Assembly (NCBI RefSeq): GCF_011764425.1
Contig: NZ_BLPF01000003.1
Location: 1,426,001-1,490,000 of the forward strand
Source: Phytohabitans houttuyneae
GTDB lineage: Bacteria > Actinomycetota > Actinomycetes > Mycobacteriales > Micromonosporaceae
Direction: 5' to 3'
DNA length: 64,000 nt
The translations under genes were made by a program, and so were the position numbers. This document shows positions 1-64,000 of the stretch, in pieces. Position 1 is the stretch's first letter. The number at the start of each line of letters is the position of its first letter. The notes below the pieces were generated by a model that saw only the letters and a list, made by a program, of their open reading frames with translations, did no database searches and had not been told where the DNA came from.

Positions 1-1089
1 CGCGACCGCGAGGTCGACGGCGTCGAGCAGGACGGCGTTCGCGGGGGTGTGGTGGGCGCCGCGCTCGGCGTCGAGCCGGGCGACGAGGCCGAGGACGTGG
101 CCGCTGGCCGGCACCGCGCGGGTGGGTGCGCCGGGCCCGCCGGCCGGGTCGGGCACGACAAGCCGCGGGTGGTAGACGGCGGCCGCGCCGAGCAGGGCCG
201 GGTCGCCGGCCGCGGCCAGATCGTCCACCCAGGACAGTGCGGCGTCCGCGTCGTCCTCCGGCACGTCGAGTACCACGAGGCGGTCGGCCAGCGCCGCGAC
301 CGTGGCCAGGCATTCGAGCACCACCGCGGTGCGGACCGGTTCGCCGAGGTCGCCGGCGAGGTCGGGCAGCGCGACGAGGGCCGGCTCGGGCAGGTCGGCC
401 ATCGCCTCGACGGCGCGGCGGTAGTCGTCCGGCCCGGGCGGGGCGTCGCTACCCTGCTCCGCGCCGGCGCCGAGCACCACCTCCCAGCTCGCGGAGAGCG
501 GGCCGGTGGGCGAGGTCGCTCCGGGCGGCAGCGGCGGCCCGTCCGGCTCCAGCCGGACCAGCCGGGACGCGGCGAGGGCCTCGACGAGGTCGGCGGGGCG
601 GACGCCGGTGAACGTCTCGGCCGGCTCGCCCGGCGGCGCCACCCGCACGGTCAGCGCGGGCGGGCCGGCGATGCTGCTGGCCCGGAAGCGGATCGACACG
701 CGGGTGTTGTTGGCCCAGGCGCCCGGGCTGGCGGCGGCGACCCGGTAGCGGGCGTACCGGAACCCGGCCCGCGCCGGCCAGTCGACCCCGCCCGGCTCGC
801 CGACCGTCCACATCGCACCCGCGGTGCCGCCCGGCCCGGCCACCCGGACCACCCAGGCGGTGCGGCCGCCGTTCTCGAAGAAGCCGTGCAGCGCGTACGG
901 TGTGGCCGCGCCGCCGTCCAGCGGGCCGAGGACGCGCTGCGCGTCCGGCCAGCTCTCCACGCGCACCGGCACGCCGACCGGGCCGCGCCGGGTGCGTCCG
1001 AGCAGGGCGGCCACGTCGGTGCGCAGCGGTTCCGGCTCGGTGCGGCGGGGCGCGGCGGTCAGCGACAGGCCGGGCAGGGCGGCGGTCAT
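1..1089 (-). CDS. second contractile-tail sheath protein of an eCIS (3' end outside window)
   Basis: Reads from an ATG at 1089 leftwards off the window edge, giving about 363 residues. It resembles the larger sheath encoded at 1573-3858: an N-terminal segment FFENGGRTAWVVRV matches FFDNGGQRLYVKRV there, and the tail motif ARLDAERGAHHTPAN matches ARTDVERGVHKAPAN, which is the conserved C-terminal sheath region. It should therefore be a sheath subunit that polymerises around the tube and contracts. It starts 3 bases after the tube stop, so it belongs to the same operon. Afp/PVC-type systems carry two or three sheath paralogues, so a second copy is expected. Identification as sheath is solid from the shared motifs; its exact role (minor or baseplate-proximal sheath) is inference. 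Confidence 0.82.
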   Translation of the reverse strand, partial: MTAALPGLSLTAAPRRTEPEPLRTDVAALLGRTRRGPVGVPVRVESWPDAQRVLGPLDGGAATPYALHGFFENGGRTAWVVRVAGPGGTAGAMWTVGEPGGVDWPARAGFRYARYRVAAASPGAWANNTRVSIRFRASSIAGPPALTVRVAPPGEPAETFTGVRPADLVEALAASRLVRLEPDGPPLPPGATSPTGPLSASWEVVLGAGAEQGSDAPPGPDDYRRAVEAMADLPEPALVALPDLAGDLGEPVRTAVVLECLATVAALADRLVVLDVPEDDADAALSWVDDLAAAGDPALLGAAAVYHPRLVVPDPAGGPGAPTRAVPASGHVLGLVARLDAERGAHHTPANAVLLDAVDLAVA

Positions 1090-1092
1090 CGG

Positions 1093-1548
1093 CTACTGCG
1101 CGATCGCGAGCCGCTCGACGGCGAGCACGAGGGTCTCGATGGCGACCTCGTTCTTGCCGGCGGACAGCGTCGGCCCGGTGTACTTGGTGGGCCAGCCGCG
1201 GTCGAAGTTCCAGCGCATGGCCTCCTGCCGGTTTTCGTCCAGCATGACGATCGAGCCGGAGGTACGCCGGACGCGGCCGTTGAGGGCCTCGACGATCCAC
1301 TGCCAGAAGCCGACGTGGCCGGTGATCCCGCGCTTGAGCGTGATGTTCGTGTACTTGACCAGCCCGGTGAGCTTGCGCATCGTGACGTCCTCGGACCCGG
1401 TGCGGTACTCGATCGGGGCTATCTCCAGCTCCAGCCCGCTGACCTCGTTGAAGGAGCCGCTGACCGCGACCCCGTCGTCGCTGACGTTGGTGACGATGAC
1501 CTGGAAGTTGTAGACGGCGTACGGGTCGTCCCGGATGACGGGCGGCAT
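1093..1548 (-). CDS. eCIS inner tube protein (gp19/Hcp-like fold)
   Basis: A 151-residue protein of the phage tail tube gp19 family, which includes Afp1/Pvc1. Family features visible are the opening DPYAVYNFQV, the segment VSGLELEIAPIEYRTGSED, the motif KLTGLVKYTNITLKRG and the tryptophan pair in FWQWI. It would stack as rings inside the sheath to form the tube that is driven outwards on contraction. It lies 24 bases after the large sheath gene and 3 bases before the second sheath, the usual sheath-tube order of contractile injection systems. Length agrees with the family (about 145-160 residues). No effector-like extension is seen. Confidence 0.92.
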   Translation of the reverse strand: MPPVIRDDPYAVYNFQVIVTNVSDDGVAVSGSFNEVSGLELEIAPIEYRTGSEDVTMRKLTGLVKYTNITLKRGITGHVGFWQWIVEALNGRVRRTSGSIVMLDENRQEAMRWNFDRGWPTKYTGPTLSAGKNEVAIETLVLAVERLAIAQ

Positions 1549-1572
1549 CGGCGGTACCTCTCCTCACGTGGG

Positions 1573-3858
1573 TCAGGCGAGCTGGGTTTCCCGGGTCTTC
1601 TGCTGGATCCGGAAGACCACGAACTCGGCCGGGTAGACGGGCGCGACACCGACGACGCAGATCAGCCGGCCGTTGGCCAGGTCGTCCTCGGTCATCGTGG
1701 TGCGGTCGCAGGCGACGAAGAACGCCTCGTCGGGCGTGGTGCCGGCCAGCGCGCCGGAGCGCCACACGGTGCCGAGGAAGTTCTCCACGGTCTGCTTGAC
1801 CAGCGCCCACAGCGGCTCGGCGTTGGGCTCGAAGACCACCCACTGGGTGCCCTCGTCGATGGACTCCTCGATGAAGAGGAAGAGCCGCCGCACGTTGACG
1901 TACTTCCACGCGCTGTCCGAGGAGAGCGTGCGGGCGCCCCAGACCCGGTGGCCGGCGCCGGGGAAGAACCGCAGCGCGTTGATCCCGCGCGGGTTGAGCA
2001 GGTCCTGGTGGCGGCGGGTGACGTCCTGTGCGATGCCGTCGCGGGTGCGGATGCCGCGGATGACCGCGTTGGCGGGCGCCTTGTGCACGCCCCGCTCGAC
2101 GTCCGTGCGGGCGTAGATGCCGGCCATGAACCCGGAGGGTGCGACCTCGACGTCCTCGCCGGTCACCGGGTGACGGGTGACGAGCCACGGGTAGTAGAGG
2201 GCGGCGTAGGTGGTGTCGTACGGCTCGCGGAACTCCTGGACGCCCTCGATACTGAGCCCGTTGCGCGGGTCGAGGATGGCGAACCTGTCGCGCAGCGACT
2301 CGCAGTGCGTGACCAGCGCGGACTGGACGGTGCCGGACCACACGCCGGGCACCGCGCAGATCGCGATCTCGTCGATGTCCTCCAGGGCGACGATGCCGGT
2401 ACGGGCGCCGCTGCCGCCGTCCTCGCCGACGAAGTCCGCGACGTCCAGCCCGTCGTACCCGTCGTCGCCGCCGGTCAGGGTGAGCCAGCCGCCGCCCGGT
2501 GCGGTCGGAAACTGCCCGAGGTCGCCCTCGAAGTCCCGCTCGACCGTGGCGCGTACCAGGCGGGAGCGGGCGGCGACCGCGCGGGCCAGGCTGGCCGGCT
2601 CGTCGCCGCGCAGGCGCAGGTTGCCGAACGTCTCGGTGGTGGTGTCGCCGGACTCGTCGGTGAACCGCACCTGGACCTCGGCCTCGGCCAGGAAGACCCG
2701 GTCGCCCTCGAAGAAGTCACCGTCCACCTGGGACCTGAACGTCACCGTCTCCCCGTCGACGGTGGCCACCGTGTGCGCCGGCCGGGCGGTGCCGTTGTCG
2801 AGCTGGACGACCGCGCCCGGGTACAGCCGGGAGGCCGCGCCGACCCGCAGCTCACCGGTGGCGCCGCCGGCGTTGGCCCGCCGCACCCGCCGCACGCCGA
2901 GGCCGCGCGGCCAGGCCGGATGGGTGGTGCCGCCGGCGAAGGTCAGCGGGATCAGCCCGTCGTCGTCGGGGGCGCCGACGGTGACCGCGAAGCGGCCCTG
3001 CCCGATCGACACCCAGGTGGGGTCGGGCAGGTCGGCGGCGTCGAGGCCGGCGGCCGGCTCGACGCGCACGCCCGTGCTGTCGGGGTCGGCGGGCGCGGCG
3101 AGGCGGGTCACGAACAGCGCGCCCTCGGCGACGTCCGGCAGCAGCGCGAGCGTGGCGCCGACGGCCGGGCGGACCCGCACCTGCAGGGTGCTGCCCCAGC
3201 CGCCCGGGCTGACCGCGGTGAAGCTGACCGTGCGGTTGCCGTCGGCGGGCGGGGTGGTCACCGCGCCGCCGACCCGCACGTGGTCCCCGCGGGCCGCGCG
3301 GACCTGCGCCGGCAGCGGCGCGGCGAGCGTGATCCGCGGGCCCGACGTGGAGTACCCGGTGACGGACGTGGAGTGGATCTCGTCGCCGGTGTCGCCGCGC
3401 ACGATCGTGACCACGTCGGTGCCGGTGAAGCCGACCAGGTGCCGCACGTCGAGGCTGCTCGCGCCGGCCGCCGCGTCCCGGGTGACCTCGCTGACCAGCC
3501 CGCCGCCGAGCGCCGCGGAGGCCGCCACGGCGGTGCCGCTGACCACCCGCTTGACGTACAGGCGCTGGCCGCCGTTGTCGAAGAAGCCCTTGACCGCCAG
3601 GGGGAAGTGCCACCACCGGCCGCCTTCGCCCGCGTCCTGCTCCCACCGGTCGCGGGCGGCCTGGTCCGGCTCGGGCAGGAAGCCGCCGAACGTGTCCTGG
3701 AACTCCAGGAACGTGGTGACCAGCTGCGGCTTGCCGGCCGCCGGGCCGCGCGCGGTCACGCCGACCATGCCGGCCGTGCTCGTGCTGACACCCGCGATCG
3801 GGCGGGGGCCCGCGGCGATCTCCTCGACGTAGACGCCGGGACTGAGGTACTCGGGCAT
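1573..3858 (-). CDS. eCIS contractile sheath protein, large form
   Basis: A 761-residue tail sheath protein. The N-terminus YLSPGVYVEEIAAGPRPI is the classic sheath opening strand, and the C-terminal third carries the conserved sheath core, including GFMAGIYARTDVERGVHKAP, NPRGINALRFFPGAGHRVWG and a final segment FEPNAEPLWALVKQTVENFL. Between roughly residues 110 and 400 there is an extra beta-rich region not found in minimal sheaths, which would lie on the outer surface of the particle. Start ATG 3858 follows the upstream stop by 18 bases. The sheath contracts to push the inner tube; Streptomyces homologues are active inside the producing cell, so a cytoplasmic particle is possible here too (inference from relatives). 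Confidence 0.93.
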   Translation of the reverse strand: MPEYLSPGVYVEEIAAGPRPIAGVSTSTAGMVGVTARGPAAGKPQLVTTFLEFQDTFGGFLPEPDQAARDRWEQDAGEGGRWWHFPLAVKGFFDNGGQRLYVKRVVSGTAVAASAALGGGLVSEVTRDAAAGASSLDVRHLVGFTGTDVVTIVRGDTGDEIHSTSVTGYSTSGPRITLAAPLPAQVRAARGDHVRVGGAVTTPPADGNRTVSFTAVSPGGWGSTLQVRVRPAVGATLALLPDVAEGALFVTRLAAPADPDSTGVRVEPAAGLDAADLPDPTWVSIGQGRFAVTVGAPDDDGLIPLTFAGGTTHPAWPRGLGVRRVRRANAGGATGELRVGAASRLYPGAVVQLDNGTARPAHTVATVDGETVTFRSQVDGDFFEGDRVFLAEAEVQVRFTDESGDTTTETFGNLRLRGDEPASLARAVAARSRLVRATVERDFEGDLGQFPTAPGGGWLTLTGGDDGYDGLDVADFVGEDGGSGARTGIVALEDIDEIAICAVPGVWSGTVQSALVTHCESLRDRFAILDPRNGLSIEGVQEFREPYDTTYAALYYPWLVTRHPVTGEDVEVAPSGFMAGIYARTDVERGVHKAPANAVIRGIRTRDGIAQDVTRRHQDLLNPRGINALRFFPGAGHRVWGARTLSSDSAWKYVNVRRLFLFIEESIDEGTQWVVFEPNAEPLWALVKQTVENFLGTVWRSGALAGTTPDEAFFVACDRTTMTEDDLANGRLICVVGVAPVYPAEFVVFRIQQKTRETQLA

Positions 3859-3876
3859 CGGCGCAACTCCTCGCTG

Positions 3877-4608
3877 TTACTGGTCCGCTATCTCGATGAC
3901 GTTCGTGCGGGTCAGGTCGTCGGGCAGCCGGATCGCCAGCTCGCCGGTGCGCCCCGGCCGCTCGGTGGCGACCAGGCGGAACGTCTCCCGCCCTCCGTCG
4001 GCGCCGGTTCCCGGGAAGCGGAGCGAGAGGCGGTACGCGCCGTCCACATCGGACAGCGTGCGCTCGCGCCACGGGCTGCCGTCGTCGGCGCTCACCCCGG
4101 CCGCCTCGACGAGGGCGTTGGCGACCGGGGCACCGGTGGCCGTGCGGACCGCGCCGCGCACGAGCCGGGTGCCGGGCGGGTACGGGTACGCCACGCCGGG
4201 CAGCAGCGGCACCGGCTCGGGCTGGACGGTGATCGCCGGCGGCTGCGTGTCGTCGTACGGGTAGGCGAGGAACTCCTTGCCCACCCGGTCGGCGGCGAAC
4301 GGCTCCTGCGCGGTCAGGTCGGGGTAGAGGGCGCGGTAGCCGGCCGACTCGAACCGGGCCCGGTAGAGCTCGGGCTCGGCGGTGGCCGGCTCGCGCCGGC
4401 GGCCGAGGCCCGGGTAGGCGATGAAGCCGCTCGGCGTGCGGGTCGCCGCCACGGTGGTGGCGAGCCAGGCCGCGCCGTCCCACCGGTCCAGCGCGACGGT
4501 GAAGCCGGCGGCGAGCGGGCGGCGGCGCCAGTCGTCGTACGGCACGAACCAGGCCGGGCTGTACAGCACCCGGCGCTCGCCCGGCAACGGCGTCCACAGT
4601 GGAGTCAT
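3877..4608 (-). CDS. unknown eCIS-linked protein with a carboxypeptidase-regulatory-like beta domain
   Basis: 243 residues, no signal peptide. The C-terminal part (about residues 140-243) looks like a carboxypeptidase regulatory-like beta sandwich: GTRLVRGAVRTATGAPVANA then a segment ending LSDVDGAYRLSLRFPG, the usual 'variant plus glycine' pattern of that fold. The first 130 residues, rich in Tyr, Trp and Pro, I do not recognise. The ATG (4608-4606) overlaps the stop of the DUF4255 gene as TGATG, so the two are translationally coupled, and the sheath follows after 18 bases. Position between a cap-like protein and the sheath suggests a structural or assembly part of the particle; this is inference from context only. 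Confidence 0.7.
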   Translation of the reverse strand: MTPLWTPLPGERRVLYSPAWFVPYDDWRRRPLAAGFTVALDRWDGAAWLATTVAATRTPSGFIAYPGLGRRREPATAEPELYRARFESAGYRALYPDLTAQEPFAADRVGKEFLAYPYDDTQPPAITVQPEPVPLLPGVAYPYPPGTRLVRGAVRTATGAPVANALVEAAGVSADDGSPWRERTLSDVDGAYRLSLRFPGTGADGGRETFRLVATERPGRTGELAIRLPDDLTRTNVIEIADQ

Positions 4609-5180
4609 CAGGACACCAGCCCCGGGACGACCGCCCGGCTGCGCACCGGGGCGCCGGGCAGGTCCTCGGTCGCGTCCAGGTTGACCACCCGGACCTCGTA
4701 GTTGAGCGAGAGGCGGTACGGCTTCTGCAGCGCGTACCAGACCAGCGACTTCTGGTCGAGCGTGAGCGGGGTGAGCGTGAAGTGCAGCGCGTCGGCGCCG
4801 GCCGCGAGCCCGCCGGTCAGGCGCGGGCCGGTGAAGATCGCGTTGTCGTAGAAGGTGCGCAGCGCCACGCCGAGCATGCGGTGCTGCGTCACCTGGTCGC
4901 CGCCCCACGCCGTCACCAGGTAGCGCAGCAGCAGCGCCATCGGCGCCTTGCGCACGACCTGCGGGTTGGCGGGGTCGGGGCGCACGTGCGGCCGGTTGCG
5001 CGACGGCGGGTCCTCGGCGATCTCGTACAGGAAGATGGTCAGCTTGGGCGGCGAGGTGGGTACGTTGCCCGACAGGTCGTCCAGGATCGCCACGGCGTTG
5101 CCGTCGACGGCCTGTACCGCCGCGTGCAGGGTCCGCTCGATGAGCGTGGAGACCTCGCCCACGACGGTGTAGTCCCCCAT
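4608..5180 (-). CDS. DUF4255 / Pvc16-like tail-terminator protein of eCIS
   Basis: 190 residues matching the Pvc16 N-terminal (DUF4255) family: VSTLIERTLHAAV, then PPKLTIFLYEIAEDP, then LLLRYLVTAWGGDQVTQHRM and LSLNYEVRVVNLDA. In Afp/PVC particles the family member caps the distal end of tube and sheath and fixes their length. It is the first structural gene after the LAL regulator, 87 bases downstream, and its stop overlaps the next start. About 190 residues is normal for single-domain members. Family assignment is strong; the cap role is taken from characterised relatives. Confidence 0.88.
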   Translation of the reverse strand: MGDYTVVGEVSTLIERTLHAAVQAVDGNAVAILDDLSGNVPTSPPKLTIFLYEIAEDPPSRNRPHVRPDPANPQVVRKAPMALLLRYLVTAWGGDQVTQHRMLGVALRTFYDNAIFTGPRLTGGLAAGADALHFTLTPLTLDQKSLVWYALQKPYRLSLNYEVRVVNLDATEDLPGAPVRSRAVVPGLVS

Positions 5181-5267
5181 GCCGCGTCCTCCCGTCCCCC
5201 ACGTGTACGGATCGACGCCGACGACGCTATGGCGCGGTGGGCGCGGCTGCGCCGGTGAAGTCCCCAG

Positions 5268-8108
5268 TCACCGCCCTAGGGTTTCGCCGGCGGCGGTGCC
5301 AGGGATGTCCCCAGCGGAGCGGCCGACGAGGTTGGCCAGCTCGGCGCGGGAGCGCACGCCGAGCTTGCGGTACACGCTGCGCAGGTGGAACTCGATCGTC
5401 TTGGTGCTCAGGAACAGCTCCCGGGCCGCCTCCCGGTTGGTGGCCCCGCGCCCGACCAGCAGCGTGACCCGGCGCTCCTGCTCGGTCAGGCGCGGCAGGG
5501 GTGTCCGTGGACCGGGTGCGGCGTCCTCCGTACCGGATGGGATTTTGTCCACTGCGGACAGTGCGCGTCCGGCGCGGCCGGCCCACGGCGCGGCGCCGAG
5601 GGTTTCGAACGTGGCGCGGGCGGCCGCGAGGCGCGGTGCGGCCTCGCCCGCGCGGTCGTGGCGGCGCAGCCACTCGCCGTAGCAGAGCGCGTCGCGGGCG
5701 CGTTCGAACGGTTCGGCGCCGGCGCCGTCGACGCGCAGCGCGGCGTGGAACCACTGCTCCGCGGCGTCGGTGCCGGCCGCGAGCAGCGCCCGGCTGCGGG
5801 CGACGGCGGCGGCGAACGGCGGCGAGCCGGCGGCGTGCGGCGACACGGCGGCGACCACGCGGCGGGCCTCGTCGGGGCGGGAGACCCGCACCGCCGCCTC
5901 CACGAAGTCGGGCAGCCAGCACACCGCGCCCGGGTCCGGCGCGAGGCCGGCCTCGACCTGGCGGACGATCTGCTCCAGGCGCGCGTACGCGGCCTCGTGG
6001 TCGCCCTCGCCCAGCTCGAGCAGGCCGGCGGCGGCCTCGACCGGCACCGCGAGCGCGCCGAGCTGCCCGCGGGTACGCACCTCGCGCGCCTGGGCGAGGT
6101 GCGCGGCGCACTGGGCGCGCGCGCCGCGGGCGGCGGCGATCCGGCCCAGGCACACCTGCGCGGCCGCGGCGTCGCCGTCCTGGCCGAGCCGGCCGGCCGC
6201 GGCGGTCGCCTCGCCGGCGTCGGCCGCCGCGGTGTCCCAGTCGCCGGCGCGCAGGTGCAGCTCGGCGCGGGTGACCAGCAGGCCGGGCAGCAGGCCGGTG
6301 ACGTCGAGCAGGCGGCAGCGGCTGACCAGGTCGTCGACGAGCAGCAGCGCCGCGTCGAGCTCGCCGAGCCGGGCCAGCAGCGAGGGCAGGCCGGTCCACA
6401 GTGTCCGGTGGCCGCCGCCGGCGAGCACCTCCTTCTCCAGGTCGGCGCGGCGTTCGTCGAGCAGCGCCCGCGCCTCGGTGAGCCGGCCGGCGCAGGCCAG
6501 GACGGCGGCGTGCTCGACGACGAGCGCACCGTTCGCCGCGCCGCTGACCAGGCGGGCCTGCCGCACGGCGACAAGCGCGGCGGCGGTGTCGCCGGCCAAC
6601 CGCGCGGCCGTGGCGGCGTCGAGCAGCAGCGCGGCGGCGACGGCCGGTGCGGTGCCGCGCACCCTCGCCGCCTCCCGGGCCAGCTGCCGGTGCGCGTGCC
6701 CGGCCCGGCCGCGGCGCAGCTCCTCGCGGGCCATCAGGTCCTGCGCCCGGCCGCGGACGGCGAGGTCGCCGGTGAGCCTGCCGGCCCGGTCGACGAGGTC
6801 GCGTACCCGCTCTCCGGCGCCGGCCAGCTGCCAGCTCTCGGCCGCGCTGACCAGCCGCGCAGCCCGCCTCTCCTCGGGGCCGGTGAGCTCGGCCGCCCGC
6901 TCGACGAGCTGCGCCGCCTCCGGCACCGGCAGGTGCGCGGCCTCCCGCGCGGCGGTGCGCTCCAGCTCGTCGGCGGTCTCCTCGTCCGGTCGCAGCGCGG
7001 CGGCGGCGAGGTGCCACGCGCGCGGCACCTGCGCGGTGACCGCGGCGAGCGCCCGGTGCGCGGCGCGCCGGTTGGCCGGCGCGGCCTCGTGGTAGGCGAC
7101 CGACCGCAGCAGCGGGTTGCGGAACGCGACGCCGTCCTCCTCCATCCGCACCAGGCCGGCCGCCTCCGCCGCGGCGAGCGCCGCGATGTCGATGCCGAGC
7201 GCGGCGACCGCGTCGATGGTGGCGGTGAACCCGGCGTCCCCGGCCGCGGCGGCCACCAGCAGTGCCGCCCGCACGGCCGGGTCCAGCGCCGCCAGCCGGG
7301 GCCCGAACACCCGGCGCGCCTCGGGACCGGCCGGCAGCGGGTCGCGTACCGGCGCGGCGCCCGCGAGCTGCGCCGGGGTGAGCGCGGCCGGCAGGTCGAC
7401 GAGCGCGAGCGGCAGCCCGCCCGCGGCGTCCACGAGCCGGTCCGCGACCGCGCCGTCCACCGGCGACGGGCTGGCCCGCAGCAGCAGCTCCCGCGCGCTG
7501 ACCGGGTCCAGGCGCGGCACCCGGTGCGCCCGCAGCCCGTTCTCCGCGCCGCACCCGGGACCGTCCGCGGTGGCCGAGAGCAGGGTGGCGATCCCCTCCG
7601 CCGGCGTGCGGCGGGCGGCGAACAGCAGCGCCTCCCGCGAGGTCTCGTCGAGGCTCTGCAGGTCGTCCACGAGCACGAGCAGCGGCCGCTCCCGCGCCGC
7701 CGCGGCGAGCAGCTGGAACGTGCCGGCCGCCAGCGCGAACGGGTCCACCCCCGTCGCCGGAACCAGCGCGAACGCCGCCGACAGCGCGGCCGCCTGCCGC
7801 GCCGGCAGCTCCGGCAGCAGGTGCAGCACCGGCCCGAGCAGCGCGTGCAGGCCCGCGAACGGCAGGGCGGCCTCGGCGGGCACACCCCCGGTGGCAAGGA
7901 CACGCGCGTCGCCGGCGCGGTCCGCCGCGTACCGCAGGAGGGCGCTCTTGCCGATCCCGGCCTCGCCGAGCAGCAGCAGGCTGTCACCGCTTCCGGGGGT
8001 GTCGCCCCCGGGCGTTGCGCCGCCGCGGGACCTCAGCCCGTCGACGACCTGGTCGATGATGTGGCGCTCAAACTTTCTTCCCTGAAGTCCGAACTCCCCG
8101 TACCACAT
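5268..8108 (-). CDS. LAL-type LuxR transcriptional regulator next to the eCIS operon
   Basis: 946 residues. A P-loop GEAGIGKSALL lies at about residues 48-58 and a Walker B-like LLVLVDDLQSLDE near 140, followed by a long alanine-rich helical-repeat (TPR-like) middle and a C-terminal LuxR HTH (LTEQERRVTLLVGRGATN, then AARELFLSTKTIEFHLRSVY) at about 875-930. This is the large ATP-binding LuxR architecture, which acts as an ATP-dependent activator. It points the same way as the eCIS genes and ends 87 bases before them, so it may head the operon or activate a promoter in that gap. LuxR-family regulators beside eCIS clusters are known in streptomycetes. The inducing signal is unknown. Confidence 0.9.
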   Translation of the reverse strand: MWYGEFGLQGRKFERHIIDQVVDGLRSRGGATPGGDTPGSGDSLLLLGEAGIGKSALLRYAADRAGDARVLATGGVPAEAALPFAGLHALLGPVLHLLPELPARQAAALSAAFALVPATGVDPFALAAGTFQLLAAAARERPLLVLVDDLQSLDETSREALLFAARRTPAEGIATLLSATADGPGCGAENGLRAHRVPRLDPVSARELLLRASPSPVDGAVADRLVDAAGGLPLALVDLPAALTPAQLAGAAPVRDPLPAGPEARRVFGPRLAALDPAVRAALLVAAAAGDAGFTATIDAVAALGIDIAALAAAEAAGLVRMEEDGVAFRNPLLRSVAYHEAAPANRRAAHRALAAVTAQVPRAWHLAAAALRPDEETADELERTAAREAAHLPVPEAAQLVERAAELTGPEERRAARLVSAAESWQLAGAGERVRDLVDRAGRLTGDLAVRGRAQDLMAREELRRGRAGHAHRQLAREAARVRGTAPAVAAALLLDAATAARLAGDTAAALVAVRQARLVSGAANGALVVEHAAVLACAGRLTEARALLDERRADLEKEVLAGGGHRTLWTGLPSLLARLGELDAALLLVDDLVSRCRLLDVTGLLPGLLVTRAELHLRAGDWDTAAADAGEATAAAGRLGQDGDAAAAQVCLGRIAAARGARAQCAAHLAQAREVRTRGQLGALAVPVEAAAGLLELGEGDHEAAYARLEQIVRQVEAGLAPDPGAVCWLPDFVEAAVRVSRPDEARRVVAAVSPHAAGSPPFAAAVARSRALLAAGTDAAEQWFHAALRVDGAGAEPFERARDALCYGEWLRRHDRAGEAAPRLAAARATFETLGAAPWAGRAGRALSAVDKIPSGTEDAAPGPRTPLPRLTEQERRVTLLVGRGATNREAARELFLSTKTIEFHLRSVYRKLGVRSRAELANLVGRSAGDIPGTAAGETLGR

Positions 8109-8291
8109 GCGCGAAAGTCTACGAACGCGAGATTAATGGACGACGATCTCCAACAATTGCGCGCTGGTCTGTTTCGGCTGTTGGGAGCGGCTTTTCGGGG
8201 GATGGTTGCACGATTAACGGTCGTTCAACCGACACCGTCCCCGCCAAATCGCGACACGCCCGACGTATCTGGACGCGTCTCCCGCCCGGCG

Positions 8292-8969
8292 CTAGTACGA
8301 GCCGGTCTCCTCGGAGTGCTGCCACGCACCGCACGGGTCGTCATAGCGCTTCTTGATGTAGTCCAGGCCCCACCTGATCTGGGTCACCGGGTTGGTCTGC
8401 CAGTCGGCGCCGGCCGCGGCCATCTTGCCGCCCGGATACGCCTGCGGGATGCCGTACGCGCCGGAGGACGGGTTGCGGGCCTTGTGGTTCCAGCCGCTCT
8501 CCTTGGTCCACAGCTTGTCCAGGCAGGGCATCTGGTCGAGGCCGAAGCCGCTGTTCAGCAGCAGCGCGCAGCCGGTGCGCCGGTTGCCGCTGTAGGCGTT
8601 GCAGGAGGCGGGCACCGGCCCGTCGTAGGGCTTGGTCGGCGCGTTCGCCTGGTCCTTCTCGCGCTTACGGCGGCCGGCGGCGTCGGCGGCCTTGCGGGCG
8701 CGCTCGGCCTCGGTCTTCGCGGTGGCGGCGGCCTTCTCGGCGGCGAGCCGCTGTGCCTCGCGCTGCTGGGCGGTCGCCGCCGTGTGGTCGCGGTGCCGCT
8801 GCTTGAGGTACGCGATCTCGCCCTGGCCGGCGTCCGCCGCGAGCTGCGCGCGGATGCCGTCGCGCTCGGCGTCCCGGCCCTGCGCCAGCTGGTAGCCGCC
8901 GCCGGCACCCGCGGCGATCAGCGCGAGCGCGAGTGCCCGGATGCCGACCCGGCTCCACGGCCGACTCAT
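8292..8969 (-). CDS. secreted lytic-transglycosylase-like protein with coiled coil
   Basis: 225 residues: an N-terminal signal or anchor helix (about 10-28), an Ala/Glu/Lys/Arg-rich coiled-coil stretch (about 35-110), then a compact C-terminal domain with LWTKESGWNHKARNPSSGAY, where the Glu of KESGW is the expected catalytic acid, and GLDYIKKRYDDPCGAW. That pattern is the aggregation-promoting-factor/Rpf-like transglycosylase fold common in Actinomycetota, which cleaves or binds peptidoglycan outside the membrane. Two further cysteines (SCNAYSGNRRTGC) suggest a disulfide. It stands alone, 183 bases from the LAL gene, which it follows in direction. Confidence 0.82.
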   Translation of the reverse strand: MSRPWSRVGIRALALALIAAGAGGGYQLAQGRDAERDGIRAQLAADAGQGEIAYLKQRHRDHTAATAQQREAQRLAAEKAAATAKTEAERARKAADAAGRRKREKDQANAPTKPYDGPVPASCNAYSGNRRTGCALLLNSGFGLDQMPCLDKLWTKESGWNHKARNPSSGAYGIPQAYPGGKMAAAGADWQTNPVTQIRWGLDYIKKRYDDPCGAWQHSEETGSY

Positions 8970-9064
8970 CGAGAGGGTTCCCTTTCGCCGGGGTCAGGAC
9001 GCGCCCCGCAGATCCTGCCACACACCGGCGCCGGCGGCGGGCCGCGTTGCCCGGTAGTACCGCG

Positions 9065-9976
9065 TCAGGTGGCCACGCGGAGCTTCGCCACGCGCGGCGG
9101 GGTCGGCCAGCGGACGTCGCGCACCCAGCCGGCCCTCTCGAACAGCCAGATCACGCGCGCCGATATGTCGATCTCCCAGGGGCGTACGCCGTGGCGGGCG
9201 CAGGTCGGGTCGGCGTGGTGCAGGTTGTGCCACGACTCGCCCATGCTCAGGATCGCGAGCGGCCAGACGTTGGCCGACCGGTCGCGGGCGGCGAAGGGGC
9301 GTTCGCCGACCATGTGGCACACCGAGTTGACCGACCGCGTGACGTGGTGCAGCAGCGTCACCCGCACCAGGCCGGCCCAGAAGAACGCGGTCACCGCTCC
9401 CCACCACGACCAGGTGATCAGGCCGCCCATCGCCGCGGGCGCCACCAGCGTCACCGCGGTCCAGAGGCCGAACGTGCGGTGCACCAGGCGCATGTCGCGG
9501 TCGGCGAGCAGGTCGGGTGCGAAGCGTTCCTGGTTGGTGAGGTCACGGTCGAGGACCCAGCCCAGGTGCGCGTGCCAGAAGCCGCGCGCGAGGGCCGCCG
9601 CCGACGTGCCGAACAGCCACGGCGAGTGCGGGTCGCCCTCCCGGTCGGAGAACGCGTGGTGGCGCCGGTGGTCGGCCACCCAGTGCAGGATCGGCCCCTG
9701 CACCGCCATGCTGCCGGCGACCGCCAGCGCCACCCGCATCCGCCGTCCCGCCCTGAACGCGCCGTGCGTGAAGTAGCGGTGGAAGCCCACGGTGACGCCG
9801 AGGCAGGTGAAGGTGTACCAGGCGGCGGCGAGCGCGACGTCCACCCAGGACAGTCCCCAGCCCCACGCGATCGGCACGGCCGCGAGCAGGGCGAGGAACG
9901 GGACGATGACGAACAGGTACACGGTGACGTGGGCGGGCAGCCCCCGCTTGCCAGCCAGCAGGGTCTTGGGGCTCAT
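9065..9976 (-). CDS. membrane acyl-CoA (stearoyl-type) desaturase
   Basis: 303 residues with the three histidine boxes of membrane fatty acyl desaturases: HRYFTH (about residue 66), HRRHH (about 103) and HNLHH (about 247). These ligate the di-iron centre that inserts a cis double bond, normally delta-9, into acyl-CoA using oxygen. Hydrophobic blocks around the boxes fit four membrane helices. The length agrees with bacterial members, which lack the fused cytochrome b5 domain, so a separate electron donor is needed. It is monocistronic; the next gene downstream in the same direction starts 95 bases away. Confidence 0.92.
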   Translation of the reverse strand: MSPKTLLAGKRGLPAHVTVYLFVIVPFLALLAAVPIAWGWGLSWVDVALAAAWYTFTCLGVTVGFHRYFTHGAFRAGRRMRVALAVAGSMAVQGPILHWVADHRRHHAFSDREGDPHSPWLFGTSAAALARGFWHAHLGWVLDRDLTNQERFAPDLLADRDMRLVHRTFGLWTAVTLVAPAAMGGLITWSWWGAVTAFFWAGLVRVTLLHHVTRSVNSVCHMVGERPFAARDRSANVWPLAILSMGESWHNLHHADPTCARHGVRPWEIDISARVIWLFERAGWVRDVRWPTPPRVAKLRVAT

Positions 9977-10092
9977 CGCCTCCGGACGCTAGGCGGCCTC
10001 CCCTTCCGCGCGGCGCCTACCGCGCGAACCGCGGCCCACCGCCCGGTGAACGTCCGCGTTGACAGCGCCCGCCGCCGATGGTCTCATTGGAA

Positions 10093-10118
10093 CACTTAAG
10101 AATCTTTACATTTAAGTG
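10093..10118. promoter_or_regulatory. AT-rich inverted repeat, possible operator
   Basis: CACTTAA (10093-10099) and TTAAGTG (10112-10118) are perfect inverted arms around 12 AT-rich bases, which stand out in this GC-rich DNA. It lies 117 bases upstream of the desaturase start, so an operator of that gene is possible. The protein that would bind it is unknown. Confidence 0.4.
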
Positions 10119-10338
10119 CGGGCGATCGGCCCCTCCTCAGGCGGGCGGGCGGCGGTCCGCCGTGGGATGCCGCCGCCCGCCCTTGGCCGCCCGACGATCC
10201 TTTCGGACATATCTGCCCACGTCCGCGTCACCTGCGGACCGGACGCTCCCGCGGGCAACGCGAAGGTCGGCGGCTCGCCAGGGCTCGCCGAGATCCCCGA
10301 CCTCCGCTGCCAGGTCCGCGGGCCAAGCCCAACCCCCG

Positions 10339-10450
10339 CGGACGGTGAGGCCGCGGGAACGCACCCCGAGAAGACGCTCCGCTGCGCGCCACGTCTCCCC
10401 GGGGGCCCGCGCAACGGTCCGGACCACGGCGGACGTCGCGGTAGCCCAAA
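10339..10450 (+). repeat. dispersed intergenic repeat, copy A (split)
   Basis: The core, 10411-10447, carries the palindrome GGTCCGGACC followed by ACGGCGGACGTCGCGGTAG and is nearly identical to the other three copies (22873-22929 inverted, 35915-35971, 47143-47200). The upstream half, GGTGAGGCCGCGGGA (10344-10358), is also present but is separated from the core by about 50 extra bases. It ends just before the 3' end of the winged-helix gene. Confidence 0.8.
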
Positions 10451-10454
10451 ATCG

Positions 10455-11515
10455 TCAGGCGATCTCCAGCCGGCCGCCGCCGTGGAGCTCGAGCAGCGGC
10501 TCGGCCTCGGCGCCCACCTCGGCGCGCTCGCGGCGGGTCAGCGGGCGCAGCGGCTCGACGCGCAGCACGCCCCCGGCCACCGACCAGGTCGCGGCGACCC
10601 GGCCGTCGACGAGCACGAACCGCGCGCCCTGCACGCTCAGCCCGCGATGCTCCTGGTCGATGATGCGGCTCCGGTCGTCGAAGCCGAGCACCGCGTTGTC
10701 GAACGCGGGCAGGAACCGCACCGGCGCCGGTGTCCGCGGGTCGGGCAGCGCGCCGTCCTCGACGTCGAGGAGCTCGCGCCGCCGCTCGTCGCGGAAGACG
10801 CGCAGCCGCGGCCGCAGGCGGGTGACCGACTCGCGCAGCCCGCTCAGGCCGGACCAGGCGCGGATGTCGGCGCTGGCCGCCGGGCCGAACGCCGCCAGGT
10901 AGCGCAGCACCAGCGCGTCGACCGCCTCGGGCGTCTGCGGCTCGGGCGCGGTGCCCAGCCACCGGTCGACCGTGACGTTCAGCGCGGCGCCGCGCTGCCC
11001 CCACAGGCCGCGCGGCGGCACCTGGACCAGCGGGACCAGGCAGCTGAGCGCGTCGCCGAGGTCGCGGGTGGCGACGCCGGGCCAGCGGTCGGCGATCTCG
11101 CGGGCGGCGTCGGTGAGCATGCGCGGCTCGCCCTCGAAGAGCGGGCGCCCGGCCTCGGCCAGCTCGGCCAGGTCGACACCGGGCAGGTTGCGGCGCAGCG
11201 TGGCCCACATGCGCGCCTCCAGCATCGGCTGGTGCACGCCGCGCAGCGCGAGCGCGTCAGCCGCGGTGACCACGTGGAGCGTGCGGCGCATCAGCAGCGT
11301 GCGGACGGCCGTGCGCTCCTCGACAAGCTTCGACAGCTCGTGCGGGTCGAACGCCACAAGGCGGCTCCACAGCCCCACGAACGGCTCCTGCGGCTCCTGC
11401 GCCTGATGCCCACGAGGTGCGAAAGCGCGGCGTGCGCGGTCAGGTCGTGGCGGCGCAGCAGGAGCTGGCGGGCCAGCAGGGCGCGGTTGAGCGCGCGGTT
11501 GTCCAGGACGTTCAC
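10455..11515 (-). pseudogene. winged-helix DNA-binding (HTH_42/YcaQ-like) protein, one frameshift
   Basis: Two minus-strand frames join into one protein of about 353 residues. The first frame starts at GTG 11515 (VNVLDNRALNRALLARQLL) and reads to HLVGI; the second continues FVGLWSRLVAFDP to the stop at 10455. Restoring one G on the plus strand near 11405 gives the family's expected junction LVGIQAQEPQEPFVGLWSRL. Members are the crosslink-repair glycosylase-like YcaQ/AlkX group with tandem winged helices; the motif RRTLHVVTAADAL and the late segment FLPAFDNAVLGFDDRSRI agree. Either a sequencing error or a recent loss of function. An ATG start inside the second frame would give only the last 307 residues. 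Confidence 0.8.
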
Positions 11516-11581
11516 GCGCGTCACCGTAGCGCGACGGTCCGACACGGCGTTTAGTGACAGACGGCAGAGAGGAGTCCTGGA

Positions 11582-12406
11582 ATGTGCACTGAGGAGTGTC
11601 TGAAGCAGGCCGGCCGGGCGGGAGCGTTCAGCCGCCGGGCGGCGCTGGCCGGTGCGGCCGCGATAGCGGCGTCCGCCGTGATGGCCGAGCCGGCGCAGGC
11701 CGGTCCCAAGGGCGGGTACGGGCGCGGGGTGCGTGACCTCACCCACCCGCTGACCACGACGTTCCCGGCATTCGCGCCGGGTGAGGAGCCGAGCCGCCGC
11801 ACGTACGTGACGATCGAGGAAAACGGCTACTACATGCAGGAGTGGCGGATCCTCGAGCACTACGGCACGCACGTCGACGCACCCGGCCACTTCATACCCG
11901 GTGGGCGCACCTCGACCGAGCTCGCCGCCGCCGAGCTCGTCACGCCCGCCGCGGTCATCGACATCGCGGCCCGCGCGGCCCGCGACCCCGACACGACCGT
12001 CACGGTCGCGGACATCAAGGGCTACGAGCGGCGGTACGGGCGGATCCCGCGGGACGCGGCCGTCCTCATGTACTCCGGCTGGGCGGCGAAGGCCGGCGAC
12101 CCGGACGCCTACCGCGGCACCGACGCGGGCGGCACGCTGCACTTTCCCGGCTTCAGCGCGGAGGCGACCGAGTGGCTGCTGCGCCACCGCCGCATCCGCA
12201 GCCTCGGCGTCGACACGCTCAGCATCGATCCGGGCGTTTCGTCCACGTTCGACACGCATCTGATCCTGACCGGCGCCGACCGGTACGGCGTGGAGAACCT
12301 CGCCGGCCTCGACCGCCTCCCCCGCTCCGGCGCCACGATCATCGTCGGCCTCATCCCCTACCAGGAGGGCTCCGGCGGCCAGGCCCGCGTCTTCGCCACC
12401 TGGTGA
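11582..12406 (+). CDS. Tat-exported cyclase-family (kynurenine-formamidase-like) hydrolase
   Basis: 274 residues. FSRRAALAGAAAIAASAV near residue 16 is a twin-arginine signal, cleaved around AQA. The mature part has the cyclase-family metal motif HYGTHVDAPGHF (about residue 100), DLTHPLTTTFPAF at the N-terminus and LGVDTLSIDPG with HLILTGADRYGVENLAG towards the end. The family binds a divalent metal through HxGTHxDxPxH and hydrolyses arylformamides or cyclic amides; export by Tat suggests an extracytoplasmic substrate. It is preceded by GAGAGGAG about 10 bases before ATG. The AI-2E-type gene follows after 12 bases. The substrate cannot be read from sequence. Confidence 0.85.
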   Translation: MCTEECLKQAGRAGAFSRRAALAGAAAIAASAVMAEPAQAGPKGGYGRGVRDLTHPLTTTFPAFAPGEEPSRRTYVTIEENGYYMQEWRILEHYGTHVDAPGHFIPGGRTSTELAAAELVTPAAVIDIAARAARDPDTTVTVADIKGYERRYGRIPRDAAVLMYSGWAAKAGDPDAYRGTDAGGTLHFPGFSAEATEWLLRHRRIRSLGVDTLSIDPGVSSTFDTHLILTGADRYGVENLAGLDRLPRSGATIIVGLIPYQEGSGGQARVFATW

Positions 12407-12418
12407 GGGTGTACGTCG

Positions 12419-13510
12419 ATGCGCCGCGGGGTACCTGGCGGCGTGTCGACCGACCTGGCCGAGAAGCCAACAAAGACGCGCGGCGTCTGGGAGTCCCTGT
12501 CCTGGTCACTGCGGTACGGCGCGGTGGCCTGCGGCTGCGTGCTGCTCATCGCGGCGGTGCTGTACCTGGTCATCCGCCTCGCGGTGCTGGTGGCGCCGTT
12601 GACCCTCGCGATCATCGTGGCGCTGCTGCTGGCCGCGCTGCTGCAGCCGATCGCGGACGCCGTACGCCGGCTGCGCGCGCCCGACTCGCTCGCCGCCCTC
12701 GCGGCCATCGCGGTCATGCTCGCGGTCGTCGTGCTGCCCGCCGTCCTGCTCTGGCAGGTCACCGCCGAACAGGCCGCCGACCTGCCGGAGCAGCTCGCCC
12801 AGGGCTGGGACCGCACCCGCGAGTGGATCGTCGGCGCCGGCCTGAGCGAGGAGCAGCTGCAGTCGCTGAGCGACCGCATCCGCGAGCGGGCCCGCGCGGC
12901 GGGCGGCGGCCTCACCGCCGCGGCGATGGGCGTCTTCGAGGCGCTGGGCGCCGCGCTGCTCGCGATCGTGCTGCTCTTCTTCCTGCTCAAGGACGGCCGC
13001 CGGATGGCCGCGTGGGCCACCGCCCGCCTCCCCGAACGCAGCCGCGAGCGCGCCGGCCAGGCCGGGCGTGACGGTTGGACGGCGCTGTCCCGCTACGCGC
13101 GGGGCACGGTCGCGGTCGCCGCGATCGACGCGCTGGGCATCGGGCTCGGCCTTGTGCTGATCGGGGTACCGCTCGCGCTGCCGCTGGCGCTGCTCACGTT
13201 CGTCGCCGCGTTCGTGCCGATCATCGGCGCGACCGTGGCCGGCGCGGTCGCCGTGCTCGTCGCCCTCGCCGCGAACGGCCCCGTCGACGCCCTCCTGGTC
13301 CTGCTCGTGGTCGTCGCGGTCCAGCAGATCGAGGGCAACCTCCTCGAGCCGCTCATCATGGGCCGCGCGCTGCGCCTGCACCCCGCGGTCGTCCTCGTCG
13401 CGGTCACCGCCGGCGCCCTGACGGCCGGCGTGGCGGGCGCGCTGGTCGCCGTACCCATCACCGCGGTCACCTACCGGGTGTGGCGCTCGTGGAGCGAGGG
13501 CGCGCCCTAA
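12419..13510 (+). CDS. AI-2E/PerM-family membrane permease
   Basis: 363 residues with about eight hydrophobic helices in the PerM (AI-2E transporter) arrangement: two pairs at the N-terminus, a soluble segment (about 115-165) with EEQLQSLSDRIRERA, then a cluster ending in the family signature FVPIIGATVAG and a segment VVAVQQIEGNLLEPLIMG. Substrates vary in this family and true AI-2 transport is rare, so the substrate is unknown. ATG 12419 follows the cyclase stop by 12 bases with GAGGG in front; GTG 12443 would remove eight odd residues and is a possible alternative start. Confidence 0.88.
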   Translation: MRRGVPGGVSTDLAEKPTKTRGVWESLSWSLRYGAVACGCVLLIAAVLYLVIRLAVLVAPLTLAIIVALLLAALLQPIADAVRRLRAPDSLAALAAIAVMLAVVVLPAVLLWQVTAEQAADLPEQLAQGWDRTREWIVGAGLSEEQLQSLSDRIRERARAAGGGLTAAAMGVFEALGAALLAIVLLFFLLKDGRRMAAWATARLPERSRERAGQAGRDGWTALSRYARGTVAVAAIDALGIGLGLVLIGVPLALPLALLTFVAAFVPIIGATVAGAVAVLVALAANGPVDALLVLLVVVAVQQIEGNLLEPLIMGRALRLHPAVVLVAVTAGALTAGVAGALVAVPITAVTYRVWRSWSEGAP

Positions 13511-13520
13511 GATCGTCGAG

Positions 13521-14072
13521 GTGTTCCGGCCGACGTACCCCATCCACACGCGACGGTTGACGCTCCGCCCGTTCACGATGGGCGACCTCGACCCGCTGTG
13601 GGGGTACCAGCGGCTGCCCGAGGTGGCCGAGCACATGCTCTGGGAGCCGCGCGACCTCATGCAGGTGACGGTCGCGCTGCAGCGGATGGTCAAGGAGGAC
13701 CGCTTGGCCCGCGAGGGCGACTGCCTGAGCCTCGCGGTGGTCGAACGGGCGACCGGCGTGCTGGTCGGCCAGGTAGAACTGGTGTGGCTCAGCGACCGCA
13801 GCGGCCAGGGCGAGATCGGGTACGTGCTCGACCCCCGCTACCAGGGCGCCGGCCTGGCCACCGAGGCGGCGCGCGAGGTGCTGCGGCTCGGCTTCGACGG
13901 CCTGCGGCTGCACCGCGTCATCGGCCGCTGCTCGGCCGCCAACACCGCCTCGGCCGCCCTGCTGGAGCGCCTCGGCATGCGCCGCGAGGCCCACTTCCGG
14001 CAGAACCAGCTGGTGAAGGACGCCTGGCGCGACGAGTACGTGTACGCGATGCTCCGCGCCGACTGGAGTTGA
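13521..14072 (+). CDS. GNAT-family N-acetyltransferase (RimJ/RimL type)
   Basis: 183 residues. THRRLTLRPFTMGDLDPLW-type opening (here TRRLTLRPF), the acetyl-CoA loop GYVLDPRYQGAGLATEAAR and the RimJ-like end NTASAALLERLGMRREAHF mark it as an acetyltransferase of the Acetyltransf_3 group, which modifies protein N-termini or small amines. It starts at GTG 13521 with no ribosome-binding site but with TAAGAT at 13508-13513, placing the likely transcript start at or next to the GTG. It follows the permease by 10 bases but appears to have its own promoter. Confidence 0.87.
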   Translation: MFRPTYPIHTRRLTLRPFTMGDLDPLWGYQRLPEVAEHMLWEPRDLMQVTVALQRMVKEDRLAREGDCLSLAVVERATGVLVGQVELVWLSDRSGQGEIGYVLDPRYQGAGLATEAAREVLRLGFDGLRLHRVIGRCSAANTASAALLERLGMRREAHFRQNQLVKDAWRDEYVYAMLRADWS

Positions 14073-14117
14073 GCGTCCGCCGGGCTTTCCGCCCGCGGAA
14101 CCGGCCTTTGGAGTCGG

Positions 14118-14201
14118 GGGTCCCGGCGAGCCCAAGGGCCGGGTCACGTGTGGCTCGGGGATCCCGGCGAGCCGCCGCGGGCCGGGTCACGTGCGGCTCG
14201 G
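14118..14201. repeat. two-copy direct repeat of about 42 bp
   Basis: Two imperfect copies, about 14118-14158 and 14159-14201, share TCCCGGCGAGCC, then GGGCCGGGTCACGTG and GGCTCGG. They lie between the acetyltransferase stop and the convergent permease stop. No protein or RNA is suggested. Confidence 0.6.
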
Positions 14202-14244
14202 CTTCTCGCGGGTCCGGGTGAGGGCGTCCGGCGAGCGGCGGTGG

Positions 14245-15462
14245 TCAGCTCACGGCGAGCAGGGTGGCCACGCCCGCGGCGAGTGCGAGGACCGCGGTGA
14301 CCGCGCCGGTGGCGGCGAAGCGGCCCCACGGGATGGTGAGGCCCGCGGCGCGGCAGCGTTCGGCCCACAGCAGCGTGGCCAGCGACGCCCACGGGGCGAC
14401 GAGCGGGGCGACGTTGGTGCCGACGAGCAGGCCGAGCAGCTGGGTGTGGTTGGCGGCGGGCACGACCGCCTCGGCGGCCACGTAGGCCGGCAGGTTGTTG
14501 AGCGCGTTGGACAGCGCACCGCCGGCCGCCGCGGCCCGCACCACGCCGACGGCGCCGGGGTCCGTGCCGATCAGCGCGGACATCCAGCCGGAGAGCCCGT
14601 GCCGGCCGAGCGTGTCGACGACGAGGAACAGTCCGGTCACGAAGACCAGCAGCCGCCACGGCACGAGGCTCCAGGTGAGGCCGCCGCGGTCGTAGCGCCA
14701 GTAGGCCACCACCAGGCCGGCCGCGCACACCGCCGACACCGCGTAGATGCTCAGTCCCGCCACGATGCCGGCCATGAACGCGGCGCATGCCGTCGAGGCG
14801 GCCACGAAGAGCGCGCGGTTGCGGGGGCGGACCCGCGCCGGCGGCTCGTAGCGGGGCGGGTTGCGGCGCCAGTAGAACACCCACAGGCTCGCCGCCACCA
14901 CGACCAGCACGGCCGCCTGCGGCAGCGCCATGCGGGCGGCGAACCCGAGCGGTTCGAGGCGCACCCGCTCCATGGCCAGCAGGTTGGTCAGGTTGGAGAC
15001 CGGGAGCAGCAGGCTCGCGGTGTTCGCCAGCCAGACCGTGGTCATGGCGAGCGGCAGCGGCGCGAGGCCGGCGCGGCGGGCGGTGGCCAGCATGACCGGG
15101 GTGAGCAGCACCGCCGTGGTGTCCAGGTTGAGAAACGCCGTGGTGAGCGTGGCGAAGAGCACCGTGAGCAGGAAGAGCGCGGGGTTGCGCCCGCGGGCCG
15201 CGATGGTCAGCCGGGCGGCGAGGACGTCGAAGACCTGGGCTCGGGCGGCGAGCTCGGCCAGCACGACGACGGTGCCGAGGAAGACCAGCAGCGGGAGGAT
15301 GCGCTCGTCGGTCGCCCGCGCGTCGCGCCACGGCAGCAGCCCCACCGCGACGGCGACAAGCCCGAGTGCGAGCAGGCCGGCGCCGAGCCAGTCCAGCGGG
15401 CTGACCCCCCGGGCCGCGCACTCCGAGGCACCCTGCTTGACCTGCACGTACGCCATGATCAC
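14245..15462 (-). CDS. ArsB/SLC13-like anion permease
   Basis: 405 residues with about 10-12 hydrophobic helices. Two half-repeats each carry an asparagine-rich hairpin typical of the IT/SLC13 superfamily: SNLTNLLAMERV (about residue 155-166) and NALNNLPAYVAAEAV (about 310-324), with TTAFLNLDTTAVLLTPV before the first. Relatives include ArsB, CitMHS and NhaD; which ion or organic anion it moves is not evident, and there are no ars genes nearby. It is monocistronic and ends convergently with the acetyltransferase. Confidence 0.83.
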   Translation of the reverse strand: MIMAYVQVKQGASECAARGVSPLDWLGAGLLALGLVAVAVGLLPWRDARATDERILPLLVFLGTVVVLAELAARAQVFDVLAARLTIAARGRNPALFLLTVLFATLTTAFLNLDTTAVLLTPVMLATARRAGLAPLPLAMTTVWLANTASLLLPVSNLTNLLAMERVRLEPLGFAARMALPQAAVLVVVAASLWVFYWRRNPPRYEPPARVRPRNRALFVAASTACAAFMAGIVAGLSIYAVSAVCAAGLVVAYWRYDRGGLTWSLVPWRLLVFVTGLFLVVDTLGRHGLSGWMSALIGTDPGAVGVVRAAAAGGALSNALNNLPAYVAAEAVVPAANHTQLLGLLVGTNVAPLVAPWASLATLLWAERCRAAGLTIPWGRFAATGAVTAVLALAAGVATLLAVS

Positions 15463-15513
15463 ACACCGGTGCGGCGGGCGCCGAAGTGCCCGCCGCCGGT
15501 GTTCGCCGGCGCC

Positions 15514-16509
15514 TCAGTACACGTACGGCCAGCCGGCCGCGTCGTAGGCGATCAGGTTGATCCCCAGGTACGACGCGCCGTTGTCGGCGTAGTAGTGGTA
15601 GAACAGCACGTCGCCGCCGCCGTCGGTCAGGACCGCCTGGTGGCCGGGGCCGTGGATGGCGTCGTGGCCGGCCAGGACCTCGGTGCCGCCGCCGGAGGTG
15701 AGCGGCGTGCCGTTGCGGTCGGTGTAGGGGCCGGTCACCGACGTGGAGCGGCCGGCCATCACCCGGTAGGTGCTCGACGCGCCCTGGCAGCAGCGGTCGA
15801 ACGACACCCACAGGTAGTAGTAGCCGCCGCGACGGTGGATGACCGGTGCCTCGATGGCGCCGCCCGCGTTGGGGCGGCTGGCGATCGCGCGCACGGCGGT
15901 GTCCGATGTGGAGCGGCGCCCGGTGCCGGCGTCGAGGCGGATCATCTTCAACCCGCTCCAGAACGAGCCGAAGCTCAGCCACCACTGCCCGCTCTGGTCC
16001 ACGACGAGGTTGGGGTCGATCGCGTTGTAGTTGACCGCGTTGCTGCTCTCGATGATCAGACCCTGGTTCGTCCACGAGCCGGACGCCGCGGTCGGGCTCG
16101 TGGCAAGGAAGATGGCCGAGCGCTGCGAGCCGAACGTCGAGGCCGAGTAGTACAGGTAGTACTGTCCATTGTGGTAAGAGATGTCGGGCGCCCAGAGGTT
16201 GCGGCCCCCGTTGGTGTACGGCGTGGTCCACGGCGCGCCGCCCGGCCAGACCGCGCCGGCGTTGCGCCACGCGACGCGGTCGGTCGAGGTCTTCAGCGAC
16301 AGGTTGTTGCCGGTCGCGGCGAGGATGTAGCGCCCATCCGGCGCGCGCACCACCGTGGGGTCGTGCGCGCCCGTGTCGCCGGTCACCCGGCCGGGGTTGG
16401 GGTAGGTCGCCGCGTCCGCCGCCGTGAGCGCCGACACCGCGCCGGCACCGCCGAGGACCACGGCCGCCGCCAGTCCGGCGAACGCTCCGCGCCATCGTTT
16501 CCGCGCCAT
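15514..16509 (-). CDS. secreted GH43 arabinan/arabinoside hydrolase
   Basis: About 331 residues from ATG 16509 (GTG 16518 is an alternative; AGGGTGAG fits the ATG better). A signal peptide ends near ADAATYPNPG. The five-bladed GH43 fold shows its three acidic residues: Asp in AHDPTVVRAPDG (catalytic base), Asp in NAIDPNLVVD (pKa modulator) and Glu in GAIEAPVIHRRGGYYYL (general acid). NLWAPDISYHNGQYYLYYS is also typical. It resembles endo-1,5-alpha-L-arabinanases. A conserved CC pair (DRCCQG) is kept. It would act outside the cell on arabinan side chains of pectin. A LacI-type operator sits 23 bases upstream. Confidence 0.9.
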   Translation of the reverse strand: MARKRWRGAFAGLAAAVVLGGAGAVSALTAADAATYPNPGRVTGDTGAHDPTVVRAPDGRYILAATGNNLSLKTSTDRVAWRNAGAVWPGGAPWTTPYTNGGRNLWAPDISYHNGQYYLYYSASTFGSQRSAIFLATSPTAASGSWTNQGLIIESSNAVNYNAIDPNLVVDQSGQWWLSFGSFWSGLKMIRLDAGTGRRSTSDTAVRAIASRPNAGGAIEAPVIHRRGGYYYLWVSFDRCCQGASSTYRVMAGRSTSVTGPYTDRNGTPLTSGGGTEVLAGHDAIHGPGHQAVLTDGGGDVLFYHYYADNGASYLGINLIAYDAAGWPYVY

Positions 16510-16531
16510 GATTCTCACCCTTCGCTTGCCC

Positions 16532-16546
16532 AGTTAGCGTTAACAC
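16532..16546. promoter_or_regulatory. LacI-family operator upstream of the GH43 gene
   Basis: AGTTAGCGTTAACAC differs by few bases from the LacI-family palindrome TGTTAGCGCTAACA that controls pentose and arabinoside genes in Actinomycetota. It lies 23 bases before the GH43 start, where it would block transcription until the sugar ligand is bound. The LacI protein at 35979-37025 is one candidate binder but is not adjacent. Confidence 0.6.
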
Positions 16547-16663
16547 ACCCTCACGTAGACAGTTATGCTTGTCAATGCAGCGCTGAAATTTTCCTGTGGA
16601 TTTCGGACAGTTCGCCGCAGCGACCGGTGAGTGTTGGCGGCTCGGTTCGCGACGTGGGGCTCA

Positions 16664-16747
16664 GTTCGCGGGCGTGGCGGGCGCGGTTCGCGGGCGTGGC
16701 GGGCGCGATTCGCGGGCGTGGCGGGCGCGGTTCGCGGGCGCGGCCGC
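16664..16747. repeat. 22-bp tandem repeat, about 3.7 copies, upstream of the ABC operon
   Basis: Units begin at 16664, 16686, 16708 and 16730; each reads TTCGCGGGCGTGGCGGGCG with one variable base in front (G or A), and the last copy is partial. The array ends about 60 bases before the ABC ATPase start, so it lies in the promoter or leader region. Confidence 0.85.
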
Positions 16748-16807
16748 TCACAGAAAGCTCTCAGGACCTCACCGGAAGGGCCATCCTGGTCCGCCACCAT
16801 CGCCGGC

Positions 16808-17709
<902 letters not shown>

Positions 17710-17713
<4 letters not shown>

Positions 17714-18479
17714 CCGGGATCCTGCTGTCCGAGTGGACGAAGCTGCGCTCGCTCCGCTCCACCGCGTACACCCTGCTGGCCCTGGCCGCACTCGCCGTCG
17801 GGTTGGGCGTGCTGATCAGCTCCGGCGCCGGCGACGGCTACACCGAGCTGGCACCGGCCGAACGGGACGCGTTCGACCCCACACAGGTCAGCACGCAGAG
17901 CTACCTCGCCGCCCAACTCGCCCTCGGCGTGCTCGGCGTGCTGGTCGTCAGCGGCGAGTACGCCACCGGCATGATCCGCACCAGCCTCACGGCGGTACCG
18001 AGGCGGGAGCGGCTGCTGGCCGCGAAGGCCGCGGTGTTCGCGGCGGTCGCGCTGGTCGCCGGCCTGGTGGTGGGCTTCGGGGCGTTCCTGCTGGGCCAGG
18101 CCACGCTCGCCGGCCAGGACGCCCCGCACACCACGCTCGCCGAGCCGCACGTGCTGCGGGCGGTGGCCGGCGCCGGGCTGTACCTGGCCACGATCGGGCT
18201 GTTCGGCGTCGCGGTGGGCACGCTCGTGCGCTCGACCGCCGGGGCATCACCGTGCTGGTGGCGGTCACGCTGCTGGTCCCCGCGTTCGGCCAGGGACTGC
18301 CGGGCGGCTGGGGCGAACGCCTGGTGCGGTGGTGGCCGACGACCGCCGGCTCGCGCGTGATGACCGTGAAGCCGGATCCGGACCTGCTCGGACCGTGGGC
18401 GGGCTACGGCGTCCTCTGCGTCGCGGTGGCGGGCACGCTGGTGGCGGCGTTCGTGGTGCTGCGGGCCCGGGACGCTTGA
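17710..18479 (+). pseudogene. ABC-2 type permease, one frameshift
   Basis: Starts ATGA-coupled to the ATPase. The first frame gives six-helix ABC-2 permease sequence (MTGILLSEWTKLRSLRSTAY, then ARREL-like VPRRERLLAAKA and LATIGLFGVAVGTLVRSTAG) up to about 18240; from there the homology continues in the next frame (ITVLVAVTLLVPAFGQGLP to ending FVVLRARDA at 18479). The break falls at GGGG, 18241-18244; a fifth G would read STAGGITVLV and restore a permease of about 256 residues. Left as is, the product loses its last two helices. Homopolymer sequencing error is the simplest explanation. Confidence 0.82.
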
Positions 18480-18710
18480 GGCGCTTCGGCTCCGGGCGGC
18501 GGGGAGAGTGCGGCGGATTGCCTCCGGGCGCACCCGGCTCGCTCCGCGTGGATCCGGTCCGGTGGCAGGCTGCGCGGTTCGGGCCGGGGGTCGCTCTGCG
18601 GGGGACCAGCCGAGGTACAGCAGCCCCGTGCCGCGGCCGGCGCCCGTGCCGATCACCGCGCCGAGCGAGCCGGTCCTTGCAGGGTCCGCACCCCGCCGCG
18701 GGTCAGTCTG

Positions 18711-18759
18711 GCGTGGATCGGTCCAGCGTGGATCGGTCCCGCGTGGATCGGTCCCGCGT
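18711..18759. repeat. 15-bp tandem repeat, three copies plus a partial
   Basis: GCGTGGATCGGTCC plus one variable base begins at 18711, 18726 and 18741, and a fourth partial GCGTG at 18756. The copies are almost identical. Confidence 0.85.
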
Positions 18760-18773
18760 GGGGGTCCGGCCAG

Positions 18774-18914
18774 GGTTCCCCCGCCGCGTCCGTCCCGGAT
18801 CGCTCGGCGTGGGTCCGGGCTGGGGGCGGCCCGCAGGGTTCGCGTTCCCTCGCAGCGTCCGCCCTGGTTTCGCCAGGCGCGGGTCCAGGCTGGGTAGCCC
18901 CGCAGGGTTCGGGT
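18774..18914. repeat. degenerate 71-bp direct repeat
   Basis: Segment 18774-18844 and segment 18845-18914 align along their length: both start GTTCCC(C/T)CGC, share GCGTCCG.CC, then CGGGTCC.GGCTGGG and CCCGCAGGGTTCG. About a quarter of positions differ. Confidence 0.6.
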
Positions 18915-19145
18915 CCTTGCGGCTCCGGCCTGTGTTGCCCGGCACGGAGGCAAGCCAGGTAACGCGCCGCGCGGTGCGACCCGCGAGGGCCGGGGTGTCG
19001 CGCCCACGCACTCGGGCCATACCGGCACGATCGGGGCGGGACCCGCACCCAGCCGGGCCGGGGCACCACTCGGGCGGTGACCCGGCGCAACCGAGGCAAG
19101 GCGGCAAGGCACGGCACGGATTCAGACCGAGGAGGGCGACAGCCG

Positions 19146-19829
19146 ATGGACGGTACGGCACGGCTACTCGTGGTCGAGGACGAGCCGACCCTGCGCGAAC
19201 TACTCTCGGCGACCCTGCGGTTCGCCGGCTTCGCGGTCGTGTCCGCCGCCACCGGCGCGGAGGCGATCGCCCTGTCCGGCAGCCAGGCACCTGACCTCGT
19301 GCTGCTGGACGTCATGCTGCCGGACATGGAGGGCTTCGACGTGATACGTCGCCTGCGCGCCCGCGGCCAACCGGTACCGGTCCTGTTCCTCACCGCCCGC
19401 GACGCGCCCGAAGACAAGGTCAACGGCCTGACGCTGGGCGGTGACGACTACGTGACCAAGCCGTTCGACCTGGAGGAGCTGATCGCCCGCATCCGCGCGA
19501 TCCTGCGCCGCACCAGCGGTGCCGGCGGCGAGCTCACCGTCGGCGACCTCACCCTCGACCCGGACGGCCGCCAGGTCACGCGCGGCGGGCGGGCGGTGCG
19601 CCTGTCGCCCACCGAGTTCCGCCTCCTGCACTACCTGATGGCGAACGCGGGCCAGGTCGTCCCCAAAGCCCGCATCCTCGACGAGGTCTGGCGGTACGAC
19701 TTCGGCGGCGACCCCAGCATCGTCGACACCTACATCAGCTACCTGCGCCGCAAGGTGGACACGGCGGAGCCCAAGCTCATCCACACCGTGCACGGCGTCG
19801 GCTACGTCCTGCGCAGGCCGCGCCCGTGA
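19146..19829 (+). CDS. OmpR/PhoB-family response regulator
   Basis: 227 residues from ATG 19146. The receiver shows the acidic pair VVEDEP (about 9-13), the phospho-acceptor Asp in LVLLDVMLPD (about 54), the Thr/Ser in VLFLTARDA and Lys in DDYVTKPFD (about 105). The C-terminal winged helix has RLSPTEFRLLHYLMAN, then DPSIVDTYISYLRRKVD and HTVHGVGYVLRRP. It should bind direct repeats upstream of its targets, plausibly the ABC transporter. GTGA overlaps the kinase start, so the two are coupled. Confidence 0.93.
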   Translation: MDGTARLLVVEDEPTLRELLSATLRFAGFAVVSAATGAEAIALSGSQAPDLVLLDVMLPDMEGFDVIRRLRARGQPVPVLFLTARDAPEDKVNGLTLGGDDYVTKPFDLEELIARIRAILRRTSGAGGELTVGDLTLDPDGRQVTRGGRAVRLSPTEFRLLHYLMANAGQVVPKARILDEVWRYDFGGDPSIVDTYISYLRRKVDTAEPKLIHTVHGVGYVLRRPRP

Positions 19830-21817
19830 AGCGCCTCTCGCTGCGGGCGCGGCTCCTGCTGATCTGCGTGGCGCTGCTGGCGGTCGGGTTCACAGTCAGC
19901 GGCGCCGTGGTCTCGCAGGTGCTGCGCGGCCACCTTGTCGACCGGGTGGACTCGCAGCTGGTACAGCTCACCACCCTCCTGGGCGGCGTCTCGCCGGACG
20001 CGATCCCCGCCTTCGACCCCACCGTCATACCCAGCGAGCTCGGCGCCCGGCTCGACCTGATCGCCGACGTCGAGATCGTGTACCTCCACGCCGACGGCGG
20101 AGTTGAACGCCTCATGCACACCCCCGGCCCCGGCGCACCCCAACTGCCCCGCCTCGACACCGCGGCCGTCGCGGCGCACGGCGGTCGGCCGTTCGGCGTG
20201 GCCGACGTGGACGGCGGGGCCGGGTGGCGGGTGGTCGCGCTCCCCCGCTCGGCCGCGCCGCTGCTGGGCAGCCCGCCACCGGCCGGGAGTGGCATCGCCG
20301 TGGCCGCCTCCACCTCCGCCGTCGACGGCACGGTCAGCCGCCTGCGGACCATCTGCCTGCTCACCGGGCTCGCTCTGGTAGCGGTGCTCGCGGCGGCCGG
20401 CTGGTTCGCGATCCGCGCGGGGCTGCGACCGCTGCGCCGGATCGAGCAGACCGCGGCGGCCATCGCGGGCGGCGACCTGTCCAAGCGGGTACCGGCCGAG
20501 GCCCCGCCCGGCACCGAGATCGGCCGCCTCTCCACCGCGCTGAACGGCATGCTCGGCCAGGTCGAGACCGCGTTCGCGGCGCGGGCGGCGTCGGAGGCGC
20601 GGATGCGGCGGTTCGTGGCGGACGTGAGCCACGAGCTGCGCACGCCACTGTTCGGCATCAAGGGCTTCACGGAGCTGTACCGGATGGGCGGCGTCACCGG
20701 CGACGCCGAGGTGGCCCTCACGATGGCGCGCATCGAGAGCGAGTCCGCCCGGCTGGCGAAGCTGACCGAGGACCTGCTGCTACTCGCCCGGCTGGACGAG
20801 GGCGAGGCCGGCCTGCCGCTGCACCGCGCGCCGATGGACCTGCGCACCCTCGCCGCCGACGCCCGCCGCGACCTCCACGCGCTCGACCCCACCCGCGAGG
20901 TGACGGTGACCGGACCGGGCGGCGCCGGCCCACCCGGTCCGGCGCCGGTCGACGGCGACGAGGCCCGCCTCCGCCAGGTGGTCGCCAACCTGGTCGGCAA
21001 CGCGGTCGCGCACACACCCGCCGGCACCCCGGTGCGCATCGGCGTCGGTGTCGAGGACGGCGCCGCGGTGTTCGAGGTGGCGGACCGCGGCCCGGGCCTG
21101 GCACCGGAAGACGCCGTCCGAGTCTTCGACCGCTTCTACCGCACCAGCGACGCCCGAGACCGCACCAGCGACTCCCGAGACCGCACCGACTCCCGAGACC
21201 GCACCGACTCCCGGGACCGCACCACCGTGACCCCAGACCCCACCCACAACACCCGGGACCGCACCACCGTGACCACAGACCCCACCCACAACACCCGCGG
21301 CCGCACCAGCGAGCCCCGAGACCCCACCCACCAACCCCAGGACCGGACGAGCGACACCCGAAGCCCCACCCACGACTCCGAAAAACCAACCACCCACACC
21401 CCAGACCCCACTCACCACACCCCAGGCCACACCAGCGACACCCGAAGCCCAAGCAACGACTCCGAAAAACCAAGCACCCACTCCCCAGACCCGACCCACC
21501 ACGCCCCAGACCACACCAGCGAAACCCAAGACCCGAGCAACGACTCCGGAAAACCGACCACCCACGCCCAAGGCCCAACCAGCGACACCCGAGACCCCAC
21601 GCGCGACCCCCACGGCCGCACGGACGACACCCGAGGCGACACCAGCAGCGCACAAGGCCGAGGAGGCGGCGCCGGGCTCGGGCTGGCCATCGTCGCCTCG
21701 CTGGTCGGCGCCCACGGCGGCCACGTCGGCGTCATCACGCCCGCCGACGGCCGCGGCGCGGTCTTCCGCGTCACGCTGCCGACGATTGATCAAGGCGTCG
21801 AGCTGCACACACCATGA
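19826..21817 (+). CDS. sensor histidine kinase with a ~170-residue low-complexity insertion in the ATP lid
   Basis: 663 residues. Two membrane helices (about 8-28 and 172-192) flank an extracytoplasmic sensor; a HAMP domain follows, then HisKA with DVSHELRTPLFG (His about 268), the N box LRQVVANLVGNAVAHT, the G1 box DRGPGLAPED and the F box VFDRFYR. Instead of the usual 10-15 residues, about 172 residues (roughly 441-612) of Asp/Arg/Thr/Ser/Pro/His repeats separate the F box from the G2 box GAGLGLAIV. The C-terminal end VFRVTLP is normal. All catalytic boxes are present, so the insert probably loops out of the ATP lid; the frame stays open throughout. It pairs with the regulator in front. Confidence 0.9.
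   Translation: MKRLSLRARLLLICVALLAVGFTVSGAVVSQVLRGHLVDRVDSQLVQLTTLLGGVSPDAIPAFDPTVIPSELGARLDLIADVEIVYLHADGGVERLMHTPGPGAPQLPRLDTAAVAAHGGRPFGVADVDGGAGWRVVALPRSAAPLLGSPPPAGSGIAVAASTSAVDGTVSRLRTICLLTGLALVAVLAAAGWFAIRAGLRPLRRIEQTAAAIAGGDLSKRVPAEAPPGTEIGRLSTALNGMLGQVETAFAARAASEARMRRFVADVSHELRTPLFGIKGFTELYRMGGVTGDAEVALTMARIESESARLAKLTEDLLLLARLDEGEAGLPLHRAPMDLRTLAADARRDLHALDPTREVTVTGPGGAGPPGPAPVDGDEARLRQVVANLVGNAVAHTPAGTPVRIGVGVEDGAAVFEVADRGPGLAPEDAVRVFDRFYRTSDARDRTSDSRDRTDSRDRTDSRDRTTVTPDPTHNTRDRTTVTTDPTHNTRGRTSEPRDPTHQPQDRTSDTRSPTHDSEKPTTHTPDPTHHTPGHTSDTRSPSNDSEKPSTHSPDPTHHAPDHTSETQDPSNDSGKPTTHAQGPTSDTRDPTRDPHGRTDDTRGDTSSAQGRGGGAGLGLAIVASLVGAHGGHVGVITPADGRGAVFRVTLPTIDQGVELHTP
21146..21660. repeat. 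degenerate tandem repeat inside the kinase gene
   Basis: About 515 bases of C-rich, T-poor repeats coding units such as DSRDRT, TPDPTHNTRDRT, DTRSPTHDSEKPT and TSDTRSPSNDSEKP. The first part has 12- to 18-base units (CTCCCGAGACCGCACCGA), the later part units of about 63-75 bases. All lengths keep the reading frame. Base composition is unlike the flanking kinase sequence. Confidence 0.85.
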
Positions 21818-21838
21818 TCGTGTGTCACGCTGTTCGGC

Positions 21839-22864
21839 GTGACAGAGGTGCACCGCGCGGCGCGGATCGAGGACGCGGTGCACGACGTCCTCGAAGGCTG
21901 GCTACGCAAGCGCGGCTGGTCCGCGACCGTCGTCCCGTACACCGGCTACGGCGCCCCCGGCTGGGTCCGCGTGATGGGCCGCGTCATGGTCAGCCGCCCC
22001 GACAAGGGCCGCCCCCGCAAGGCCGGCAAGCTCCGGGGCTGGCGCAGCTTCACCACCGTCTCCGCCAAGGACGCGCCGGTCACCGTCGAGGTCGCCGGCC
22101 GCCGCCACGAGGCCGTCGCCGACCGGGGCGGCTTCATCGACACCGTGGTCAAGGCCGACCTCGAACCCGGCTGGCGCACCGTCGCCATCAGCAGCGGCAC
22201 CGGCGCCCCGGTCGAGGCCCCGGTCCGCATCGTCGACCCGGACGCCCGCTTCGGCGTGGTATCCGACATCGACGACACCGTGATGGTCACCGCGCTGCCC
22301 CGCCCGCTGCTCGCCGCGTGGAACACCTTCGTCCTCGACGAACACGCCCGCGCCGCCGTCCCCGGCATGGCCGTCCTCTACGAACGCCTCACCACCGCAC
22401 ACCCCGGCGCGCCCGTCTTCTACCTGTCCACAGGCGCGTGGAACGTCGCACCCGCCCTCACCCGCTTCCTCTCCCGCCACCTCTACCCGCTCGGCCCGCT
22501 CCTGCTCACCGACTGGGGCCCGCAGCGGGACCGCTTCTTCCGCAGCGGCCGCGCGCACAAGCTGGCCGCGCTCAACCGGATGGCCGAGGAGCTGCCGTGG
22601 ATCCGGTGGCTGCTCATCGGCGACGACGGCCAGCACGACCCGGAGATCTACCGCACCTTCGCCGAGACGCACCCCGACCACGTGGCCGCGGTCGCGATCC
22701 GCGCGCTCTCCCCCACCCAGGCCGTCCTCGCCGGCGGCCTCCCGTCGCCGGCGGGCCAGGAGCTCACCACCTCCGACCGGGCCGGCAAGCACTGGTTTTC
22801 CGCCCCGGACGGCGCGGGCCTGTGGAAACTGCTCGCCGAGTCGGGCGCTCTCAACCCCGAATAA
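21839..22864 (+). CDS. App1-family (DUF2183) phosphatase-like protein
   Basis: 341 residues starting at GTG 21839. The C-terminal half has the App1 phosphatidate-phosphatase/HAD-like signature SDIDDTVMVTALP (about residue 141), PVFYLSTGAWNVAP and the distal acidic loop LLIGDDGQHDPEIYRTFAE. The first 130 residues form a beta-rich domain with VTVEVAGRRHEAVADRGGFI. Yeast App1 dephosphorylates phosphatidate; bacterial homologues are uncharacterised. It starts 22 bases after the kinase stop and is cytoplasmic by sequence. Its 3' end meets dispersed-repeat copy B. Confidence 0.85.
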   Translation: MTEVHRAARIEDAVHDVLEGWLRKRGWSATVVPYTGYGAPGWVRVMGRVMVSRPDKGRPRKAGKLRGWRSFTTVSAKDAPVTVEVAGRRHEAVADRGGFIDTVVKADLEPGWRTVAISSGTGAPVEAPVRIVDPDARFGVVSDIDDTVMVTALPRPLLAAWNTFVLDEHARAAVPGMAVLYERLTTAHPGAPVFYLSTGAWNVAPALTRFLSRHLYPLGPLLLTDWGPQRDRFFRSGRAHKLAALNRMAEELPWIRWLLIGDDGQHDPEIYRTFAETHPDHVAAVAIRALSPTQAVLAGGLPSPAGQELTTSDRAGKHWFSAPDGAGLWKLLAESGALNPE

Positions 22865-22872
22865 CAAGATGT

Positions 22873-22929
22873 GGGCTACCGCGGCGTCCGCCGTGGTCCG
22901 GACCGTTGCTCCCGCGGCCTCACCCTTCG
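22873..22929 (-). repeat. dispersed intergenic repeat, copy B (inverted)
   Basis: On the minus strand this reads GGGTGAGGCCGCGGGAGCAA, then CGGTCCGGACCACGGCGGAC and GCCGCGGTAGCCC, matching copies A, C and D. It lies between two convergent genes, and its GGGTGAGG supplies the TGA stop of the gene at 22920-23591. Confidence 0.88.
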
Positions 22930-23591
22930 TCGCTGGTCGCGGTCCACACAAGCTTGTCCACAGGGCTGGCCGGCGTCGCGGCCAGGACCGGGCTGTGGAC
23001 GACCCGGTCGACCACCGCCTGTGGACCGCCGACGAAAGTGGCGGTGTCGTCAACTTCCGTGGCGACGCACCAGGAACGGTCCGCCGGCCACAGCAGGCTC
23101 GGCGACTGCGGGGTAAAGCCGAACGGTGCCGGCTGGTGCCACCCCATCTCCAGCGCCGCCCGCAGCGGTCCGCGAAACAGCAGGTAGTCACGGCCGGGAA
23201 GGCGCAGCCGCGGCAGCCCCCATACGCGCGGTGACACGCCCGGGGTCACCGGCAGCCGCACCGGCGGGCCGCCGCGCTCCTCGTCCACAGCCCACGCGGC
23301 GACGCCGCCGCCGTCGACCCATCCCCAGCCTTCCCACAGGGCGTGGTAGCACTCCTGGTCACCGGTCGCCGGGGCGAGCACGTCGAGCAGGGTGGCCAGC
23401 GCCGCCGGGGCGAGGCTGCCGACCCGCACGTCACCGCCGGGGTCATCGCCCGTCTCGACGGGATGCGGCACCCGCGCGTACGCCGCGAAGCCCGGCGGCA
23501 CCACCGAGCCGACCGTGCCGTCCAGCCCACGCAGCCGGGTGACGATCCAGTCGCCGGGCGTCACGTCGGCGAGCGGCGTCAGGTTGTCCAT
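22920..23591 (-). CDS. conserved-looking hypothetical protein
   Basis: About 223 residues from ATG 23591 (MDNLTPLADVTPGDWIV). It is soluble, rich in Trp, Gly and Pro, with segments CYHALWEGWGWVDG and RDYLLFRGPLRAALEMGWH, and an end containing WPADRSWCVATEVDDTATFV. The pattern resembles an actinobacterial family of unknown function encoded near house-keeping genes, but I cannot name it. It is divergent from the small gene at 23631. The stop codon lies within dispersed-repeat copy B. Confidence 0.75.
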   Translation of the reverse strand: MDNLTPLADVTPGDWIVTRLRGLDGTVGSVVPPGFAAYARVPHPVETGDDPGGDVRVGSLAPAALATLLDVLAPATGDQECYHALWEGWGWVDGGGVAAWAVDEERGGPPVRLPVTPGVSPRVWGLPRLRLPGRDYLLFRGPLRAALEMGWHQPAPFGFTPQSPSLLWPADRSWCVATEVDDTATFVGGPQAVVDRVVHSPVLAATPASPVDKLVWTATSDEG

Positions 23592-23630
23592 ACCCACGCG
23601 CCTAGCATGCACCCGCTAGGCTCCCGTGCG

Positions 23631-24074
23631 ATGATCGCCACCGGGATCCGCGTGTCCACAGTGCTGCTGGCGACCCTCCTGGCGACGGGTGCCTGTGGAC
23701 AGGGCGAGCCGCCGCCTCCGCCACCCGCCCCGGCCGGCGCCGTGAACGGCCTCGGCGAGGGAGAGACCGTCACCGCGGCGTCGCTCGCGATGACCGACCT
23801 GCGCCGGCGGCTGGACAAGCATTTCGACGGCCCGTGGGAGCACCTGGGCTACCGCCTGCCCGCCGGCACCGGCTGGGACGCGCTGACCGCGCACTACGCG
23901 GGTGAGCTCGGCGCGACGTGGACGGAGGACACGCGGTACCCGGAGGACGGCGGCACCGGCTACCGCTCGAAGGTGTGGCGCGACGGCGACTTCTCGGCCG
24001 GCATCGCGCTCGTCGAGGGGCGGCCGCCGGCGGACGGCGCGGCGCTCATCGTGTTGGTGTCCGAGGACGACTAG
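23631..24074 (+). CDS. small secreted or lipoprotein-like hypothetical protein
   Basis: 147 residues. The N-terminus IRVSTVLLATLLATGACGQG is a signal with a poor lipobox (Thr-Gly-Ala-Cys), then a proline-rich spacer and a globular part (DLRRRLDKHFDGPWEHLGY, GDFSAGIALVEGRP). TAGGCT at 23617-23622 lies 8 bases before ATG 23631, so the message is probably leaderless. The GH99-like gene follows after 14 bases and may be cotranscribed. No family recognised. Confidence 0.65.
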   Translation: MIATGIRVSTVLLATLLATGACGQGEPPPPPPAPAGAVNGLGEGETVTAASLAMTDLRRRLDKHFDGPWEHLGYRLPAGTGWDALTAHYAGELGATWTEDTRYPEDGGTGYRSKVWRDGDFSAGIALVEGRPPADGAALIVLVSEDD

Positions 24075-24088
24075 CGGAGGAAAACATC

Positions 24089-25750
24089 GTGCGGGGGATA
24101 CGGGGGACGCTGGCGGCTGCCGCCGGGATGGTGCTTGTCGCGGCCGGCATGCAGCTGTTCTGGCCGGACGCGCAGGCCGGCACCGGGCTGCGGGCGGCCG
24201 CCGCGGGGCAGGCCGCGGTGCGCGATCCGGTGCCACTGCTCCAGCTGGAAAACGGTGCCGGTACGCCACTGTGGACGCTGTCCCGCGCGGAGGCGGACGC
24301 GGCGGTGGCCCAGCACGGCTTCCGCCTGCTGCCCAACCGGTTGGGCTACCTACGGCAGGCCGCGTTCACCGGCTCGCAGCCGGTCTACCGGCTCACCCGG
24401 ACCGGCGGCGCGGGGTGGCTGCTGACCGCGTCCACGTCGGAGCGTGACGCGCTCGTCGCGGCCGGGACCTTCCGGTACGAGGGCGTTGTCGGGCACGCCG
24501 CCGCACGGCCGGCCACCGGCCTGGCGCTGCTGTCCCGCTTCTCCGGGCCGGCCGGCTGGCGGGTGTCCCTGGAGGCGCCGTACGGCAACCCGGACGACCT
24601 GCTCGCCCGCGGCTTCAAGCGGGACGGGCCGCTGGGCTACGTGCATCCACAGTGGAACCGCGTGGGCGCCCTCTACTTCGGCACCTGGAACGCCGGCTCC
24701 AACGCCCGCATCATCCAGGGCGGGTACGACTTCTACAAGCGCACCTACCCCGACTGGTGGGCCGGCGTCCGCGACTTCTCCGGCGCCGACCCGACCGTGC
24801 CCGCGTACAAGGGGCTGTGGCCGGACGAGGACTTCTCCGACCGCGCGCCGTCGATCGGCTTCTACGACGACGCCCAGGTGTCCACCGTGGAGAAGCACAT
24901 CACCCAGGCGTCCTCGGCCGGGCTGGACCACTTCACGTTCTACTGGTACTGGAACCCCGCCGAGCGCACCGAGCGGCACGCCGCCGGGCTGCGCTCGTTC
25001 CTGCGCGCGGGCAACCGGGACGCGCTCGACTTCGGCATCAGCATCTGCGCCCACGCCTGGGACAACGGCATCCTGAAGATCCCCGCGGACCAGTACGGCC
25101 TGGTCGCCGGCACACTGGTCGGCGACTACCTGGCACAGCCCAACTACCTGCGGGCCAACGACGGGCGGCCGATCGTGTGGCTCTGCGACACCCGCGGCAT
25201 CGGCGACGGTAGCGCCGCCGCCGTCCGGGGCTTCGTCGGCGAGCTGCGCACGCGGGCCCGCGCCGCGCTCGGCGAGGAGATCCTCGTGCTCGCCCACCAG
25301 GACCTGGGGCTGGTGCTCGGCAACGTCGGCGCCGACGGCAGCTACTGCGCCGCCCCGTACGCGGCCGTGCAGGCGGGCACCTACGCCGGCTACGTACGCG
25401 GGCAGCGGGCGACGTTCAACGCGGGCGCGCCGGCGTACGTCCGATGTGTCATGTCCGACTTCGACGAACGTCCCCGCTACCCGATCCTCGTGCCGAACGC
25501 GGCGGACGTGACGTTCTTCCCGGACCAGACCTTCGACCTGTTCACCCAGGCGGCGCGGAACGCGGCGACCGACATCGCCGGTTCCACCCGCACCTCCGCG
25601 GTGGACAACTTCGTGCTCGTCTACGCCTGGAACGAGTGGCACGAGGGCGGCTACATCGAGCCCAACGCCCGCGACGGCTGCCGGTACCTCGACATCCTCC
25701 GGACCGAGCTGAGCCTGACCGCCGGCTCAGGCTGCGTCGCCAACCCCTAG
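24089..25750 (+). CDS. secreted GH99-like (WbsX/endomannanase-type) domain protein
   Basis: 553 residues from GTG 24089, which follows GGAGG by about 9 bases. After a signal helix (about 5-22), residues 50-175 hold an N-terminal module with PLWTLSRAEADAAVAQHGF and QPVYRL, the repeat found in actinobacterial secreted hydrolases. The main domain (about 190-540) has YFGTWNAGSNARIIQ, HFTFYWYWNPAE and the hallmark end LVYAWNEWHEGGYIEP, in which the two Glu are the presumed catalytic pair of the GH99-like/WbsX group. It likely acts on a glycan outside the cell; linkage unknown. The stop overlaps the convergent GH13 stop by 4 bases. Confidence 0.8.
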   Translation: MRGIRGTLAAAAGMVLVAAGMQLFWPDAQAGTGLRAAAAGQAAVRDPVPLLQLENGAGTPLWTLSRAEADAAVAQHGFRLLPNRLGYLRQAAFTGSQPVYRLTRTGGAGWLLTASTSERDALVAAGTFRYEGVVGHAAARPATGLALLSRFSGPAGWRVSLEAPYGNPDDLLARGFKRDGPLGYVHPQWNRVGALYFGTWNAGSNARIIQGGYDFYKRTYPDWWAGVRDFSGADPTVPAYKGLWPDEDFSDRAPSIGFYDDAQVSTVEKHITQASSAGLDHFTFYWYWNPAERTERHAAGLRSFLRAGNRDALDFGISICAHAWDNGILKIPADQYGLVAGTLVGDYLAQPNYLRANDGRPIVWLCDTRGIGDGSAAAVRGFVGELRTRARAALGEEILVLAHQDLGLVLGNVGADGSYCAAPYAAVQAGTYAGYVRGQRATFNAGAPAYVRCVMSDFDERPRYPILVPNAADVTFFPDQTFDLFTQAARNAATDIAGSTRTSAVDNFVLVYAWNEWHEGGYIEPNARDGCRYLDILRTELSLTAGSGCVANP

Positions 25751-27498
25751 GACCGCCACACCTGAAAGCTCGGGCCGTCCGCCGGCAGCGTCACCGCGCC
25801 GGCGGCGTCCGGGCGCAGGTCGGCCGCGCCGCCGTACACGTTGGCGCCGCCCGGCACGCCGGTGAGCCGGACCGGCTCGCCGGTCGCCCGCCGGGCGAGC
25901 ACCAGCACGCTCTCGCCCTCGGTCTCGCGGACGAAGGCGAGCGCGTCGGCGTCCGCGTGCACCCAGCGCAGGCCGCCGTGCCGCAGGGCGGGCGTGTCCC
26001 GGCGCAGCGCGACAAGCTCCCGGTACCGCGCGAACGTGGCGTGGTCCCACTCCCCGGTCCGCTGCCACGGCATCGGCGTGCGGGAGTCCTCGCCGTCGAC
26101 GCCGCGCAGGCCGATCTCGTCGCCGGCGAAGACCATCGGCGTGCCCGGCATCGTCATCAGCAGCCCGGCCGCGACCTCCTGCCGGTACGGGTCGCCGACC
26201 ACGGTGCGGACGCGGGCGGTGTCGTGCGAGCCGAGCAGCGTCCACGAGTGGGTCAGGGCGCGCCACGACACCCGGGCGGCGAAGGCCCGCACGGTGGCGA
26301 GGGCGGCCACCCCGTCCCGGCGCGGCACCCCGCCCGGCACGCCGAGGAACAGCGGCAGGTCGAGGTCGTCCCCGCGCAGCCAGGTCCAGAGTGGACGCAG
26401 GAAGCCGGCGTAGTTCATCGTGCCCTGCCAGCCGTCGCGGTCCAGGTCGCCGGTGTGGTCGTGGGCGTGTTCGGCGACGAAGAGCCCGTCGCCCGCCGCG
26501 GCGCGCAGGTGCGCGGCCACCTCGTGGGTGTACGCGTCGGCGCCGCACCGCCCGGTCATGTTGGCCACGTCGACCCGCCAGCCGTCCAGGCCGTACGGTG
26601 GCCGCCGCCAGGCCCGCACCACCTCGGCGAGCCGCTCCCGCAGCACGGGCGAGGCCCAGTTGAGCTTCGGCAGCGTCTTCACACCGGTCCACGACTCGTA
26701 GTCGCCGCTCTCGTCGAAGTAGTACATCGCCCGCTCGGAGGCCTCCACATCGGACACCGCGGCGGTGAACCACGGATGCGCGTCGCCGGTGTGGTTGGTG
26801 GTGACGTCCCCGATGAGCCGCCACCCGCGGGCGTGCACCGCGGCGGCGAGCCGGGCCAGCGCCGCGTCGCCGCCGAGCAGCGGGTCGATGCGGTCGAACG
26901 CGGCCGCGTCGTACCGGTGGTTGGAGCGGGCCGGGAAGATGGGCGTCAGGTAGACGGTGTTGACACCGAGCCGTTCCAGGTGGTCCAGGCGCCCCGCGAT
27001 ACCGTCGAGGTCGCCGCCGTAGAACTGCCGCTGCACGAGCGCCTGCCCGGTGTCGACCGGCGTGTCCCAGTCGCAGGGCACCGCCCAGTCCGGCGCCGGC
27101 GGCAGGTCCCGTCCGGATCGGGCGAAGCGGTCCGGGAAGATCTCGTACACGACGGCGTCGCGGGACCAGGCCGGCGGCGGGTCGTGGGCGACGAGGCGGA
27201 AGTCGAGGTCGTCCGGCACGTCGTGGGCGGCGACGCCGAGCCCGTTCAGCCACCGGTCGTCGACGAGGAACCGGTAGTTGGTGACCGGGTTGCGCACGAC
27301 CACCTCGGCCCGCCACCAGGTCGCGTCCGGCGTGGTGCGGTCGACCGCCGCCGGCGTGAAGTGCGGCTCACCGTCCGGTGTGGACCGCACGTGGACGCGC
27401 CGCGCGGGCGTGCCCGCCGGCACCCGCACGAACACGGTCACGGTCTCGCCGAGGGCCGGGGTCTGTGTGGACACCATGGTCCCGTCGTGGTGTGGCAC
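25747..27498 (-). CDS. cytoplasmic GH13 alpha-glucan hydrolase (maltogenic amylase/cyclomaltodextrinase-like)
   Basis: 583 residues from GTG 27498 with AAGGGA about 8 bases upstream. An N-terminal starch-binding beta domain (about 1-115) precedes the TIM barrel: YEIFPDRFARS, GDVTTNHTGD (region I), GWRVDVAN (region II, nucleophile Asp), FVAEHAH (region III, acid/base Glu) and LLGSHDTAR (region IV, Asp). A C-terminal beta domain ends the protein. No signal peptide is seen, so it cleaves imported maltodextrins. It begins 4 bases after malG, completing a malE-malF-malG-GH13 operon. Confidence 0.92.
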   Translation of the reverse strand: MPHHDGTMVSTQTPALGETVTVFVRVPAGTPARRVHVRSTPDGEPHFTPAAVDRTTPDATWWRAEVVVRNPVTNYRFLVDDRWLNGLGVAAHDVPDDLDFRLVAHDPPPAWSRDAVVYEIFPDRFARSGRDLPPAPDWAVPCDWDTPVDTGQALVQRQFYGGDLDGIAGRLDHLERLGVNTVYLTPIFPARSNHRYDAAAFDRIDPLLGGDAALARLAAAVHARGWRLIGDVTTNHTGDAHPWFTAAVSDVEASERAMYYFDESGDYESWTGVKTLPKLNWASPVLRERLAEVVRAWRRPPYGLDGWRVDVANMTGRCGADAYTHEVAAHLRAAAGDGLFVAEHAHDHTGDLDRDGWQGTMNYAGFLRPLWTWLRGDDLDLPLFLGVPGGVPRRDGVAALATVRAFAARVSWRALTHSWTLLGSHDTARVRTVVGDPYRQEVAAGLLMTMPGTPMVFAGDEIGLRGVDGEDSRTPMPWQRTGEWDHATFARYRELVALRRDTPALRHGGLRWVHADADALAFVRETEGESVLVLARRATGEPVRLTGVPGGANVYGGAADLRPDAAGAVTLPADGPSFQVWRS

Positions 27499-27502
27499 GT
27501 GG

Positions 27503-28336
27503 CTATCCCTTCACTGCTCCGGCGGTCAGGCCCGAGACGATGTAGCGCTGCAGGAACTGGAAGACGAGCACGGTCGGTACCGCGGTCAGCAGCGTGCCGG
27601 CGCAGAAGACGCCGAAGTTGTTGTTCCGCTCGCCGGAGATGAGCCCGTACATGCCGACGGCGAGCGTCTTGGAGCCGGTGTCGGTCAGGAACACGTTGGC
27701 TATGAGGAACTCGTTGACGGTCGCGATGAACACCAGCAGCCCGGTGACCGCCAGGATCGGCGCCACCAGCGGCAGCATGATCCGGAAGAACACCTGTGCG
27801 TGCGTGGCCCCGTCGATGGTGGCCGACTCGTCGAGCTCGCGGGGCAGCGTGTCCAGGAAGCCCTTCATCAGCCAGGTGTTCACGCCCAGCGCACCGCCGA
27901 GGTACAGCAGCACCAGGCCCCACGGCGTGTTGAAGCCGACCGCCGGCCACAGCCCGGTGACCGTGCTGAACATCAGGAAGATCGTGACGATCGCGAGGAA
28001 CTGCGGGAACATCTGGATGAGCAGCAGCGCCAGCAGCCCGGTGCGGCGGCCGCGGAAGCGCATGCGGCTGAACGCGTACGCGGCGAGCGCGCCGAGGAAG
28101 ACCGCCGCCGCCGAGGCGAGGCCGGCGATCAGCATCGTGTTGGCGAACCAGCTCGCGAATCTCGTCTCCGACAGCAGCCGGCCGAAGTTCTCCAGCGACA
28201 GCCCGGTCGGCACCAGCTCGGTCGACGACAGCGTGCCGCGCGGGTTGAGCGCCGCCGACAGCACGAACAGGATCGGGAAGAGCGCGAACGCGACGGCGCC
28301 GGCCGCGACCGCGTGGCGTAGCGGAAGTGTTCTCAT
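27503..28336 (-). CDS. malG: maltose/maltodextrin ABC permease MalG
   Basis: 277 residues, six membrane helices. The EAA loop reads ELDESATIDGATHAQVFFR (about residue 180), the site that docks the ATPase. NTMLIAGLASAAAVFLGALA and the end IVSGLTAGAVKG are typical of MalG. The ATG overlaps the malF stop as ATGA. No ATPase gene is in the cluster; actinobacterial sugar importers usually share a distant MsiK-type ATPase, which I infer here. Confidence 0.94.
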   Translation of the reverse strand: MRTLPLRHAVAAGAVAFALFPILFVLSAALNPRGTLSSTELVPTGLSLENFGRLLSETRFASWFANTMLIAGLASAAAVFLGALAAYAFSRMRFRGRRTGLLALLLIQMFPQFLAIVTIFLMFSTVTGLWPAVGFNTPWGLVLLYLGGALGVNTWLMKGFLDTLPRELDESATIDGATHAQVFFRIMLPLVAPILAVTGLLVFIATVNEFLIANVFLTDTGSKTLAVGMYGLISGERNNNFGVFCAGTLLTAVPTVLVFQFLQRYIVSGLTAGAVKG

Positions 28337-29964
28337 GCGTACAGCTCCTCCTGGCGGCGGGTGCGCCGGAAGCTGACCGCCGACAGCAGCGCGACGATCG
28401 CGAAGATGAAGACGGAGATGGCGGCCGCGAACCCGTACTGCGCGCCGGCGGCGCCGAACGCGAGCCGGAACGTGTACGTGATCAGCAGGTCGGTCGCGCC
28501 GGCGGTGGGATTGTCGGCGGGGAACGGGCCGCCCTCCGTGGTGAGGTAGACCGCGTTGAAGTTGTTGAAGTTGAACGCGAAAGACGAGATCAGCAGCGGG
28601 GTCAGCGCCACCATCAGCAGCGGCAGCGTCACCTGCCGGAACGACTGCCACGGCGCGGCGCCGTCCACCTTGGACGCCTCGGTGAGCTCCTTCGGTATCG
28701 CCTGCAGCGCGCCGGTGGCGACCAGGAACATGTACGGGAAGCCGAGCCACATCTGCACGAGCACGACCGCGAGCCGCGCCGACCAGACCCCGCCGAGCCA
28801 GTCGACGTCGAGCCCGAACAGCCGGTTGACCAGCCCGAAGTCGGTGTTGAACAGGTCCCGCCAGACAAGCAGCATCGCGAACGACGGCATCGCGTACGGC
28901 AGGATCAGCAGCACCCGGTACAGGGAGCGGCCGCGCATCCGCGGCGTGTGCAGGGCGAACGCGCACAGCAGGCCGAGCCCGAAGGTGACCGCGACCGAGC
29001 CGACGGCGAACGCGACGTTCCACAGCAGCGTGCGCAGGAACGGGCCGGAGATGGTCGAGTCGGTCAGCACGCGGGAGAAGTTCTTCAGCCCCACGCCGAC
29101 CTTCCAGCCCTGCGCGAGCCGCTCCCCGTCGGCGGCGACGAACGCGCCGGCACCCTCGTCGGCCGTCCAGGTGCGACCTGTCGCGGTGTCCCGGACGCAG
29201 TCGCAGCCCGCGGCGTACTCCCGGGTCGCCTTGCCCTCGTAGGCGCGGGACAGCCCCGACGAGCGGATCGCGCCCCCGGCCGTGGGCACCGCGAACGCGG
29301 TGATCTCGGCGCTGCGGGCGCCGGCCTGCGCGGCGGTGAGCACGGTGTACCCGCGCGCGGCGGTCACCTTCCCGGCGGAGTTGACGGTCACGTCACCTTC
29401 CGGGAGGGCGCGCAGCCCGGTGGCGTCACCGGCGGAGACCGCGCGCGTGGCGGGGTCGGTGACGAGGAAGACCAGCGGGCCGGTCGCCGGTTCACCGGTG
29501 GTGGCGACCGCGAGGGCGTACTCGGTGGAGCCCGGCACCTGGGTGACCGACGCGGTCTGGATGGCCACGATGGCCTCGTCCTTGCTCCCCCGGTGGCCGT
29601 CGCCGAAGTTGGTGAACGCGGTGCTGGCCGTGTAGAGGATCGGGAAGACCTGGAACGCGATGAGGAAGAGCGTGCCGGGCACGAGGTACTTGGCCGGCAC
29701 GTGCCGGCGGGTCAGGTAGAGGTAGAAGATCGCGGCGGTGGTGCCGGCGAGGATCGCCAGGCCGGCCCAGGCGCGCGCCTCCACCAGCGGAAACGCGGCC
29801 CAGATCGCGATGCCGGCGGCGAGGCCGAGCAGCACCACCTTCGCCGCCAGGCCGGTGAGCGTGACCGGCGCCGAGTCACGCGCGGTGCGCGGCCGCTGCG
29901 GGCGGTGCCGGCCGCCGTCCGGGGCCACGACGGGCGGCCCCGGACTCGTCAGTTGGGTGGCCAT
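28333..29964 (-). CDS. malF: maltose/maltodextrin ABC permease MalF
   Basis: 543 residues. Two or three extra N-terminal helices (about 35-115) and a large periplasmic-type loop (about 120-300) are followed by the permease core with the EAA loop KELTEASKVDGAAPWQSFRQ (about 445) and FNNFNAVYLTTEGGPF, the MalF signature. It forms the heterodimeric channel with MalG. It starts directly after the malE stop with no gap. The long extracytoplasmic loop contains a Cys pair (GCDC), which is unusual. Confidence 0.93.
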   Translation of the reverse strand: MATQLTSPGPPVVAPDGGRHRPQRPRTARDSAPVTLTGLAAKVVLLGLAAGIAIWAAFPLVEARAWAGLAILAGTTAAIFYLYLTRRHVPAKYLVPGTLFLIAFQVFPILYTASTAFTNFGDGHRGSKDEAIVAIQTASVTQVPGSTEYALAVATTGEPATGPLVFLVTDPATRAVSAGDATGLRALPEGDVTVNSAGKVTAARGYTVLTAAQAGARSAEITAFAVPTAGGAIRSSGLSRAYEGKATREYAAGCDCVRDTATGRTWTADEGAGAFVAADGERLAQGWKVGVGLKNFSRVLTDSTISGPFLRTLLWNVAFAVGSVAVTFGLGLLCAFALHTPRMRGRSLYRVLLILPYAMPSFAMLLVWRDLFNTDFGLVNRLFGLDVDWLGGVWSARLAVVLVQMWLGFPYMFLVATGALQAIPKELTEASKVDGAAPWQSFRQVTLPLLMVALTPLLISSFAFNFNNFNAVYLTTEGGPFPADNPTAGATDLLITYTFRLAFGAAGAQYGFAAAISVFIFAIVALLSAVSFRRTRRQEELYA

Positions 29965-31221
29965 CTACCTGATCTGCCCGGAGATCGTCTTGGCGGCGGC
30001 GTTGACCGTGGTGGCGACGTCGGCGCCGCCGATGATCGCGGCCTCCGCCTTGCCGAACGGGTCCCAGATCGCGGCCATCTCCGGTATCGCCGGCAGCACC
30101 GCGCCGGCGCGGCCCGCCTCCTGGAACTTGACCAGGTCCCCATCTTCGGCCTTGACCTGGTCGAGCGCGGCGGTGAGCGCCGGCGGCCGCGGCTCCGCCT
30201 TGTAGAGGGCGACGGCAAGGTCGGGCACCGTCAGGTAGTTCGCCACGAACTCCTGCGCGAGCGCCTTGTTCTTGCCCTTGGCCGCCACGTAGAAGGCCTG
30301 CACGCCGACGAACGGCGTGGCCGGCTCGCCGCCGGCGAACCCGGGCACCGGCGAGATGTCGTAGGCCAGCCCCGCCTTCTTCACGTCCGTGATCGCCCAC
30401 GGCCCGGAGACGAGGAACGCGCACTTCTTGGCCGTGAACGTGGCGATCGAGTTCTCGCCGCCGATCGAGCGCTTGAGCGCGCCGTCGCCCTTCTCCCCCA
30501 GAGCCCGGATCTTCTTGAACGCGGCCACCGAGCCCGGAGTGCCGACGCCCAGGTCCTTGGGGTCGTAGTCGCCGTTCGCGGCGGTGCCGAAGAGGTAGCC
30601 GCCGGCCGAGGTGTAGAGCGGGTAGAGGTGGTAGGCGTCGCCGCTCTGCCCGACCTGCAGGCACAGGATCTCGCTGGCCTTCTTCTGCGCCTTGAGCCGC
30701 TTGCCGGTCGCGACAAGGTCCTCCACAGTGGCCGGTGCCTGCGGCGCGAGGTCGGTGTTGCGGATCAGGGCGATGTTCTCCATCGCGTACGGCACGCCGT
30801 ACACCTGGCCGTTGAACGTGACCGCCTTGAGGGCGATCTCCGCGAAGCCGGCCTTCTGCTGCGCGGACAGCTGCACCGGGTCGATGGCGCCGTTCTGCAC
30901 CAGGTTGCCGATCCAGTCGTGCGCGCCGACCATCACGTCCGGCCCGCTGCCCTGCTGGGAGGCGGTCACGAACGTGGTCTGCTGCTCGTCGGCTATCTCC
31001 TGCACCTCGACGGTGACGCCGTTCTCCTGGCCGAAGTGGTCGGCGAACGGCTTGAGGGCGGCGGTGCGCTTGGTGTCTGCCCAGATCACCAACCGGCCAC
31101 CGGCCGCCTTCGCGGCGGGCGAGTCGGACGCGGCCGGCTCGTCGCCGCCACCACCGCAGCCGGTGGCGGCGAGCGACAGGGCCAAGGCGGCGGCGACCAC
31201 ACCCGCGGTACGGATGCGCAT
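29965..31221 (-). CDS. malE: maltose/maltodextrin-binding lipoprotein MalE
   Basis: 418 residues with a clear lipoprotein signal (AAALALSLAATGCGGGGDE; lipobox ATGC). The mature protein is a cluster I solute-binding protein: LVIWADTKRTAALKPFADHF, PDVMVGAHDWIGNLVQNG, NGQVYGVPYAMENIALIRN and SGPWAITDVKKAGLAYD. It binds malto-oligosaccharides outside the membrane and delivers them to MalFG. First gene of the operon, facing the secreted amylase, so starch digestion and uptake share a 325-base control region. Confidence 0.94.
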   Translation of the reverse strand: MRIRTAGVVAAALALSLAATGCGGGGDEPAASDSPAAKAAGGRLVIWADTKRTAALKPFADHFGQENGVTVEVQEIADEQQTTFVTASQQGSGPDVMVGAHDWIGNLVQNGAIDPVQLSAQQKAGFAEIALKAVTFNGQVYGVPYAMENIALIRNTDLAPQAPATVEDLVATGKRLKAQKKASEILCLQVGQSGDAYHLYPLYTSAGGYLFGTAANGDYDPKDLGVGTPGSVAAFKKIRALGEKGDGALKRSIGGENSIATFTAKKCAFLVSGPWAITDVKKAGLAYDISPVPGFAGGEPATPFVGVQAFYVAAKGKNKALAQEFVANYLTVPDLAVALYKAEPRPPALTAALDQVKAEDGDLVKFQEAGRAGAVLPAIPEMAAIWDPFGKAEAAIIGGADVATTVNAAAKTISGQIR

Positions 31222-31546
31222 GGGAGCTCCTATTCAGTTGCGCGTGGGGGTTGTTGCCGCCGCACGCTAGCAACTTCTTGCAGCATTCGGAAGGCCTTTC
31301 ATGCGCGGCTCGCCGTGGCGCCCGGCAGCACGGGGACCCTCGAGCCGGTTGATCAGGGACTTCGTGGGTGGACACGCCGACGGACACGCCCACCAACTCC
31401 CTGATCAACAGCGAGAGCCCCGCAGGACGCGGGCACAGCAAGCGGTTCACAAATGGGCGTCGATGTTGCTAGTTTGTTGCGACAGTGTGCGGAAGTTCTT
31501 GCAGGCGTAGCAAAACGTTCCGATCCCCCCTACCCGGGAGTGCGCA
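31222..31546. promoter_or_regulatory. divergent malE / alpha-amylase control region
   Basis: Contains the word TTCTTGCAG twice, at 31275-31283 (46-55 bases above malE) and 31496-31504 (about 45 bases above the amylase), each next to a TTGC or GCTAGCAA-type sequence. TTGCA-type repeats are the operators of MalR in Streptomyces mal and amylase promoters, so these are likely MalR sites giving matched control of both units. A 62-base inverted repeat lies between them. Confidence 0.6.
31348..31409. repeat. 21-bp inverted repeat with 20-base spacer between the mal promoters
   Basis: Arms 31348-31368 and 31389-31409 match at 19 of 21 positions; both outer ends read GTTGATCAGGGA or its complement. 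The spacer is TGGACACGCCGACGGACACG. As RNA or DNA it could form a strong hairpin, separating the two divergent promoters. Confidence 0.75.
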
Positions 31547-33664
31547 GTGACACTTCGAAGAAGGGCCGCGACCAGCTGGGCAGCGGCCGCGACCATCCCG
31601 TTGCTCCTGCTCACCGCCGTCACCGTCGCCACCGCGCCGGCCGCACAGGCCGCCGTCGCGAACGGGTCGTCGATCGTGCACCTGTTCCAGTGGCGGTGGA
31701 GCTCCATCGCGCGGGAGTGCGAGACCACGCTCGGGCCCAACGGCTGGGGCGGCGTCCAGGTCTCCCCACCGCAGGAGCACGTCGTGCTGCCGAGCGCCGA
31801 AGGCGCCACCTACCCCTGGTGGCAGGACTACCAGCCGGTCTCGTACCGGCTCGACGAGACGCGGCGGGGCACCCGCGCCGAGTTCGTCGACATGGTCACC
31901 CGCTGCCGCAACTCGGGCGTCAAGATCTACGTCGACGTCGTGCTCAACCACATGAGCGGCACCGGTTCGGCCGGCAGCGGCCCCGGCAGCGCGGGCACGG
32001 TGTACAGCAAGTACGAGTACCCGAACCTGTTCAACGACGGCTCCGGCGACGCGTACACCTACCCGGACTTCGGCTCCTGCTACACGACGATCAGCAACTG
32101 GGGCAACAAGGCCGAGGTGCAGGACTGCGAGCTGCTCGCGCTCGCCGACCTCAACACCGGCGACCCCGAGGTGCGCCGCAAGATAGCCAAGTACATGAAC
32201 GCGGTGATCGACCTCGGCGTGGCCGGCTTCCGGGTGGACGCGGCCAAGCACGTGCAGGAGGCGCACCTGGCCGACGTCATCTCCCGCCTGCACGACGTGC
32301 CCGGCTTCGGCGGCCGGCCGGACATCTTCCACGAGGTGTACGGCGACGCGACGATCCCCTACACCGCGTACGCGCCGCTGGGCAAGGTGACAAACTTCGA
32401 CTACCAGCGGGCGGTCGCCAGCGGCTTCCAGGGCGGCAACATCGCCCAGTTCGCCAACCTGCCGAACTATGGCGGGCTCTCCGGCGGCCAGGCCGTCGTG
32501 TTCGTCGACAACCACGACACCCAGCGGGCCAGCCCCACCCTGACGTACAAGAACGGCGACCGGTACTACCTCGCGGACGCGTTCATGATGGCCCACCCGT
32601 ACGGCACCGTGCAGCTGATGTCGAGCTACGCGTTCGGCGCCAACCAGGCGCAGGGCCCGCCCAGCTCGTCCAACGGCACGACCAGCGCCACCGACTGCGC
32701 GAACGGCCAGTGGATCTGCGAGCACCGCAACGAGCAGGTCGCCGGCATGCCGAGCTTCCGCAACGCGACCGAGGGCACCGGCGTCTCCGGCACGGTGACC
32801 GACGGCAACGGTCGGCTGGCGTTCGCCCGCGGCAGCCGCGGCTACGCCGCCTTCAACGCGACCGGCGACGCGTGGAGCCGCACGTTCAGCACGAGCCTGC
32901 CGGACGGGACGTACTGCAACGTCGCACGCGGCACCTTCAACGCGACGACCGGCGCCTGCAGCGGCGGCACGATCGGCGTCGCGGGCGGCGCGTTCACCAC
33001 GAGCATCCCGGCCAACCGGGGCGTGGCCCTGCACGTCAACGCGCGTACCAACGGCACGCCCACCCCGCCGCCGCCGACCACGCCGCCGCCGGCCGGCGAC
33101 ACCACGTTCACCGTCACCGCGCCGACCGGCCAGGACGTCTACGTCGTCGGCTCGGTCGCGCAGCTCGGTGCGTGGACGCCGGCCAGCGGGCTGCGGCTCA
33201 CACCGGGAGCGGCCGCCGGCTCGTTCAGCGGCAGCGTCTCGATCCCGGCCGGCACGGCATTCGAGTGGAAGCTGGTGCGGATCAGCAACGGCCAGGTCAC
33301 CTGGGAGAGCACACCCAACCGCGGCGGTACCGGCGGCGCGGCGCACACCGCGACGTGGAACCAGGCCGGCGGCGGTGGCACGGCGGCGGTCGCGTTCAAC
33401 GCGACGGCCACCACGACGTTCGGGCAGAACGTCTTCGTCGTCGGCTCCACCGCGCCGCTCGGCGCGTGGAACCCGGCCGCCGCGGTCGCGCTCTCGCCGA
33501 CCCAGTATCCAGTGTGGACAGGCACGGTCTCGTTGCCGACCGGGCAGGCGGTCGAGTACAAACTGGTCAAGAAGAACCCCGACGGCACGGTGACCTGGGA
33601 GTCCGGCGCCAACCGGACGCTGACGCCCTCCGGCGGCACCACCGTGACCATCACCTGGCGCTGA
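31547..33664 (+). CDS. secreted alpha-amylase (GH13) with two CBM20 starch-binding modules
   Basis: 705 residues. Signal peptide to about AQAAVANG. The barrel carries VDVVLNHMSG (region I), GFRVDAAKHV (region II, nucleophile), FHEVYG (region III, acid/base Glu) and FVDNHDTQR (region IV), followed by domain C. A Pro/Thr linker (about 503-520) leads to two CBM20 modules (about 522-610 and 615-705), each with VYVVGS or VFVVGS, LGAW and WKLV/YKLV and TWES. It would digest starch outside the cell to feed MalEFG. Streptomyces alpha-amylases usually carry one CBM20, so two is a richer arrangement. Confidence 0.95.
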   Translation: MTLRRRAATSWAAAATIPLLLLTAVTVATAPAAQAAVANGSSIVHLFQWRWSSIARECETTLGPNGWGGVQVSPPQEHVVLPSAEGATYPWWQDYQPVSYRLDETRRGTRAEFVDMVTRCRNSGVKIYVDVVLNHMSGTGSAGSGPGSAGTVYSKYEYPNLFNDGSGDAYTYPDFGSCYTTISNWGNKAEVQDCELLALADLNTGDPEVRRKIAKYMNAVIDLGVAGFRVDAAKHVQEAHLADVISRLHDVPGFGGRPDIFHEVYGDATIPYTAYAPLGKVTNFDYQRAVASGFQGGNIAQFANLPNYGGLSGGQAVVFVDNHDTQRASPTLTYKNGDRYYLADAFMMAHPYGTVQLMSSYAFGANQAQGPPSSSNGTTSATDCANGQWICEHRNEQVAGMPSFRNATEGTGVSGTVTDGNGRLAFARGSRGYAAFNATGDAWSRTFSTSLPDGTYCNVARGTFNATTGACSGGTIGVAGGAFTTSIPANRGVALHVNARTNGTPTPPPPTTPPPAGDTTFTVTAPTGQDVYVVGSVAQLGAWTPASGLRLTPGAAAGSFSGSVSIPAGTAFEWKLVRISNGQVTWESTPNRGGTGGAAHTATWNQAGGGGTAAVAFNATATTTFGQNVFVVGSTAPLGAWNPAAAVALSPTQYPVWTGTVSLPTGQAVEYKLVKKNPDGTVTWESGANRTLTPSGGTTVTITWR

Positions 33665-33671
33665 GATTCGC

Positions 33672-33708
33672 GCGGTGCCCGCCCCTCCCCCGTGCGGGCG
33701 GGCACCGC
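33672..33708. terminator. bidirectional hairpin terminator
   Basis: Perfect 13-bp stem GCGGTGCCCGCCC (33672-33684) with GGGCGGGCACCGC (33696-33708), loop 11 bases, 7 bases after the amylase stop and directly at the stop of the convergent LytR_C gene. No T run on either side, as usual in actinomycetes. Confidence 0.85.
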
Positions 33709-33709
33709 C

Positions 33710-34237
33710 TCACACCTCGCGGACGCAGGTCTGCGGCGGCACCTTGGGATGGCCCATGTCCGCCAGGGCGATGTTGACGTCGGTGGGCTGGGCCAGCGAC
33801 TTGAACTGCTCGCCGACGACCACGTCGATCTGCGTGCCGCGCCGGCCCGGGTCGTACACCCGCTCGGCCTTGCCCAGGAAGTAGGCGTCCACGACGTGCG
33901 CCGCGCCCACCGCGTCCGGCCCGTGGCGCAGCACCGCGACGCCCGCCACCTTCTCCCGCTTGGCCGGCTCGCGCACCGGCTTCACCTCGAACCCGCGGTT
34001 GCGGAACTCCTCCGCGACGGTCGCGGCCGCGCCCGCCTTGCGGGTGCCGTTGAAGACGGCGACCGTGATGTCGCGGACGGCGGGCAGCGACATGTCCGCG
34101 CGCGGCCAGTCCGCCGGGCAGGCCGCGGCGACGGGGTCGCGCTGGCTGTCCTTGCCGATCACGACCGCGATCACCAGCGCGCCCCCGATGAGCAGGACGG
34201 TGACGAACACGAACGCGCGCACCTGGGCGAACGTCAT
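33710..34237 (-). CDS. membrane-anchored LytR_C-domain protein
   Basis: 175 residues from ATG 34237 (MTFAQVRAFVFVTVLL). One N-terminal membrane helix (about 7-28) and an outside LytR_C domain: DITVAVFNGTRKAGAAATVA, EEFRNRGFEVKPV, VVDAYFLGKAERVYDPGRRG and IDVVVGEQFKSLAQP. Such domains occur at the C-termini of LCP wall-polymer ligases and as stand-alone anchored proteins thought to help envelope assembly. Single cysteines near the membrane (ACPADWP) and the end (QTCVREV) may pair. Convergent with the amylase through a shared terminator. Confidence 0.85.
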   Translation of the reverse strand: MTFAQVRAFVFVTVLLIGGALVIAVVIGKDSQRDPVAAACPADWPRADMSLPAVRDITVAVFNGTRKAGAAATVAEEFRNRGFEVKPVREPAKREKVAGVAVLRHGPDAVGAAHVVDAYFLGKAERVYDPGRRGTQIDVVVGEQFKSLAQPTDVNIALADMGHPKVPPQTCVREV

Positions 34238-34352
34238 GGGCACTCCCCTCCCGTTACCGGCGTGCCTGCATGTCAGACGCTCGAGGCGTCCCCTTCGTTG
34301 CACCGGGTGCGGAGCGCGGGGTCCTGGACGGACCGATGCTCATGGCACGTGA

Positions 34353-34373
34353 ATATACCGCCTCACGGTATAT
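34353..34373. promoter_or_regulatory. perfect inverted repeat, operator of unknown regulator
   Basis: Arms ATATACCG (34353-34360) and CGGTATAT (34366-34373) around CCTCA. A minus-strand TATATT lies within it, so it probably overlaps the promoter of the LytR_C gene 116 bases away. The length and symmetry suit a TetR- or PadR-type dimer. Confidence 0.6.
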
Positions 34374-34400
34374 ATCGCGATGCACCGGCTCCTGGTAAAC

Positions 34401-34420
34401 GCGTAACCAGTAGGTTACGC
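34401..34420. promoter_or_regulatory. ArsR-type operator and -10 region of the regulator gene
   Basis: Perfect arms GCGTAACC (34401-34408) and GGTTACGC (34413-34420) around AGTA. It covers TAGGTT (34411-34416), a good -10 hexamer 11 bases before the GTG of the ArsR gene. Binding would shut off the promoter, the normal autorepression of ArsR-SRPBCC pairs. Confidence 0.75.
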
Positions 34421-34427
34421 TTTCGCC

Positions 34428-34832
34428 GTGGACGAGGTGGCCGGCGCGATCGCGGATCCGGTGCGGCGGGAGATCCTGGCGATGCTCCGCGAGCGGCGCA
34501 TGCCGGCCGGGGAGATCGCCGACCGGTTCGCGATCAGCCGGCCGGCGGTCAGCCGCCACCTGCGCGTGCTGCGCGCGAGCGGCCTTGTGCACGACGAGCT
34601 CACCGGCCGGCAGCGCCTCTACCGCCTCGACCCGGCGCCGCTGGTCGAGCTGGCGGGATGGCTGACGACCTTCCTGCCGGACGGCGCGACCACCACCGGC
34701 GAGCGCGTGGCCGCCGCGTCGGGCCGGTTCGACGCCCTGGAGACCGAGGTGTACCGGACGCGCCGCGAGCGCCGCCGGCCCGCGGCGAGCGGTGAGCCCG
34801 CCGCCATCGACAGAGAGGAACGCAGCGCATGA
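34428..34832 (+). CDS. ArsR-family winged-helix repressor
   Basis: 134 residues. The HTH reads AIADPVRREILAMLRERRM, then ISRPAVSRHLRVLRASGLV and a beta wing with GRQRLYRLDPAPL. There are no metal-binding Cys pairs, placing it with the non-metal ArsR group paired to SRPBCC proteins. It starts at GTG 34428, 8 bases after its presumed operator, with no Shine-Dalgarno, so the transcript is probably leaderless or nearly so. ATGA overlap with the next gene shows co-translation. Confidence 0.9.
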   Translation: MDEVAGAIADPVRREILAMLRERRMPAGEIADRFAISRPAVSRHLRVLRASGLVHDELTGRQRLYRLDPAPLVELAGWLTTFLPDGATTTGERVAAASGRFDALETEVYRTRRERRRPAASGEPAAIDREERSA

Positions 34833-35326
34833 GCCCCGTACCCACAGGCGGGTTGTTCCGCACCGAAGCCGGCGTCGACCTGGTGCTGACCCGCACCTTC
34901 CGGGCCCCGGTCGAGGACGTGTGGGCCAGCGTGACCGAGCCTGAGCGCACGGCCCGGTGGTTCGGGACGTGGGAGGGTCGGGCCGCGCCGGGCCGGTCGG
35001 TCAAGGTGCAGATGGCGTTCGAGGAGGGCGCGCCCTGGATGGACGTGCGCGTCGAGGCCTGCGAGCCGCCCCGCCGGCTGGAGCTGTCCTCGGTGGACGA
35101 GTCCGGCACGTGGCGCACCGAGCTGCTGCTGTCCGAGGTGGACGGGGTGACCGCGCTGCGCTTCGTGCACCACCTGGACAGCGCCGAGGGCGTGGGCGAG
35201 GTCGGGCCGGGCTGGGAGTACTACCTGGACCTGCTCGTCGCCGCCCGGGAGGGCACGCCGCGCGCCGAGTTCGGCGACTACTACCCCGCGCAGAAGCCGT
35301 ACTACGAGGGCCTCACCCCCGCCTGA
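34829..35326 (+). CDS. SRPBCC / AHSA1-family protein
   Basis: 165 residues: DLVLTRTFRAPVEDVWASVT, then EPERTARWFGTWEG and a late helix with GWEYYLDLLVAARE, the Bet v1-like AHSA1 pattern. The fold encloses a hydrophobic ligand pocket. Coupled to the ArsR gene, it probably binds or alters the ligand to which the regulator responds; this is inference from the common gene pair. Confidence 0.9.
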   Translation: MSPVPTGGLFRTEAGVDLVLTRTFRAPVEDVWASVTEPERTARWFGTWEGRAAPGRSVKVQMAFEEGAPWMDVRVEACEPPRRLELSSVDESGTWRTELLLSEVDGVTALRFVHHLDSAEGVGEVGPGWEYYLDLLVAAREGTPRAEFGDYYPAQKPYYEGLTPA

Positions 35327-35339
35327 GGCGCGGGGGCGG

Positions 35340-35675
35340 TCAGGCGCCGCGCACGTACACCCAGGCGTGCGCGCCCGAGGAGAGCGTGGCGAGCACCCGC
35401 GCGTAGTCGTCCACTTCGTACTCGTCGGCGGCCGCGAGCTCCTCCTCGGTCACCTCGAAGACCACGCCCGCGACGGCGTCGCGCGCGTCGCCGGTGGCGA
35501 CCACGATCGGGTGCTCGGCGAGCCCGCTGAGGTCGAGCACGTGCGGGTCGCTGATCTCCAGCGCCTCCAGCCGGTACCCGGGAAGGTTGTCCTCCCGGCC
35601 GGCCAGCTCCCGGCCGAAGCTCGCCCGTTGAACGGCGGGATCGCGAAGGGTGCCGTACGAGAAAAGAAGCGGCAT
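35340..35675 (-). CDS. gamma-glutamylcyclotransferase-like (AIG2) protein
   Basis: 111 residues from ATG 35675, preceded by AGGGA; ATG 35681 is possible. The fold signature LLFSYGTLRDPAVQRASFGR opens the protein, and the catalytic Glu is in AADEYEVDDYARV (about residue 88). Members release 5-oxoproline from gamma-glutamyl amines or peptides. Ends convergent with the SRPBCC gene, 13 bases apart. Confidence 0.88.
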   Translation of the reverse strand: MPLLFSYGTLRDPAVQRASFGRELAGREDNLPGYRLEALEISDPHVLDLSGLAEHPIVVATGDARDAVAGVVFEVTEEELAAADEYEVDDYARVLATLSSGAHAWVYVRGA

Positions 35676-35712
35676 GTGCATTTCCCTGGACTTGGGGTCC
35701 TACGCTCGACGG

Positions 35713-35886
35713 ATGTTCAACTTACGCGAGTGGAAGTCCCGGCGCGCCGAGCGGCGTGCCGCCAAGGTCGCCAGGCTCGCCGACCCTACCGCGCGGCGGG
35801 TGGCAAGGGACGCCGAGCGGACGGCGGACCGCGCCCGCAACATCAACGCCCCAGGCCCGTGGACCAACGGCGGCACCGGCGCCTGA
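35713..35886 (+). CDS. small basic hypothetical protein
   Basis: 57 residues, very rich in Arg and Ala (EWKSRRAERRAAKVARLA), ending in APGPWTNGGTGA. TACGCT at 35701-35706 lies 6 bases before ATG 35713, which suggests a leaderless transcript, and a hairpin follows the stop; together these support a real gene. It is divergent from the AIG2-like gene. No family recognised; a nucleic-acid-binding helix is possible. Confidence 0.6.
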   Translation: MFNLREWKSRRAERRAAKVARLADPTARRVARDAERTADRARNINAPGPWTNGGTGA

Positions 35887-35889
35887 CCC

Positions 35890-35910
35890 GGTCCGGCGCC
35901 GCGCCGGACC
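35890..35910. terminator. palindrome after the small ORF, likely terminator
   Basis: GGTCCGGCGC (35890-35899) and GCGCCGGACC (35901-35910) are perfect complements around one base, 3 bases after the stop. It directly precedes dispersed-repeat copy C. Confidence 0.65.
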
Positions 35911-35914
35911 ACCG

Positions 35915-35971
35915 CGGACGGTGACGTGGCGGGAGCAGCGGTCCGGACCACGACGGACGTCGCGGTAGCTC
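35915..35971 (+). repeat. dispersed intergenic repeat, copy C
   Basis: Reads CGGACGGTGACGTGGCGGGA, then GCAGCGGTCCGGACCACGAC and GGACGTCGCGGTAGCTC, matching copies A, B and D. Lies between two convergent genes and ends 8 bases before the stop of the LacI gene. Confidence 0.88.
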
Positions 35972-35978
35972 GAAATTT

Positions 35979-37025
35979 CTATCTCGTGCGCGGGCGGGCG
36001 GTGCTCTGCCGCACGATGAGGTCGGTGGTGAGCTCGACCCGGCGCTCCCGCGGCGCCTGGCCGGACGCGATCGCGACGAGCATGGCGGCGGCGGTCGTGC
36101 CCATCCGCTTGAGCGGCTGCCGCACGGTGGTCATCGGCGGGCCGGCCCACCGGGTGAACGGCAGGTCGTCGAAGCCGACGACGCTGAGGTCGTCGGGGAT
36201 GCGCAGCCCGGCCTCGCGGGCCGCCTCGTAGACGCCGTGCGCCTGCAGGTCGTTGGTGGCGAAGAGCGCGGTGGGCGGCTCCGGCAGCCGCAGCAGCGCG
36301 GCGGTCTCGCGGGCCGCGCCCTCGACGTAGAGCGGGCCGACCCGCACAAGGTCGGGGTCGACCGGCACGCCGGCCTGGTCCATCGCGGCGCGGAAGCCGT
36401 CGAGCCGGGCCCGGCAGAAGGGCCACTTCAGGTTGCCGCAGAGCATGCCGATCCGCCGGTGGCCGAGCTCCAGCAGGTGGCGGGTGGCGACCAGCGCGCC
36501 GCTGTAGTTGGCCGCGCCGACCGAGGGCGTGTCGTGCAGCGGCTCGCCGGTGGGGTCGAGCGTGACCAGCGGGATCGAGCCGGTGGCCAGCTGCGCCTGC
36601 TGGTGCGTGGTCAGGTCGGAGAGCACGGCGATCACGCCCATCGGCCGGCGGGACAGCACCTGCTCGGTCCAGCCGGCGCCGGGGGTGAGCCGCCCCTGCA
36701 TGGTGGTGAGCACGACGCCGAGCTTCTGGTCGCGGGCGACCTCCTCGACCCCCTGGATGATCTCCAGCGCCCACAGGCTGTCGAGCGCGTGGAAGACCAG
36801 CTCGATCAGCGGCGCCTGGGCCGCCGCGTCACCGCGCTGGTAGCCGTGCTCGTGCAGCACCGCCTCGACCCGCCGCCGGGTGCTCAGCGCGACGCCCGCC
36901 TGCCCGTTGATGACGCGGGACACGGTGGGCGCGGAGACGCCGGCCAGCCGCGCGATCGTGGCCACGGTGACCTTGCCGCGGCGACGGCCGTCGCCGACGG
37001 AGGCGGTGGCGCCCGTCGCGGTCAC
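35979..37025 (-). CDS. LacI-family transcriptional repressor
   Basis: 348 residues from GTG 37025. The HTH reads VATIARLAGVSAPTVSRVIN (about 20-40), then the hinge and a periplasmic-binding-like sugar domain (LIELVFHALDSLWALEIIQG, RPMGVIAVLSDL, HRRIGMLCGNLKWPF, PTALFATNDLQAHGVYEAA, LSVVGFDDLPFTRWAGPP). TACAAT (minus strand, 37038-37033) lies 7 bases before the start, giving a likely leaderless message. It faces the CE1-CBM2 esterase, so xylan-derived sugars are plausible ligands; it could also act on the operator at 16532. Confidence 0.92.
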   Translation of the reverse strand: MTATGATASVGDGRRRGKVTVATIARLAGVSAPTVSRVINGQAGVALSTRRRVEAVLHEHGYQRGDAAAQAPLIELVFHALDSLWALEIIQGVEEVARDQKLGVVLTTMQGRLTPGAGWTEQVLSRRPMGVIAVLSDLTTHQQAQLATGSIPLVTLDPTGEPLHDTPSVGAANYSGALVATRHLLELGHRRIGMLCGNLKWPFCRARLDGFRAAMDQAGVPVDPDLVRVGPLYVEGAARETAALLRLPEPPTALFATNDLQAHGVYEAAREAGLRIPDDLSVVGFDDLPFTRWAGPPMTTVRQPLKRMGTTAAAMLVAIASGQAPRERRVELTTDLIVRQSTARPRTR

Positions 37026-37261
37026 GACCGGAATTGTACGGTGCAAGCCGCCCCCGTGTTGCGACACCTCTTCCGGAACTCCCGGATGTGTCCGCGTGGT
37101 CGTTGCTCTCCCCCGGCCGATCGCCCGGCCCGCGCGCCCCGGCATTTTGTCCATTCTGACCTCAGCATATAGATGGACGTTTGCACGCTGATCTGTTCCG
37201 GTACATACTACGGAATGTTTCAGCGCCCTGGGCATCGAACGGTTCGGGAGGACCACCCCGC

Positions 37262-38605
37262 ATGAGACTTCGACGCATCGCCATCGCCGCCGCGGGCCTC
37301 GCCACCGCGCTCGTGGCGGCCACCCTCACACTCGCCCAACCCGCGTCCGCGGCCTCGCTCGTCGAGGTGACCGGCTTCGGCACCAACCCGAGCAACCTGC
37401 GGATGCACCTCTACGTGCCGGACCGGGTCCAGGCCCGCCCGGGCATCCTCGTCGCCGTCCACTACTGCACCGGCAGCGGCCCGGCGTTCTACTCGGGCAC
37501 CCAGTTCGCGCAGCAGGCCGACCAGTACGGCTTCATCGTCATCTACCCGTCCGCCACCCGCAGCGGCAACTGCTTCGACGTGTACTCGCCGCAGGCCCTG
37601 CGCCGCGACGGCGGCAGCGACCCGGTCTCGATCCGGTCGATGGTCAGCTACGTCCAGCAGCGGTACAACGCCGACCCCAACCGCATCTTCGCCACCGGCA
37701 CCTCCTCCGGCGCGATGATGACGAACGTGCTGCTCGGCCTCTACCCGGACGTGTTCAAGGCGGGCGCCGCGTTCGCCGGCGTGCCGTTCGGCTGCTTCGC
37801 CACCACCGACGGCTCCACCTGGAACAGCCAGTGCGCCAACGGCCAGATCGTCCGCACCGCGCAGCAGTGGGGCGACCTGGTGCGCAACGCGTACCCCGGC
37901 TACACCGGCGCGCGGCCGAGGATGCAGCTCTGGCACGGTACGAACGACGAGACGCTGCGCTACCCCAACTTCACCGAAGAGATCAAGCAGTGGACCAACC
38001 TGCACGGGTTGAGCCAGACGCCGACGTTCACCGACACGCCCGCGTCGGGGCAGACCCGCACGCGGTACGGCAGCAGCGGCGCGCAGGCGCCGGTCGAGGC
38101 GATCAGCATGCAGGGCGTGTCGCACAACCTGCCGGTGAACGCGGCCGAGGCGATCCGCTTCTTCGGGCTCAACACCTCCACGCCGCCCACCTCGAACCCG
38201 CCGACGTCCGCCCCGCCGACCTCGGCCCCGCCCACGTCGAGCCCGCCCACCTCGAACCCGCCCACGACCGGCCCGCCGCCCACCGGTGGTGCCTGCCGCG
38301 TCGGCTACACGGTCAACGCGTGGAACTCCGGGCTGACCGCGTCGATCACGATCACGAACACCGGCGGCAGCGCGGTCAACGGCTGGACGCTGGCCTTCAC
38401 ACTCCCCAGTGGACAGACGATCACGTCCGGCTGGAACGCCTCGTACTCACCGAACAGTGGGGCGGTGACCGCCCGCAACGCCTCGTACAACGGCACGCTG
38501 GCGCCGAACGCGTCGACCGGTATCGGCTTCCAGGCCACCCACACGGGTAACACCGGACGGCCCGGCTCCTTCACCCTCAACGGCGCCGCCTGCACCGTCG
38601 CCTGA
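37262..38605 (+). CDS. secreted CE1-type feruloyl/acetylxylan esterase with CBM2
   Basis: 447 residues from ATG 37262 with GGGAGG 12 bases upstream. Signal peptide to ASAASLVEV. The PHB-depolymerase-like esterase (about 30-310) has PGILVAVHYCTGSGPAFYSG (oxyanion side), the nucleophile elbow FATGTSSGAMMTN and the final His in ISMQGVSHNLPVNA. A PPTS linker of seven units (about 305-342) joins a C-terminal CBM2 (GACRVGYTVNAWNSGLTAS, GWTLAFTLPSGQTITSGWN). It would deacylate xylan while bound to cellulose or xylan. Divergent from the LacI gene. Confidence 0.93.
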   Translation: MRLRRIAIAAAGLATALVAATLTLAQPASAASLVEVTGFGTNPSNLRMHLYVPDRVQARPGILVAVHYCTGSGPAFYSGTQFAQQADQYGFIVIYPSATRSGNCFDVYSPQALRRDGGSDPVSIRSMVSYVQQRYNADPNRIFATGTSSGAMMTNVLLGLYPDVFKAGAAFAGVPFGCFATTDGSTWNSQCANGQIVRTAQQWGDLVRNAYPGYTGARPRMQLWHGTNDETLRYPNFTEEIKQWTNLHGLSQTPTFTDTPASGQTRTRYGSSGAQAPVEAISMQGVSHNLPVNAAEAIRFFGLNTSTPPTSNPPTSAPPTSAPPTSSPPTSNPPTTGPPPTGGACRVGYTVNAWNSGLTASITITNTGGSAVNGWTLAFTLPSGQTITSGWNASYSPNSGAVTARNASYNGTLAPNASTGIGFQATHTGNTGRPGSFTLNGAACTVA

Positions 38606-38851
38606 CGGGGCCGCGCTCTTCGGAGCGGACGGGTCCAGCCGCACCGCCTCGCGTGCACCGCCGCCGGCCGCCGCGCCGGTGGCGGTGTACGGCGCGTAGA
38701 TGAACCGGGCCAGCATCGCCCGCAGCAGGTTGAGGTCGTCGTAGGTCAGTTCGGGGTAGCCGTGCTTGACCAGCACCCCGCGCACGTCGGTCACGAGGTC
38801 GAGCGTGAGCCGGTGGTTCCCCGTGTGCCCGGGTACCGGGTAGTTGTTCAT
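38447..38851 (-). CDS. hypothetical protein overlapping the esterase 3' end
   Basis: 134 residues from ATG 38851 (MNNYPVPGHTGNHRLTLDLV). Residues 1-60 look like real protein: LTLDLVTDVRGVLVKHGYPE, YDDLNLLRAMLARFIYAPY, resembling small actinobacterial proteins of unknown function. The last 55 or so residues are Gly/Arg-rich and read antisense to the CBM2 of the esterase (158 bases overlap), so the true end may have been lost. No function suggested. Confidence 0.5.
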   Translation of the reverse strand: MNNYPVPGHTGNHRLTLDLVTDVRGVLVKHGYPELTYDDLNLLRAMLARFIYAPYTATGAAAGGGAREAVRLDPSAPKSAAPSGDGAGGAVEGEGAGPSGVTRVGGLEADTGRRVRRQRAVVRGVAGGHRPTVR

Positions 38852-38926
38852 GAATCAACGGTCGGCGCGCGACCCTGACTCGCGTCGCACCAAGTGTCCG
38901 CATCCCGGCCGGGTCTCGCCCGGATG

Positions 38927-40143
38927 CTACGCGGCCGGGTTCGCGACGGTGCCGATGAAAGCCGGCGTGCGGCTGGGCGTGTGCACGATCGCGAAGGCAA
39001 AGGGGCGGTCCGCGCGGAACGCCACCTCGGGCATCGGACCCGCGGAGACGGTGAACGCCATGCCGCTCGCCGCGGCGGCCTCGGTGCCCTCCTCGTCCAC
39101 CGTGATGTTCGCCCGGTGGACGGCCTGGTCCAGGGTGAGGTCGGGGTTGATGCCGGAGAAGTCGGTGAGGGCGGTGGCGCCGAGGTCGTTCAGCGCGGCG
39201 AGCAGGTCGATGTCGGTGCCGAACTCCCACTTCGGCAGCGACACGTCCACGACCGTGGGCCGCAGCCCGGCGCCGACCGCGGCGAGGACGTCCGGTGCGA
39301 GAAGGTCGGCCGGCGCGCCGGACGGGTCGGGCAGCAGCACCCACATCGCGTAGTCGCCCTCGCTGTACGGCAGCTCGACAGCCCGCCAACCGGGTCCCTC
39401 GGCATAGGACGCCGCGACCGGCTCCCGCATCATCGGCGCCCGCACGGTGCTGCCGTCCGCCACGGTGAACGTGGCGTCCGGCTCGGTGCCCCGAAACGGC
39501 GTGCGCCACTCCCCTTGAAGTAGATGGCGTTGGCCAGTACCGCCCGGGTGTCGGGGCTGAGCCGGTCGAAGAGCTTGCGGATGCGGCCGTTGGTCTGCGC
39601 GCGCACCCACGCGTCGATCGCGTCGGTGGCGCCCGGCGAGCCGAAGTCGACGGTGCGCACGCCCGTGCCGTACTGCGCGGCGAGGGTGCGCAGGAACGGC
39701 TCGCCGATCGGCAGGCCGGGCTGCGCCCACAGCGCGTTGGCGGCGCGCAGCGGACCGCCGGGCCGCGCGAGCTGCCGGTCGAGCGCGTTGAACGCCTCGG
39801 GCGTGCCGGCCGCCGGGAAGCCGAACAGCCGGTCGATCTGCGCGGCCGTGTCACCGCCGGCGCCGGCGCGGGCCATGGCGAACAGGTACGCCACGCTGAG
39901 CGGCGACATGACCCAGTTGGTGCCGGACGCGTCGTCGCGGCCGGCCATCCGGTGCCCGAACGCGGTCAGCCCGTCGACGACCGCGGGCACCGGCGCTCCC
40001 GGCGCGGCGGCGGCGCGCGCGACGCCCGCGGTGACGAAGCCCTGCGGTGCCGCGACGGCCGGGCCGGCGGCGGTCGCGCAGGTGGCCACCAGCACCGCCA
40101 CGAGTCCGAGCTGGAGCGTCCTGGTCACCGTCCGCGAGCGCAT
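38927..40143 (-). pseudogene. secreted serpin (serine protease inhibitor), one frameshift
   Basis: Two minus-strand frames make one serpin of about 405 residues. From ATG 40143 a signal peptide (LGLVAVLVATCATAAGPAVA) leads to SPLSVAYLFAMARAGAGGD, and LANAIYFKG, where the frame breaks; the next frame continues EWRTPFRG to the C-terminal FAFAIVHTPSRTPAFIGTVA. The hinge region VDEEGTEAAAASGMAF is intact, so the inhibitory type is expected, with the scissile bond shortly after it. The break is at CCCC (plus strand, 39511-39514); one more C restores YFKGEWRTPF. Bacterial serpins of this kind inhibit exogenous or own secreted proteases. Confidence 0.85.
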
Positions 40144-40181
40144 GGGGTTTGGATGGGCGGCGGCGGCTCGCGGTTCCGCGG

Positions 40182-41642
40182 TCAGGTGGCGATACCGGCG
40201 TACTTGATGTTCAGGTACTCCTCGATGCCCTCCGGCCCGCCTTCGCGGCCCATGCCGGACCACTTGACGCCGCCGAACGGCGCGGCCGGGTTGGAGACCA
40301 GGCCCTTGTTGAGGCCGACCATGCCGCTCTCCAGGCCCTCGACGACGCGCAGGCTGCGCCCCAGGTCGCGGGTGAACGCGTACGCGACGAGCCCGTACTC
40401 GGTGTCGTTGGCGAGCCGCAGCGCCTCGTCGTCGGTGCGGAACTGGTACACCGGCGCCACCGGCCCGAAGATCTCCTCGCGGTGCATGGACGCCTCGGTC
40501 GGCACGCCGGTGAGGACGGTCGGGGTGAAGAAGTAGCCGTCCCGCTCGGGCGCGCCGCCGCCGGTGAGGACCTGGGCGCCGCGGTGTACCGCGTCGCCGA
40601 CCAGCTCGACCACTTTGCCGCGCTGCTTCTCGTCGATCAGCGGGCCGACCTTGACGCCCGGCTCGGTGCCGCGGCCGACCGGCATGCCGGCGAGCGCCGC
40701 CGCCAGCCGCTCGGCGAACTCCTGCGCGACCGACTCGTGCGCGTAGAAACGGTTGGCCGCCACGCAGGACTCGCCCATGTTGCGCATCTTGGCGATGACC
40801 GCCTGCTCGACGGCGAGCTCGAGGTCGGCATCCTCGAAGACCAGGAACGGCGCGTTGCCGCCCAGCTCCATCGACAGCCGCAGCAGGTTGCCGGCGGACT
40901 GCTCGACGAGCGTCTTGCCCACCTCGGTCGAGCCGGTGAAGGAGAGCTTGCGCAGCCGCCGGTCGCCGAGGATCGGCTTGATCACGCGGCTGGCGGAGGA
41001 CGCGGTGATGACGTTGACCACGCCGGCCGGCAGGCCCGCCTCGACCAGCAGCTTGACCATCAGGTTGTTGGACAGCGGGGTGAGCTGGGCGGGCTTGACC
41101 ACCATCGTGCAGCCGGCCGCGAGGGCGGGGCCGATCTTGCGGGCGCCCATCGCGAGCGGAAAGTTCCACGGCGTGATCAGCAGGCAGGGCCCGACCGGCT
41201 GCTTCATGGTGAGCAGGCGGCCGGCGCCGTTCGGCTCGTCGGACCAGCGGCCGCTGATCCGCACCGCCTCCTCGGCGAACCACCGGAAGAACTCGGCCGC
41301 GTACTTCACCTCGGCCGTGGCTTCGGCGATCGGCTTGCCCATCTCCAGGGTCACCATGAGCGCGAGCTCGTCGACCCGCTCGTTCATCAGCTCGAAGCAG
41401 CGGCGCAGGATCTCGCCGCGCTGCCGGGCCGGCGTGGCGGCCCACGAGGACTGCGCGGCCGCGGCGGCGTCCAGCGCGGCCACCGCGTCGTCCGCCGTGG
41501 CGTCGGCCACCCGGGTGAGGGGCCGGGTGGTCGCGGGGTCGACCACGTCGACCCACTCGCCGCCCGCGGCCGGTCGCCATTCTCCCCCGATGAAAAGCCC
41601 ATCTGGTACGGAGGCGACAAGCTCTTTCTCGTCGACGCTCAT
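40182..41642 (-). CDS. gabD: NAD(P)-dependent succinate-semialdehyde-type dehydrogenase
   Basis: 486 residues of the aldehyde dehydrogenase family: ITPWNFPLAMGARKIGPALA, the Rossmann loop SFTGSTEVGKTL, general base Glu in LRLSMELGGNAPFLVFEDAD and nucleophile Cys in MRNMGESCVAANRFYAHE, with EEIFGPVAPVYQF. The GESCVAANR form and overall length match GabD-type enzymes that oxidise succinate semialdehyde to succinate. It lies 67 bases after the TPP-enzyme beta gene in the same direction and probably receives the aldehyde made there. The symbol rests on subfamily resemblance. Confidence 0.88.
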   Translation of the reverse strand: MSVDEKELVASVPDGLFIGGEWRPAAGGEWVDVVDPATTRPLTRVADATADDAVAALDAAAAAQSSWAATPARQRGEILRRCFELMNERVDELALMVTLEMGKPIAEATAEVKYAAEFFRWFAEEAVRISGRWSDEPNGAGRLLTMKQPVGPCLLITPWNFPLAMGARKIGPALAAGCTMVVKPAQLTPLSNNLMVKLLVEAGLPAGVVNVITASSASRVIKPILGDRRLRKLSFTGSTEVGKTLVEQSAGNLLRLSMELGGNAPFLVFEDADLELAVEQAVIAKMRNMGESCVAANRFYAHESVAQEFAERLAAALAGMPVGRGTEPGVKVGPLIDEKQRGKVVELVGDAVHRGAQVLTGGGAPERDGYFFTPTVLTGVPTEASMHREEIFGPVAPVYQFRTDDEALRLANDTEYGLVAYAFTRDLGRSLRVVEGLESGMVGLNKGLVSNPAAPFGGVKWSGMGREGGPEGIEEYLNIKYAGIAT

Positions 41643-41709
41643 CGCACACCTCCCTCCACTGTGGACGATGTCCGCGGCACCGGCCGCTTGTTAAGAGATA
41701 CTGAACACC

Positions 41710-42339
41710 TTACGTCACCACCGGCCCCTCGGGCGGCTCGGCCGTCGTGATCTTGTCCACCGCCGGGGAGCGCAGCCAGCGGCGGAAGTCCTCGGCCAGG
41801 ATCGCCGGGTCCTCGAGCAGGTAGTCGGTGCGGAACTGTGCGGTGCCCACGTACACCCGCACCAGCAGCGGCCCCGGCGCCTGCCGTGCCCAGTCGAGCG
41901 CCGCGCCGAGCTCCTCCTCGGTGCGCACCTCGCGGCCGCCGGCCCAGCCGCAGGCCAGCGCCATCGCGACGAGGTCGGCGGAGGCGGAGGCGGTGGGCTG
42001 CCCACCCGTGGCCAGGTACACCCCGTTGTCCAGCAGCACGACGACGAGGTTGTCGGGCTTGAGGTGGCCCGCCGTGCCGAGCACGCTCAGGCCCATCAGC
42101 AGCGACCCGTCGCCCTCGACCGCGACCACCTTGCCGTCCCGCCGGTCGCGCAGGCCCAGGGCAAGGCCGAGCGCCACGCCGACGGTCTGGCCCATGGCGT
42201 CGAGGTTGACCAGGTGGTGGGGGCGGCGGCCGGCGACGGCGACCATCTCGCGGGCGGTGCCGCCGAGCGTGAGGACCACCGGTTCGGCGGGGAACGCCGC
42301 GTCGATCCGCCGCAGCACGTCCGCGCGGTTCAGCGCCAT
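41710..42339 (-). CDS. TPP-dependent 2-oxoacid decarboxylase, beta (TPP-binding) subunit
   Basis: 209 residues from ATG 42339. The TPP/Mg motif is VEGDGSLLMGLSVLGTAG ending in VVVLLDNGVY (GDG then about 25 residues to N). It resembles the beta half of sulfopyruvate/phosphonopyruvate decarboxylases (ComE-like). It starts 2 bases after the alpha-subunit stop. No pepM, comA-C or other phosphonate or coenzyme M gene is nearby, so the substrate is more likely another 2-oxo acid. Confidence 0.85.
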   Translation of the reverse strand: MALNRADVLRRIDAAFPAEPVVLTLGGTAREMVAVAGRRPHHLVNLDAMGQTVGVALGLALGLRDRRDGKVVAVEGDGSLLMGLSVLGTAGHLKPDNLVVVLLDNGVYLATGGQPTASASADLVAMALACGWAGGREVRTEEELGAALDWARQAPGPLLVRVYVGTAQFRTDYLLEDPAILAEDFRRWLRSPAVDKITTAEPPEGPVVT

Positions 42340-42341
42340 CG

Positions 42342-42890
42342 TCAGCCGCCCATCAGGTTGACGAGGGTGAACACCGGCCGGTGCGTGGTGCGCGAGTACG
42401 TCCAGGCGCGCTTGATCTCCGGCGCCCAGGACTCCACCGGGGTGCGCGCGTCGAGCTGGAACCACCGCACGCCGGCCGCGTCGAGGATCGCCTCGACCCG
42501 CTCGCTGACCGTATGGATCATCGAGTTGTACTCGCCCAGCCCGCCGCGCCGCGCGACCACGCCGTACAGCGGCACGTGGTACGGCTGGGGGAACGTGAGC
42601 AGCACGGTCAGCAGGTTGCCCACGCCGTTGTCCTGGAAAACCATGACCGGCCGGCGCCCGGCCAGCTCCAGGCCGGAGGTGACCGCGACACCTTCCTCCT
42701 CGCGCGGCATCGCGAAGACCGTGCGCCCCGGGCGCGCACCCGGCCCGGTGATGAAGTGGTCGAGGACCACGCCGAGCGTGCTGCTGGCCAGGTGCAGCAC
42801 GAAGTCGGGGTCGATGCTCTCGATCCCCTCGATCACCGCCTGGCTGCGCGCCGCGTGGATGGCGGCCAGCCGCGCCGCGCCGTCACCCAC
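42342..42890 (-). CDS. TPP-dependent 2-oxoacid decarboxylase, alpha (PYR) subunit
   Basis: 182 residues: pyrimidine-binding half with the catalytic Glu in FAMPREEEGVAVTSGLELAG and PVMVFQDNGVGNLLTVLLTF, like ComD and phosphonopyruvate decarboxylase N-terminal halves. It pairs with the beta subunit to decarboxylate a 2-oxo acid to an aldehyde. Its start overlaps the end of the RraA-like gene by 8 bases, so the genes are coupled. Confidence 0.85.
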   Translation of the reverse strand: MGDGAARLAAIHAARSQAVIEGIESIDPDFVLHLASSTLGVVLDHFITGPGARPGRTVFAMPREEEGVAVTSGLELAGRRPVMVFQDNGVGNLLTVLLTFPQPYHVPLYGVVARRGGLGEYNSMIHTVSERVEAILDAAGVRWFQLDARTPVESWAPEIKRAWTYSRTTHRPVFTLVNLMGG

Positions 42891-43518
42891 GCCCGCTCAC
42901 GTCCTCGATGCCGAGCACCTCGAAGGTCGTCGCGCCCTCCCGCAGCCGCGCGAAGCCGGCCTCCTCCCGCTCCCGCCGGGCCTCGGCGGCGTCGAGCACC
43001 GCGGCCACCCGGGCGGCCGGCACGACCACCACGCCGTCGTCGTCGGCGAGCACGTAGTCGCCGGGCGCGACCAGCACGCCGCCGGCGACGACCGGCTCGC
43101 CGACCGACCGGACGGTCCGTTTCACGGTGCCGCGCACGCTGACGCCGGCCGACCAGACCGGAAAGCCCATGCGGCGCAGTGCCGCGGTGTCCCGGCAGCC
43201 GCCGTCGATCACCAGGCCGGCCACGCCGCGGGCCCGCGCGGCGACCGCGAGGATCTCGCCCCAGTAGCCGGCCAGGTGGCCGCCGGCCGCGACGACCAGC
43301 ACGTCACCCGGGCCGGCGGCGAGCACGGCGCGGTGTACCGCCAGGTTGTCGCCGGGATGGCAGTCCGCGGTGACCGCCCGGCCGGCGAGGGTGACCCCGC
43401 TCTGGATCGGCCGGATCCCCGGGTCGAGGTCGCCGGACCGCCCGGCGGCCTCGTGGACGGTCGCCGCGTCGAGGTCGGCCAGGCGGGCGACCGGGTCACG
43501 TGGGGCGGGCGCCGCCAT
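42883..43518 (-). CDS. RraA-like aldolase/decarboxylase (HMG/CHA aldolase type)
   Basis: 211 residues from ATG 43518. DLDAATVHEAAGRSGDLDPG opens the fold; GDNLAVHRAVLAAGPGDVLV, the family core GLVIDGGCRDTAALRRMGFP (Arg and Asp for metal and pyruvate) and VLVAPGDYVLADDDGVVVVP are all present. Metal-dependent members cleave 4-carboxy-4-hydroxy-2-oxoadipate or related hydroxy-oxo acids to pyruvate and oxaloacetate, and decarboxylate oxaloacetate. The start overlaps the upstream gene by 23 bases. Exact substrate unknown. Confidence 0.86.
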   Translation of the reverse strand: MAAPAPRDPVARLADLDAATVHEAAGRSGDLDPGIRPIQSGVTLAGRAVTADCHPGDNLAVHRAVLAAGPGDVLVVAAGGHLAGYWGEILAVAARARGVAGLVIDGGCRDTAALRRMGFPVWSAGVSVRGTVKRTVRSVGEPVVAGGVLVAPGDYVLADDDGVVVVPAARVAAVLDAAEARREREEAGFARLREGATTFEVLGIEDVSGRG

Positions 43519-44176
43519 CCGCACCTCCAGGTTCGGTGAGCTGTACCGCCCAGGGTGCCACCGCGACGATCTCGCGGTGGTGGCGCGGGGCCTCACACTC
43601 GTCGACGACGGCGACCGCGAGGTCCGCGTACGACAGCGTCCCCGTCGACAGCACGCCCGTGCCCCCGGTGCGGTACCGCCCGGTGCGCGCGGCCTCAGCG
43701 TCCAGCAGCGTGGGCGGCGGCACCAGCAGCACCCAGTCCAGCGCCGGCCCGCCGGACCGCAGCACCTCGATCTGCGCCGCGTGCCCGAGCGAGAAGGGCC
43801 GGTACTCGGCGGGGTAGTCCGGCGCGTCGTGCACGGCCACGCCCGGCGCGGTCTCGAGCGTGCTGCCGATGCCGATCCCCACCAGGCGGGCGACGCCGGC
43901 GCGGGCCAGGCCGTCGGCGAGGGCGCGCGCCGCGGCCGGGAAGAAGTCGGCCGCCGGCACGTCCAGCCGCGCGGCCGCGTGCACCGCCGCGTCGTGTCCC
44001 GCGGCCAGGGCCGCCACGTCCTCCGCCGAGGTCACGTCGCCGGCGACCGCGTCCAGATCGGGGTACCGGCCGGGGTCGCGCACCACCGCGGTGACCTGAT
44101 GTCCCCGCGCGGCCGCCTCGGCGGCGACCCGCCGCCCGGCCCGACCGCCGGCACCGAAAACGATGACCTTGCCCAT
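43496..44176 (-). CDS. NAD(P)-binding NmrA/SDR-like oxidoreductase
   Basis: 226 residues. Rossmann motif VIVFGAGGRAGRRVAAEAAA with GHQVTAVVRDPGRY and DVTSAEDVAALAAGHDAAVH, typical of atypical SDRs of the NAD(P)H-binding (YwnB/NmrA) group; these may be flavin reductases or redox sensors. First gene of the aldolase-decarboxylase operon and divergent from the HxlR regulator 88 bases away, a frequent gene pair. Confidence 0.87.
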   Translation of the reverse strand: MGKVIVFGAGGRAGRRVAAEAAARGHQVTAVVRDPGRYPDLDAVAGDVTSAEDVAALAAGHDAAVHAAARLDVPAADFFPAAARALADGLARAGVARLVGIGIGSTLETAPGVAVHDAPDYPAEYRPFSLGHAAQIEVLRSGGPALDWVLLVPPPTLLDAEAARTGRYRTGGTGVLSTGTLSYADLAVAVVDECEAPRHHREIVAVAPWAVQLTEPGGADGGARPT

Positions 44177-44264
44177 GCTCGCGCTCCCTCCACGGTGACG
44201 TCGCCGCGGACGGTAGCCGGCAGGGCCTCGGTTACCGCAACGATAGTGGGCGTACGGTGGGCGG

Positions 44265-44621
44265 GTGAGCGAGCCACTGGACCCGGACATGTTCACCGGC
44301 TGCGACACCGCCCCGCTGATCCGGATCGGCGACAAGTGGACCGCGAAGATCATCGCCTGCCTGCGGGACGGGCCGCGCCGCTTCTCCGAGCTCCAGGTGC
44401 CGCTGCGCGGCGTCACGCCGAAGGTGCTCACCGAGTCCCTGCGCGCGATGCACCGCGACGGACTTGTCACCCGCACGGCGTACGAGGAGGTCCCGCCCCG
44501 CGTCGAGTACGCCCTGACGCAGCTCGGCCGCTCGCTGCTGGAGCCGATGGCCGCCTGCTGCGCGTGGAGCCGGCGCCACCTGCCCGCCGTGCAGGCGGCC
44601 CGCGAGGCTAGCGGGCTTTGA
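44265..44621 (+). CDS. HxlR-family winged-helix regulator
   Basis: 118 residues from GTG 44265. IRIGDKWTAKIIACLRDGPR, RRFSELQVPLRGVTPKVLTE, LRAMHRDGLVTRTAYEEVPP and YALTQLGRSLLEPM define HxlR. A single Cys near the N-terminus (MFTGCDTAPL), in the usual position for redox or aldehyde sensing in this family, is kept. TACGGT (44253-44258) lies 6 bases before the start: leaderless. It probably controls itself and the divergent oxidoreductase-aldolase operon, possibly in response to reactive aldehydes. Confidence 0.9.
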   Translation: MSEPLDPDMFTGCDTAPLIRIGDKWTAKIIACLRDGPRRFSELQVPLRGVTPKVLTESLRAMHRDGLVTRTAYEEVPPRVEYALTQLGRSLLEPMAACCAWSRRHLPAVQAAREASGL

Positions 44622-45117
44622 TCAGGCCCCGCACGTAGGCGGCCTGCCCCACGTGCTGGTCGTCGTCGTTGAGCACGCTGACCAGGCGCACGCCGAGCGT
44701 GACCGGCGGGTCCCAGCCCTCGTCGACCACCCGGTCGAGGTCCTTCGCGCTCAGCCCGCGTAGAAACTCGCTGGTGCGGGCGGCCACCGCGTCGAAGTAG
44801 CCGATCAGCGTCTCGGCGCTGTCCGGCCGGATCCGGTCGACCTGGCCGGCACTGTGCCCGTACCCCGTGTCGTCGGACCCGGGCGCCAGGCCGAAGCGGG
44901 TCGCCCAGCCGTCGCGGACCCATACCTGCTCCTCGCCCATGAGGTCGGCGACGTGGTCGTCCTGGATGCGGGTGAGGTGCCAGACCAGCCAGCCCACCGA
45001 GTTGGCACCGGCCGCGGGAACCCAGTGCAGCTCCTCCGGGCTCAGGCCGTCGACGGCGGATCGGACCAGGTCGGGAAGGCGGTCGAACGCCTCTGCCAGC
45101 ACCTCTCTCGCGTCCAC
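44608..45117 (-). CDS. DinB-family (mycothiol-dependent transferase-like) protein
   Basis: 169 residues, four-helix DinB/DUF664 fold with three His metal ligands: NSVGWLVWHLTRIQDDHVAD (first His) and LNDDDQHVGQAAYVRGL near the end. ELHWVPAAGANSVGWLVWH is typical of the actinobacterial group that uses mycothiol. TAAGGT (minus strand, 45129-45124) is 6 bases before GTG 45117, so leaderless. The 3' end overlaps the HxlR gene by 14 bases. Confidence 0.87.
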   Translation of the reverse strand: MDAREVLAEAFDRLPDLVRSAVDGLSPEELHWVPAAGANSVGWLVWHLTRIQDDHVADLMGEEQVWVRDGWATRFGLAPGSDDTGYGHSAGQVDRIRPDSAETLIGYFDAVAARTSEFLRGLSAKDLDRVVDEGWDPPVTLGVRLVSVLNDDDQHVGQAAYVRGLIKAR

Positions 45118-45212
45118 GCCATCACCTTATCTGACCGGCCGGCAGCCACCGGCGGCGCACTGTCCACTGTGGTGATCTCGCCATGGTGGTGCCGGCTCGC
45201 TAACGTCGATAC

Positions 45213-46160
45213 ATGGACCGCGCCGGCCTTCCCCTGCACACCGGACCGGAGTCCGTCGATCTTGTCGTCGCCGACGTCGGCAGCCTCGGCCTGCGCGGCG
45301 AGCTCGGCATCGGCACGGCCATCGCCTCGGTCGCCGCGCTCGTCTGCGCGGGGCTCATCACGGCGGTGACGCTGGTGTTCGGCCAGTTCTCGCTGCCGCC
45401 GGTGCTCGGCACCACGGCCGGCGTGTTCACGGTCGCCGCGGCCGTGCTGTCCTGGCAGGTGCTGGGCGGCACGCGGCGGATCGAGTTCCGGCCGGCCCAC
45501 GACCCCGGCGTCGTCCGCGTCGTGGGCAGCGTGCGTTCCGAGGAGTACCCGATCTCGCGGCTGCGCCGGATCCTGCTGCGGCACACGGTCCAGCAGTCGC
45601 ACCGCTACCCCTTCGTCCTGCGCACCGCCGGCCAGGTCGGGCTGCGCCTGGAGTTCCACCGCGGCACGGTGCGGGAGTCGCTGCCCGGCGGCTTCGACGT
45701 GCCGGCGCTGGCCGACCGGCTGCGCGAGCTTGTCTCTCCGGCCGGCGTGCCGGTCGAGGTGGAGACCACCGGCCCGGCCGACTACGACCCGGCGGTCGCC
45801 GACGACGTCCTGCCCCGCGACGGCGTCGCGCTCGCCCTGATCGAGCGGCGGCCCCGCGACCGGCTGGCGGCGCGGCCGGGCTACCTCTTCTGGGACGAGG
45901 TCCGCGTCGCCTGGCAGGTGGTGTGGGACGTGCCGAGGGCCGCCGCGGCCAACGGGGTCCGCGCCCGGCGGCGCAGCTCGACCAACCCGCAGGGGCAGTA
46001 CGTGAGCTGGGTGGAGTACCGGGCGGTCGACGTGCAGCGGGTCGCCGACGCGATCGTCGCCGGCACCGCGACGCTCGAGCCGGCGTGGCGCACGGACACC
46101 GAGGAGGGCCTCGCGGCACTGGCCGCCGCGTCCGCGCCGCGCCGCAGGTGGCCCTGGTGA
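45213..46160 (+). CDS. hypothetical membrane protein
   Basis: 315 residues. Two membrane helices near the N-terminus (about 35-58 and 63-85) followed by a cytoplasmic or extracytoplasmic domain of about 230 residues rich in Arg and Val (YPISRLRRILLRHTVQQSHR, FWDEVRVAWQVVWDVPRAA, VEYRAVDVQRVADAIVAG). TAACGT at 45201-45206 is 6 bases before ATG, suggesting a leaderless transcript. No family recognised. Confidence 0.75.
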   Translation: MDRAGLPLHTGPESVDLVVADVGSLGLRGELGIGTAIASVAALVCAGLITAVTLVFGQFSLPPVLGTTAGVFTVAAAVLSWQVLGGTRRIEFRPAHDPGVVRVVGSVRSEEYPISRLRRILLRHTVQQSHRYPFVLRTAGQVGLRLEFHRGTVRESLPGGFDVPALADRLRELVSPAGVPVEVETTGPADYDPAVADDVLPRDGVALALIERRPRDRLAARPGYLFWDEVRVAWQVVWDVPRAAAANGVRARRRSSTNPQGQYVSWVEYRAVDVQRVADAIVAGTATLEPAWRTDTEEGLAALAAASAPRRRWPW

Positions 46161-46300
46161 CGATCCGGGCAATTTGACCAAAGTGGACGGTAGTCCGAAC
46201 TGACCGTAATGCCTTGGCTACAAGTCGCGTTACCCCTCCCAGGCGGCCTCGGGGCTTGGTAATCTGCCGCTCTCACGGCTGGGATCCAGGAGGTCTTCCA

Positions 46301-47044
46301 GTGACTGACAGCGGGATGAGAGGTCGTGTGAAAGGACTACTCGGAGGGCCCACGCCCTTCGTCAACGACACCCTGGAGCCGATGGACGTGTCCCCGAACG
46401 ACGCCAACGCCCAGCACCACGCCCTTCAGGTGCTCACGCTCGCCCAGCGCACGGGCGAGGAGCACATCGCGAGCGCCCGGCGCGAGTCGGACCGGATCAT
46501 CGCCGAGGCCCGCGCGCAGGCCGAGCAGGTGATGCGCGACGCCCAGTCGCACGCGCAGGTCCTGCAGAAGGAGGCGGAGAAGGCACTCGCCGACGCGCAC
46601 GCCTCCGCCGCGCAGATCACCGAGGCCGCGCAGGCCCACTCGGACGCCGCGCAGCGCAGCGCCGACGACATCCTCGGCGACGCCCGGGCCCGCGCCGACG
46701 AGCTGGTCAAGGCGTCCCAGGCCAGCGCCGACGAGCTGAAGCACCAGGCGCAGCAGCGGTTTGAGGACGTGGTCGGCAGCCTCGCCGCCAAGCGCGAGGC
46801 GCTGCAGCGGCAGATCGAGGCGCTGGAGCAGTTCGACCACGACTACCGGGCCCGGCTCACCTCGTTCATGCAGCACCAGCTCCGCTCGCTGTGGGTGGAC
46901 GAGCCGCGGGTCGACCCGCAGTCGATCGACGGCATCGAGGATTACGACGACGAGGTCGACGAGGCGGACCACCACCCCCGGGCCGCGCTCGAAGAGGCGA
47001 CCGTCGCGGTGCCGACCCAGGGCAGCAAGTCCGACCTGTCGTAG
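46301..47044 (+). CDS. DivIVA/Wag31-like coiled-coil protein
   Basis: 247 residues from GTG 46301, 7 bases after AGGAGG. A short N-terminus (RVKGLLGGPTPFVNDTLEP) precedes a long coiled coil (about residues 35-185) with the DivIVA-type runs ALQVLTLAQRTGEEHIASAR and ARAQAEQVMRDAQSHAQVLQ, ending in an acidic tail (DGIEDYDDEVDEADHH). Such proteins mark cell poles or septa and organise growth in actinomycetes. The N-terminal membrane-binding lysine motif of true Wag31 is not seen, so it is a paralogue. A strong terminator follows. Confidence 0.82.
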   Translation: MTDSGMRGRVKGLLGGPTPFVNDTLEPMDVSPNDANAQHHALQVLTLAQRTGEEHIASARRESDRIIAEARAQAEQVMRDAQSHAQVLQKEAEKALADAHASAAQITEAAQAHSDAAQRSADDILGDARARADELVKASQASADELKHQAQQRFEDVVGSLAAKREALQRQIEALEQFDHDYRARLTSFMQHQLRSLWVDEPRVDPQSIDGIEDYDDEVDEADHHPRAALEEATVAVPTQGSKSDLS

Positions 47045-47066
47045 CGGCGATCCAGCGCTCTTTCGA

Positions 47067-47092
47067 CCCGAGCCACCCGCGGGTGGCTCGGG
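47067..47092 (+). terminator. hairpin terminator of the DivIVA-like gene
   Basis: CCCGAGCCACCC (47067-47078) and GGGTGGCTCGGG (47081-47092) form a perfect 12-bp stem with a 2-base gap, followed by TTT, 22 bases after the stop. Confidence 0.9.
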
Positions 47093-47158
47093 TTTGCCGT
47101 GACCGGCGGCGGAGGGCGAGGCCGCTTTGCCGTGACCGGCGGCGGAGGGTGACGCCGC
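47093..47158. repeat. 33-bp tandem duplication leading into repeat copy D
   Basis: Two units, 47093-47125 and 47126-47158, both start TTTGCCGTGACCGGCGGCGG and differ at two or three positions. The end of the second unit is also the beginning of dispersed-repeat copy D, so part of the element has been duplicated here. Confidence 0.85.
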
Positions 47159-47200
47159 GGGAGCGACGGTCCGGACCCCGACGGGCATCGCGGTAGCTCA
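47143..47200 (+). repeat. dispersed intergenic repeat, copy D
   Basis: CGGAGGGTGACGCCGCGGGA, GCGACGGTCCGGACCCCGAC and GGGCATCGCGGTAGCTCA match copies A-C with a few changes; one change turns the stem GTCCG/CGGAC into GTCCG/CGGGC, which still pairs through a G-U. Confidence 0.85.
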
Positions 47201-47328
47201 ATCTCGCTGTAACAATCCGCCACGCCGCCGTAACAATGGATGATCATCGGCGGTAACACGGCGGCCATTCACTCCAGACGGTCGCGCGATCCGGACGGTC
47301 GCGCGCGTCGCGAGGAAGGAATGGCAGC

Positions 47329-47589
47329 ATGGCTGCTCCCCCGCCACCCACCGACGCCGAACTTGACGCCTACATCAAGATCCGTTATGCCCTGGTCGGC
47401 ATCGACCTGTCCACCCTGCCGGAGAACGACCCCGCCGCTCCCATGGACCAGGCACGCGTGATGGCCAACGCGCGCAGCACGATCCGCCAGGAAGTGCAGT
47501 ACTCCGACTACGTGCCCGACCAGCAGGCGCACGCGGCCGTGCTCTACCCGGCACCGTTCGCGGTGTGGACCGGAGAGTACAAGCCATGA
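47329..47589 (+). CDS. small protein coupled to a Tat amidase
   Basis: 86 residues: TDAELDAYIKIRYALVGIDL, MDQARVMANARSTIRQEVQY, QAHAAVLYPAPFAVWTGEYK. It has no signal peptide and an N-terminal helix pattern loosely like the AtzG/GatC-type small partners of amidases. GAAGGAATGGCAGC provides a ribosome site. ATGA overlap with the amidase gene indicates 1:1 synthesis; a chaperone or subunit role is inference. Confidence 0.7.
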   Translation: MAAPPPPTDAELDAYIKIRYALVGIDLSTLPENDPAAPMDQARVMANARSTIRQEVQYSDYVPDQQAHAAVLYPAPFAVWTGEYKP

Positions 47590-49202
47590 GCGCGGACCTG
47601 CCCCAGGACCTGGCGGTCGACCGCCGGTGGTTCCTGTCCCGGATGGCGGCCGTGTGGGCGGCGGCCGGCGCCGGGACCCTGCTCGGTGGCGGCCTGGCCG
47701 CCGCGCCGGCCGCCGCGCACGGCGGTGGTGTGTGGGAGACGGCGTACGCGAAGACGATCCGCCGCGCCGCGCTCGACGACCCGACCGAGCTGACGATCAG
47801 CGAGGCGGCCGCCGCGTTCCGCCGCCGGCTGCTGCGCCCGGTCGACCTGATGGAGGCCTACCTGGAACGGCTCGCGCGGTTCGAGGACATCTACAAGGCC
47901 TTCCTGTGGCGGCCCACCGACGCGGAACTGCTCGCCGCCGCGCGGCGGGTGCGCATCGACTCCCGCTCCACCCCGCTGGCCGGCATCGTGACCGCCGAGA
48001 AGGACAACTTCTACACCAAGGACATCCCGACCACCGCGATGTCGCCGGTGTACGCGGACTTCGTCCCCGCGTACGACTCGACCGTCCACTCGCGACTCAA
48101 GGCGGCCGGCGCCATCATGATGGGCAAGGCCGCGATGGGGCCGCTCGCCTCCGGCCGCGCCCGCCTCCCCGACGGCACGGCCACCACGGTGAACGCGTGG
48201 ACACCCGACGACATCCGGTACAGCCCGAGCGGCTCCAGCGGCGGCACCGCCACCGCGGTCGCCGGGCGACTGTCCACATCGGGCACCGGCACGCAGACCG
48301 GCGGGTCGATCACCAGCCCCTCGCAGGCGCAGAACCTCACCGGCCTCAAACCGACCTTCGGGCGGGCGTCACTGTTCGGGATCGTGCCGCTCACGTTCAC
48401 CCGCGACCATCCGGGGCCGCTCGCCCGCGACGCGATGGACGCCGCCATCATGCTCCAGTCGTTTGCCGGCCCGGACGGCAACGACCCGCGCACCCTCGGC
48501 ATGCCGCCGGTGCCCAACCTCGTCCGGGCCGCCACCGTCTACACGCACCGAGGCCGACCAAAGGTCCGGTGGGCCACGACGGTGGGCTACCCGCCCGACT
48601 TCCTGAGCGGCGCCAACGCCGAGACCCTCCCCATGCGACAGTCGCTTCTGGATACCTTGGCGGCCGTGGGATGCCGGGTGGAGGAGGTGCCGTACCCGGC
48701 GGAGTGGGAGCTGCTCTCCGGCCTGTCCAGCACCGCGGGCGAGGCGACGAACATGTTCCTGCCGTTCCTGCGCAAGGACGTGAGCCTCTTCGCCGACCGG
48801 CTGCCCGGCTTCCTCAACGGGATGTTCCGCAGCTCCGACAACTACATGAAGATGCTCCAGGCCCGGTACCAGTTCCTGCGGCTCGTGCTGGACCAGGTCT
48901 TCGACAAGTGCGACGTGTTCCTGACCGGCACCGTCTTCGACGGGATCGGGCTGCCGCTCATCGCGTTCCCGTACGGCATGGGCGTCGACACCACCACCGG
49001 CCTGCCCGTGCCGCGCGGCACGACGCTGGGCGCCCCACCGTTCGGTGAGGAACGCCTGCTCGCGGTCGTCGCCGCCTACCAGGCCGTCACCGACCACCAC
49101 CTGCGCCGCCCGCCGGACCCGACGGGGGTTGCGGCGGGTGCTCGCGCGTTCTCCGCCCCGTACAAGGTGCCGCCCGACTACGACGCCTCCGACGAGACCT
49201 GA
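47586..49202 (+). CDS. Tat-exported amidase-signature hydrolase
   Basis: 538 residues from ATG 47586. DRRWFLSRMAAVWAAAGAG is a twin-arginine signal cleaved near AAAHGGG. The Ser-cisSer-Lys triad is visible: Lys in GIVTAEKDNFYTKDI, the glycine/serine loop RYSPSGSSGGTATAV and nucleophile Ser in GTGTQTGGSITSPS. Members hydrolyse amides, including aryl and peptide amides. Export through Tat means that it folds, perhaps with its small partner, before leaving the cell. Length fits the family (450-550 residues). Confidence 0.88.
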   Translation: MSADLPQDLAVDRRWFLSRMAAVWAAAGAGTLLGGGLAAAPAAAHGGGVWETAYAKTIRRAALDDPTELTISEAAAAFRRRLLRPVDLMEAYLERLARFEDIYKAFLWRPTDAELLAAARRVRIDSRSTPLAGIVTAEKDNFYTKDIPTTAMSPVYADFVPAYDSTVHSRLKAAGAIMMGKAAMGPLASGRARLPDGTATTVNAWTPDDIRYSPSGSSGGTATAVAGRLSTSGTGTQTGGSITSPSQAQNLTGLKPTFGRASLFGIVPLTFTRDHPGPLARDAMDAAIMLQSFAGPDGNDPRTLGMPPVPNLVRAATVYTHRGRPKVRWATTVGYPPDFLSGANAETLPMRQSLLDTLAAVGCRVEEVPYPAEWELLSGLSSTAGEATNMFLPFLRKDVSLFADRLPGFLNGMFRSSDNYMKMLQARYQFLRLVLDQVFDKCDVFLTGTVFDGIGLPLIAFPYGMGVDTTTGLPVPRGTTLGAPPFGEERLLAVVAAYQAVTDHHLRRPPDPTGVAAGARAFSAPYKVPPDYDASDET

Positions 49203-49216
49203 TCGATCAGTCATCC

Positions 49217-49249
49217 GCCTCCGGCGGGCGCGGCGCGTCCGCCGGAGGC
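49217..49249. terminator. shared hairpin terminator
   Basis: Perfect 11-bp stem GCCTCCGGCGG (49217-49227) with CCGCCGGAGGC (49239-49249), between the convergent amidase and phosphotransferase genes. Confidence 0.8.
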
Positions 49250-49281
49250 GCGCGGCGGGCGCCGGGCCCCGCGTGCGTGGC

Positions 49282-50655
49282 TCAGGCGAACTCCGCCGCC
49301 CGCCGCAACGACGGCGCCACGTCCCCGGCGTGGTACGGGCGCTCGGACGGCTCGATGTTCGCCACGAACGCGGCGTAGACGGCGGCCAGGTGCAGCTCGG
49401 ACACCGGTCGCCACAGCCGGACGGCGCGCTCCGGCTCGCAGCCGGGCACCGTGCGCCGCCAGCGGGCCGCCCAGGAGGAGATGAGCGCGTCGCGGTCCGC
49501 GCCGTCCAGCCGCTCGGTGAGGCGCAGGATGTCGGCGGCCGGGTTGCCCACGACGCAGTCTCCCCAGTCGATGACGACGGGCGGGCCACCGCCGCCGAGG
49601 CGGGCGTTGCCGCCGTGCAGGTCACCGTGGACCAGAGTGTCCGGCAGCCCGCAGTCCCGGACGGCCGCCACCCGGGCATCCATGTTGGCGAGCAGTTCGG
49701 CGACGTCGGGCGCGTCCTCACCGGGCGCCGGACGCCAGCCGGTGAGCCGGTCGCGGACCCAGCGGCACAGCAGCGGGCCGCGCCGGTCGGGTACGCCGGA
49801 CGCGACGAGTGCGTCCAGCGCGCCGAGCGAGGCGACCTGGATGCGGTGCTGCACCGCCGCGATCGCGTCCCGCTCGACCGGACCGGCGTCCCAGCCGTCC
49901 ACACCGGGCGCGTCCCGCAGGAGCATCCGCCCCTCGTCGCCGGCGGCGAGCAGCGCCGGTGCCGCGCCGGGCACGGCCGCACCGAGCCAGCGCAGCACCG
50001 CGGCCTCGTGCCGGAAGAACCGCGGGACCTGCTTGAGCCACGCCCGCCGCGGCCGGCCGTCCGCCGCGAAACCGTCCACAGTGGGCCCTCCCGGCGGCGG
50101 GCTCTCGTCCAGGCGCCAGATGGCGGAGAGGTTCCAGGTGCGGATCTGGGTGGCGGTCAGCCCGGCCCAGCCGGCATCGGCCAGGACCTTCCCCGCCCAG
50201 GCGAGGCTGCCGGCCGGGCCACCCGGCTCCGCGTAGGGCGCCCTGAGCGGATGCGCCGCCCGGTCGCGTCCCACCAGCGGTCCGGGCCCGCCGCTCACCA
50301 CCGCGGCGGCGACCTCCGCCGCCGGCACCTGCCCGGAGGGCGGCTCGCCGCCGGTGGCCTTCACCCGCTCGCCGGCGGTGGCTTCCACCCGCTCGCCGGC
50401 GACGGGCGGCGCGGGCAGTCCAGGGGCCGGCTCGCGGTCGAGCTGGGCGAGGTAGGTGACCGTGCCACCGGGTGGCTCGGGCCGGTCCGCGTGGAGCAGC
50501 CGCAGCACGGCGACCTCGACACCGAAGCGGGCGCGGGCCTCGGCGACCACGCCGGCGACCTCCTGCCACCACGGCTCGGAGACATCGAACGGCGGCAGCG
50601 CACCGAGCGGGGCGCCGGCCCCGTCGACGAGCACCAGGCGCACCGTCCGATCCAC
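49282..50655 (-). CDS. APH-fold phosphotransferase with an extra N-terminal domain
   Basis: 457 residues from GTG 50655 (VDRTVRLVLVDGAG). Residues 1-90 form a separate small alpha/beta domain with PWWQEVAGVVAEARARFGVE and VAVLRLLHADRP. The APH kinase domain (about 150-457) has the Brenner motif LVHGDLHGGNARL (catalytic Asp and Asn) and the metal Asp in VVIDWGDCVVGNPAAD. Between them is a repetitive linker (AGERVEATAGERVKATGGE). The family phosphorylates aminoglycosides or metabolites such as choline and sugars; the substrate is not known here. Divergent from the Hsp70-like gene. Confidence 0.85.
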   Translation of the reverse strand: MDRTVRLVLVDGAGAPLGALPPFDVSEPWWQEVAGVVAEARARFGVEVAVLRLLHADRPEPPGGTVTYLAQLDREPAPGLPAPPVAGERVEATAGERVKATGGEPPSGQVPAAEVAAAVVSGGPGPLVGRDRAAHPLRAPYAEPGGPAGSLAWAGKVLADAGWAGLTATQIRTWNLSAIWRLDESPPPGGPTVDGFAADGRPRRAWLKQVPRFFRHEAAVLRWLGAAVPGAAPALLAAGDEGRMLLRDAPGVDGWDAGPVERDAIAAVQHRIQVASLGALDALVASGVPDRRGPLLCRWVRDRLTGWRPAPGEDAPDVAELLANMDARVAAVRDCGLPDTLVHGDLHGGNARLGGGGPPVVIDWGDCVVGNPAADILRLTERLDGADRDALISSWAARWRRTVPGCEPERAVRLWRPVSELHLAAVYAAFVANIEPSERPYHAGDVAPSLRRAAEFA

Positions 50656-50734
50656 GATGCGCGACGGTAGCCGCGGCCGGCCCGCGGTGCCACCGACTTC
50701 CCGCCCGCTGGCCGGCACCGCATAAGGTGGCCGA

Positions 50735-53412
50735 GTGGGGGGCGACGGGTACCGGGTCGGCGTCGACCTCGGCACCTCGAACACCGCCGCCGTCCTCGCC
50801 TTCCCCGACGGCCGCGTGCGCCCGCTGCTCTTCGACGGCTCGCCCCTGCTCCCGTCCGCCGTCTTCGCCGACCCGACCGCCACGGGTTCGCAGGCCGCCG
50901 GTTCCGAACCGATGCCCGGCGACGCCCCCGCCGGGTCCGGCCCGGTGGCCGGGCTGTCCGGCGGCCCGCTCGCCGGGCTGCTGGTCGGCCGGGACGCCAC
51001 GCATGCGGCCAGGACCCGGCCGGATTGTTTCGAGCCGCACCCCAAACGCTGTGTCGACGACGGTACCGTGCTGCTCGGCGACCGGTCCGTGCCGGTGCCC
51101 GACCTGTTCCGCGCGGTCCTGCGGCGGGTGGCCGCGGAGGCCGCGCGGGTTGCCGGCGCGCCCGTGGCCCGCGCGGTCCTCACCTGCCCGGCGGGGTGGG
51201 GTGCGGCCCGCCGCGAGGTGCTGCTGGCCGCGGCGCGGGCGGAGTTCGCCGGCGTGGAGCTGGTGACCGAGCCGGTCGCCGCCGCCACGTACTTCGTCGC
51301 CGTGGCGGGCGGGCGCGTGCCGGTCGGCTCCAGCGTCATGGTCTACGACCTCGGCGCGGGCACGTTCGACGCGTCGGTGGTCCGCCGGACGGCGGGCGGG
51401 TTCGAGGTGCTCGCCGCCGAAGGCCTGCCCGACGTGGGTGGGCTCGACATCGACGCGGCCGTGTTCGCCTCGCTCGGCCGGACGTACGCCGGGCGCGACC
51501 CGGCGGCCTGGGCGCGCCTCGCCGAGCCGGTCGCCCGCGCCGACCAGCGGGCGGCGCGGGCGCTGTGGGACGACGTCCGCGCGGGCAAGGAGATGCTCTC
51601 GCGGGCGCCGCGCACGTCCGTACACGTGCCGGTCTTCGACGACGACGCCCCGCTCGGCCGCGAGGAGGTCGAGGAGCTGGCCCGCCCGATCCTCGAGCGC
51701 ACGGTCGCGCTCAGCGGGCGGGTGCTGGCCGCCGCCGGCTTCGCGGCGTCCGACCTGGCCGGGCTCTTCCTGGTCGGCGGTTCGAGCCGGATGCCCCTCG
51801 CGGCGCGGCTGCTGCACCGCCACCTCGGCGTCGCGCCCACGGTCGTGGAGCAGCCCGAGCTCGCGGTGGCCGAGGGCAGCCTGCGTGCCAGCCCGACCAC
51901 CGCGCCACCCGGCGAGCCGGCCGCCGAGGGACCCGACTGGCCGGGTGAGCCGCCGGTCCCGCCCGAGCCGGTGGAGCCCAGGCGGCTGTCACCGCGCGTC
52001 CTCGCCGCCGCCGGTCTCGCGATCGCGCTGCTGGCCACCGTCGCTGCCGTCCTGCTGTACCAGCGCCGGGATCCCCGCCGGACCTGCTGCGCGGCATCCC
52101 GGAGGCGATGCGGGCCGGCTGCCACCGCGGCGCGCCCTCCGACGTGCCGGGCGCGAGCGCCGCGGCACTCTGCCCCGGGCCGGCGGGCGACACGGTGGTG
52201 GGCCTCTTCGCCGGCCAGGCCGGCGCCGACGCCGCCTACGACCGCGCGGTACGCGAGTCCGGTGCGACCGCCGGCGAAGGCGACTGCGGCACGGGCGCCC
52301 GCGGCGAGCACCGCTACCCGGACACCGGCCCGGCCCGCGGCCGCGTGCTCTGCTTCGAGCGCGACGGTACGGCCACGCTGCTGTGGATCGACGGCCAGGC
52401 CGCCATCCTGTCACGCGCCGAGTCGTCCACACAGGACCTTCCCGAGCTGCGCGCGGCGTGGCGGGCGTGGACGGGATCGCCGGCGTTCCCGACCGCCGAG
52501 GAGGCCGATCTGGTCGGGCTGGTGGGCCTCGCCGACTGCCGCCGGGCCGGCTTCGCCGACCTGGACGACTTCGCGGGCGCCACCGCCGGTGTGGCGTGCA
52601 GGCCGCGCGGCACCGGGGCGAGCGCGGTGTCGTACTACCGCTTCCCGAGCCTCGACGCCCTGCGCGGCGCGATGGACGCCCGGGTCGCCGCGACCGGCGC
52701 TAAGCCGGGTGTCAACTGTGACGAGGGCGAGGCGCCTGAATTCCTCGGTACCCGACGCTTCGACCTGCGCAGCGCCGAGATCGGGGTGCTGTCCTGCCAC
52801 CCGGGTCCACAGAGCACCCTCGTGATGGAGTGGAGCGTCGAGGCGCTGCTGGTGGCCGGGCGCGGCGTGGGCACCGACGCGAAGGCACTCGCCGGCTGGT
52901 GGCGGGGCAGCTCCGACCCGCCGACCGCCCGCGTGGTCGAGGCGGTCAACGCCGCCTCGCAGCCGCCGTTTCCGTCGGAGCGGGAGCGGGCGCTGCTGGC
53001 CCACATCCCGGAGCGCTCCCGCCAGAACTGCCTGCGCCCCTCGGCCGAGCAGGTGCGAAACAACGTCGGCGAGGCGCCGGTGGTCGCTGTCGTGTGTGGA
53101 CCGACGGCCGGTGCGCGGATCGTGTTCTACTACCAGTTCCGCGATGTGGCCTCGATGCGGCAGAGCTACGGCAGCGGCACGACGAACGGGGAGGACTGCA
53201 CGAGCCTCCCGGACGGCTTCCAGGGCGAGTCCGCGTACCGCCGCGGCGGCATGACCGGCCGGCTGGAGTGCGCGCAGGCCCAAAACGGCACCCTGTACCT
53301 CGTGTGGACGACCGACCAGCTGGCGATCCAGGCTTTCGCCTTCCAGGGCGACGACCCGTTCGCGATGATCGACTGGTGGCGGCACGAAGCGGGGCCGCTG
53401 CCACCGCGCTGA
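50735..53412 (+). pseudogene. membrane-anchored Hsp70-like protein with three extracytoplasmic Cys-containing repeats, one frameshift
   Basis: First frame: an Hsp70/actin-fold ATPase (about residues 1-385) with phosphate-1 VGVDLGTSNTAAVLAFPDG, phosphate-2 VYDLGAGTFDASVV and adenosine motif LFLVGGSSRMP, but without an Hsp70 peptide-binding domain. A proline-rich linker and one membrane helix (LAAAGLAIALLATVAAVLLY, about 425-445) follow. Just after the helix homology moves to another frame, which runs to 53412 with three repeats of about 115 residues, each with Cys pairs and a GR.LC...G...LLW core. The break is at CCCC, 52073-52076; one more C joins DPPPDLLRGIPEA and gives about 892 residues. 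TAAGGT at 50723-50728 is 6 bases before GTG. Confidence 0.8.
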
Positions 53413-53558
53413 CCGCGAGCCCAGCTTCGTCAGAGCCTGAGCGAGGATCGCTTCGCCGAGGGCTGACCGCGCGCTCAGTCCCGGCCGAAGCCTGACCGCG
53501 GGCTCAGCCCGTCTAAGCGCTGAGCGTTCGGTCAGCTTCGTCGGAGCCTGAGCGATGG
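53413..53558. repeat. short degenerate repeats between stop codons
   Basis: A 23-base word, CAGCTTCGTC then (A/G)GAGCCTGAGCGA, occurs at 53422-53444 and 53533-53555, with GCTGACCGCGCGCTCAG-like words between them. It fills the space between the Hsp70-like gene and the convergent lipoprotein gene. Confidence 0.65.
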
Positions 53559-54002
53559 TCAGCCGAGCACCGAACCGCCGGCGCTGGCCGTGCCCGTACC
53601 CGACGTGCTGCCCCGGCTCGTGCCCACAACCTTGCCGTTGAAGATTGCGCGCAGCTCCACGTTGCCCTTGCCATGCTTGATGGTGAGCTTCCACTCGTGG
53701 CGCAGCCCGTCGGAGGGCACGTCGACCGACAGCCGCAGCGGCAGCTTTCGGTCGGTCACCGCTGTGGACTTGCCGTCCAGCTCGTACGTGACCGACGTGA
53801 GCGCGGCGGTGCCGGTGGCCGTGAAGACCAGGATGTGCGGCTGCTGGCTCGCCGGTGTCGACGGCACCGGCGCGGCGCTGGTCGCGGATGCCGGCGGGGC
53901 CGTCACCGTCGCGGCCGGCTCGTCGGCGTTGTCACCGCAGCCGGCGGCCAGGAGCACCACCACTGCCACGGCCGCGGGGACAAGTCGTGCTATAGGCGGC
54001 AT
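53559..54002 (-). CDS. small lipoprotein, MmpS-like beta fold possible
   Basis: 147 residues from ATG 54002. [19 protein letters not shown] is a good lipoprotein signal (lipobox LLAAGC). A Pro/Ser/Thr spacer (about 30-60) leads to a beta-rich domain ([52 protein letters not shown]) resembling actinobacterial MmpS/YtxH-independent envelope proteins. It would be anchored on the outer face of the membrane. Function unknown. Confidence 0.78.
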
Positions 54003-54169
54003 GGGCCACACTCTATCCACCCGACGCCACACGCCGTTTGTCGATGCGAGCCGGAGTCCAGGCGTCGTCCGGTGGTGGCGGGCATACCAGTGCCGCATGC
54101 GACCCGATGGCCGACGCCGCATGGCGGCGTCAAGTGGTGCGGGGCGCGCCGGTGTTTGGACGACCTCGG

Positions 54170-54911
54170 GTTTACGCCGTATGGCGCCGCGCGGCCCGGC
54201 GCAGCCCGCTCGCGCTCGCCCGGGCCGGCGCCCGCGCGGTCGCCGTCACGTACCGCGAATCGGCCGCCGAGGCGCGGGCCACCGTCGAGCGGGCTCGGGC
54301 GCTGGGCTGCGACGCGGTCGCGGAGGCCGCCGACGTGGCCGACGACGCGCGGGTGCGGCGGATGGCCGCGCGGGTTGTGGACAACCTCGGCCAGGTTGAC
54401 GCGCTCGTCAACAACGCCGGCACCACCCGCGCGGTGGAGCACGCCGAGCTCGACGGGCTGACCGACGAGATCTGGCCCGACGTCACTGGACACGAACCTG
54501 CTCGGCGCGTTCCACTGCGCCCGCGCCTTCGCGCCGGCACCGCGGGCGAGCCGCGGCGCGATCGTCGACATCGCCTCCATCACCGGGTACCGGGCCGGCG
54601 GTTCCTCCATCGCCTACGGCGTGAGCAAGGCCGCCCTGCTGCAGCTCACCCGCAACCTCGCGGTGGCGCTCGCGCCGGAGGTGCGGGTCAACGCGGTCGC
54701 GCCGGGCACGGTGGCCGCCACCCGCTGGCAGCCGGGCCTGCACGGGGAGGAGGAGTTCGCGCGGCGGGCCGCGAAGGAGCGGGAGGTGGTGCCGCTAGGC
54801 CGCACCGCCGAGCCCGAGCACGTCGCGCAGGCGGCGGTGCGGCTGCTGGGCATGGAGCTCGTCACCGGCGAGGCGCTGATCCTCGACGGCGGCAGGCACG
54901 TCGTGTACTGA
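54170..54911 (+). pseudogene. decayed short-chain dehydrogenase/reductase (FabG-like)
   Basis: Good SDR sequence runs from about 54206 ([20 protein letters not shown]) through [20 protein letters not shown], shifts frame near 54485, then continues [30 protein letters not shown] with the active-site [13 protein letters not shown] (Tyr-x-x-x-Lys) to [14 protein letters not shown] at 54911. No frame supplies the N-terminal GxxxGxG nucleotide-binding strand upstream of 54206; what is there ([13 protein letters not shown]) is not SDR-like. With both a missing N-terminus and a frameshift it looks truly broken rather than misread. Confidence 0.7.
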
Positions 54912-55027
54912 CCTGTGGACGAAGCACGCACCTGTGGACGACGCACGCACCCACCCACGGACGAGCGGCACCCACCTCGTGCACCGACCTGTGCATGAGC
55001 GGGCCGCGCGCGGGTAGCCCGACCGTC

Positions 55028-57418
55028 ATGGACACCACGCTGGAGGCGGCCGCCCCGCTCACCGGCAGCGAGCTGGCGCGGCTGGACGCGTACTGGCGTG
55101 CTGCCAACTACCTGACCGTGGGGCAGATCTACCTGATGACCAACCCGCTGCTGCGCGAACCGCTGCGCCGCGAGCACATCAAGCCCCGCCTGCTCGGGCA
55201 CTGGGGCACCAGCCCGGGGCTGAACCTCCTCTACGCCCACCTCAACCGCGCCATCGGGATGCGCGACCTCAACGCGATCCTGGTCACCGGCCCGGGACAC
55301 GGCGGCCCTGCGATCGTGGCCAACACGTGGCTGGAGGGCACGTACAGCGAGCTCTACCCGTCGGTGTCCCGGGACGAGGCCGGGATGGCGCGGCTGTTTC
55401 GCCAGTTCTCGTTTCCCGGCGGCATCCCCAGCCACGTCGCGGCCGAGGTGCCCGGCTCCATCCACGAGGGTGGCGAGCTGGGCTACTCACTCATGCACGC
55501 GTACGGCGCCGCCTTCGATAACCCCGACCTGCTCGTCGCCTGTGTGATCGGCGACGGCGAGGCGGAGACCGGGCCGCTGCAGGGAAGCTGGCTGTCGAAC
55601 GTGTTCAACAACCCGGCGCGGGACGGTGCGGTGCTGCCGATCCTGCACCTCAACGGGTACAAGATCGCCAACCCGGCGGTGCTCGACCGCATCCCGCGCG
55701 AGGACCTGCTCGCCATCCTGCGCGGCTACGGCTACCGCCCGTACGTCGTCGAGGGCGACCAGGCCGAGGCCGTGCACCAGGGACTGGCCGCCGCGTTCGA
55801 CCGGGCGCTGGACGACATCGCGGCGATCCAGCGGCACGCGCGTACCACCGGCGAGGCGGTCCGCCCGCGCTGGCCGGTCATCGTGATGCGCACGCCCAAG
55901 GGCTGGACCGGCCCGAAGCGGGTCGACGGCAGGCAGGTGGAGGGCACCTTCCACGCCCACCAGGTCCCGCTCGACGGGGTCCGCCGCAACGACGAGCACC
56001 TGCGGCAGCTGGAGCAGTGGCTGCGCTCGTACCGGCCCGAGGAACTGTTCGACGCGACCGGGGCGCCGGTCGAGGAGATCGCCGCCCTGGCGCCCCGCGG
56101 CGACCGGCGGATGAGCGCGAACCCGCACGCCAACGGCGGTACCGTGCTGCGCGACCTGGTGCTGCCCGACTACCGGACATACGGCGTCGAGGTGACCCGG
56201 CCGGGCGACCCGCGCTCGGAGGCGACCCGGATGCTGGGCGGCTGGCTGCGCGACGTCATCCGGGCCAACCCCGACCGGTTCCGCCTCTTCGGCCCGGACG
56301 AGGTGGCCTCCAACCGGCTGGACCCGGTGTTCGAGGCCACCGACCGCAGGTTCCTCGCCGAGCGGCGGGAGAACGACGAGCACCTCGGCGTCGACGGCCA
56401 GATCGTCGAGGTGCTGTCGGAGCACCTGTGCGAAGGCTGGCTGGAGGGCTACCTGCTGACCGGGCGGCACGGCATCTTCACCAGCTACGAGGCGTTCATC
56501 CACGTCGTCGACTCGATGGTCAACCAGCACGCGAAGTGGCTGAAGGTGACCCGCGGCATCCCGTGGCGCCGGCCGATCGCCTCGCTCAACTATTTGCTCT
56601 CCTCGCACGTGTGGCGCCAGGACCATAACGGCTTCTCGCACCAGGACCCGGGCTTCATCGACCACGTCGTCAACAAGCGCGCCGAGGTGGTCCGCGTGTA
56701 CCTGCCGCCGGACACGAACACGCTGCTGTCCACGATGGACCACTGCCTGCGCAGCCGGCACTACATCAACGTCGTGATCGCCGGCAAGCAGCCCGCGCCG
56801 AGCTGGCTGACGATGGACGAGGCGATCCTGCACTGCCGGCGCGGCCTGGGCATCTGGGAGTGGGCCAGCACCGACGAGGGCGCCGCGCCGGACGTGGTGC
56901 TGGCCTGCGCGGGCAACGTGCCGACGATGGAGACGCTCGCCGCGGCGGACCTGCTCCACCGCCACCTGCCCGGCCTCAAGGTGCGCGTGGTCAACGTCGT
57001 CGACCTCATGCGCCTGCAGCCGGACAGCGAACACCCGCACGGGCTGCTGGACACCCAGTTCGACACGGTCTTCACCACCGACCGGCCGGTCATCTTCGCG
57101 TTCCACGGTTACCCGTCGCTGATCCACCGGCTCACCTACCGGCGGACCAACCACAAGAACATCCACGTGCGCGGGTACAAGGAGGAGGGCACGACGACGA
57201 CGCCGTTCGACATGGTGATGCTGAACGACCTGGACCGGTACCACCTCGTCATCGATGTGATCGACCGCGTGCCGGCCCTGCGGACCCGGGCCGCCCACCT
57301 GCGCCAGGCGATGGTCGACGCGCGCCAGCGCTGCCGCGACCACACGCGCCGGTACGGCGAGGACGCGCCCGAGATCACCGACTGGCGGTGGGACCCGGAG
57401 TCCGTCACGAACCCCTGA
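55028..57418 (+). CDS. xfp: D-xylulose-5-phosphate/fructose-6-phosphate phosphoketolase
   Basis: 796 residues from ATG 55028, the usual length. Family motifs: [31 protein letters not shown] (catalytic His), [20 protein letters not shown], the TPP motif [19 protein letters not shown] and the C-terminal [20 protein letters not shown]. It uses TPP and phosphate to split xylulose-5-P or fructose-6-P to acetyl-P and a shorter sugar phosphate, a carbon-saving fermentative bypass. No ackA or pta gene is next to it. The cytochrome bd genes follow after 71 bases, so both may serve low-oxygen metabolism. Confidence 0.96.
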
Positions 57419-57444
57419 TGATCGAAAAGTGGCCACATGCCGCC

Positions 57445-57472
57445 CGTTTATGGGACACACTGCCCATAAACG
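57445..57472. promoter_or_regulatory. perfect 10-bp inverted repeat upstream of cydA
   Basis: CGTTTATGGG (57445-57454) and CCCATAAACG (57463-57472), spacer ACACACTG. It lies 17 bases before the cydA GTG and 27 after the phosphoketolase stop. Position and symmetry suit an operator for cydAB; a terminator is less likely because the arms are AT-rich and no T run follows. Not the Rex or Fnr consensus that I know. Confidence 0.7.
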
Positions 57473-57489
57473 TCTGAAAGGGCCGGTGC

Positions 57490-58896
57490 GTGGACGCTCT
57501 CGACCTGGCGCGGTGGCAGTTCGGCGTCACCACCGTCTACCACTTCCTGTTCGTACCGATCACGATCGGCCTGTCCTGCCTGGTCGCGACCATGCAGACG
57601 GTCTGGGCGCGGACCGGCGACAAACGGTGGCTGCGGCTGACCCGCTTCTACGGCAAGCTACTCCTGATCAACTTCGCGATGGGCGTGGTCACCGGCATCG
57701 TGCAGGAGTTCCAGTTCGGCATGAACTGGAGCGACTACTCCCGCTTCGTCGGCGACATCTTCGGCGCACCCCTGGCCATCGAAGCCCTCCTCGCCTTCTT
57801 CCTGGAATCCACATTCCTCGGCCTGTGGATATTCGGCTGGGACCGACTCCCCCGCCGCATACACCTCGCATGCATCTGGGCGGTCGCGGTCGGCACCATC
57901 CTGTCCGCCTACTTCATCCTCGCCGCCAACTCCTGGATGCAGCACCCGGTCGGCTACCGCTTCAACCCCGAGACCGGCCGCGCCGAGCTGCACGACTTCG
58001 GCGCCGTGCTGACCAACAAGGTCACCCTGGTCACCTTCCCGCACACACTCGCCGGCTGCTTCCTGACCGCCGGCGCACTCGTACTCGCCGTCGCCCTGTG
58101 GCACCTGATCCGCCGGCCCGGCACCGACCAGGCCAGCGCCTTCCGCAGCGCCGCGAAACTTGGGGCATGGGTCACGATCGGGGCGGCGGCGGCCGCGTTC
58201 GTCACCGGCGACACCCAGGGCAAGATCATGACGCAGGTACAGCCGATGAAGATGGCCGCCGCGGAGGCGCTCTACGAGACCGAGCAGCCGGCGGCGTTCT
58301 CCATCTTCACCATCGGCACGCTCGACGGCAGCCAGGAGGTCTTCTCGGTGACGATCCCGGGGCTGCTGTCCTGGCTGGCCACCGGCGACTTCGACGGGAA
58401 GGTCGAGGGCATCAACGACCTGCAGGCGCAGTACGTCGCGCAGTACGGCCCCGGCTCGTACAAGCCGATCATCCCGGTCACCTACTGGACGTTCCGCCTG
58501 ATGATCGGCTTCGGCATCCTCGCCGCGCTGGTCGCCCTCTGGGCACTGTGGACACTGCGCCGCGGGCGCACGCCGACCTCCAGATGGCTCGTGCGCGCCG
58601 CGGTCGTACTCCCCCTGCTGCCGCTGGCCGGCAACGCGTGCGGCTGGATCTTCACCGAGATGGGCCGCCAGCCCTGGATCGTGTTCAGCGAGATGTTCAC
58701 CCGGGACGGCGTGTCCCCCAGCGTCTCCACCGGCGAGGTCGTCACATCCCTGGCCGGCTTCACGCTCCTGTACGGCGCGCTCGCCGTCGTCGAGGTCGGC
58801 CTGCTGCTCCGCTTCGCCAAGGCCGGCCTGCCCGACGCCAACCCGCCGTCCGACGTGGACAAGCACCACGACCGCCCGCTCTCGTTCGCCTACTGA
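57490..58896 (+). CDS. cydA: cytochrome bd ubiquinol/menaquinol oxidase subunit I
   Basis: 468 residues, nine membrane helices. Heme b595 ligand His18 in TTVYHFLFVPITIG, the b558 region FGMNWSDYSRFVGDIFGAPL, Glu in the helix IEALLAFFLESTFLGLWIFG and the conserved GWIFTEMGRQPWIVF; the Q loop is short, as in actinobacteria. The enzyme oxidises quinol and reduces oxygen with high affinity. Starts at GTG 57490 with GAAAGG about 9 bases upstream. cydB follows after 12 bases. Confidence 0.96.
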   Translation: MDALDLARWQFGVTTVYHFLFVPITIGLSCLVATMQTVWARTGDKRWLRLTRFYGKLLLINFAMGVVTGIVQEFQFGMNWSDYSRFVGDIFGAPLAIEALLAFFLESTFLGLWIFGWDRLPRRIHLACIWAVAVGTILSAYFILAANSWMQHPVGYRFNPETGRAELHDFGAVLTNKVTLVTFPHTLAGCFLTAGALVLAVALWHLIRRPGTDQASAFRSAAKLGAWVTIGAAAAAFVTGDTQGKIMTQVQPMKMAAAEALYETEQPAAFSIFTIGTLDGSQEVFSVTIPGLLSWLATGDFDGKVEGINDLQAQYVAQYGPGSYKPIIPVTYWTFRLMIGFGILAALVALWALWTLRRGRTPTSRWLVRAAVVLPLLPLAGNACGWIFTEMGRQPWIVFSEMFTRDGVSPSVSTGEVVTSLAGFTLLYGALAVVEVGLLLRFAKAGLPDANPPSDVDKHHDRPLSFAY

Positions 58897-58908
58897 GGAG
58901 CATCCACG

Positions 58909-59910
58909 ATGGACCTCTCGACCCTGTGGTTCCTGCTCATCGCGGTGCTGTTCATCGGCTACTTCGTCCTGGAAGGCTTCGACTTCGGCGTCGGCATCCT
59001 GCTGCCCGTACTCGCCCACGACGAACGCGAACGCCGGGTACTCATCAACACCATCGGCCCCGTCTGGGACGGCAACGAAGTATGGGTCATCACCGCCGGC
59101 GGCGCCATGTTCGCCGCCTTCCCCGAGTGGTACGCCACCCTCTTCTCCGGCTTCTACCTCCCCCTACTACTCATCCTCGTCGCCCTCATCCTGCGCGGCG
59201 TCGCCTTCGAATACCGCGGCAAACGCCCCGACCCCGCCTGGCGGGCCCGCTGGGACACGGCCATCGTCGCCGGATCCCTCCTGCCCGCCCTGCTCTGGGG
59301 CGTCGCCTTCGCCAACATCGTCCGCGGCGTACCCCTCGACGCCGACCACGAATACATCGGCAACCTCTGGCACCTACTCAACCCCTACGCCCTACTCGGC
59401 GGCCTCGTCACCCTCACCCTCTTCACCACCCACGGCGCCGTCTTCCTCGCACTGAAAACCACCGGCGACATACGGACCCGCGCCAACGCCCTAGCCGCCC
59501 GCACCGGCCTGATCACCGGCGCCCTCGCCGTAGCCTTCCTGACCTGGACCATCCTCGACATCCGCGGCGGCACCACCGCCACCATCCTCGCCATCCTCGC
59601 CGCCGCCGCACTCGTCGCCGGCCTCGCCGCCAACCGCGCCGGCCGCGAAGGCCGGGCCTTCCTCGGCACCGCCGCAGCCATCGCCCTCGCCGTCGCCACC
59701 CTCTTCGCCGCCCTGTTCCCCAACGTCCTACCCTCCACAACCGACACCGCGAACAACCTCACCATCGACAACGCCTCCTCCACCCCCTACACACTCAAAA
59801 TCATGACCTGGGTCGCCCTCGCCTTCACCCCGATCGTCCTGCTCTACCAAAGCTGGACCTACTGGGTCTTCCGCCGCCGCATCGGCGTGCGCGACATCCC
59901 CGACGCCTGA
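58909..59910 (+). CDS. cydB: cytochrome bd oxidase subunit II
   Basis: 333 residues, about eight membrane helices. YFVLEGFDFGVGILLPVLAH and TIGPVWDGNEVWVITAGGAM are the CydB signatures, with FRGVAFEYR-like LRGVAFEYRGKRPDPAW. A normal GAGGAG site precedes the ATG. No cydD/cydC (heme/thiol exporter needed for bd assembly) lies in the window downstream, so it must be encoded elsewhere or be fused at another locus. The gene's plus strand is strikingly C-rich and G-poor towards its end. Confidence 0.96.
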   Translation: MDLSTLWFLLIAVLFIGYFVLEGFDFGVGILLPVLAHDERERRVLINTIGPVWDGNEVWVITAGGAMFAAFPEWYATLFSGFYLPLLLILVALILRGVAFEYRGKRPDPAWRARWDTAIVAGSLLPALLWGVAFANIVRGVPLDADHEYIGNLWHLLNPYALLGGLVTLTLFTTHGAVFLALKTTGDIRTRANALAARTGLITGALAVAFLTWTILDIRGGTTATILAILAAAALVAGLAANRAGREGRAFLGTAAAIALAVATLFAALFPNVLPSTTDTANNLTIDNASSTPYTLKIMTWVALAFTPIVLLYQSWTYWVFRRRIGVRDIPDA

Positions 59911-60072
59911 CCGGGCGGCCACCGCGCCCGCCCACACCGTTGACACTGCGTGACGCGCCGAACACTCCGAGCGCCCATGCGTCGGCAAGTGTCGGAATCG
60001 TGATCTTCGCTGTACGGAGGACGACAGCAAACAGGCAGGTGGGAGCCTCGCGGCCCTGCTAATGTCCCGGCC

Positions 60073-60915
60073 GTGACTTCGCCCCCTCCGTACGGATACC
60101 CGCCGCCGCCCGGCTCCTACCCCACGTCCGGCGCGCCGCAGCAGCCCGACCCCTGGGGTCCGCAGCAGCCCCCGGCCTGGGGCCAGCAGCCGCCGCAGCA
60201 GCAGTGGGGGCAGCCGCCCGCGGGACAGTGGGGCCAGCAGCCGCCCGGCCAGTGGGGGCAGCAGCCACCCGGGCAGTGGGGCCAGCAGCCACCGCCCTAT
60301 CCGCCGCAGCGCCGGGGCACCAACGGCTTCGCGATCGCGTCGCTCATCTTCGGCATCTTCGGCGGCGTGCTGCTGGCTGCCATCTTCGGCTTCGTCGCGC
60401 TGTCGCAGATCAAGCGCCGCGGCCAGGGCGGCAAGGGGCTGGCGGTCGCCGGTCTGACCCTGTCCGGCCTGTGGCTGGCCGGCTTCGTGGTCGCGGGGGT
60501 GATCGGCGCGTTCGCGTCGTCCGGCAACAGCGGCACCCCGATCGCGTCCACCTCCGACAGCGCCGACGTGAAGGTGCAGCAGCTGGCGCCGGGCCAGTGC
60601 CTCAACGGCTTGGAGGAGAGCAGCACGATCCGCAACCTTCCGGTCGTGCCGTGCACGCAGCCGCACGAGGGCGAGGTGTTCGCGGTCTTCGAGCTACCCG
60701 ACGGCGACTACCCGGGCGACGAGGACGTGGCCAAGAAGGCCGAGGACGGGTGCGTCGACCGGTTGGAGACCCACGCTCCCAAGGCCGCAGACGACCCCAA
60801 CCTCGAAATCTACTTCCTCCACCCGACGCGAAGCTCGTGGCGCCTCGGCGACCAGGGCGTCACCTGCGTCGCGATGTCCAGCACCGGCAAGGTGACCGGG
60901 TCCATACAGGACTGA
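60073..60915 (+). CDS. DUF4190 and septum-formation-like membrane protein
   Basis: 280 residues from GTG 60073; TAATGT at 60060-60065 is 7 bases upstream, so leaderless. Residues 1-80 are Pro/Gln/Gly-rich repeats (WGQQPPGQ, five variants). A DUF4190 hairpin of two membrane helices (about 88-150; NGFAIASLIFGIFGGVLLAA, GGKGLAVAGLTLSGLWLAG) is followed by an outside domain (about 170-280) with LAPGQCLNG, VVPCTQPHEGEVFAVFELP and VTCVAMSSTGKVTGSI, which matches the septum-formation domain. Two Cys pairs probably bond. Role in division or envelope is inferred from the family name. Confidence 0.85.
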   Translation: MTSPPPYGYPPPPGSYPTSGAPQQPDPWGPQQPPAWGQQPPQQQWGQPPAGQWGQQPPGQWGQQPPGQWGQQPPPYPPQRRGTNGFAIASLIFGIFGGVLLAAIFGFVALSQIKRRGQGGKGLAVAGLTLSGLWLAGFVVAGVIGAFASSGNSGTPIASTSDSADVKVQQLAPGQCLNGLEESSTIRNLPVVPCTQPHEGEVFAVFELPDGDYPGDEDVAKKAEDGCVDRLETHAPKAADDPNLEIYFLHPTRSSWRLGDQGVTCVAMSSTGKVTGSIQD

Positions 60916-60925
60916 CACGCGAAGG

Positions 60926-60948
60926 GCCGGCCCGGGGCACGGGCCGGC
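60926..60948 (+). terminator. hairpin terminator
   Basis: GCCGGCCC (60926-60933) and GGGCCGGC (60941-60948) with a 7-base loop, 11 bases after the stop of the DUF4190 gene. Confidence 0.75.
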
Positions 60949-60997
60949 GCCGTGGCGAGTTGCGGCAGGTCAGGGGCACCGGGAAGACTGGCCAGCC

Positions 60998-61507
60998 ATG
61001 AGCCTGCCGTTTCCGTCGCCGTCGATCCCCGCCGCCGACCGCACCGAGGTCTTCCTGCGGTACCTCGACTTCTTCCGCGAGTCCACAGTGGAGAAGGCGT
61101 CGGCGCTGCCCGAGGGCGAGCTGCGCACGAGCCGGCTGGCCAGCGGCTGGACGCCGCTGGAGCTGCTCAAGCACCTGCGGTACGTGGAGCTGCGCTGGAT
61201 CGAGTGGGGCTTCGAGGGGCGCGACGTCCCCGACCCGTGGGGCGACCGCCGCGACGACCGGTGGTACGTGGCGCCGGAGGAGACGCTGGACGGCCTCGTG
61301 GCCGAGCTGCGCGCGCAGGGCGAGCACACGCGGGCGGTGGTGTCGGCGGCCGACCTCGACGCGGTCGCGCCGCCCGGTCCGCGCTGGGCGGGCGCCGCGC
61401 CGGCGACGCTGGAGCGGATCCTGTTCCACCTGGTGCAGGAGTACGCCCGGCACCTGGGCCACCTCGACATCGTCGCGGAGCTCGCCGGCGGGCCGGTCGG
61501 CGAGTGA
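60998..61507 (+). CDS. DinB-family (DUF664) protein
   Basis: 169 residues with DUF664 features: VFLRYLDFFRESTVEKASAL, GWTPLELLKHLRYVELRWIE (first His) and the final ILFHLVQEYARHLGHLDIVA (His pair), a metal site for thiol-dependent chemistry. It shares the fold but little sequence with the DinB protein at 44608-45117. GTGA overlap couples it to endonuclease V. Confidence 0.88.
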   Translation: MSLPFPSPSIPAADRTEVFLRYLDFFRESTVEKASALPEGELRTSRLASGWTPLELLKHLRYVELRWIEWGFEGRDVPDPWGDRRDDRWYVAPEETLDGLVAELRAQGEHTRAVVSAADLDAVAPPGPRWAGAAPATLERILFHLVQEYARHLGHLDIVAELAGGPVGE

Positions 61508-62010
61508 CCGGGCGGTTCGCGGCCGTCGACGTGCACTACCCGCCGGACGGCGGTGCCCGGGCCGCGGCGGTGGTGGCCGGCGACGACCGGTTCGCGTCCA
61601 TCGTGGACGAGCGGGTGCGGTGGCTGCCGGAGGTCGCGCCGTACGAGCCGGGCCGGTTCTTCGCCCGCGAACTGCCGGCCGTGCGCGCCGTCCTCACCGG
61701 CGTGGAGGGCCTGGCGCTGGTTGTGGTCGACGGCTACGTCGACCTCGACCCGGACGGCCGCCCCGGCCTCGGCGCGCACCTGCACGCGCAGATCCAGGTC
61801 CCGGTGGTCGGGGTGGCGAAGACCGCGTTCCGGGGTGCCACGCACGCGGTGGCGGTGCGCCGGGGCGGTGCGGCGCGGCCGCTGTTCGTGACGGCGGCCG
61901 GCGTGCCGGTGGCGGTTGCCGCGGGGCTCGTCGCCGCCATGTCCGGCCCGCACCGGATGCCGGACGCGCTGCGCCGCGTCGACGCCCTGGCCCGCGGCCG
62001 CGCCACCTGA
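61504..62010 (+). CDS. nfi: endonuclease V family protein
   Basis: 168 residues from GTG 61504. AAVDVHYPPDG (first catalytic Asp), GVEGLALVVVDGYVDLDPDG (second Asp), PVVGVAKTAFRGATHAV (Lys) and PHRMPDALRRVDAL match the short endonuclease V group. Typical members cut the second phosphodiester 3' to deoxyinosine in DNA. This version is shorter than E. coli Nfi (about 220 residues) and lacks the usual wedge PYxPGxL form except as YEPGRFFAREL, so activity on inosine should not be taken for granted. Confidence 0.85.
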   Translation: MTGRFAAVDVHYPPDGGARAAAVVAGDDRFASIVDERVRWLPEVAPYEPGRFFARELPAVRAVLTGVEGLALVVVDGYVDLDPDGRPGLGAHLHAQIQVPVVGVAKTAFRGATHAVAVRRGGAARPLFVTAAGVPVAVAAGLVAAMSGPHRMPDALRRVDALARGRAT

Positions 62011-62820
62011 CTACACCCGCGACGACGCCGCCGAGGCGAAGGCGTGGAACGTGGGCGTGCCGGCCATCCGGTCGAGCACCGCGAACACGACGTGGTCGAA
62101 GGCGTCGAGCCGGTCCAGTGCGGCGGTGAAGGCGGCCGCGACCGTCGCGGCGTCGTTGCCGAAGACGCCACAGCCCCAGGCGCCGAGTACCAGGCGGCGG
62201 TGCCCGTACGCGGCGGCGACCTCCAGCACGCGCAGCGCCCGGCCGTAGAGCACGGCGGGGACGGAGGCCGCGGCCTCGGGCTGGTTGGCGCGGATCGCGC
62301 GCAGGTTGGGCGCCGCCGCCGTGAGCATCCCGATCCGATGTGGACGGTCGAGCAGGCGCAGGGCGTCGTCGCGGAAGACCGGCACGCCGGGCGAGTAGAT
62401 GACCCGGTCGGTGTAGCGCAGGTCGGTGCTGGTGCGGTGGTGCAGGTAGTACGCCGGCACCACACTGAGGCAGGCGTGCAGCGCGGAGGCGCGGGCCACG
62501 TCCTCCTCCTGCGCCCGCGCGCCGGTGAGAAATCCGCCGCCGGGGTTGCGGGCGGACGCGAACACCAGCGCCGCCGAACCGTCGCCGAGGCGGCGCGCGG
62601 CGGCCAGTGTGGACTCGTTGGTGACCTCGACCACGCCGGCGCCGCCCCGGGCGGCGATGCCGGGCAGCGGGTCGCCGGGCAGGTACAGCCGGGTGCCGGC
62701 CACCGCCGCGCGCACCGCGCCGCGGATGTCGACCCACCGGCCGGTGCGGTTGCGGTAGCCGCCGGCCTGGGAGATCGCCACGGTCTCCGCCGCGACGCCC
62801 CGCAGGCGTTGGTTGTTCAC
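62011..62820 (-). CDS. TIGR02452/PARG-like macrodomain protein
   Basis: 269 residues from GTG 62820. VEVTNESTLAAARRLGDGSA, the ADP-ribose loop SARNPGGGFLTGARAQEEDV (GGG followed by catalytic-type Glu pair, as in bacterial PARG) and LVLGAWGCGVFGNDAATVAA. Such proteins remove ADP-ribose from proteins or hydrolyse poly-ADP-ribose. GTGA overlap with the NADAR gene in front couples the two. Stops back-to-back with endonuclease V. Confidence 0.9.
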   Translation of the reverse strand: MNNQRLRGVAAETVAISQAGGYRNRTGRWVDIRGAVRAAVAGTRLYLPGDPLPGIAARGGAGVVEVTNESTLAAARRLGDGSAALVFASARNPGGGFLTGARAQEEDVARASALHACLSVVPAYYLHHRTSTDLRYTDRVIYSPGVPVFRDDALRLLDRPHRIGMLTAAAPNLRAIRANQPEAAASVPAVLYGRALRVLEVAAAYGHRRLVLGAWGCGVFGNDAATVAAAFTAALDRLDAFDHVVFAVLDRMAGTPTFHAFASAASSRV

Positions 62821-63365
62821 AGCCGCTCCCGCACGTCCATGAGGGCGAACCCGAGCAGGTTGAGCCCGCGCCACTTCAGCGGCGAGGCGGTGTCGGGGTT
62901 GTCGCGGCCCATGCCGATGCCCCACACGCGGTCGAACGGGCTCGCCTCGACCAGCACGCTGTCGCCGGTACCGATCAGGTATTCGCGCAGGTCCTCGTGC
63001 TGGCTGAACTTGGCGAGGTTGCCGGCGACCACGATGTCGTACCGCCCGGCGGCCCACGTGTGCTCGTCGAAGTCCCGCACCTTGCGGCCGGCGGTCTTGG
63101 CCGCGGCCGGACTTTTCGCCGCGAGCACGGCGGCGAGCCCGTCCGCGTCGCCGAACATGCGCGCCTTGGCCGCCATCATCCAGTGCTCGGCGGTCGGGTA
63201 GGTGACCCCGTCCACTGTGAACGGGGCCGGCCACCACTGGCTCAGGCAGCCCGGTCCGGCCGTGCCGCTCGCGGTCGGCCGGTGTCCCCAGAACGGCATG
63301 AGGTTGATCGGCTTGCCGTCCAGCTCCGCGTCGCGCAGGGCGGTGAGGCGCTCCTTCGGTGTCAT
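62817..63365 (-). CDS. NADAR/YbiA-like N-glycosidase
   Basis: 182 residues from ATG 63365, ribosome site GGAAAGGAG. Motifs: LMPFWGHRPTAS, CLSQWWPAPFTVDGVTYPTA, EHWMMAAKARMFGD (Glu-His), then FDRVWGIGMGRDNPD with the conserved Asp. The family breaks N-glycosidic bonds of ribose derivatives: YbiA acts on riboflavin intermediates and NADAR proteins remove ADP-ribose from guanine bases. Linked here to a macrodomain protein and a NrtR-type regulator, an ADP-ribose task is more likely than riboflavin. Confidence 0.9.
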   Translation of the reverse strand: MTPKERLTALRDAELDGKPINLMPFWGHRPTASGTAGPGCLSQWWPAPFTVDGVTYPTAEHWMMAAKARMFGDADGLAAVLAAKSPAAAKTAGRKVRDFDEHTWAAGRYDIVVAGNLAKFSQHEDLREYLIGTGDSVLVEASPFDRVWGIGMGRDNPDTASPLKWRGLNLLGFALMDVRERL

Positions 63366-63434
63366 GGAGGCTCCTTTCCGGAGGGCGTCGCCGCGAGGGA
63401 GCGGCGACACGCCGAACACCATGCCAAGCATCAT

Positions 63435-63449
63435 GACTCACTTTGAGTC
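63435..63449. promoter_or_regulatory. NrtR-type operator 1
   Basis: GACTCA, CTT, TGAGTC: perfect palindrome with 6-bp arms, 70 bases above the NADAR start. Same half-site as operator 2, centre 22 bases away (two helical turns). Confidence 0.7.
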
Positions 63450-63457
63450 GCAACACA

Positions 63458-63470
63458 ACTCATCATGAGT
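63458..63470. promoter_or_regulatory. NrtR-type operator 2
   Basis: ACTCAT, C, ATGAGT: perfect palindrome directly in front of TACAAT (63470-63475), the -10 hexamer of the Nudix regulator gene. Binding would repress that promoter and probably the divergent NADAR promoter. Confidence 0.72.
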
Positions 63471-63482
63471 ACAATGCTCGGT

Positions 63483-64000
63483 GTGACCGCCGACAACCAC
63501 CTCACCGACGAGGACCGGAAGTTTCTCGCCGGCTACGACCCGCACGCGTTCCCACCCGCCGCCGTCACGGTTGACCTGGTCATCCTCACCGTGCGCGCCG
63601 GCGAGCTGTGCGTGCTGCAGATCCGCCGAGGCGAGCCGCCCCAGCGCGGGCGGTGGGCGCTGCCGGGCGGCTTCGTCGGCCCGGACGAGACGCTCGACGA
63701 GGCCGCCGCGCGGGAGCTTGCCGAGGAGACCGGGATCCGGGCCGGGGCGCACCTTGAGCAGCTCGCCACGTTCGGCGACCCGGGGCGCGACCCGCGCATG
63801 CGGGTGGTCTCGGTGGCCTACCTGGCGCTGGTGCCCGACCTGCCCACGCCGGTCGCCGGCACCGACGCCAGCGAGGCACGCTACCTGCCGGTGGCGAAGC
63901 TCGGCGGCACGGAGCAGTCGCTCGCCTTCGACCACGACCGCATCCTCGCCGAGGGGATCGAGCGGGCAAGGGCCAAGCTGGAGTACACCGGCCTGGCCGC
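63483..64000 (+). CDS. NrtR-type Nudix regulator (3' end outside window)
   Basis: At least 172 residues. Start GTG 63483 is chosen because TACAAT ends 7 bases before it; ATG 63474 or 63465 in the same frame would overlap the -10 or operator. Opening YDPHAFPPAAVTVDLVILTV and Nudix box GGFVGPDETLDEAAARELAE with ETGI define the NrtR-like group, which ends in a winged helix (not yet reached). NrtR binds ADP-ribose or related nucleotides and represses NAD genes; here it faces the NADAR-macrodomain pair. Confidence 0.9.
   Translation, partial: MTADNHLTDEDRKFLAGYDPHAFPPAAVTVDLVILTVRAGELCVLQIRRGEPPQRGRWALPGGFVGPDETLDEAAARELAEETGIRAGAHLEQLATFGDPGRDPRMRVVSVAYLALVPDLPTPVAGTDASEARYLPVAKLGGTEQSLAFDHDRILAEGIERARAKLEYTGLA

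What the first reader, a model, noticed from the sequence alone, without database searches (positions are those of the whole stretch)
10339..47200. A dispersed ~60-bp palindromic repeat family, four copies in 37 kb
Copies at 10339-10450, 22873-22929 (inverted), 35915-35971 and 47143-47200 share GGTGAGGCCGCGGGAGC, the perfect palindrome GGTCCGGACC and GGACGTCGCGGTAGC. All are intergenic; three abut the 3' end of a gene within 1-8 bases and one supplies a stop codon. GTCCG and CGGAC can pair across 8 bases, and in copy D a change keeps pairing as G-U. Copies A, C and D have another hairpin just upstream. It is not a gene, terminator or IS end that I know; it looks like an actinobacterial REP-like element that may be moved by a RAYT-type transposase or act on RNA 3' ends.
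Basis: seen in the sequence. Interest (0 to 1): 0.75.

Follow-up and report, generated by a model that had tools for sequence, protein, structure and literature searches.

The report
Convergent-gene palindromic repeat targeted by IS
Hundreds of copies of a roughly 60-base palindromic repeat sit between genes in the soil bacterium Phytohabitans, mostly where two genes end facing each other, and in related species a transposon uses the repeat as its landing site.

Summary
The four copies are real and belong to a large family. A degenerate 36-mer finds 365 copies in the window's genome and 3-420 in five other Phytohabitans genomes; the reversed pattern finds 0. In 1.66 Mb of this genome a profile finds 85 copies: 0 inside called genes, 64 in convergent gaps, 21 co-directional, 0 divergent. 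Opposite-strand pairs point outwards (25 of 25). Of 32 orthologous gaps holding the repeat, 27 hold it in one species only. Pair-bearing convergent gaps have CTAG stops at both ends in 7 of 21, against 1 of 170. Some copies lie inside elements whose ends match an IS630-type IS in this genome. The RAYT idea fails: no Y1 transposase in 6 of 6 Phytohabitans genomes. All six IS4-family IS copies examined, five in P. flavus and one in P. suffuscus, sit at the palindrome; the five with both ends show it as a 10-base direct repeat. This is a REP-like repeat of a known kind with new features. How the core itself spreads is inferred, not shown.

The parts
10338..10358 (+). copy A, left half of the repeat
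10359..10409 (+). copy A, 51-base block between the halves, a sub-form also seen in other own copies and in P. flavus and P. suffuscus
10410..10447 (+). copy A, right half with palindrome 10416-10425 and outer end GGTAGCCC
10209..10300 (+). N module: divergent, inverted relative of the repeat on the interior side of copy A
22873..22930 (-). copy B; palindrome 22895-22904; right end 8 bases from the stop of the gene ending at 22864; left half holds the stop of the opposite called gene (22920)
35914..35971 (+). copy C; palindrome 35940-35949; right end 7 bases from the TAG stop of a LacI-type regulator gene (35979-37256, -)
47142..47199 (+). copy D; palindrome 47168-47177; right end faces a gene start; left half tandemly duplicated from about 47094

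Best explanation
The repeat (core 'K', about 59 bases, -27 to +31 of the palindrome) is a Phytohabitans family of short REP-like repeats carried as an arm of larger non-coding insertions (K...K, or N...K with N a divergent inverted K). These land beside stop codons, mostly between convergent genes. A subset are MITE-like elements with IS630-type ends inserted at CTAG, the tetranucleotide shared by two overlapping TAG stops, so that both genes keep a stop codon. The palindrome GGTCCGGACC at the centre of K is in turn the specific target of an IS4-family insertion sequence that duplicates those ten bases. Shown: copy number, placement, outward orientation, mostly species-specific occupancy, IS4-family target with a 10-base direct repeat, CTAG enrichment at pair gaps, IS630-type ends on some elements. 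Inferred: that an IS630-type transposase moves K-bearing elements in trans, that solo K copies are remnants, and that no RNA function is needed.
For: 365 copies against 0 for the reversed pattern in the own genome; 372, 420, 191, 33 and 3 in five other Phytohabitans genomes, controls 0. 17-mer counts in 300 genomes of the family: 152, 73, 54, 35, 2 and 0 in Phytohabitans, at most 10 in any genome of another genus. 64 of 85 own copies convergent, 0 divergent, 0 genic; P. suffuscus 13 convergent, 15 co-directional, 2 divergent of 30; P. flavus 28, 10, 2 of 40. 25 of 25 opposite-strand pairs outward, among 138 of 155 copies scoring over 45. Single copies: right end nearer a gene in 72 of 77 clear cases of 98 (21 ties). 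N matches in single-K gaps all in one orientation: 22 of 22, in 19 of 98 gaps; of 43 N copies, 28 have a K within 4 kb on the expected side and orientation, 1 on the other side, 14 none; N resembles inverted K (score 34, shuffles max 29, 0 of 500). For 18 of the 27 one-species gaps laid out, the K gap is 155-1862 bases and its counterpart -39 to 96. CTAG at both ends in 7 of 21 convergent pair gaps against 1 of 170 K-free gaps of 60 bases or more (p 5e-7). Two ~750-base T-bounded own blocks, 90% identical. IS630-type IS of 1167 bases with like ends and CTAG on both sides, DDE_3 and HTH_33. IS4-family IS (Nterm_IS4 in L288) at the palindrome in 6 of 6 copies examined, 11 of 11 IS ends found.
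Against: IS630-type ends follow the stop in only 15 of 164 convergent gene ends at K gaps (2 of 330 without K), and the consensus used came partly from these loci. Before T-like matches in own loci CTGG (12 of 41) is as frequent as CTAG (11 of 41). Single-K gaps are not CTAG-flanked on both sides beyond controls (2 of 62 against 1 of 170, p 0.17). A search for decayed partners on the rest of single-K gaps gave no orientation bias (E 0.01: 9 opposite, 5 same; E 1: 15 and 17). Arms of a pair are no more alike than random copies (8.2 against 6.8 mismatches). P. flavus has 420 copies but 0 matches to the own T pattern at 3 mismatches. The IS630-type IS carries no recognisable K, and its two transposase parts lie in different frames. 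The species are too far apart (median protein identity 88-91%) for base-exact junctions in most gaps.
Confidence: 0.5

Rival explanations
1. K is an RNA or DNA signal at gene 3' ends (terminator, mRNA stabiliser or insulator between convergent genes), kept by selection; its orientation follows the gene it serves.
For: For single copies facing a 3' end the right end lies a median 31 bases from it; outward pairs give each convergent gene one copy and, in the gaps folded (8 folded, no shuffle control), form very long hairpins; the core is strongly conserved.
Against: 27 of 32 orthologous K gaps are not shared; pairs in co-directional gaps are also outward, one copy facing a gene start; single co-directional copies face a 3' end in only 20 of 32; no convincing covariation; no Rfam match in the window.
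Confidence: 0.22
2. A classical REP/REPIN moved by a RAYT (HUH tyrosine) transposase.
For: Copy number, extragenic placement, inverted doublets, GTAG within the right end.
Against: PF01797 in 0 of 6 Phytohabitans genomes, control rings in 5 of 14; doublet spacing 194-1723 bases in the own genome.
Confidence: 0.04
3. K is the terminal repeat of an IS4-family IS and its solo ends.
For: The right half of K abuts IS4-family transposase genes.
Against: On the copies with both ends the IS has its own terminal repeats inside, and both halves of K flank it with the palindrome on each side.
Confidence: 0.02
4. K is a binding site for a chromosome-organising or regulatory protein that recognises the palindrome.
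For: Perfect palindrome in the consensus, hundreds of copies.
Against: Conservation covers about 59 bases, and +4 is T instead of C, breaking the palindrome, in 31 of 114 distinct sequences.
Confidence: 0.1

Closest known systems
REP/BIME and REPIN repeats (GTAG- and CGTC-tagged families; PMC3733652, PMC3116915)
   Same: High copy, extragenic, near gene 3' ends, common between convergent genes, inverted doublets, termini supplying TAG stops; CGTC REPs, like K, have no known dedicated transposase (PMC3733652: abstract, sections 6 and 15 read; PMC3116915: passages).
   Different: Core about 59 bases rather than 20-40; no RAYT; doublet spacing wide and variable; neither tag clearly in the required position; the first paper's text does not contain the word Actinobacteria.
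ISRm22 (IS4 family) in Sinorhizobium meliloti REPs (PMC1525189: abstract and passages)
   Same: An IS4-family IS inserts into a REP at the palindrome axis, all its copies in REPs, with direct repeats.
   Different: Ten-base repeat equal to the whole palindrome here, six bases there; different phylum and repeat.
IS630/Tc1/mariner elements and their MITEs (PMC2170065: passages)
   Same: DDE_3 transposase; ends flanked by TA within CTAG. A CTAG preference of Shigella IS630 is the title of a cited 1991 paper, which is not held; only its title was seen.
   Different: Most K-bearing gaps show no recognisable IS630-type ends.
MIRU elements of mycobacteria (recalled, not looked up)
   Same: Short intergenic actinobacterial repeats touching stop codons (recalled).
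   Different: No sequence comparison made here.

Membership tests
REP-like extragenic palindromic repeats (broad sense) | short palindromic repeat, many copies, extragenic | tested here: met
   365 copies, control 0; 0 of 155 copies in stretches of three genomes inside a called gene (home-made gene caller)
REP-like extragenic palindromic repeats (broad sense) | preference for gene 3' ends / convergent gaps | tested here: met
   own 64 of 85 convergent, right end at a 3' end in 77 of 85; P. flavus 28 of 40, P. suffuscus weaker, 13 of 30
GTAG-REP / REPIN | cognate RAYT (Y1_Tnp) in the genome | tested here: not met
   0 of 6 genomes
GTAG-REP / REPIN | unpaired GTAG tag at the end of a simple stem-loop | tested here: inconclusive
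   GTAG is present at +25 to +28 in most copies (T at +26 in 81%) but overlaps the foot of the possible stem, on its 3' side
REPIN | inverted doublets with short, preferred spacing | tested here: not met
   inverted outward pairs 25 of 25, but spacing 194-1723 bases in the own genome
CGTC-REP | terminal CGTC, 8-9 bp stem, CCA-like tail | tested here: inconclusive
   definition read; an 8-bp stem with a 4-base loop fits some sub-forms by eye; families were not compared by profile
IS630-type MITE | terminal repeats like an IS630-type IS | tested here: inconclusive
   met for the T-bounded own elements; only 15 of 164 convergent K-gap ends
IS630-type MITE | TA/CTAG target duplication | tested here: inconclusive
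   of 8 T-bounded elements, 4 have TAG on both outsides in register, 2 more one base out, 2 not; pair gaps 7 of 21 against 1 of 170; one clean CTAG empty site (FL 9144-9840), a second with CTAA/CTAG (FL 183794-184282)
REP-targeting IS4-family IS | IS copies inserted at one point of the repeat with direct repeats | tested here: met
   6 of 6 copies examined at the palindrome; direct repeat in the 5 with both ends, one with one mismatch; other matches were not fetched

The most novel reading that the evidence does not exclude
In this high-GC genus the overlapping stop codons of convergent genes (CTAG) act as a common neutral landing site: IS630-type MITEs carrying palindromic arms enter there without hurting either gene, and the palindrome they bring in then becomes a dedicated home for a second, IS4-family transposon. 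Mobile DNA would thus build its own safe docking stations in layers.
Probability: 0.3. Interest if true: 0.7.

Novelty: new variant of a known kind. Interest (0 to 1): 0.5.

Why it matters
Tagged REPs are described predominantly in Proteobacteria (abstract of PMC3733652), the GTAG type tied to RAYTs. Here is a large family in an actinobacterial genus without a RAYT, with an outward orientation rule, a repeat-specific IS4-family transposon, and a link to CTAG stop codons that suggests how mobile DNA can enter a dense genome harmlessly. The IS4-family element is also a candidate for a site-selective transposase with a ten-base target.

Tried and rejected
RAYT/Y1 transposase: none. K as an IS4-family IS end: believed after (and written so in the notebook), rejected. 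Intra-repeat covariation: weak. Rfam: nothing at gathering score in the window. Viral contigs: no exact match to a 30-mer. Decayed transposase genes inside K gaps: tblastn of the called proteins against 88 K gaps of over 300 bases gave no common one; two gaps matched transposase-bearing entries. Pair arms being extra alike: not so. Decayed inverted partners of single K copies: no orientation bias with the K profile, though N was oriented. An apparent strand bias in the rows looked like an effect of the listing cap and was not used. DNA-level empty-site alignments were poorly resolved; protein-anchored gaps replaced them. Paper searches: 0 papers; 1,311 papers, 10 listed, all without the word Phytohabitans; 1 paper, Rhodococcus; 2 papers, other subjects. 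Cut-offs: K copies counted at nhmmer E 1e-6 or better; one search used 138 of 155 copies (score over 45), one search used 68 of 85 (score over 55); laid out 18 of 27 one-species gaps, chosen by me for small counterparts.
Full report
Observation. The four copies are present at the stated places and the palindrome count exceeds chance (4 against 0.40 expected, 0 of 100 shuffles). Copy A is split by a 51-base block, a sub-form seen in other copies and species. Right ends of A, B and C are 7, 8 and 7 bases from the facing stop; D faces a gene start. Genes were called with a codon-usage script of mine, not a curated annotation.

Family size and range. The window lies in contig C3 of an 11.34 Mb genome. 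The genus is Phytohabitans: same-genus genomes G057 and G091 have the contig lengths of P. suffuscus NZ_AP022871 and P. flavus NZ_AP022870, and the 84 stretches hit by a 30-mer in named genomes are all P. flavus, P. suffuscus or P. maris (records near the window's genome may be left out there). With up to 3 mismatches a 36-mer finds 365 (G000), 372, 420, 191, 33 and 3 copies in six Phytohabitans genomes, the reversed pattern 0 in each. In 300 genomes of the family no genome of another genus has more than 10 matches to a 17-mer that finds 152 in G000.

Anatomy. In 1.664 Mb (C1:1-1.6 Mb, of which 2,500 bases read N, plus the window) nhmmer finds 85 copies at E 1e-6 or better. Conservation runs from about -27 to +31 around the palindrome with weaker tails; the consensus is similar in three other species, a sample partly selected by the core. 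Own copies carry AAC before the palindrome in 57 of 74, P. flavus AGC in 25 of 37; nearest neighbours come from the same genome more often than with shuffled labels (0.61 against a mean of 0.40 and a maximum of 0.54 in 1000), so copies have multiplied or been homogenised within species. P. suffuscus copies, however, are not closer to each other than to own copies (9.4 against 8.2 mismatches).

Placement and direction. 64 copies lie in convergent gaps, 21 co-directional, 0 divergent, 0 in called genes: 1.11, 0.16 and 0 per kb. P. flavus agrees (28, 10, 2 of 40 in 0.4 Mb); P. suffuscus less strongly (13, 15, 2 of 30 in 0.8 Mb). Of gaps with two or more copies, 12 of 14 (own), 5 of 5 and 9 of 9 are simple outward pairs; the exceptions are a (-,-,+) and a (+,+) gap. 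Seven of these outward pairs are in co-directional gaps. Single copies point the right end to the nearer gene in 72 of 77 clear cases, 21 ties apart; in co-directional gaps they face a 3' end in 20 and a start in 12. A module N, a divergent inverted K, lies in fixed orientation on K's interior side: 22 of 22 matches in 19 of 98 single-K gaps; of 43 N copies, 28 with K on that side, 1 on the other, 14 with no K within 4 kb. Copy A is such an N-K arrangement. The K profile itself found no oriented partner in single-K gaps (9 opposite, 5 same at E 0.01).

Turnover. Of 228 own/P. suffuscus and 185 own/P. flavus orthologous gaps, 32 hold the repeat in at least one species and 5 in both. In 18 of the 27 one-species cases, laid out, the K gap is 155-1862 bases and the other -39 to 96. 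In the remaining 9 the K-free gap is 56-2398 bases, larger than the K gap in 4, so these gaps also change by other means. At FL 9144-9840 the empty own site is an overlapping CTAG and the filled site has CTAG on both sides; at FL 183794-184282 the ends are CTAA and CTAG.

CTAG and IS630. Convergent gaps with K pairs have CTAG stops at both ends in 7 of 21, single-K gaps in 2 of 62, K-free gaps of 60 bases or more in 1 of 170; CTAG ends number 22 of 42, 30 of 124 and 28 of 340. Among K-free overlapping gene pairs 12 of 73 share a CTAG. Two ~750-base own blocks, 90% identical, end in inverted CTAGAGACCTTTCGCGGTCA-like repeats with K copies inside. An IS630-type IS in the own genome (L290, 1167 bases; DDE_3 and HTH_33 in two overlapping frames) ends in AGACCTTTTGGGGTCAGGGTG with CTAG on both sides; a second copy (L289) is cut off by other sequence; the other 5 of 7 DDE_3 matches were not examined. 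That such a transposase moves K-bearing elements is inference. Against it: only 15 of 164 convergent K-gap ends show such termini (2 of 330 without K), CTGG precedes T-like matches as often as CTAG (12 and 11 of 41), and the own T pattern is absent from P. flavus at 3 mismatches, though variant T-like ends occur there.

IS4-family target. A transposase with Nterm_IS4 and DDE_Tnp_1 (L288) has 16 matches in P. flavus (some of them pieces of one copy), 9 in P. suffuscus, 9 in G031, 1 in P. maris, and 0 in G077 and in the own genome at E 1e-10. I examined six copies (five P. flavus, one P. suffuscus; the rest were not fetched): all lie at the palindrome of a K. The five with both ends found are flanked by GGTCCGGACC on both sides, one with a single change. 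The IS4-family ISRm22 does the like in S. meliloti REPs, at the palindrome axis with six-base repeats (PMC1525189, passages).

RNA. Pairing GTCCG/CGGAC is kept in 96.5% of cells against 95.4% in shuffles, with 4 double-change cells (shuffles 0.9); most change is one-sided, C to T at +4. An 8-bp stem in the right half shows no excess. This does not establish an RNA structure.

Verdict. A genuine, large, genus-restricted REP-like family; not RAYT-based; in relatives a specific target of an IS4-family IS; partly carried in IS630-type elements at CTAG stops. I found no paper on it, which cover open-licence papers only. The names IS30, IS256 and MIRU are recalled.

Noticed in passing
L211:299-1273 (G000:C4 ~127833-130856): An IS with rve and HTH_38 domains (IS30-like by recall) sits inside the hairpin module of a T-K element: another IS within these palindromic modules.
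   Followed up: partly
G000:C1:266829-266906: A 78-base inverted-repeat element (TGCGGTGACCGCT...AGCGGTCACCGCA) lies exactly between two CTAG stops; P. flavus has a K pair between CTAG stops at the same gene pair.
   Followed up: no
convergent gaps of G000 C1:1-1.6 Mb and the window: 31.8% of convergent-gap bases lie under at least three matches to other gaps, against 8.6% of co-directional and 1.5% of divergent ones; several other hairpin repeats share these gaps.
   Followed up: partly
window 47094-47153: The left half of copy D is tandemly duplicated (about 33 bases; read).
   Followed up: no
G000:C1:1067666-1069819: A called gene reads into an N module, so the insertion may have lengthened its C-terminus.
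   Followed up: no
G091:C1 ~4,117,000-4,123,000: A K-inserted IS4-family IS is itself interrupted by another IS (IS256-like by recall): nested insertions in one convergent gap.
   Followed up: no
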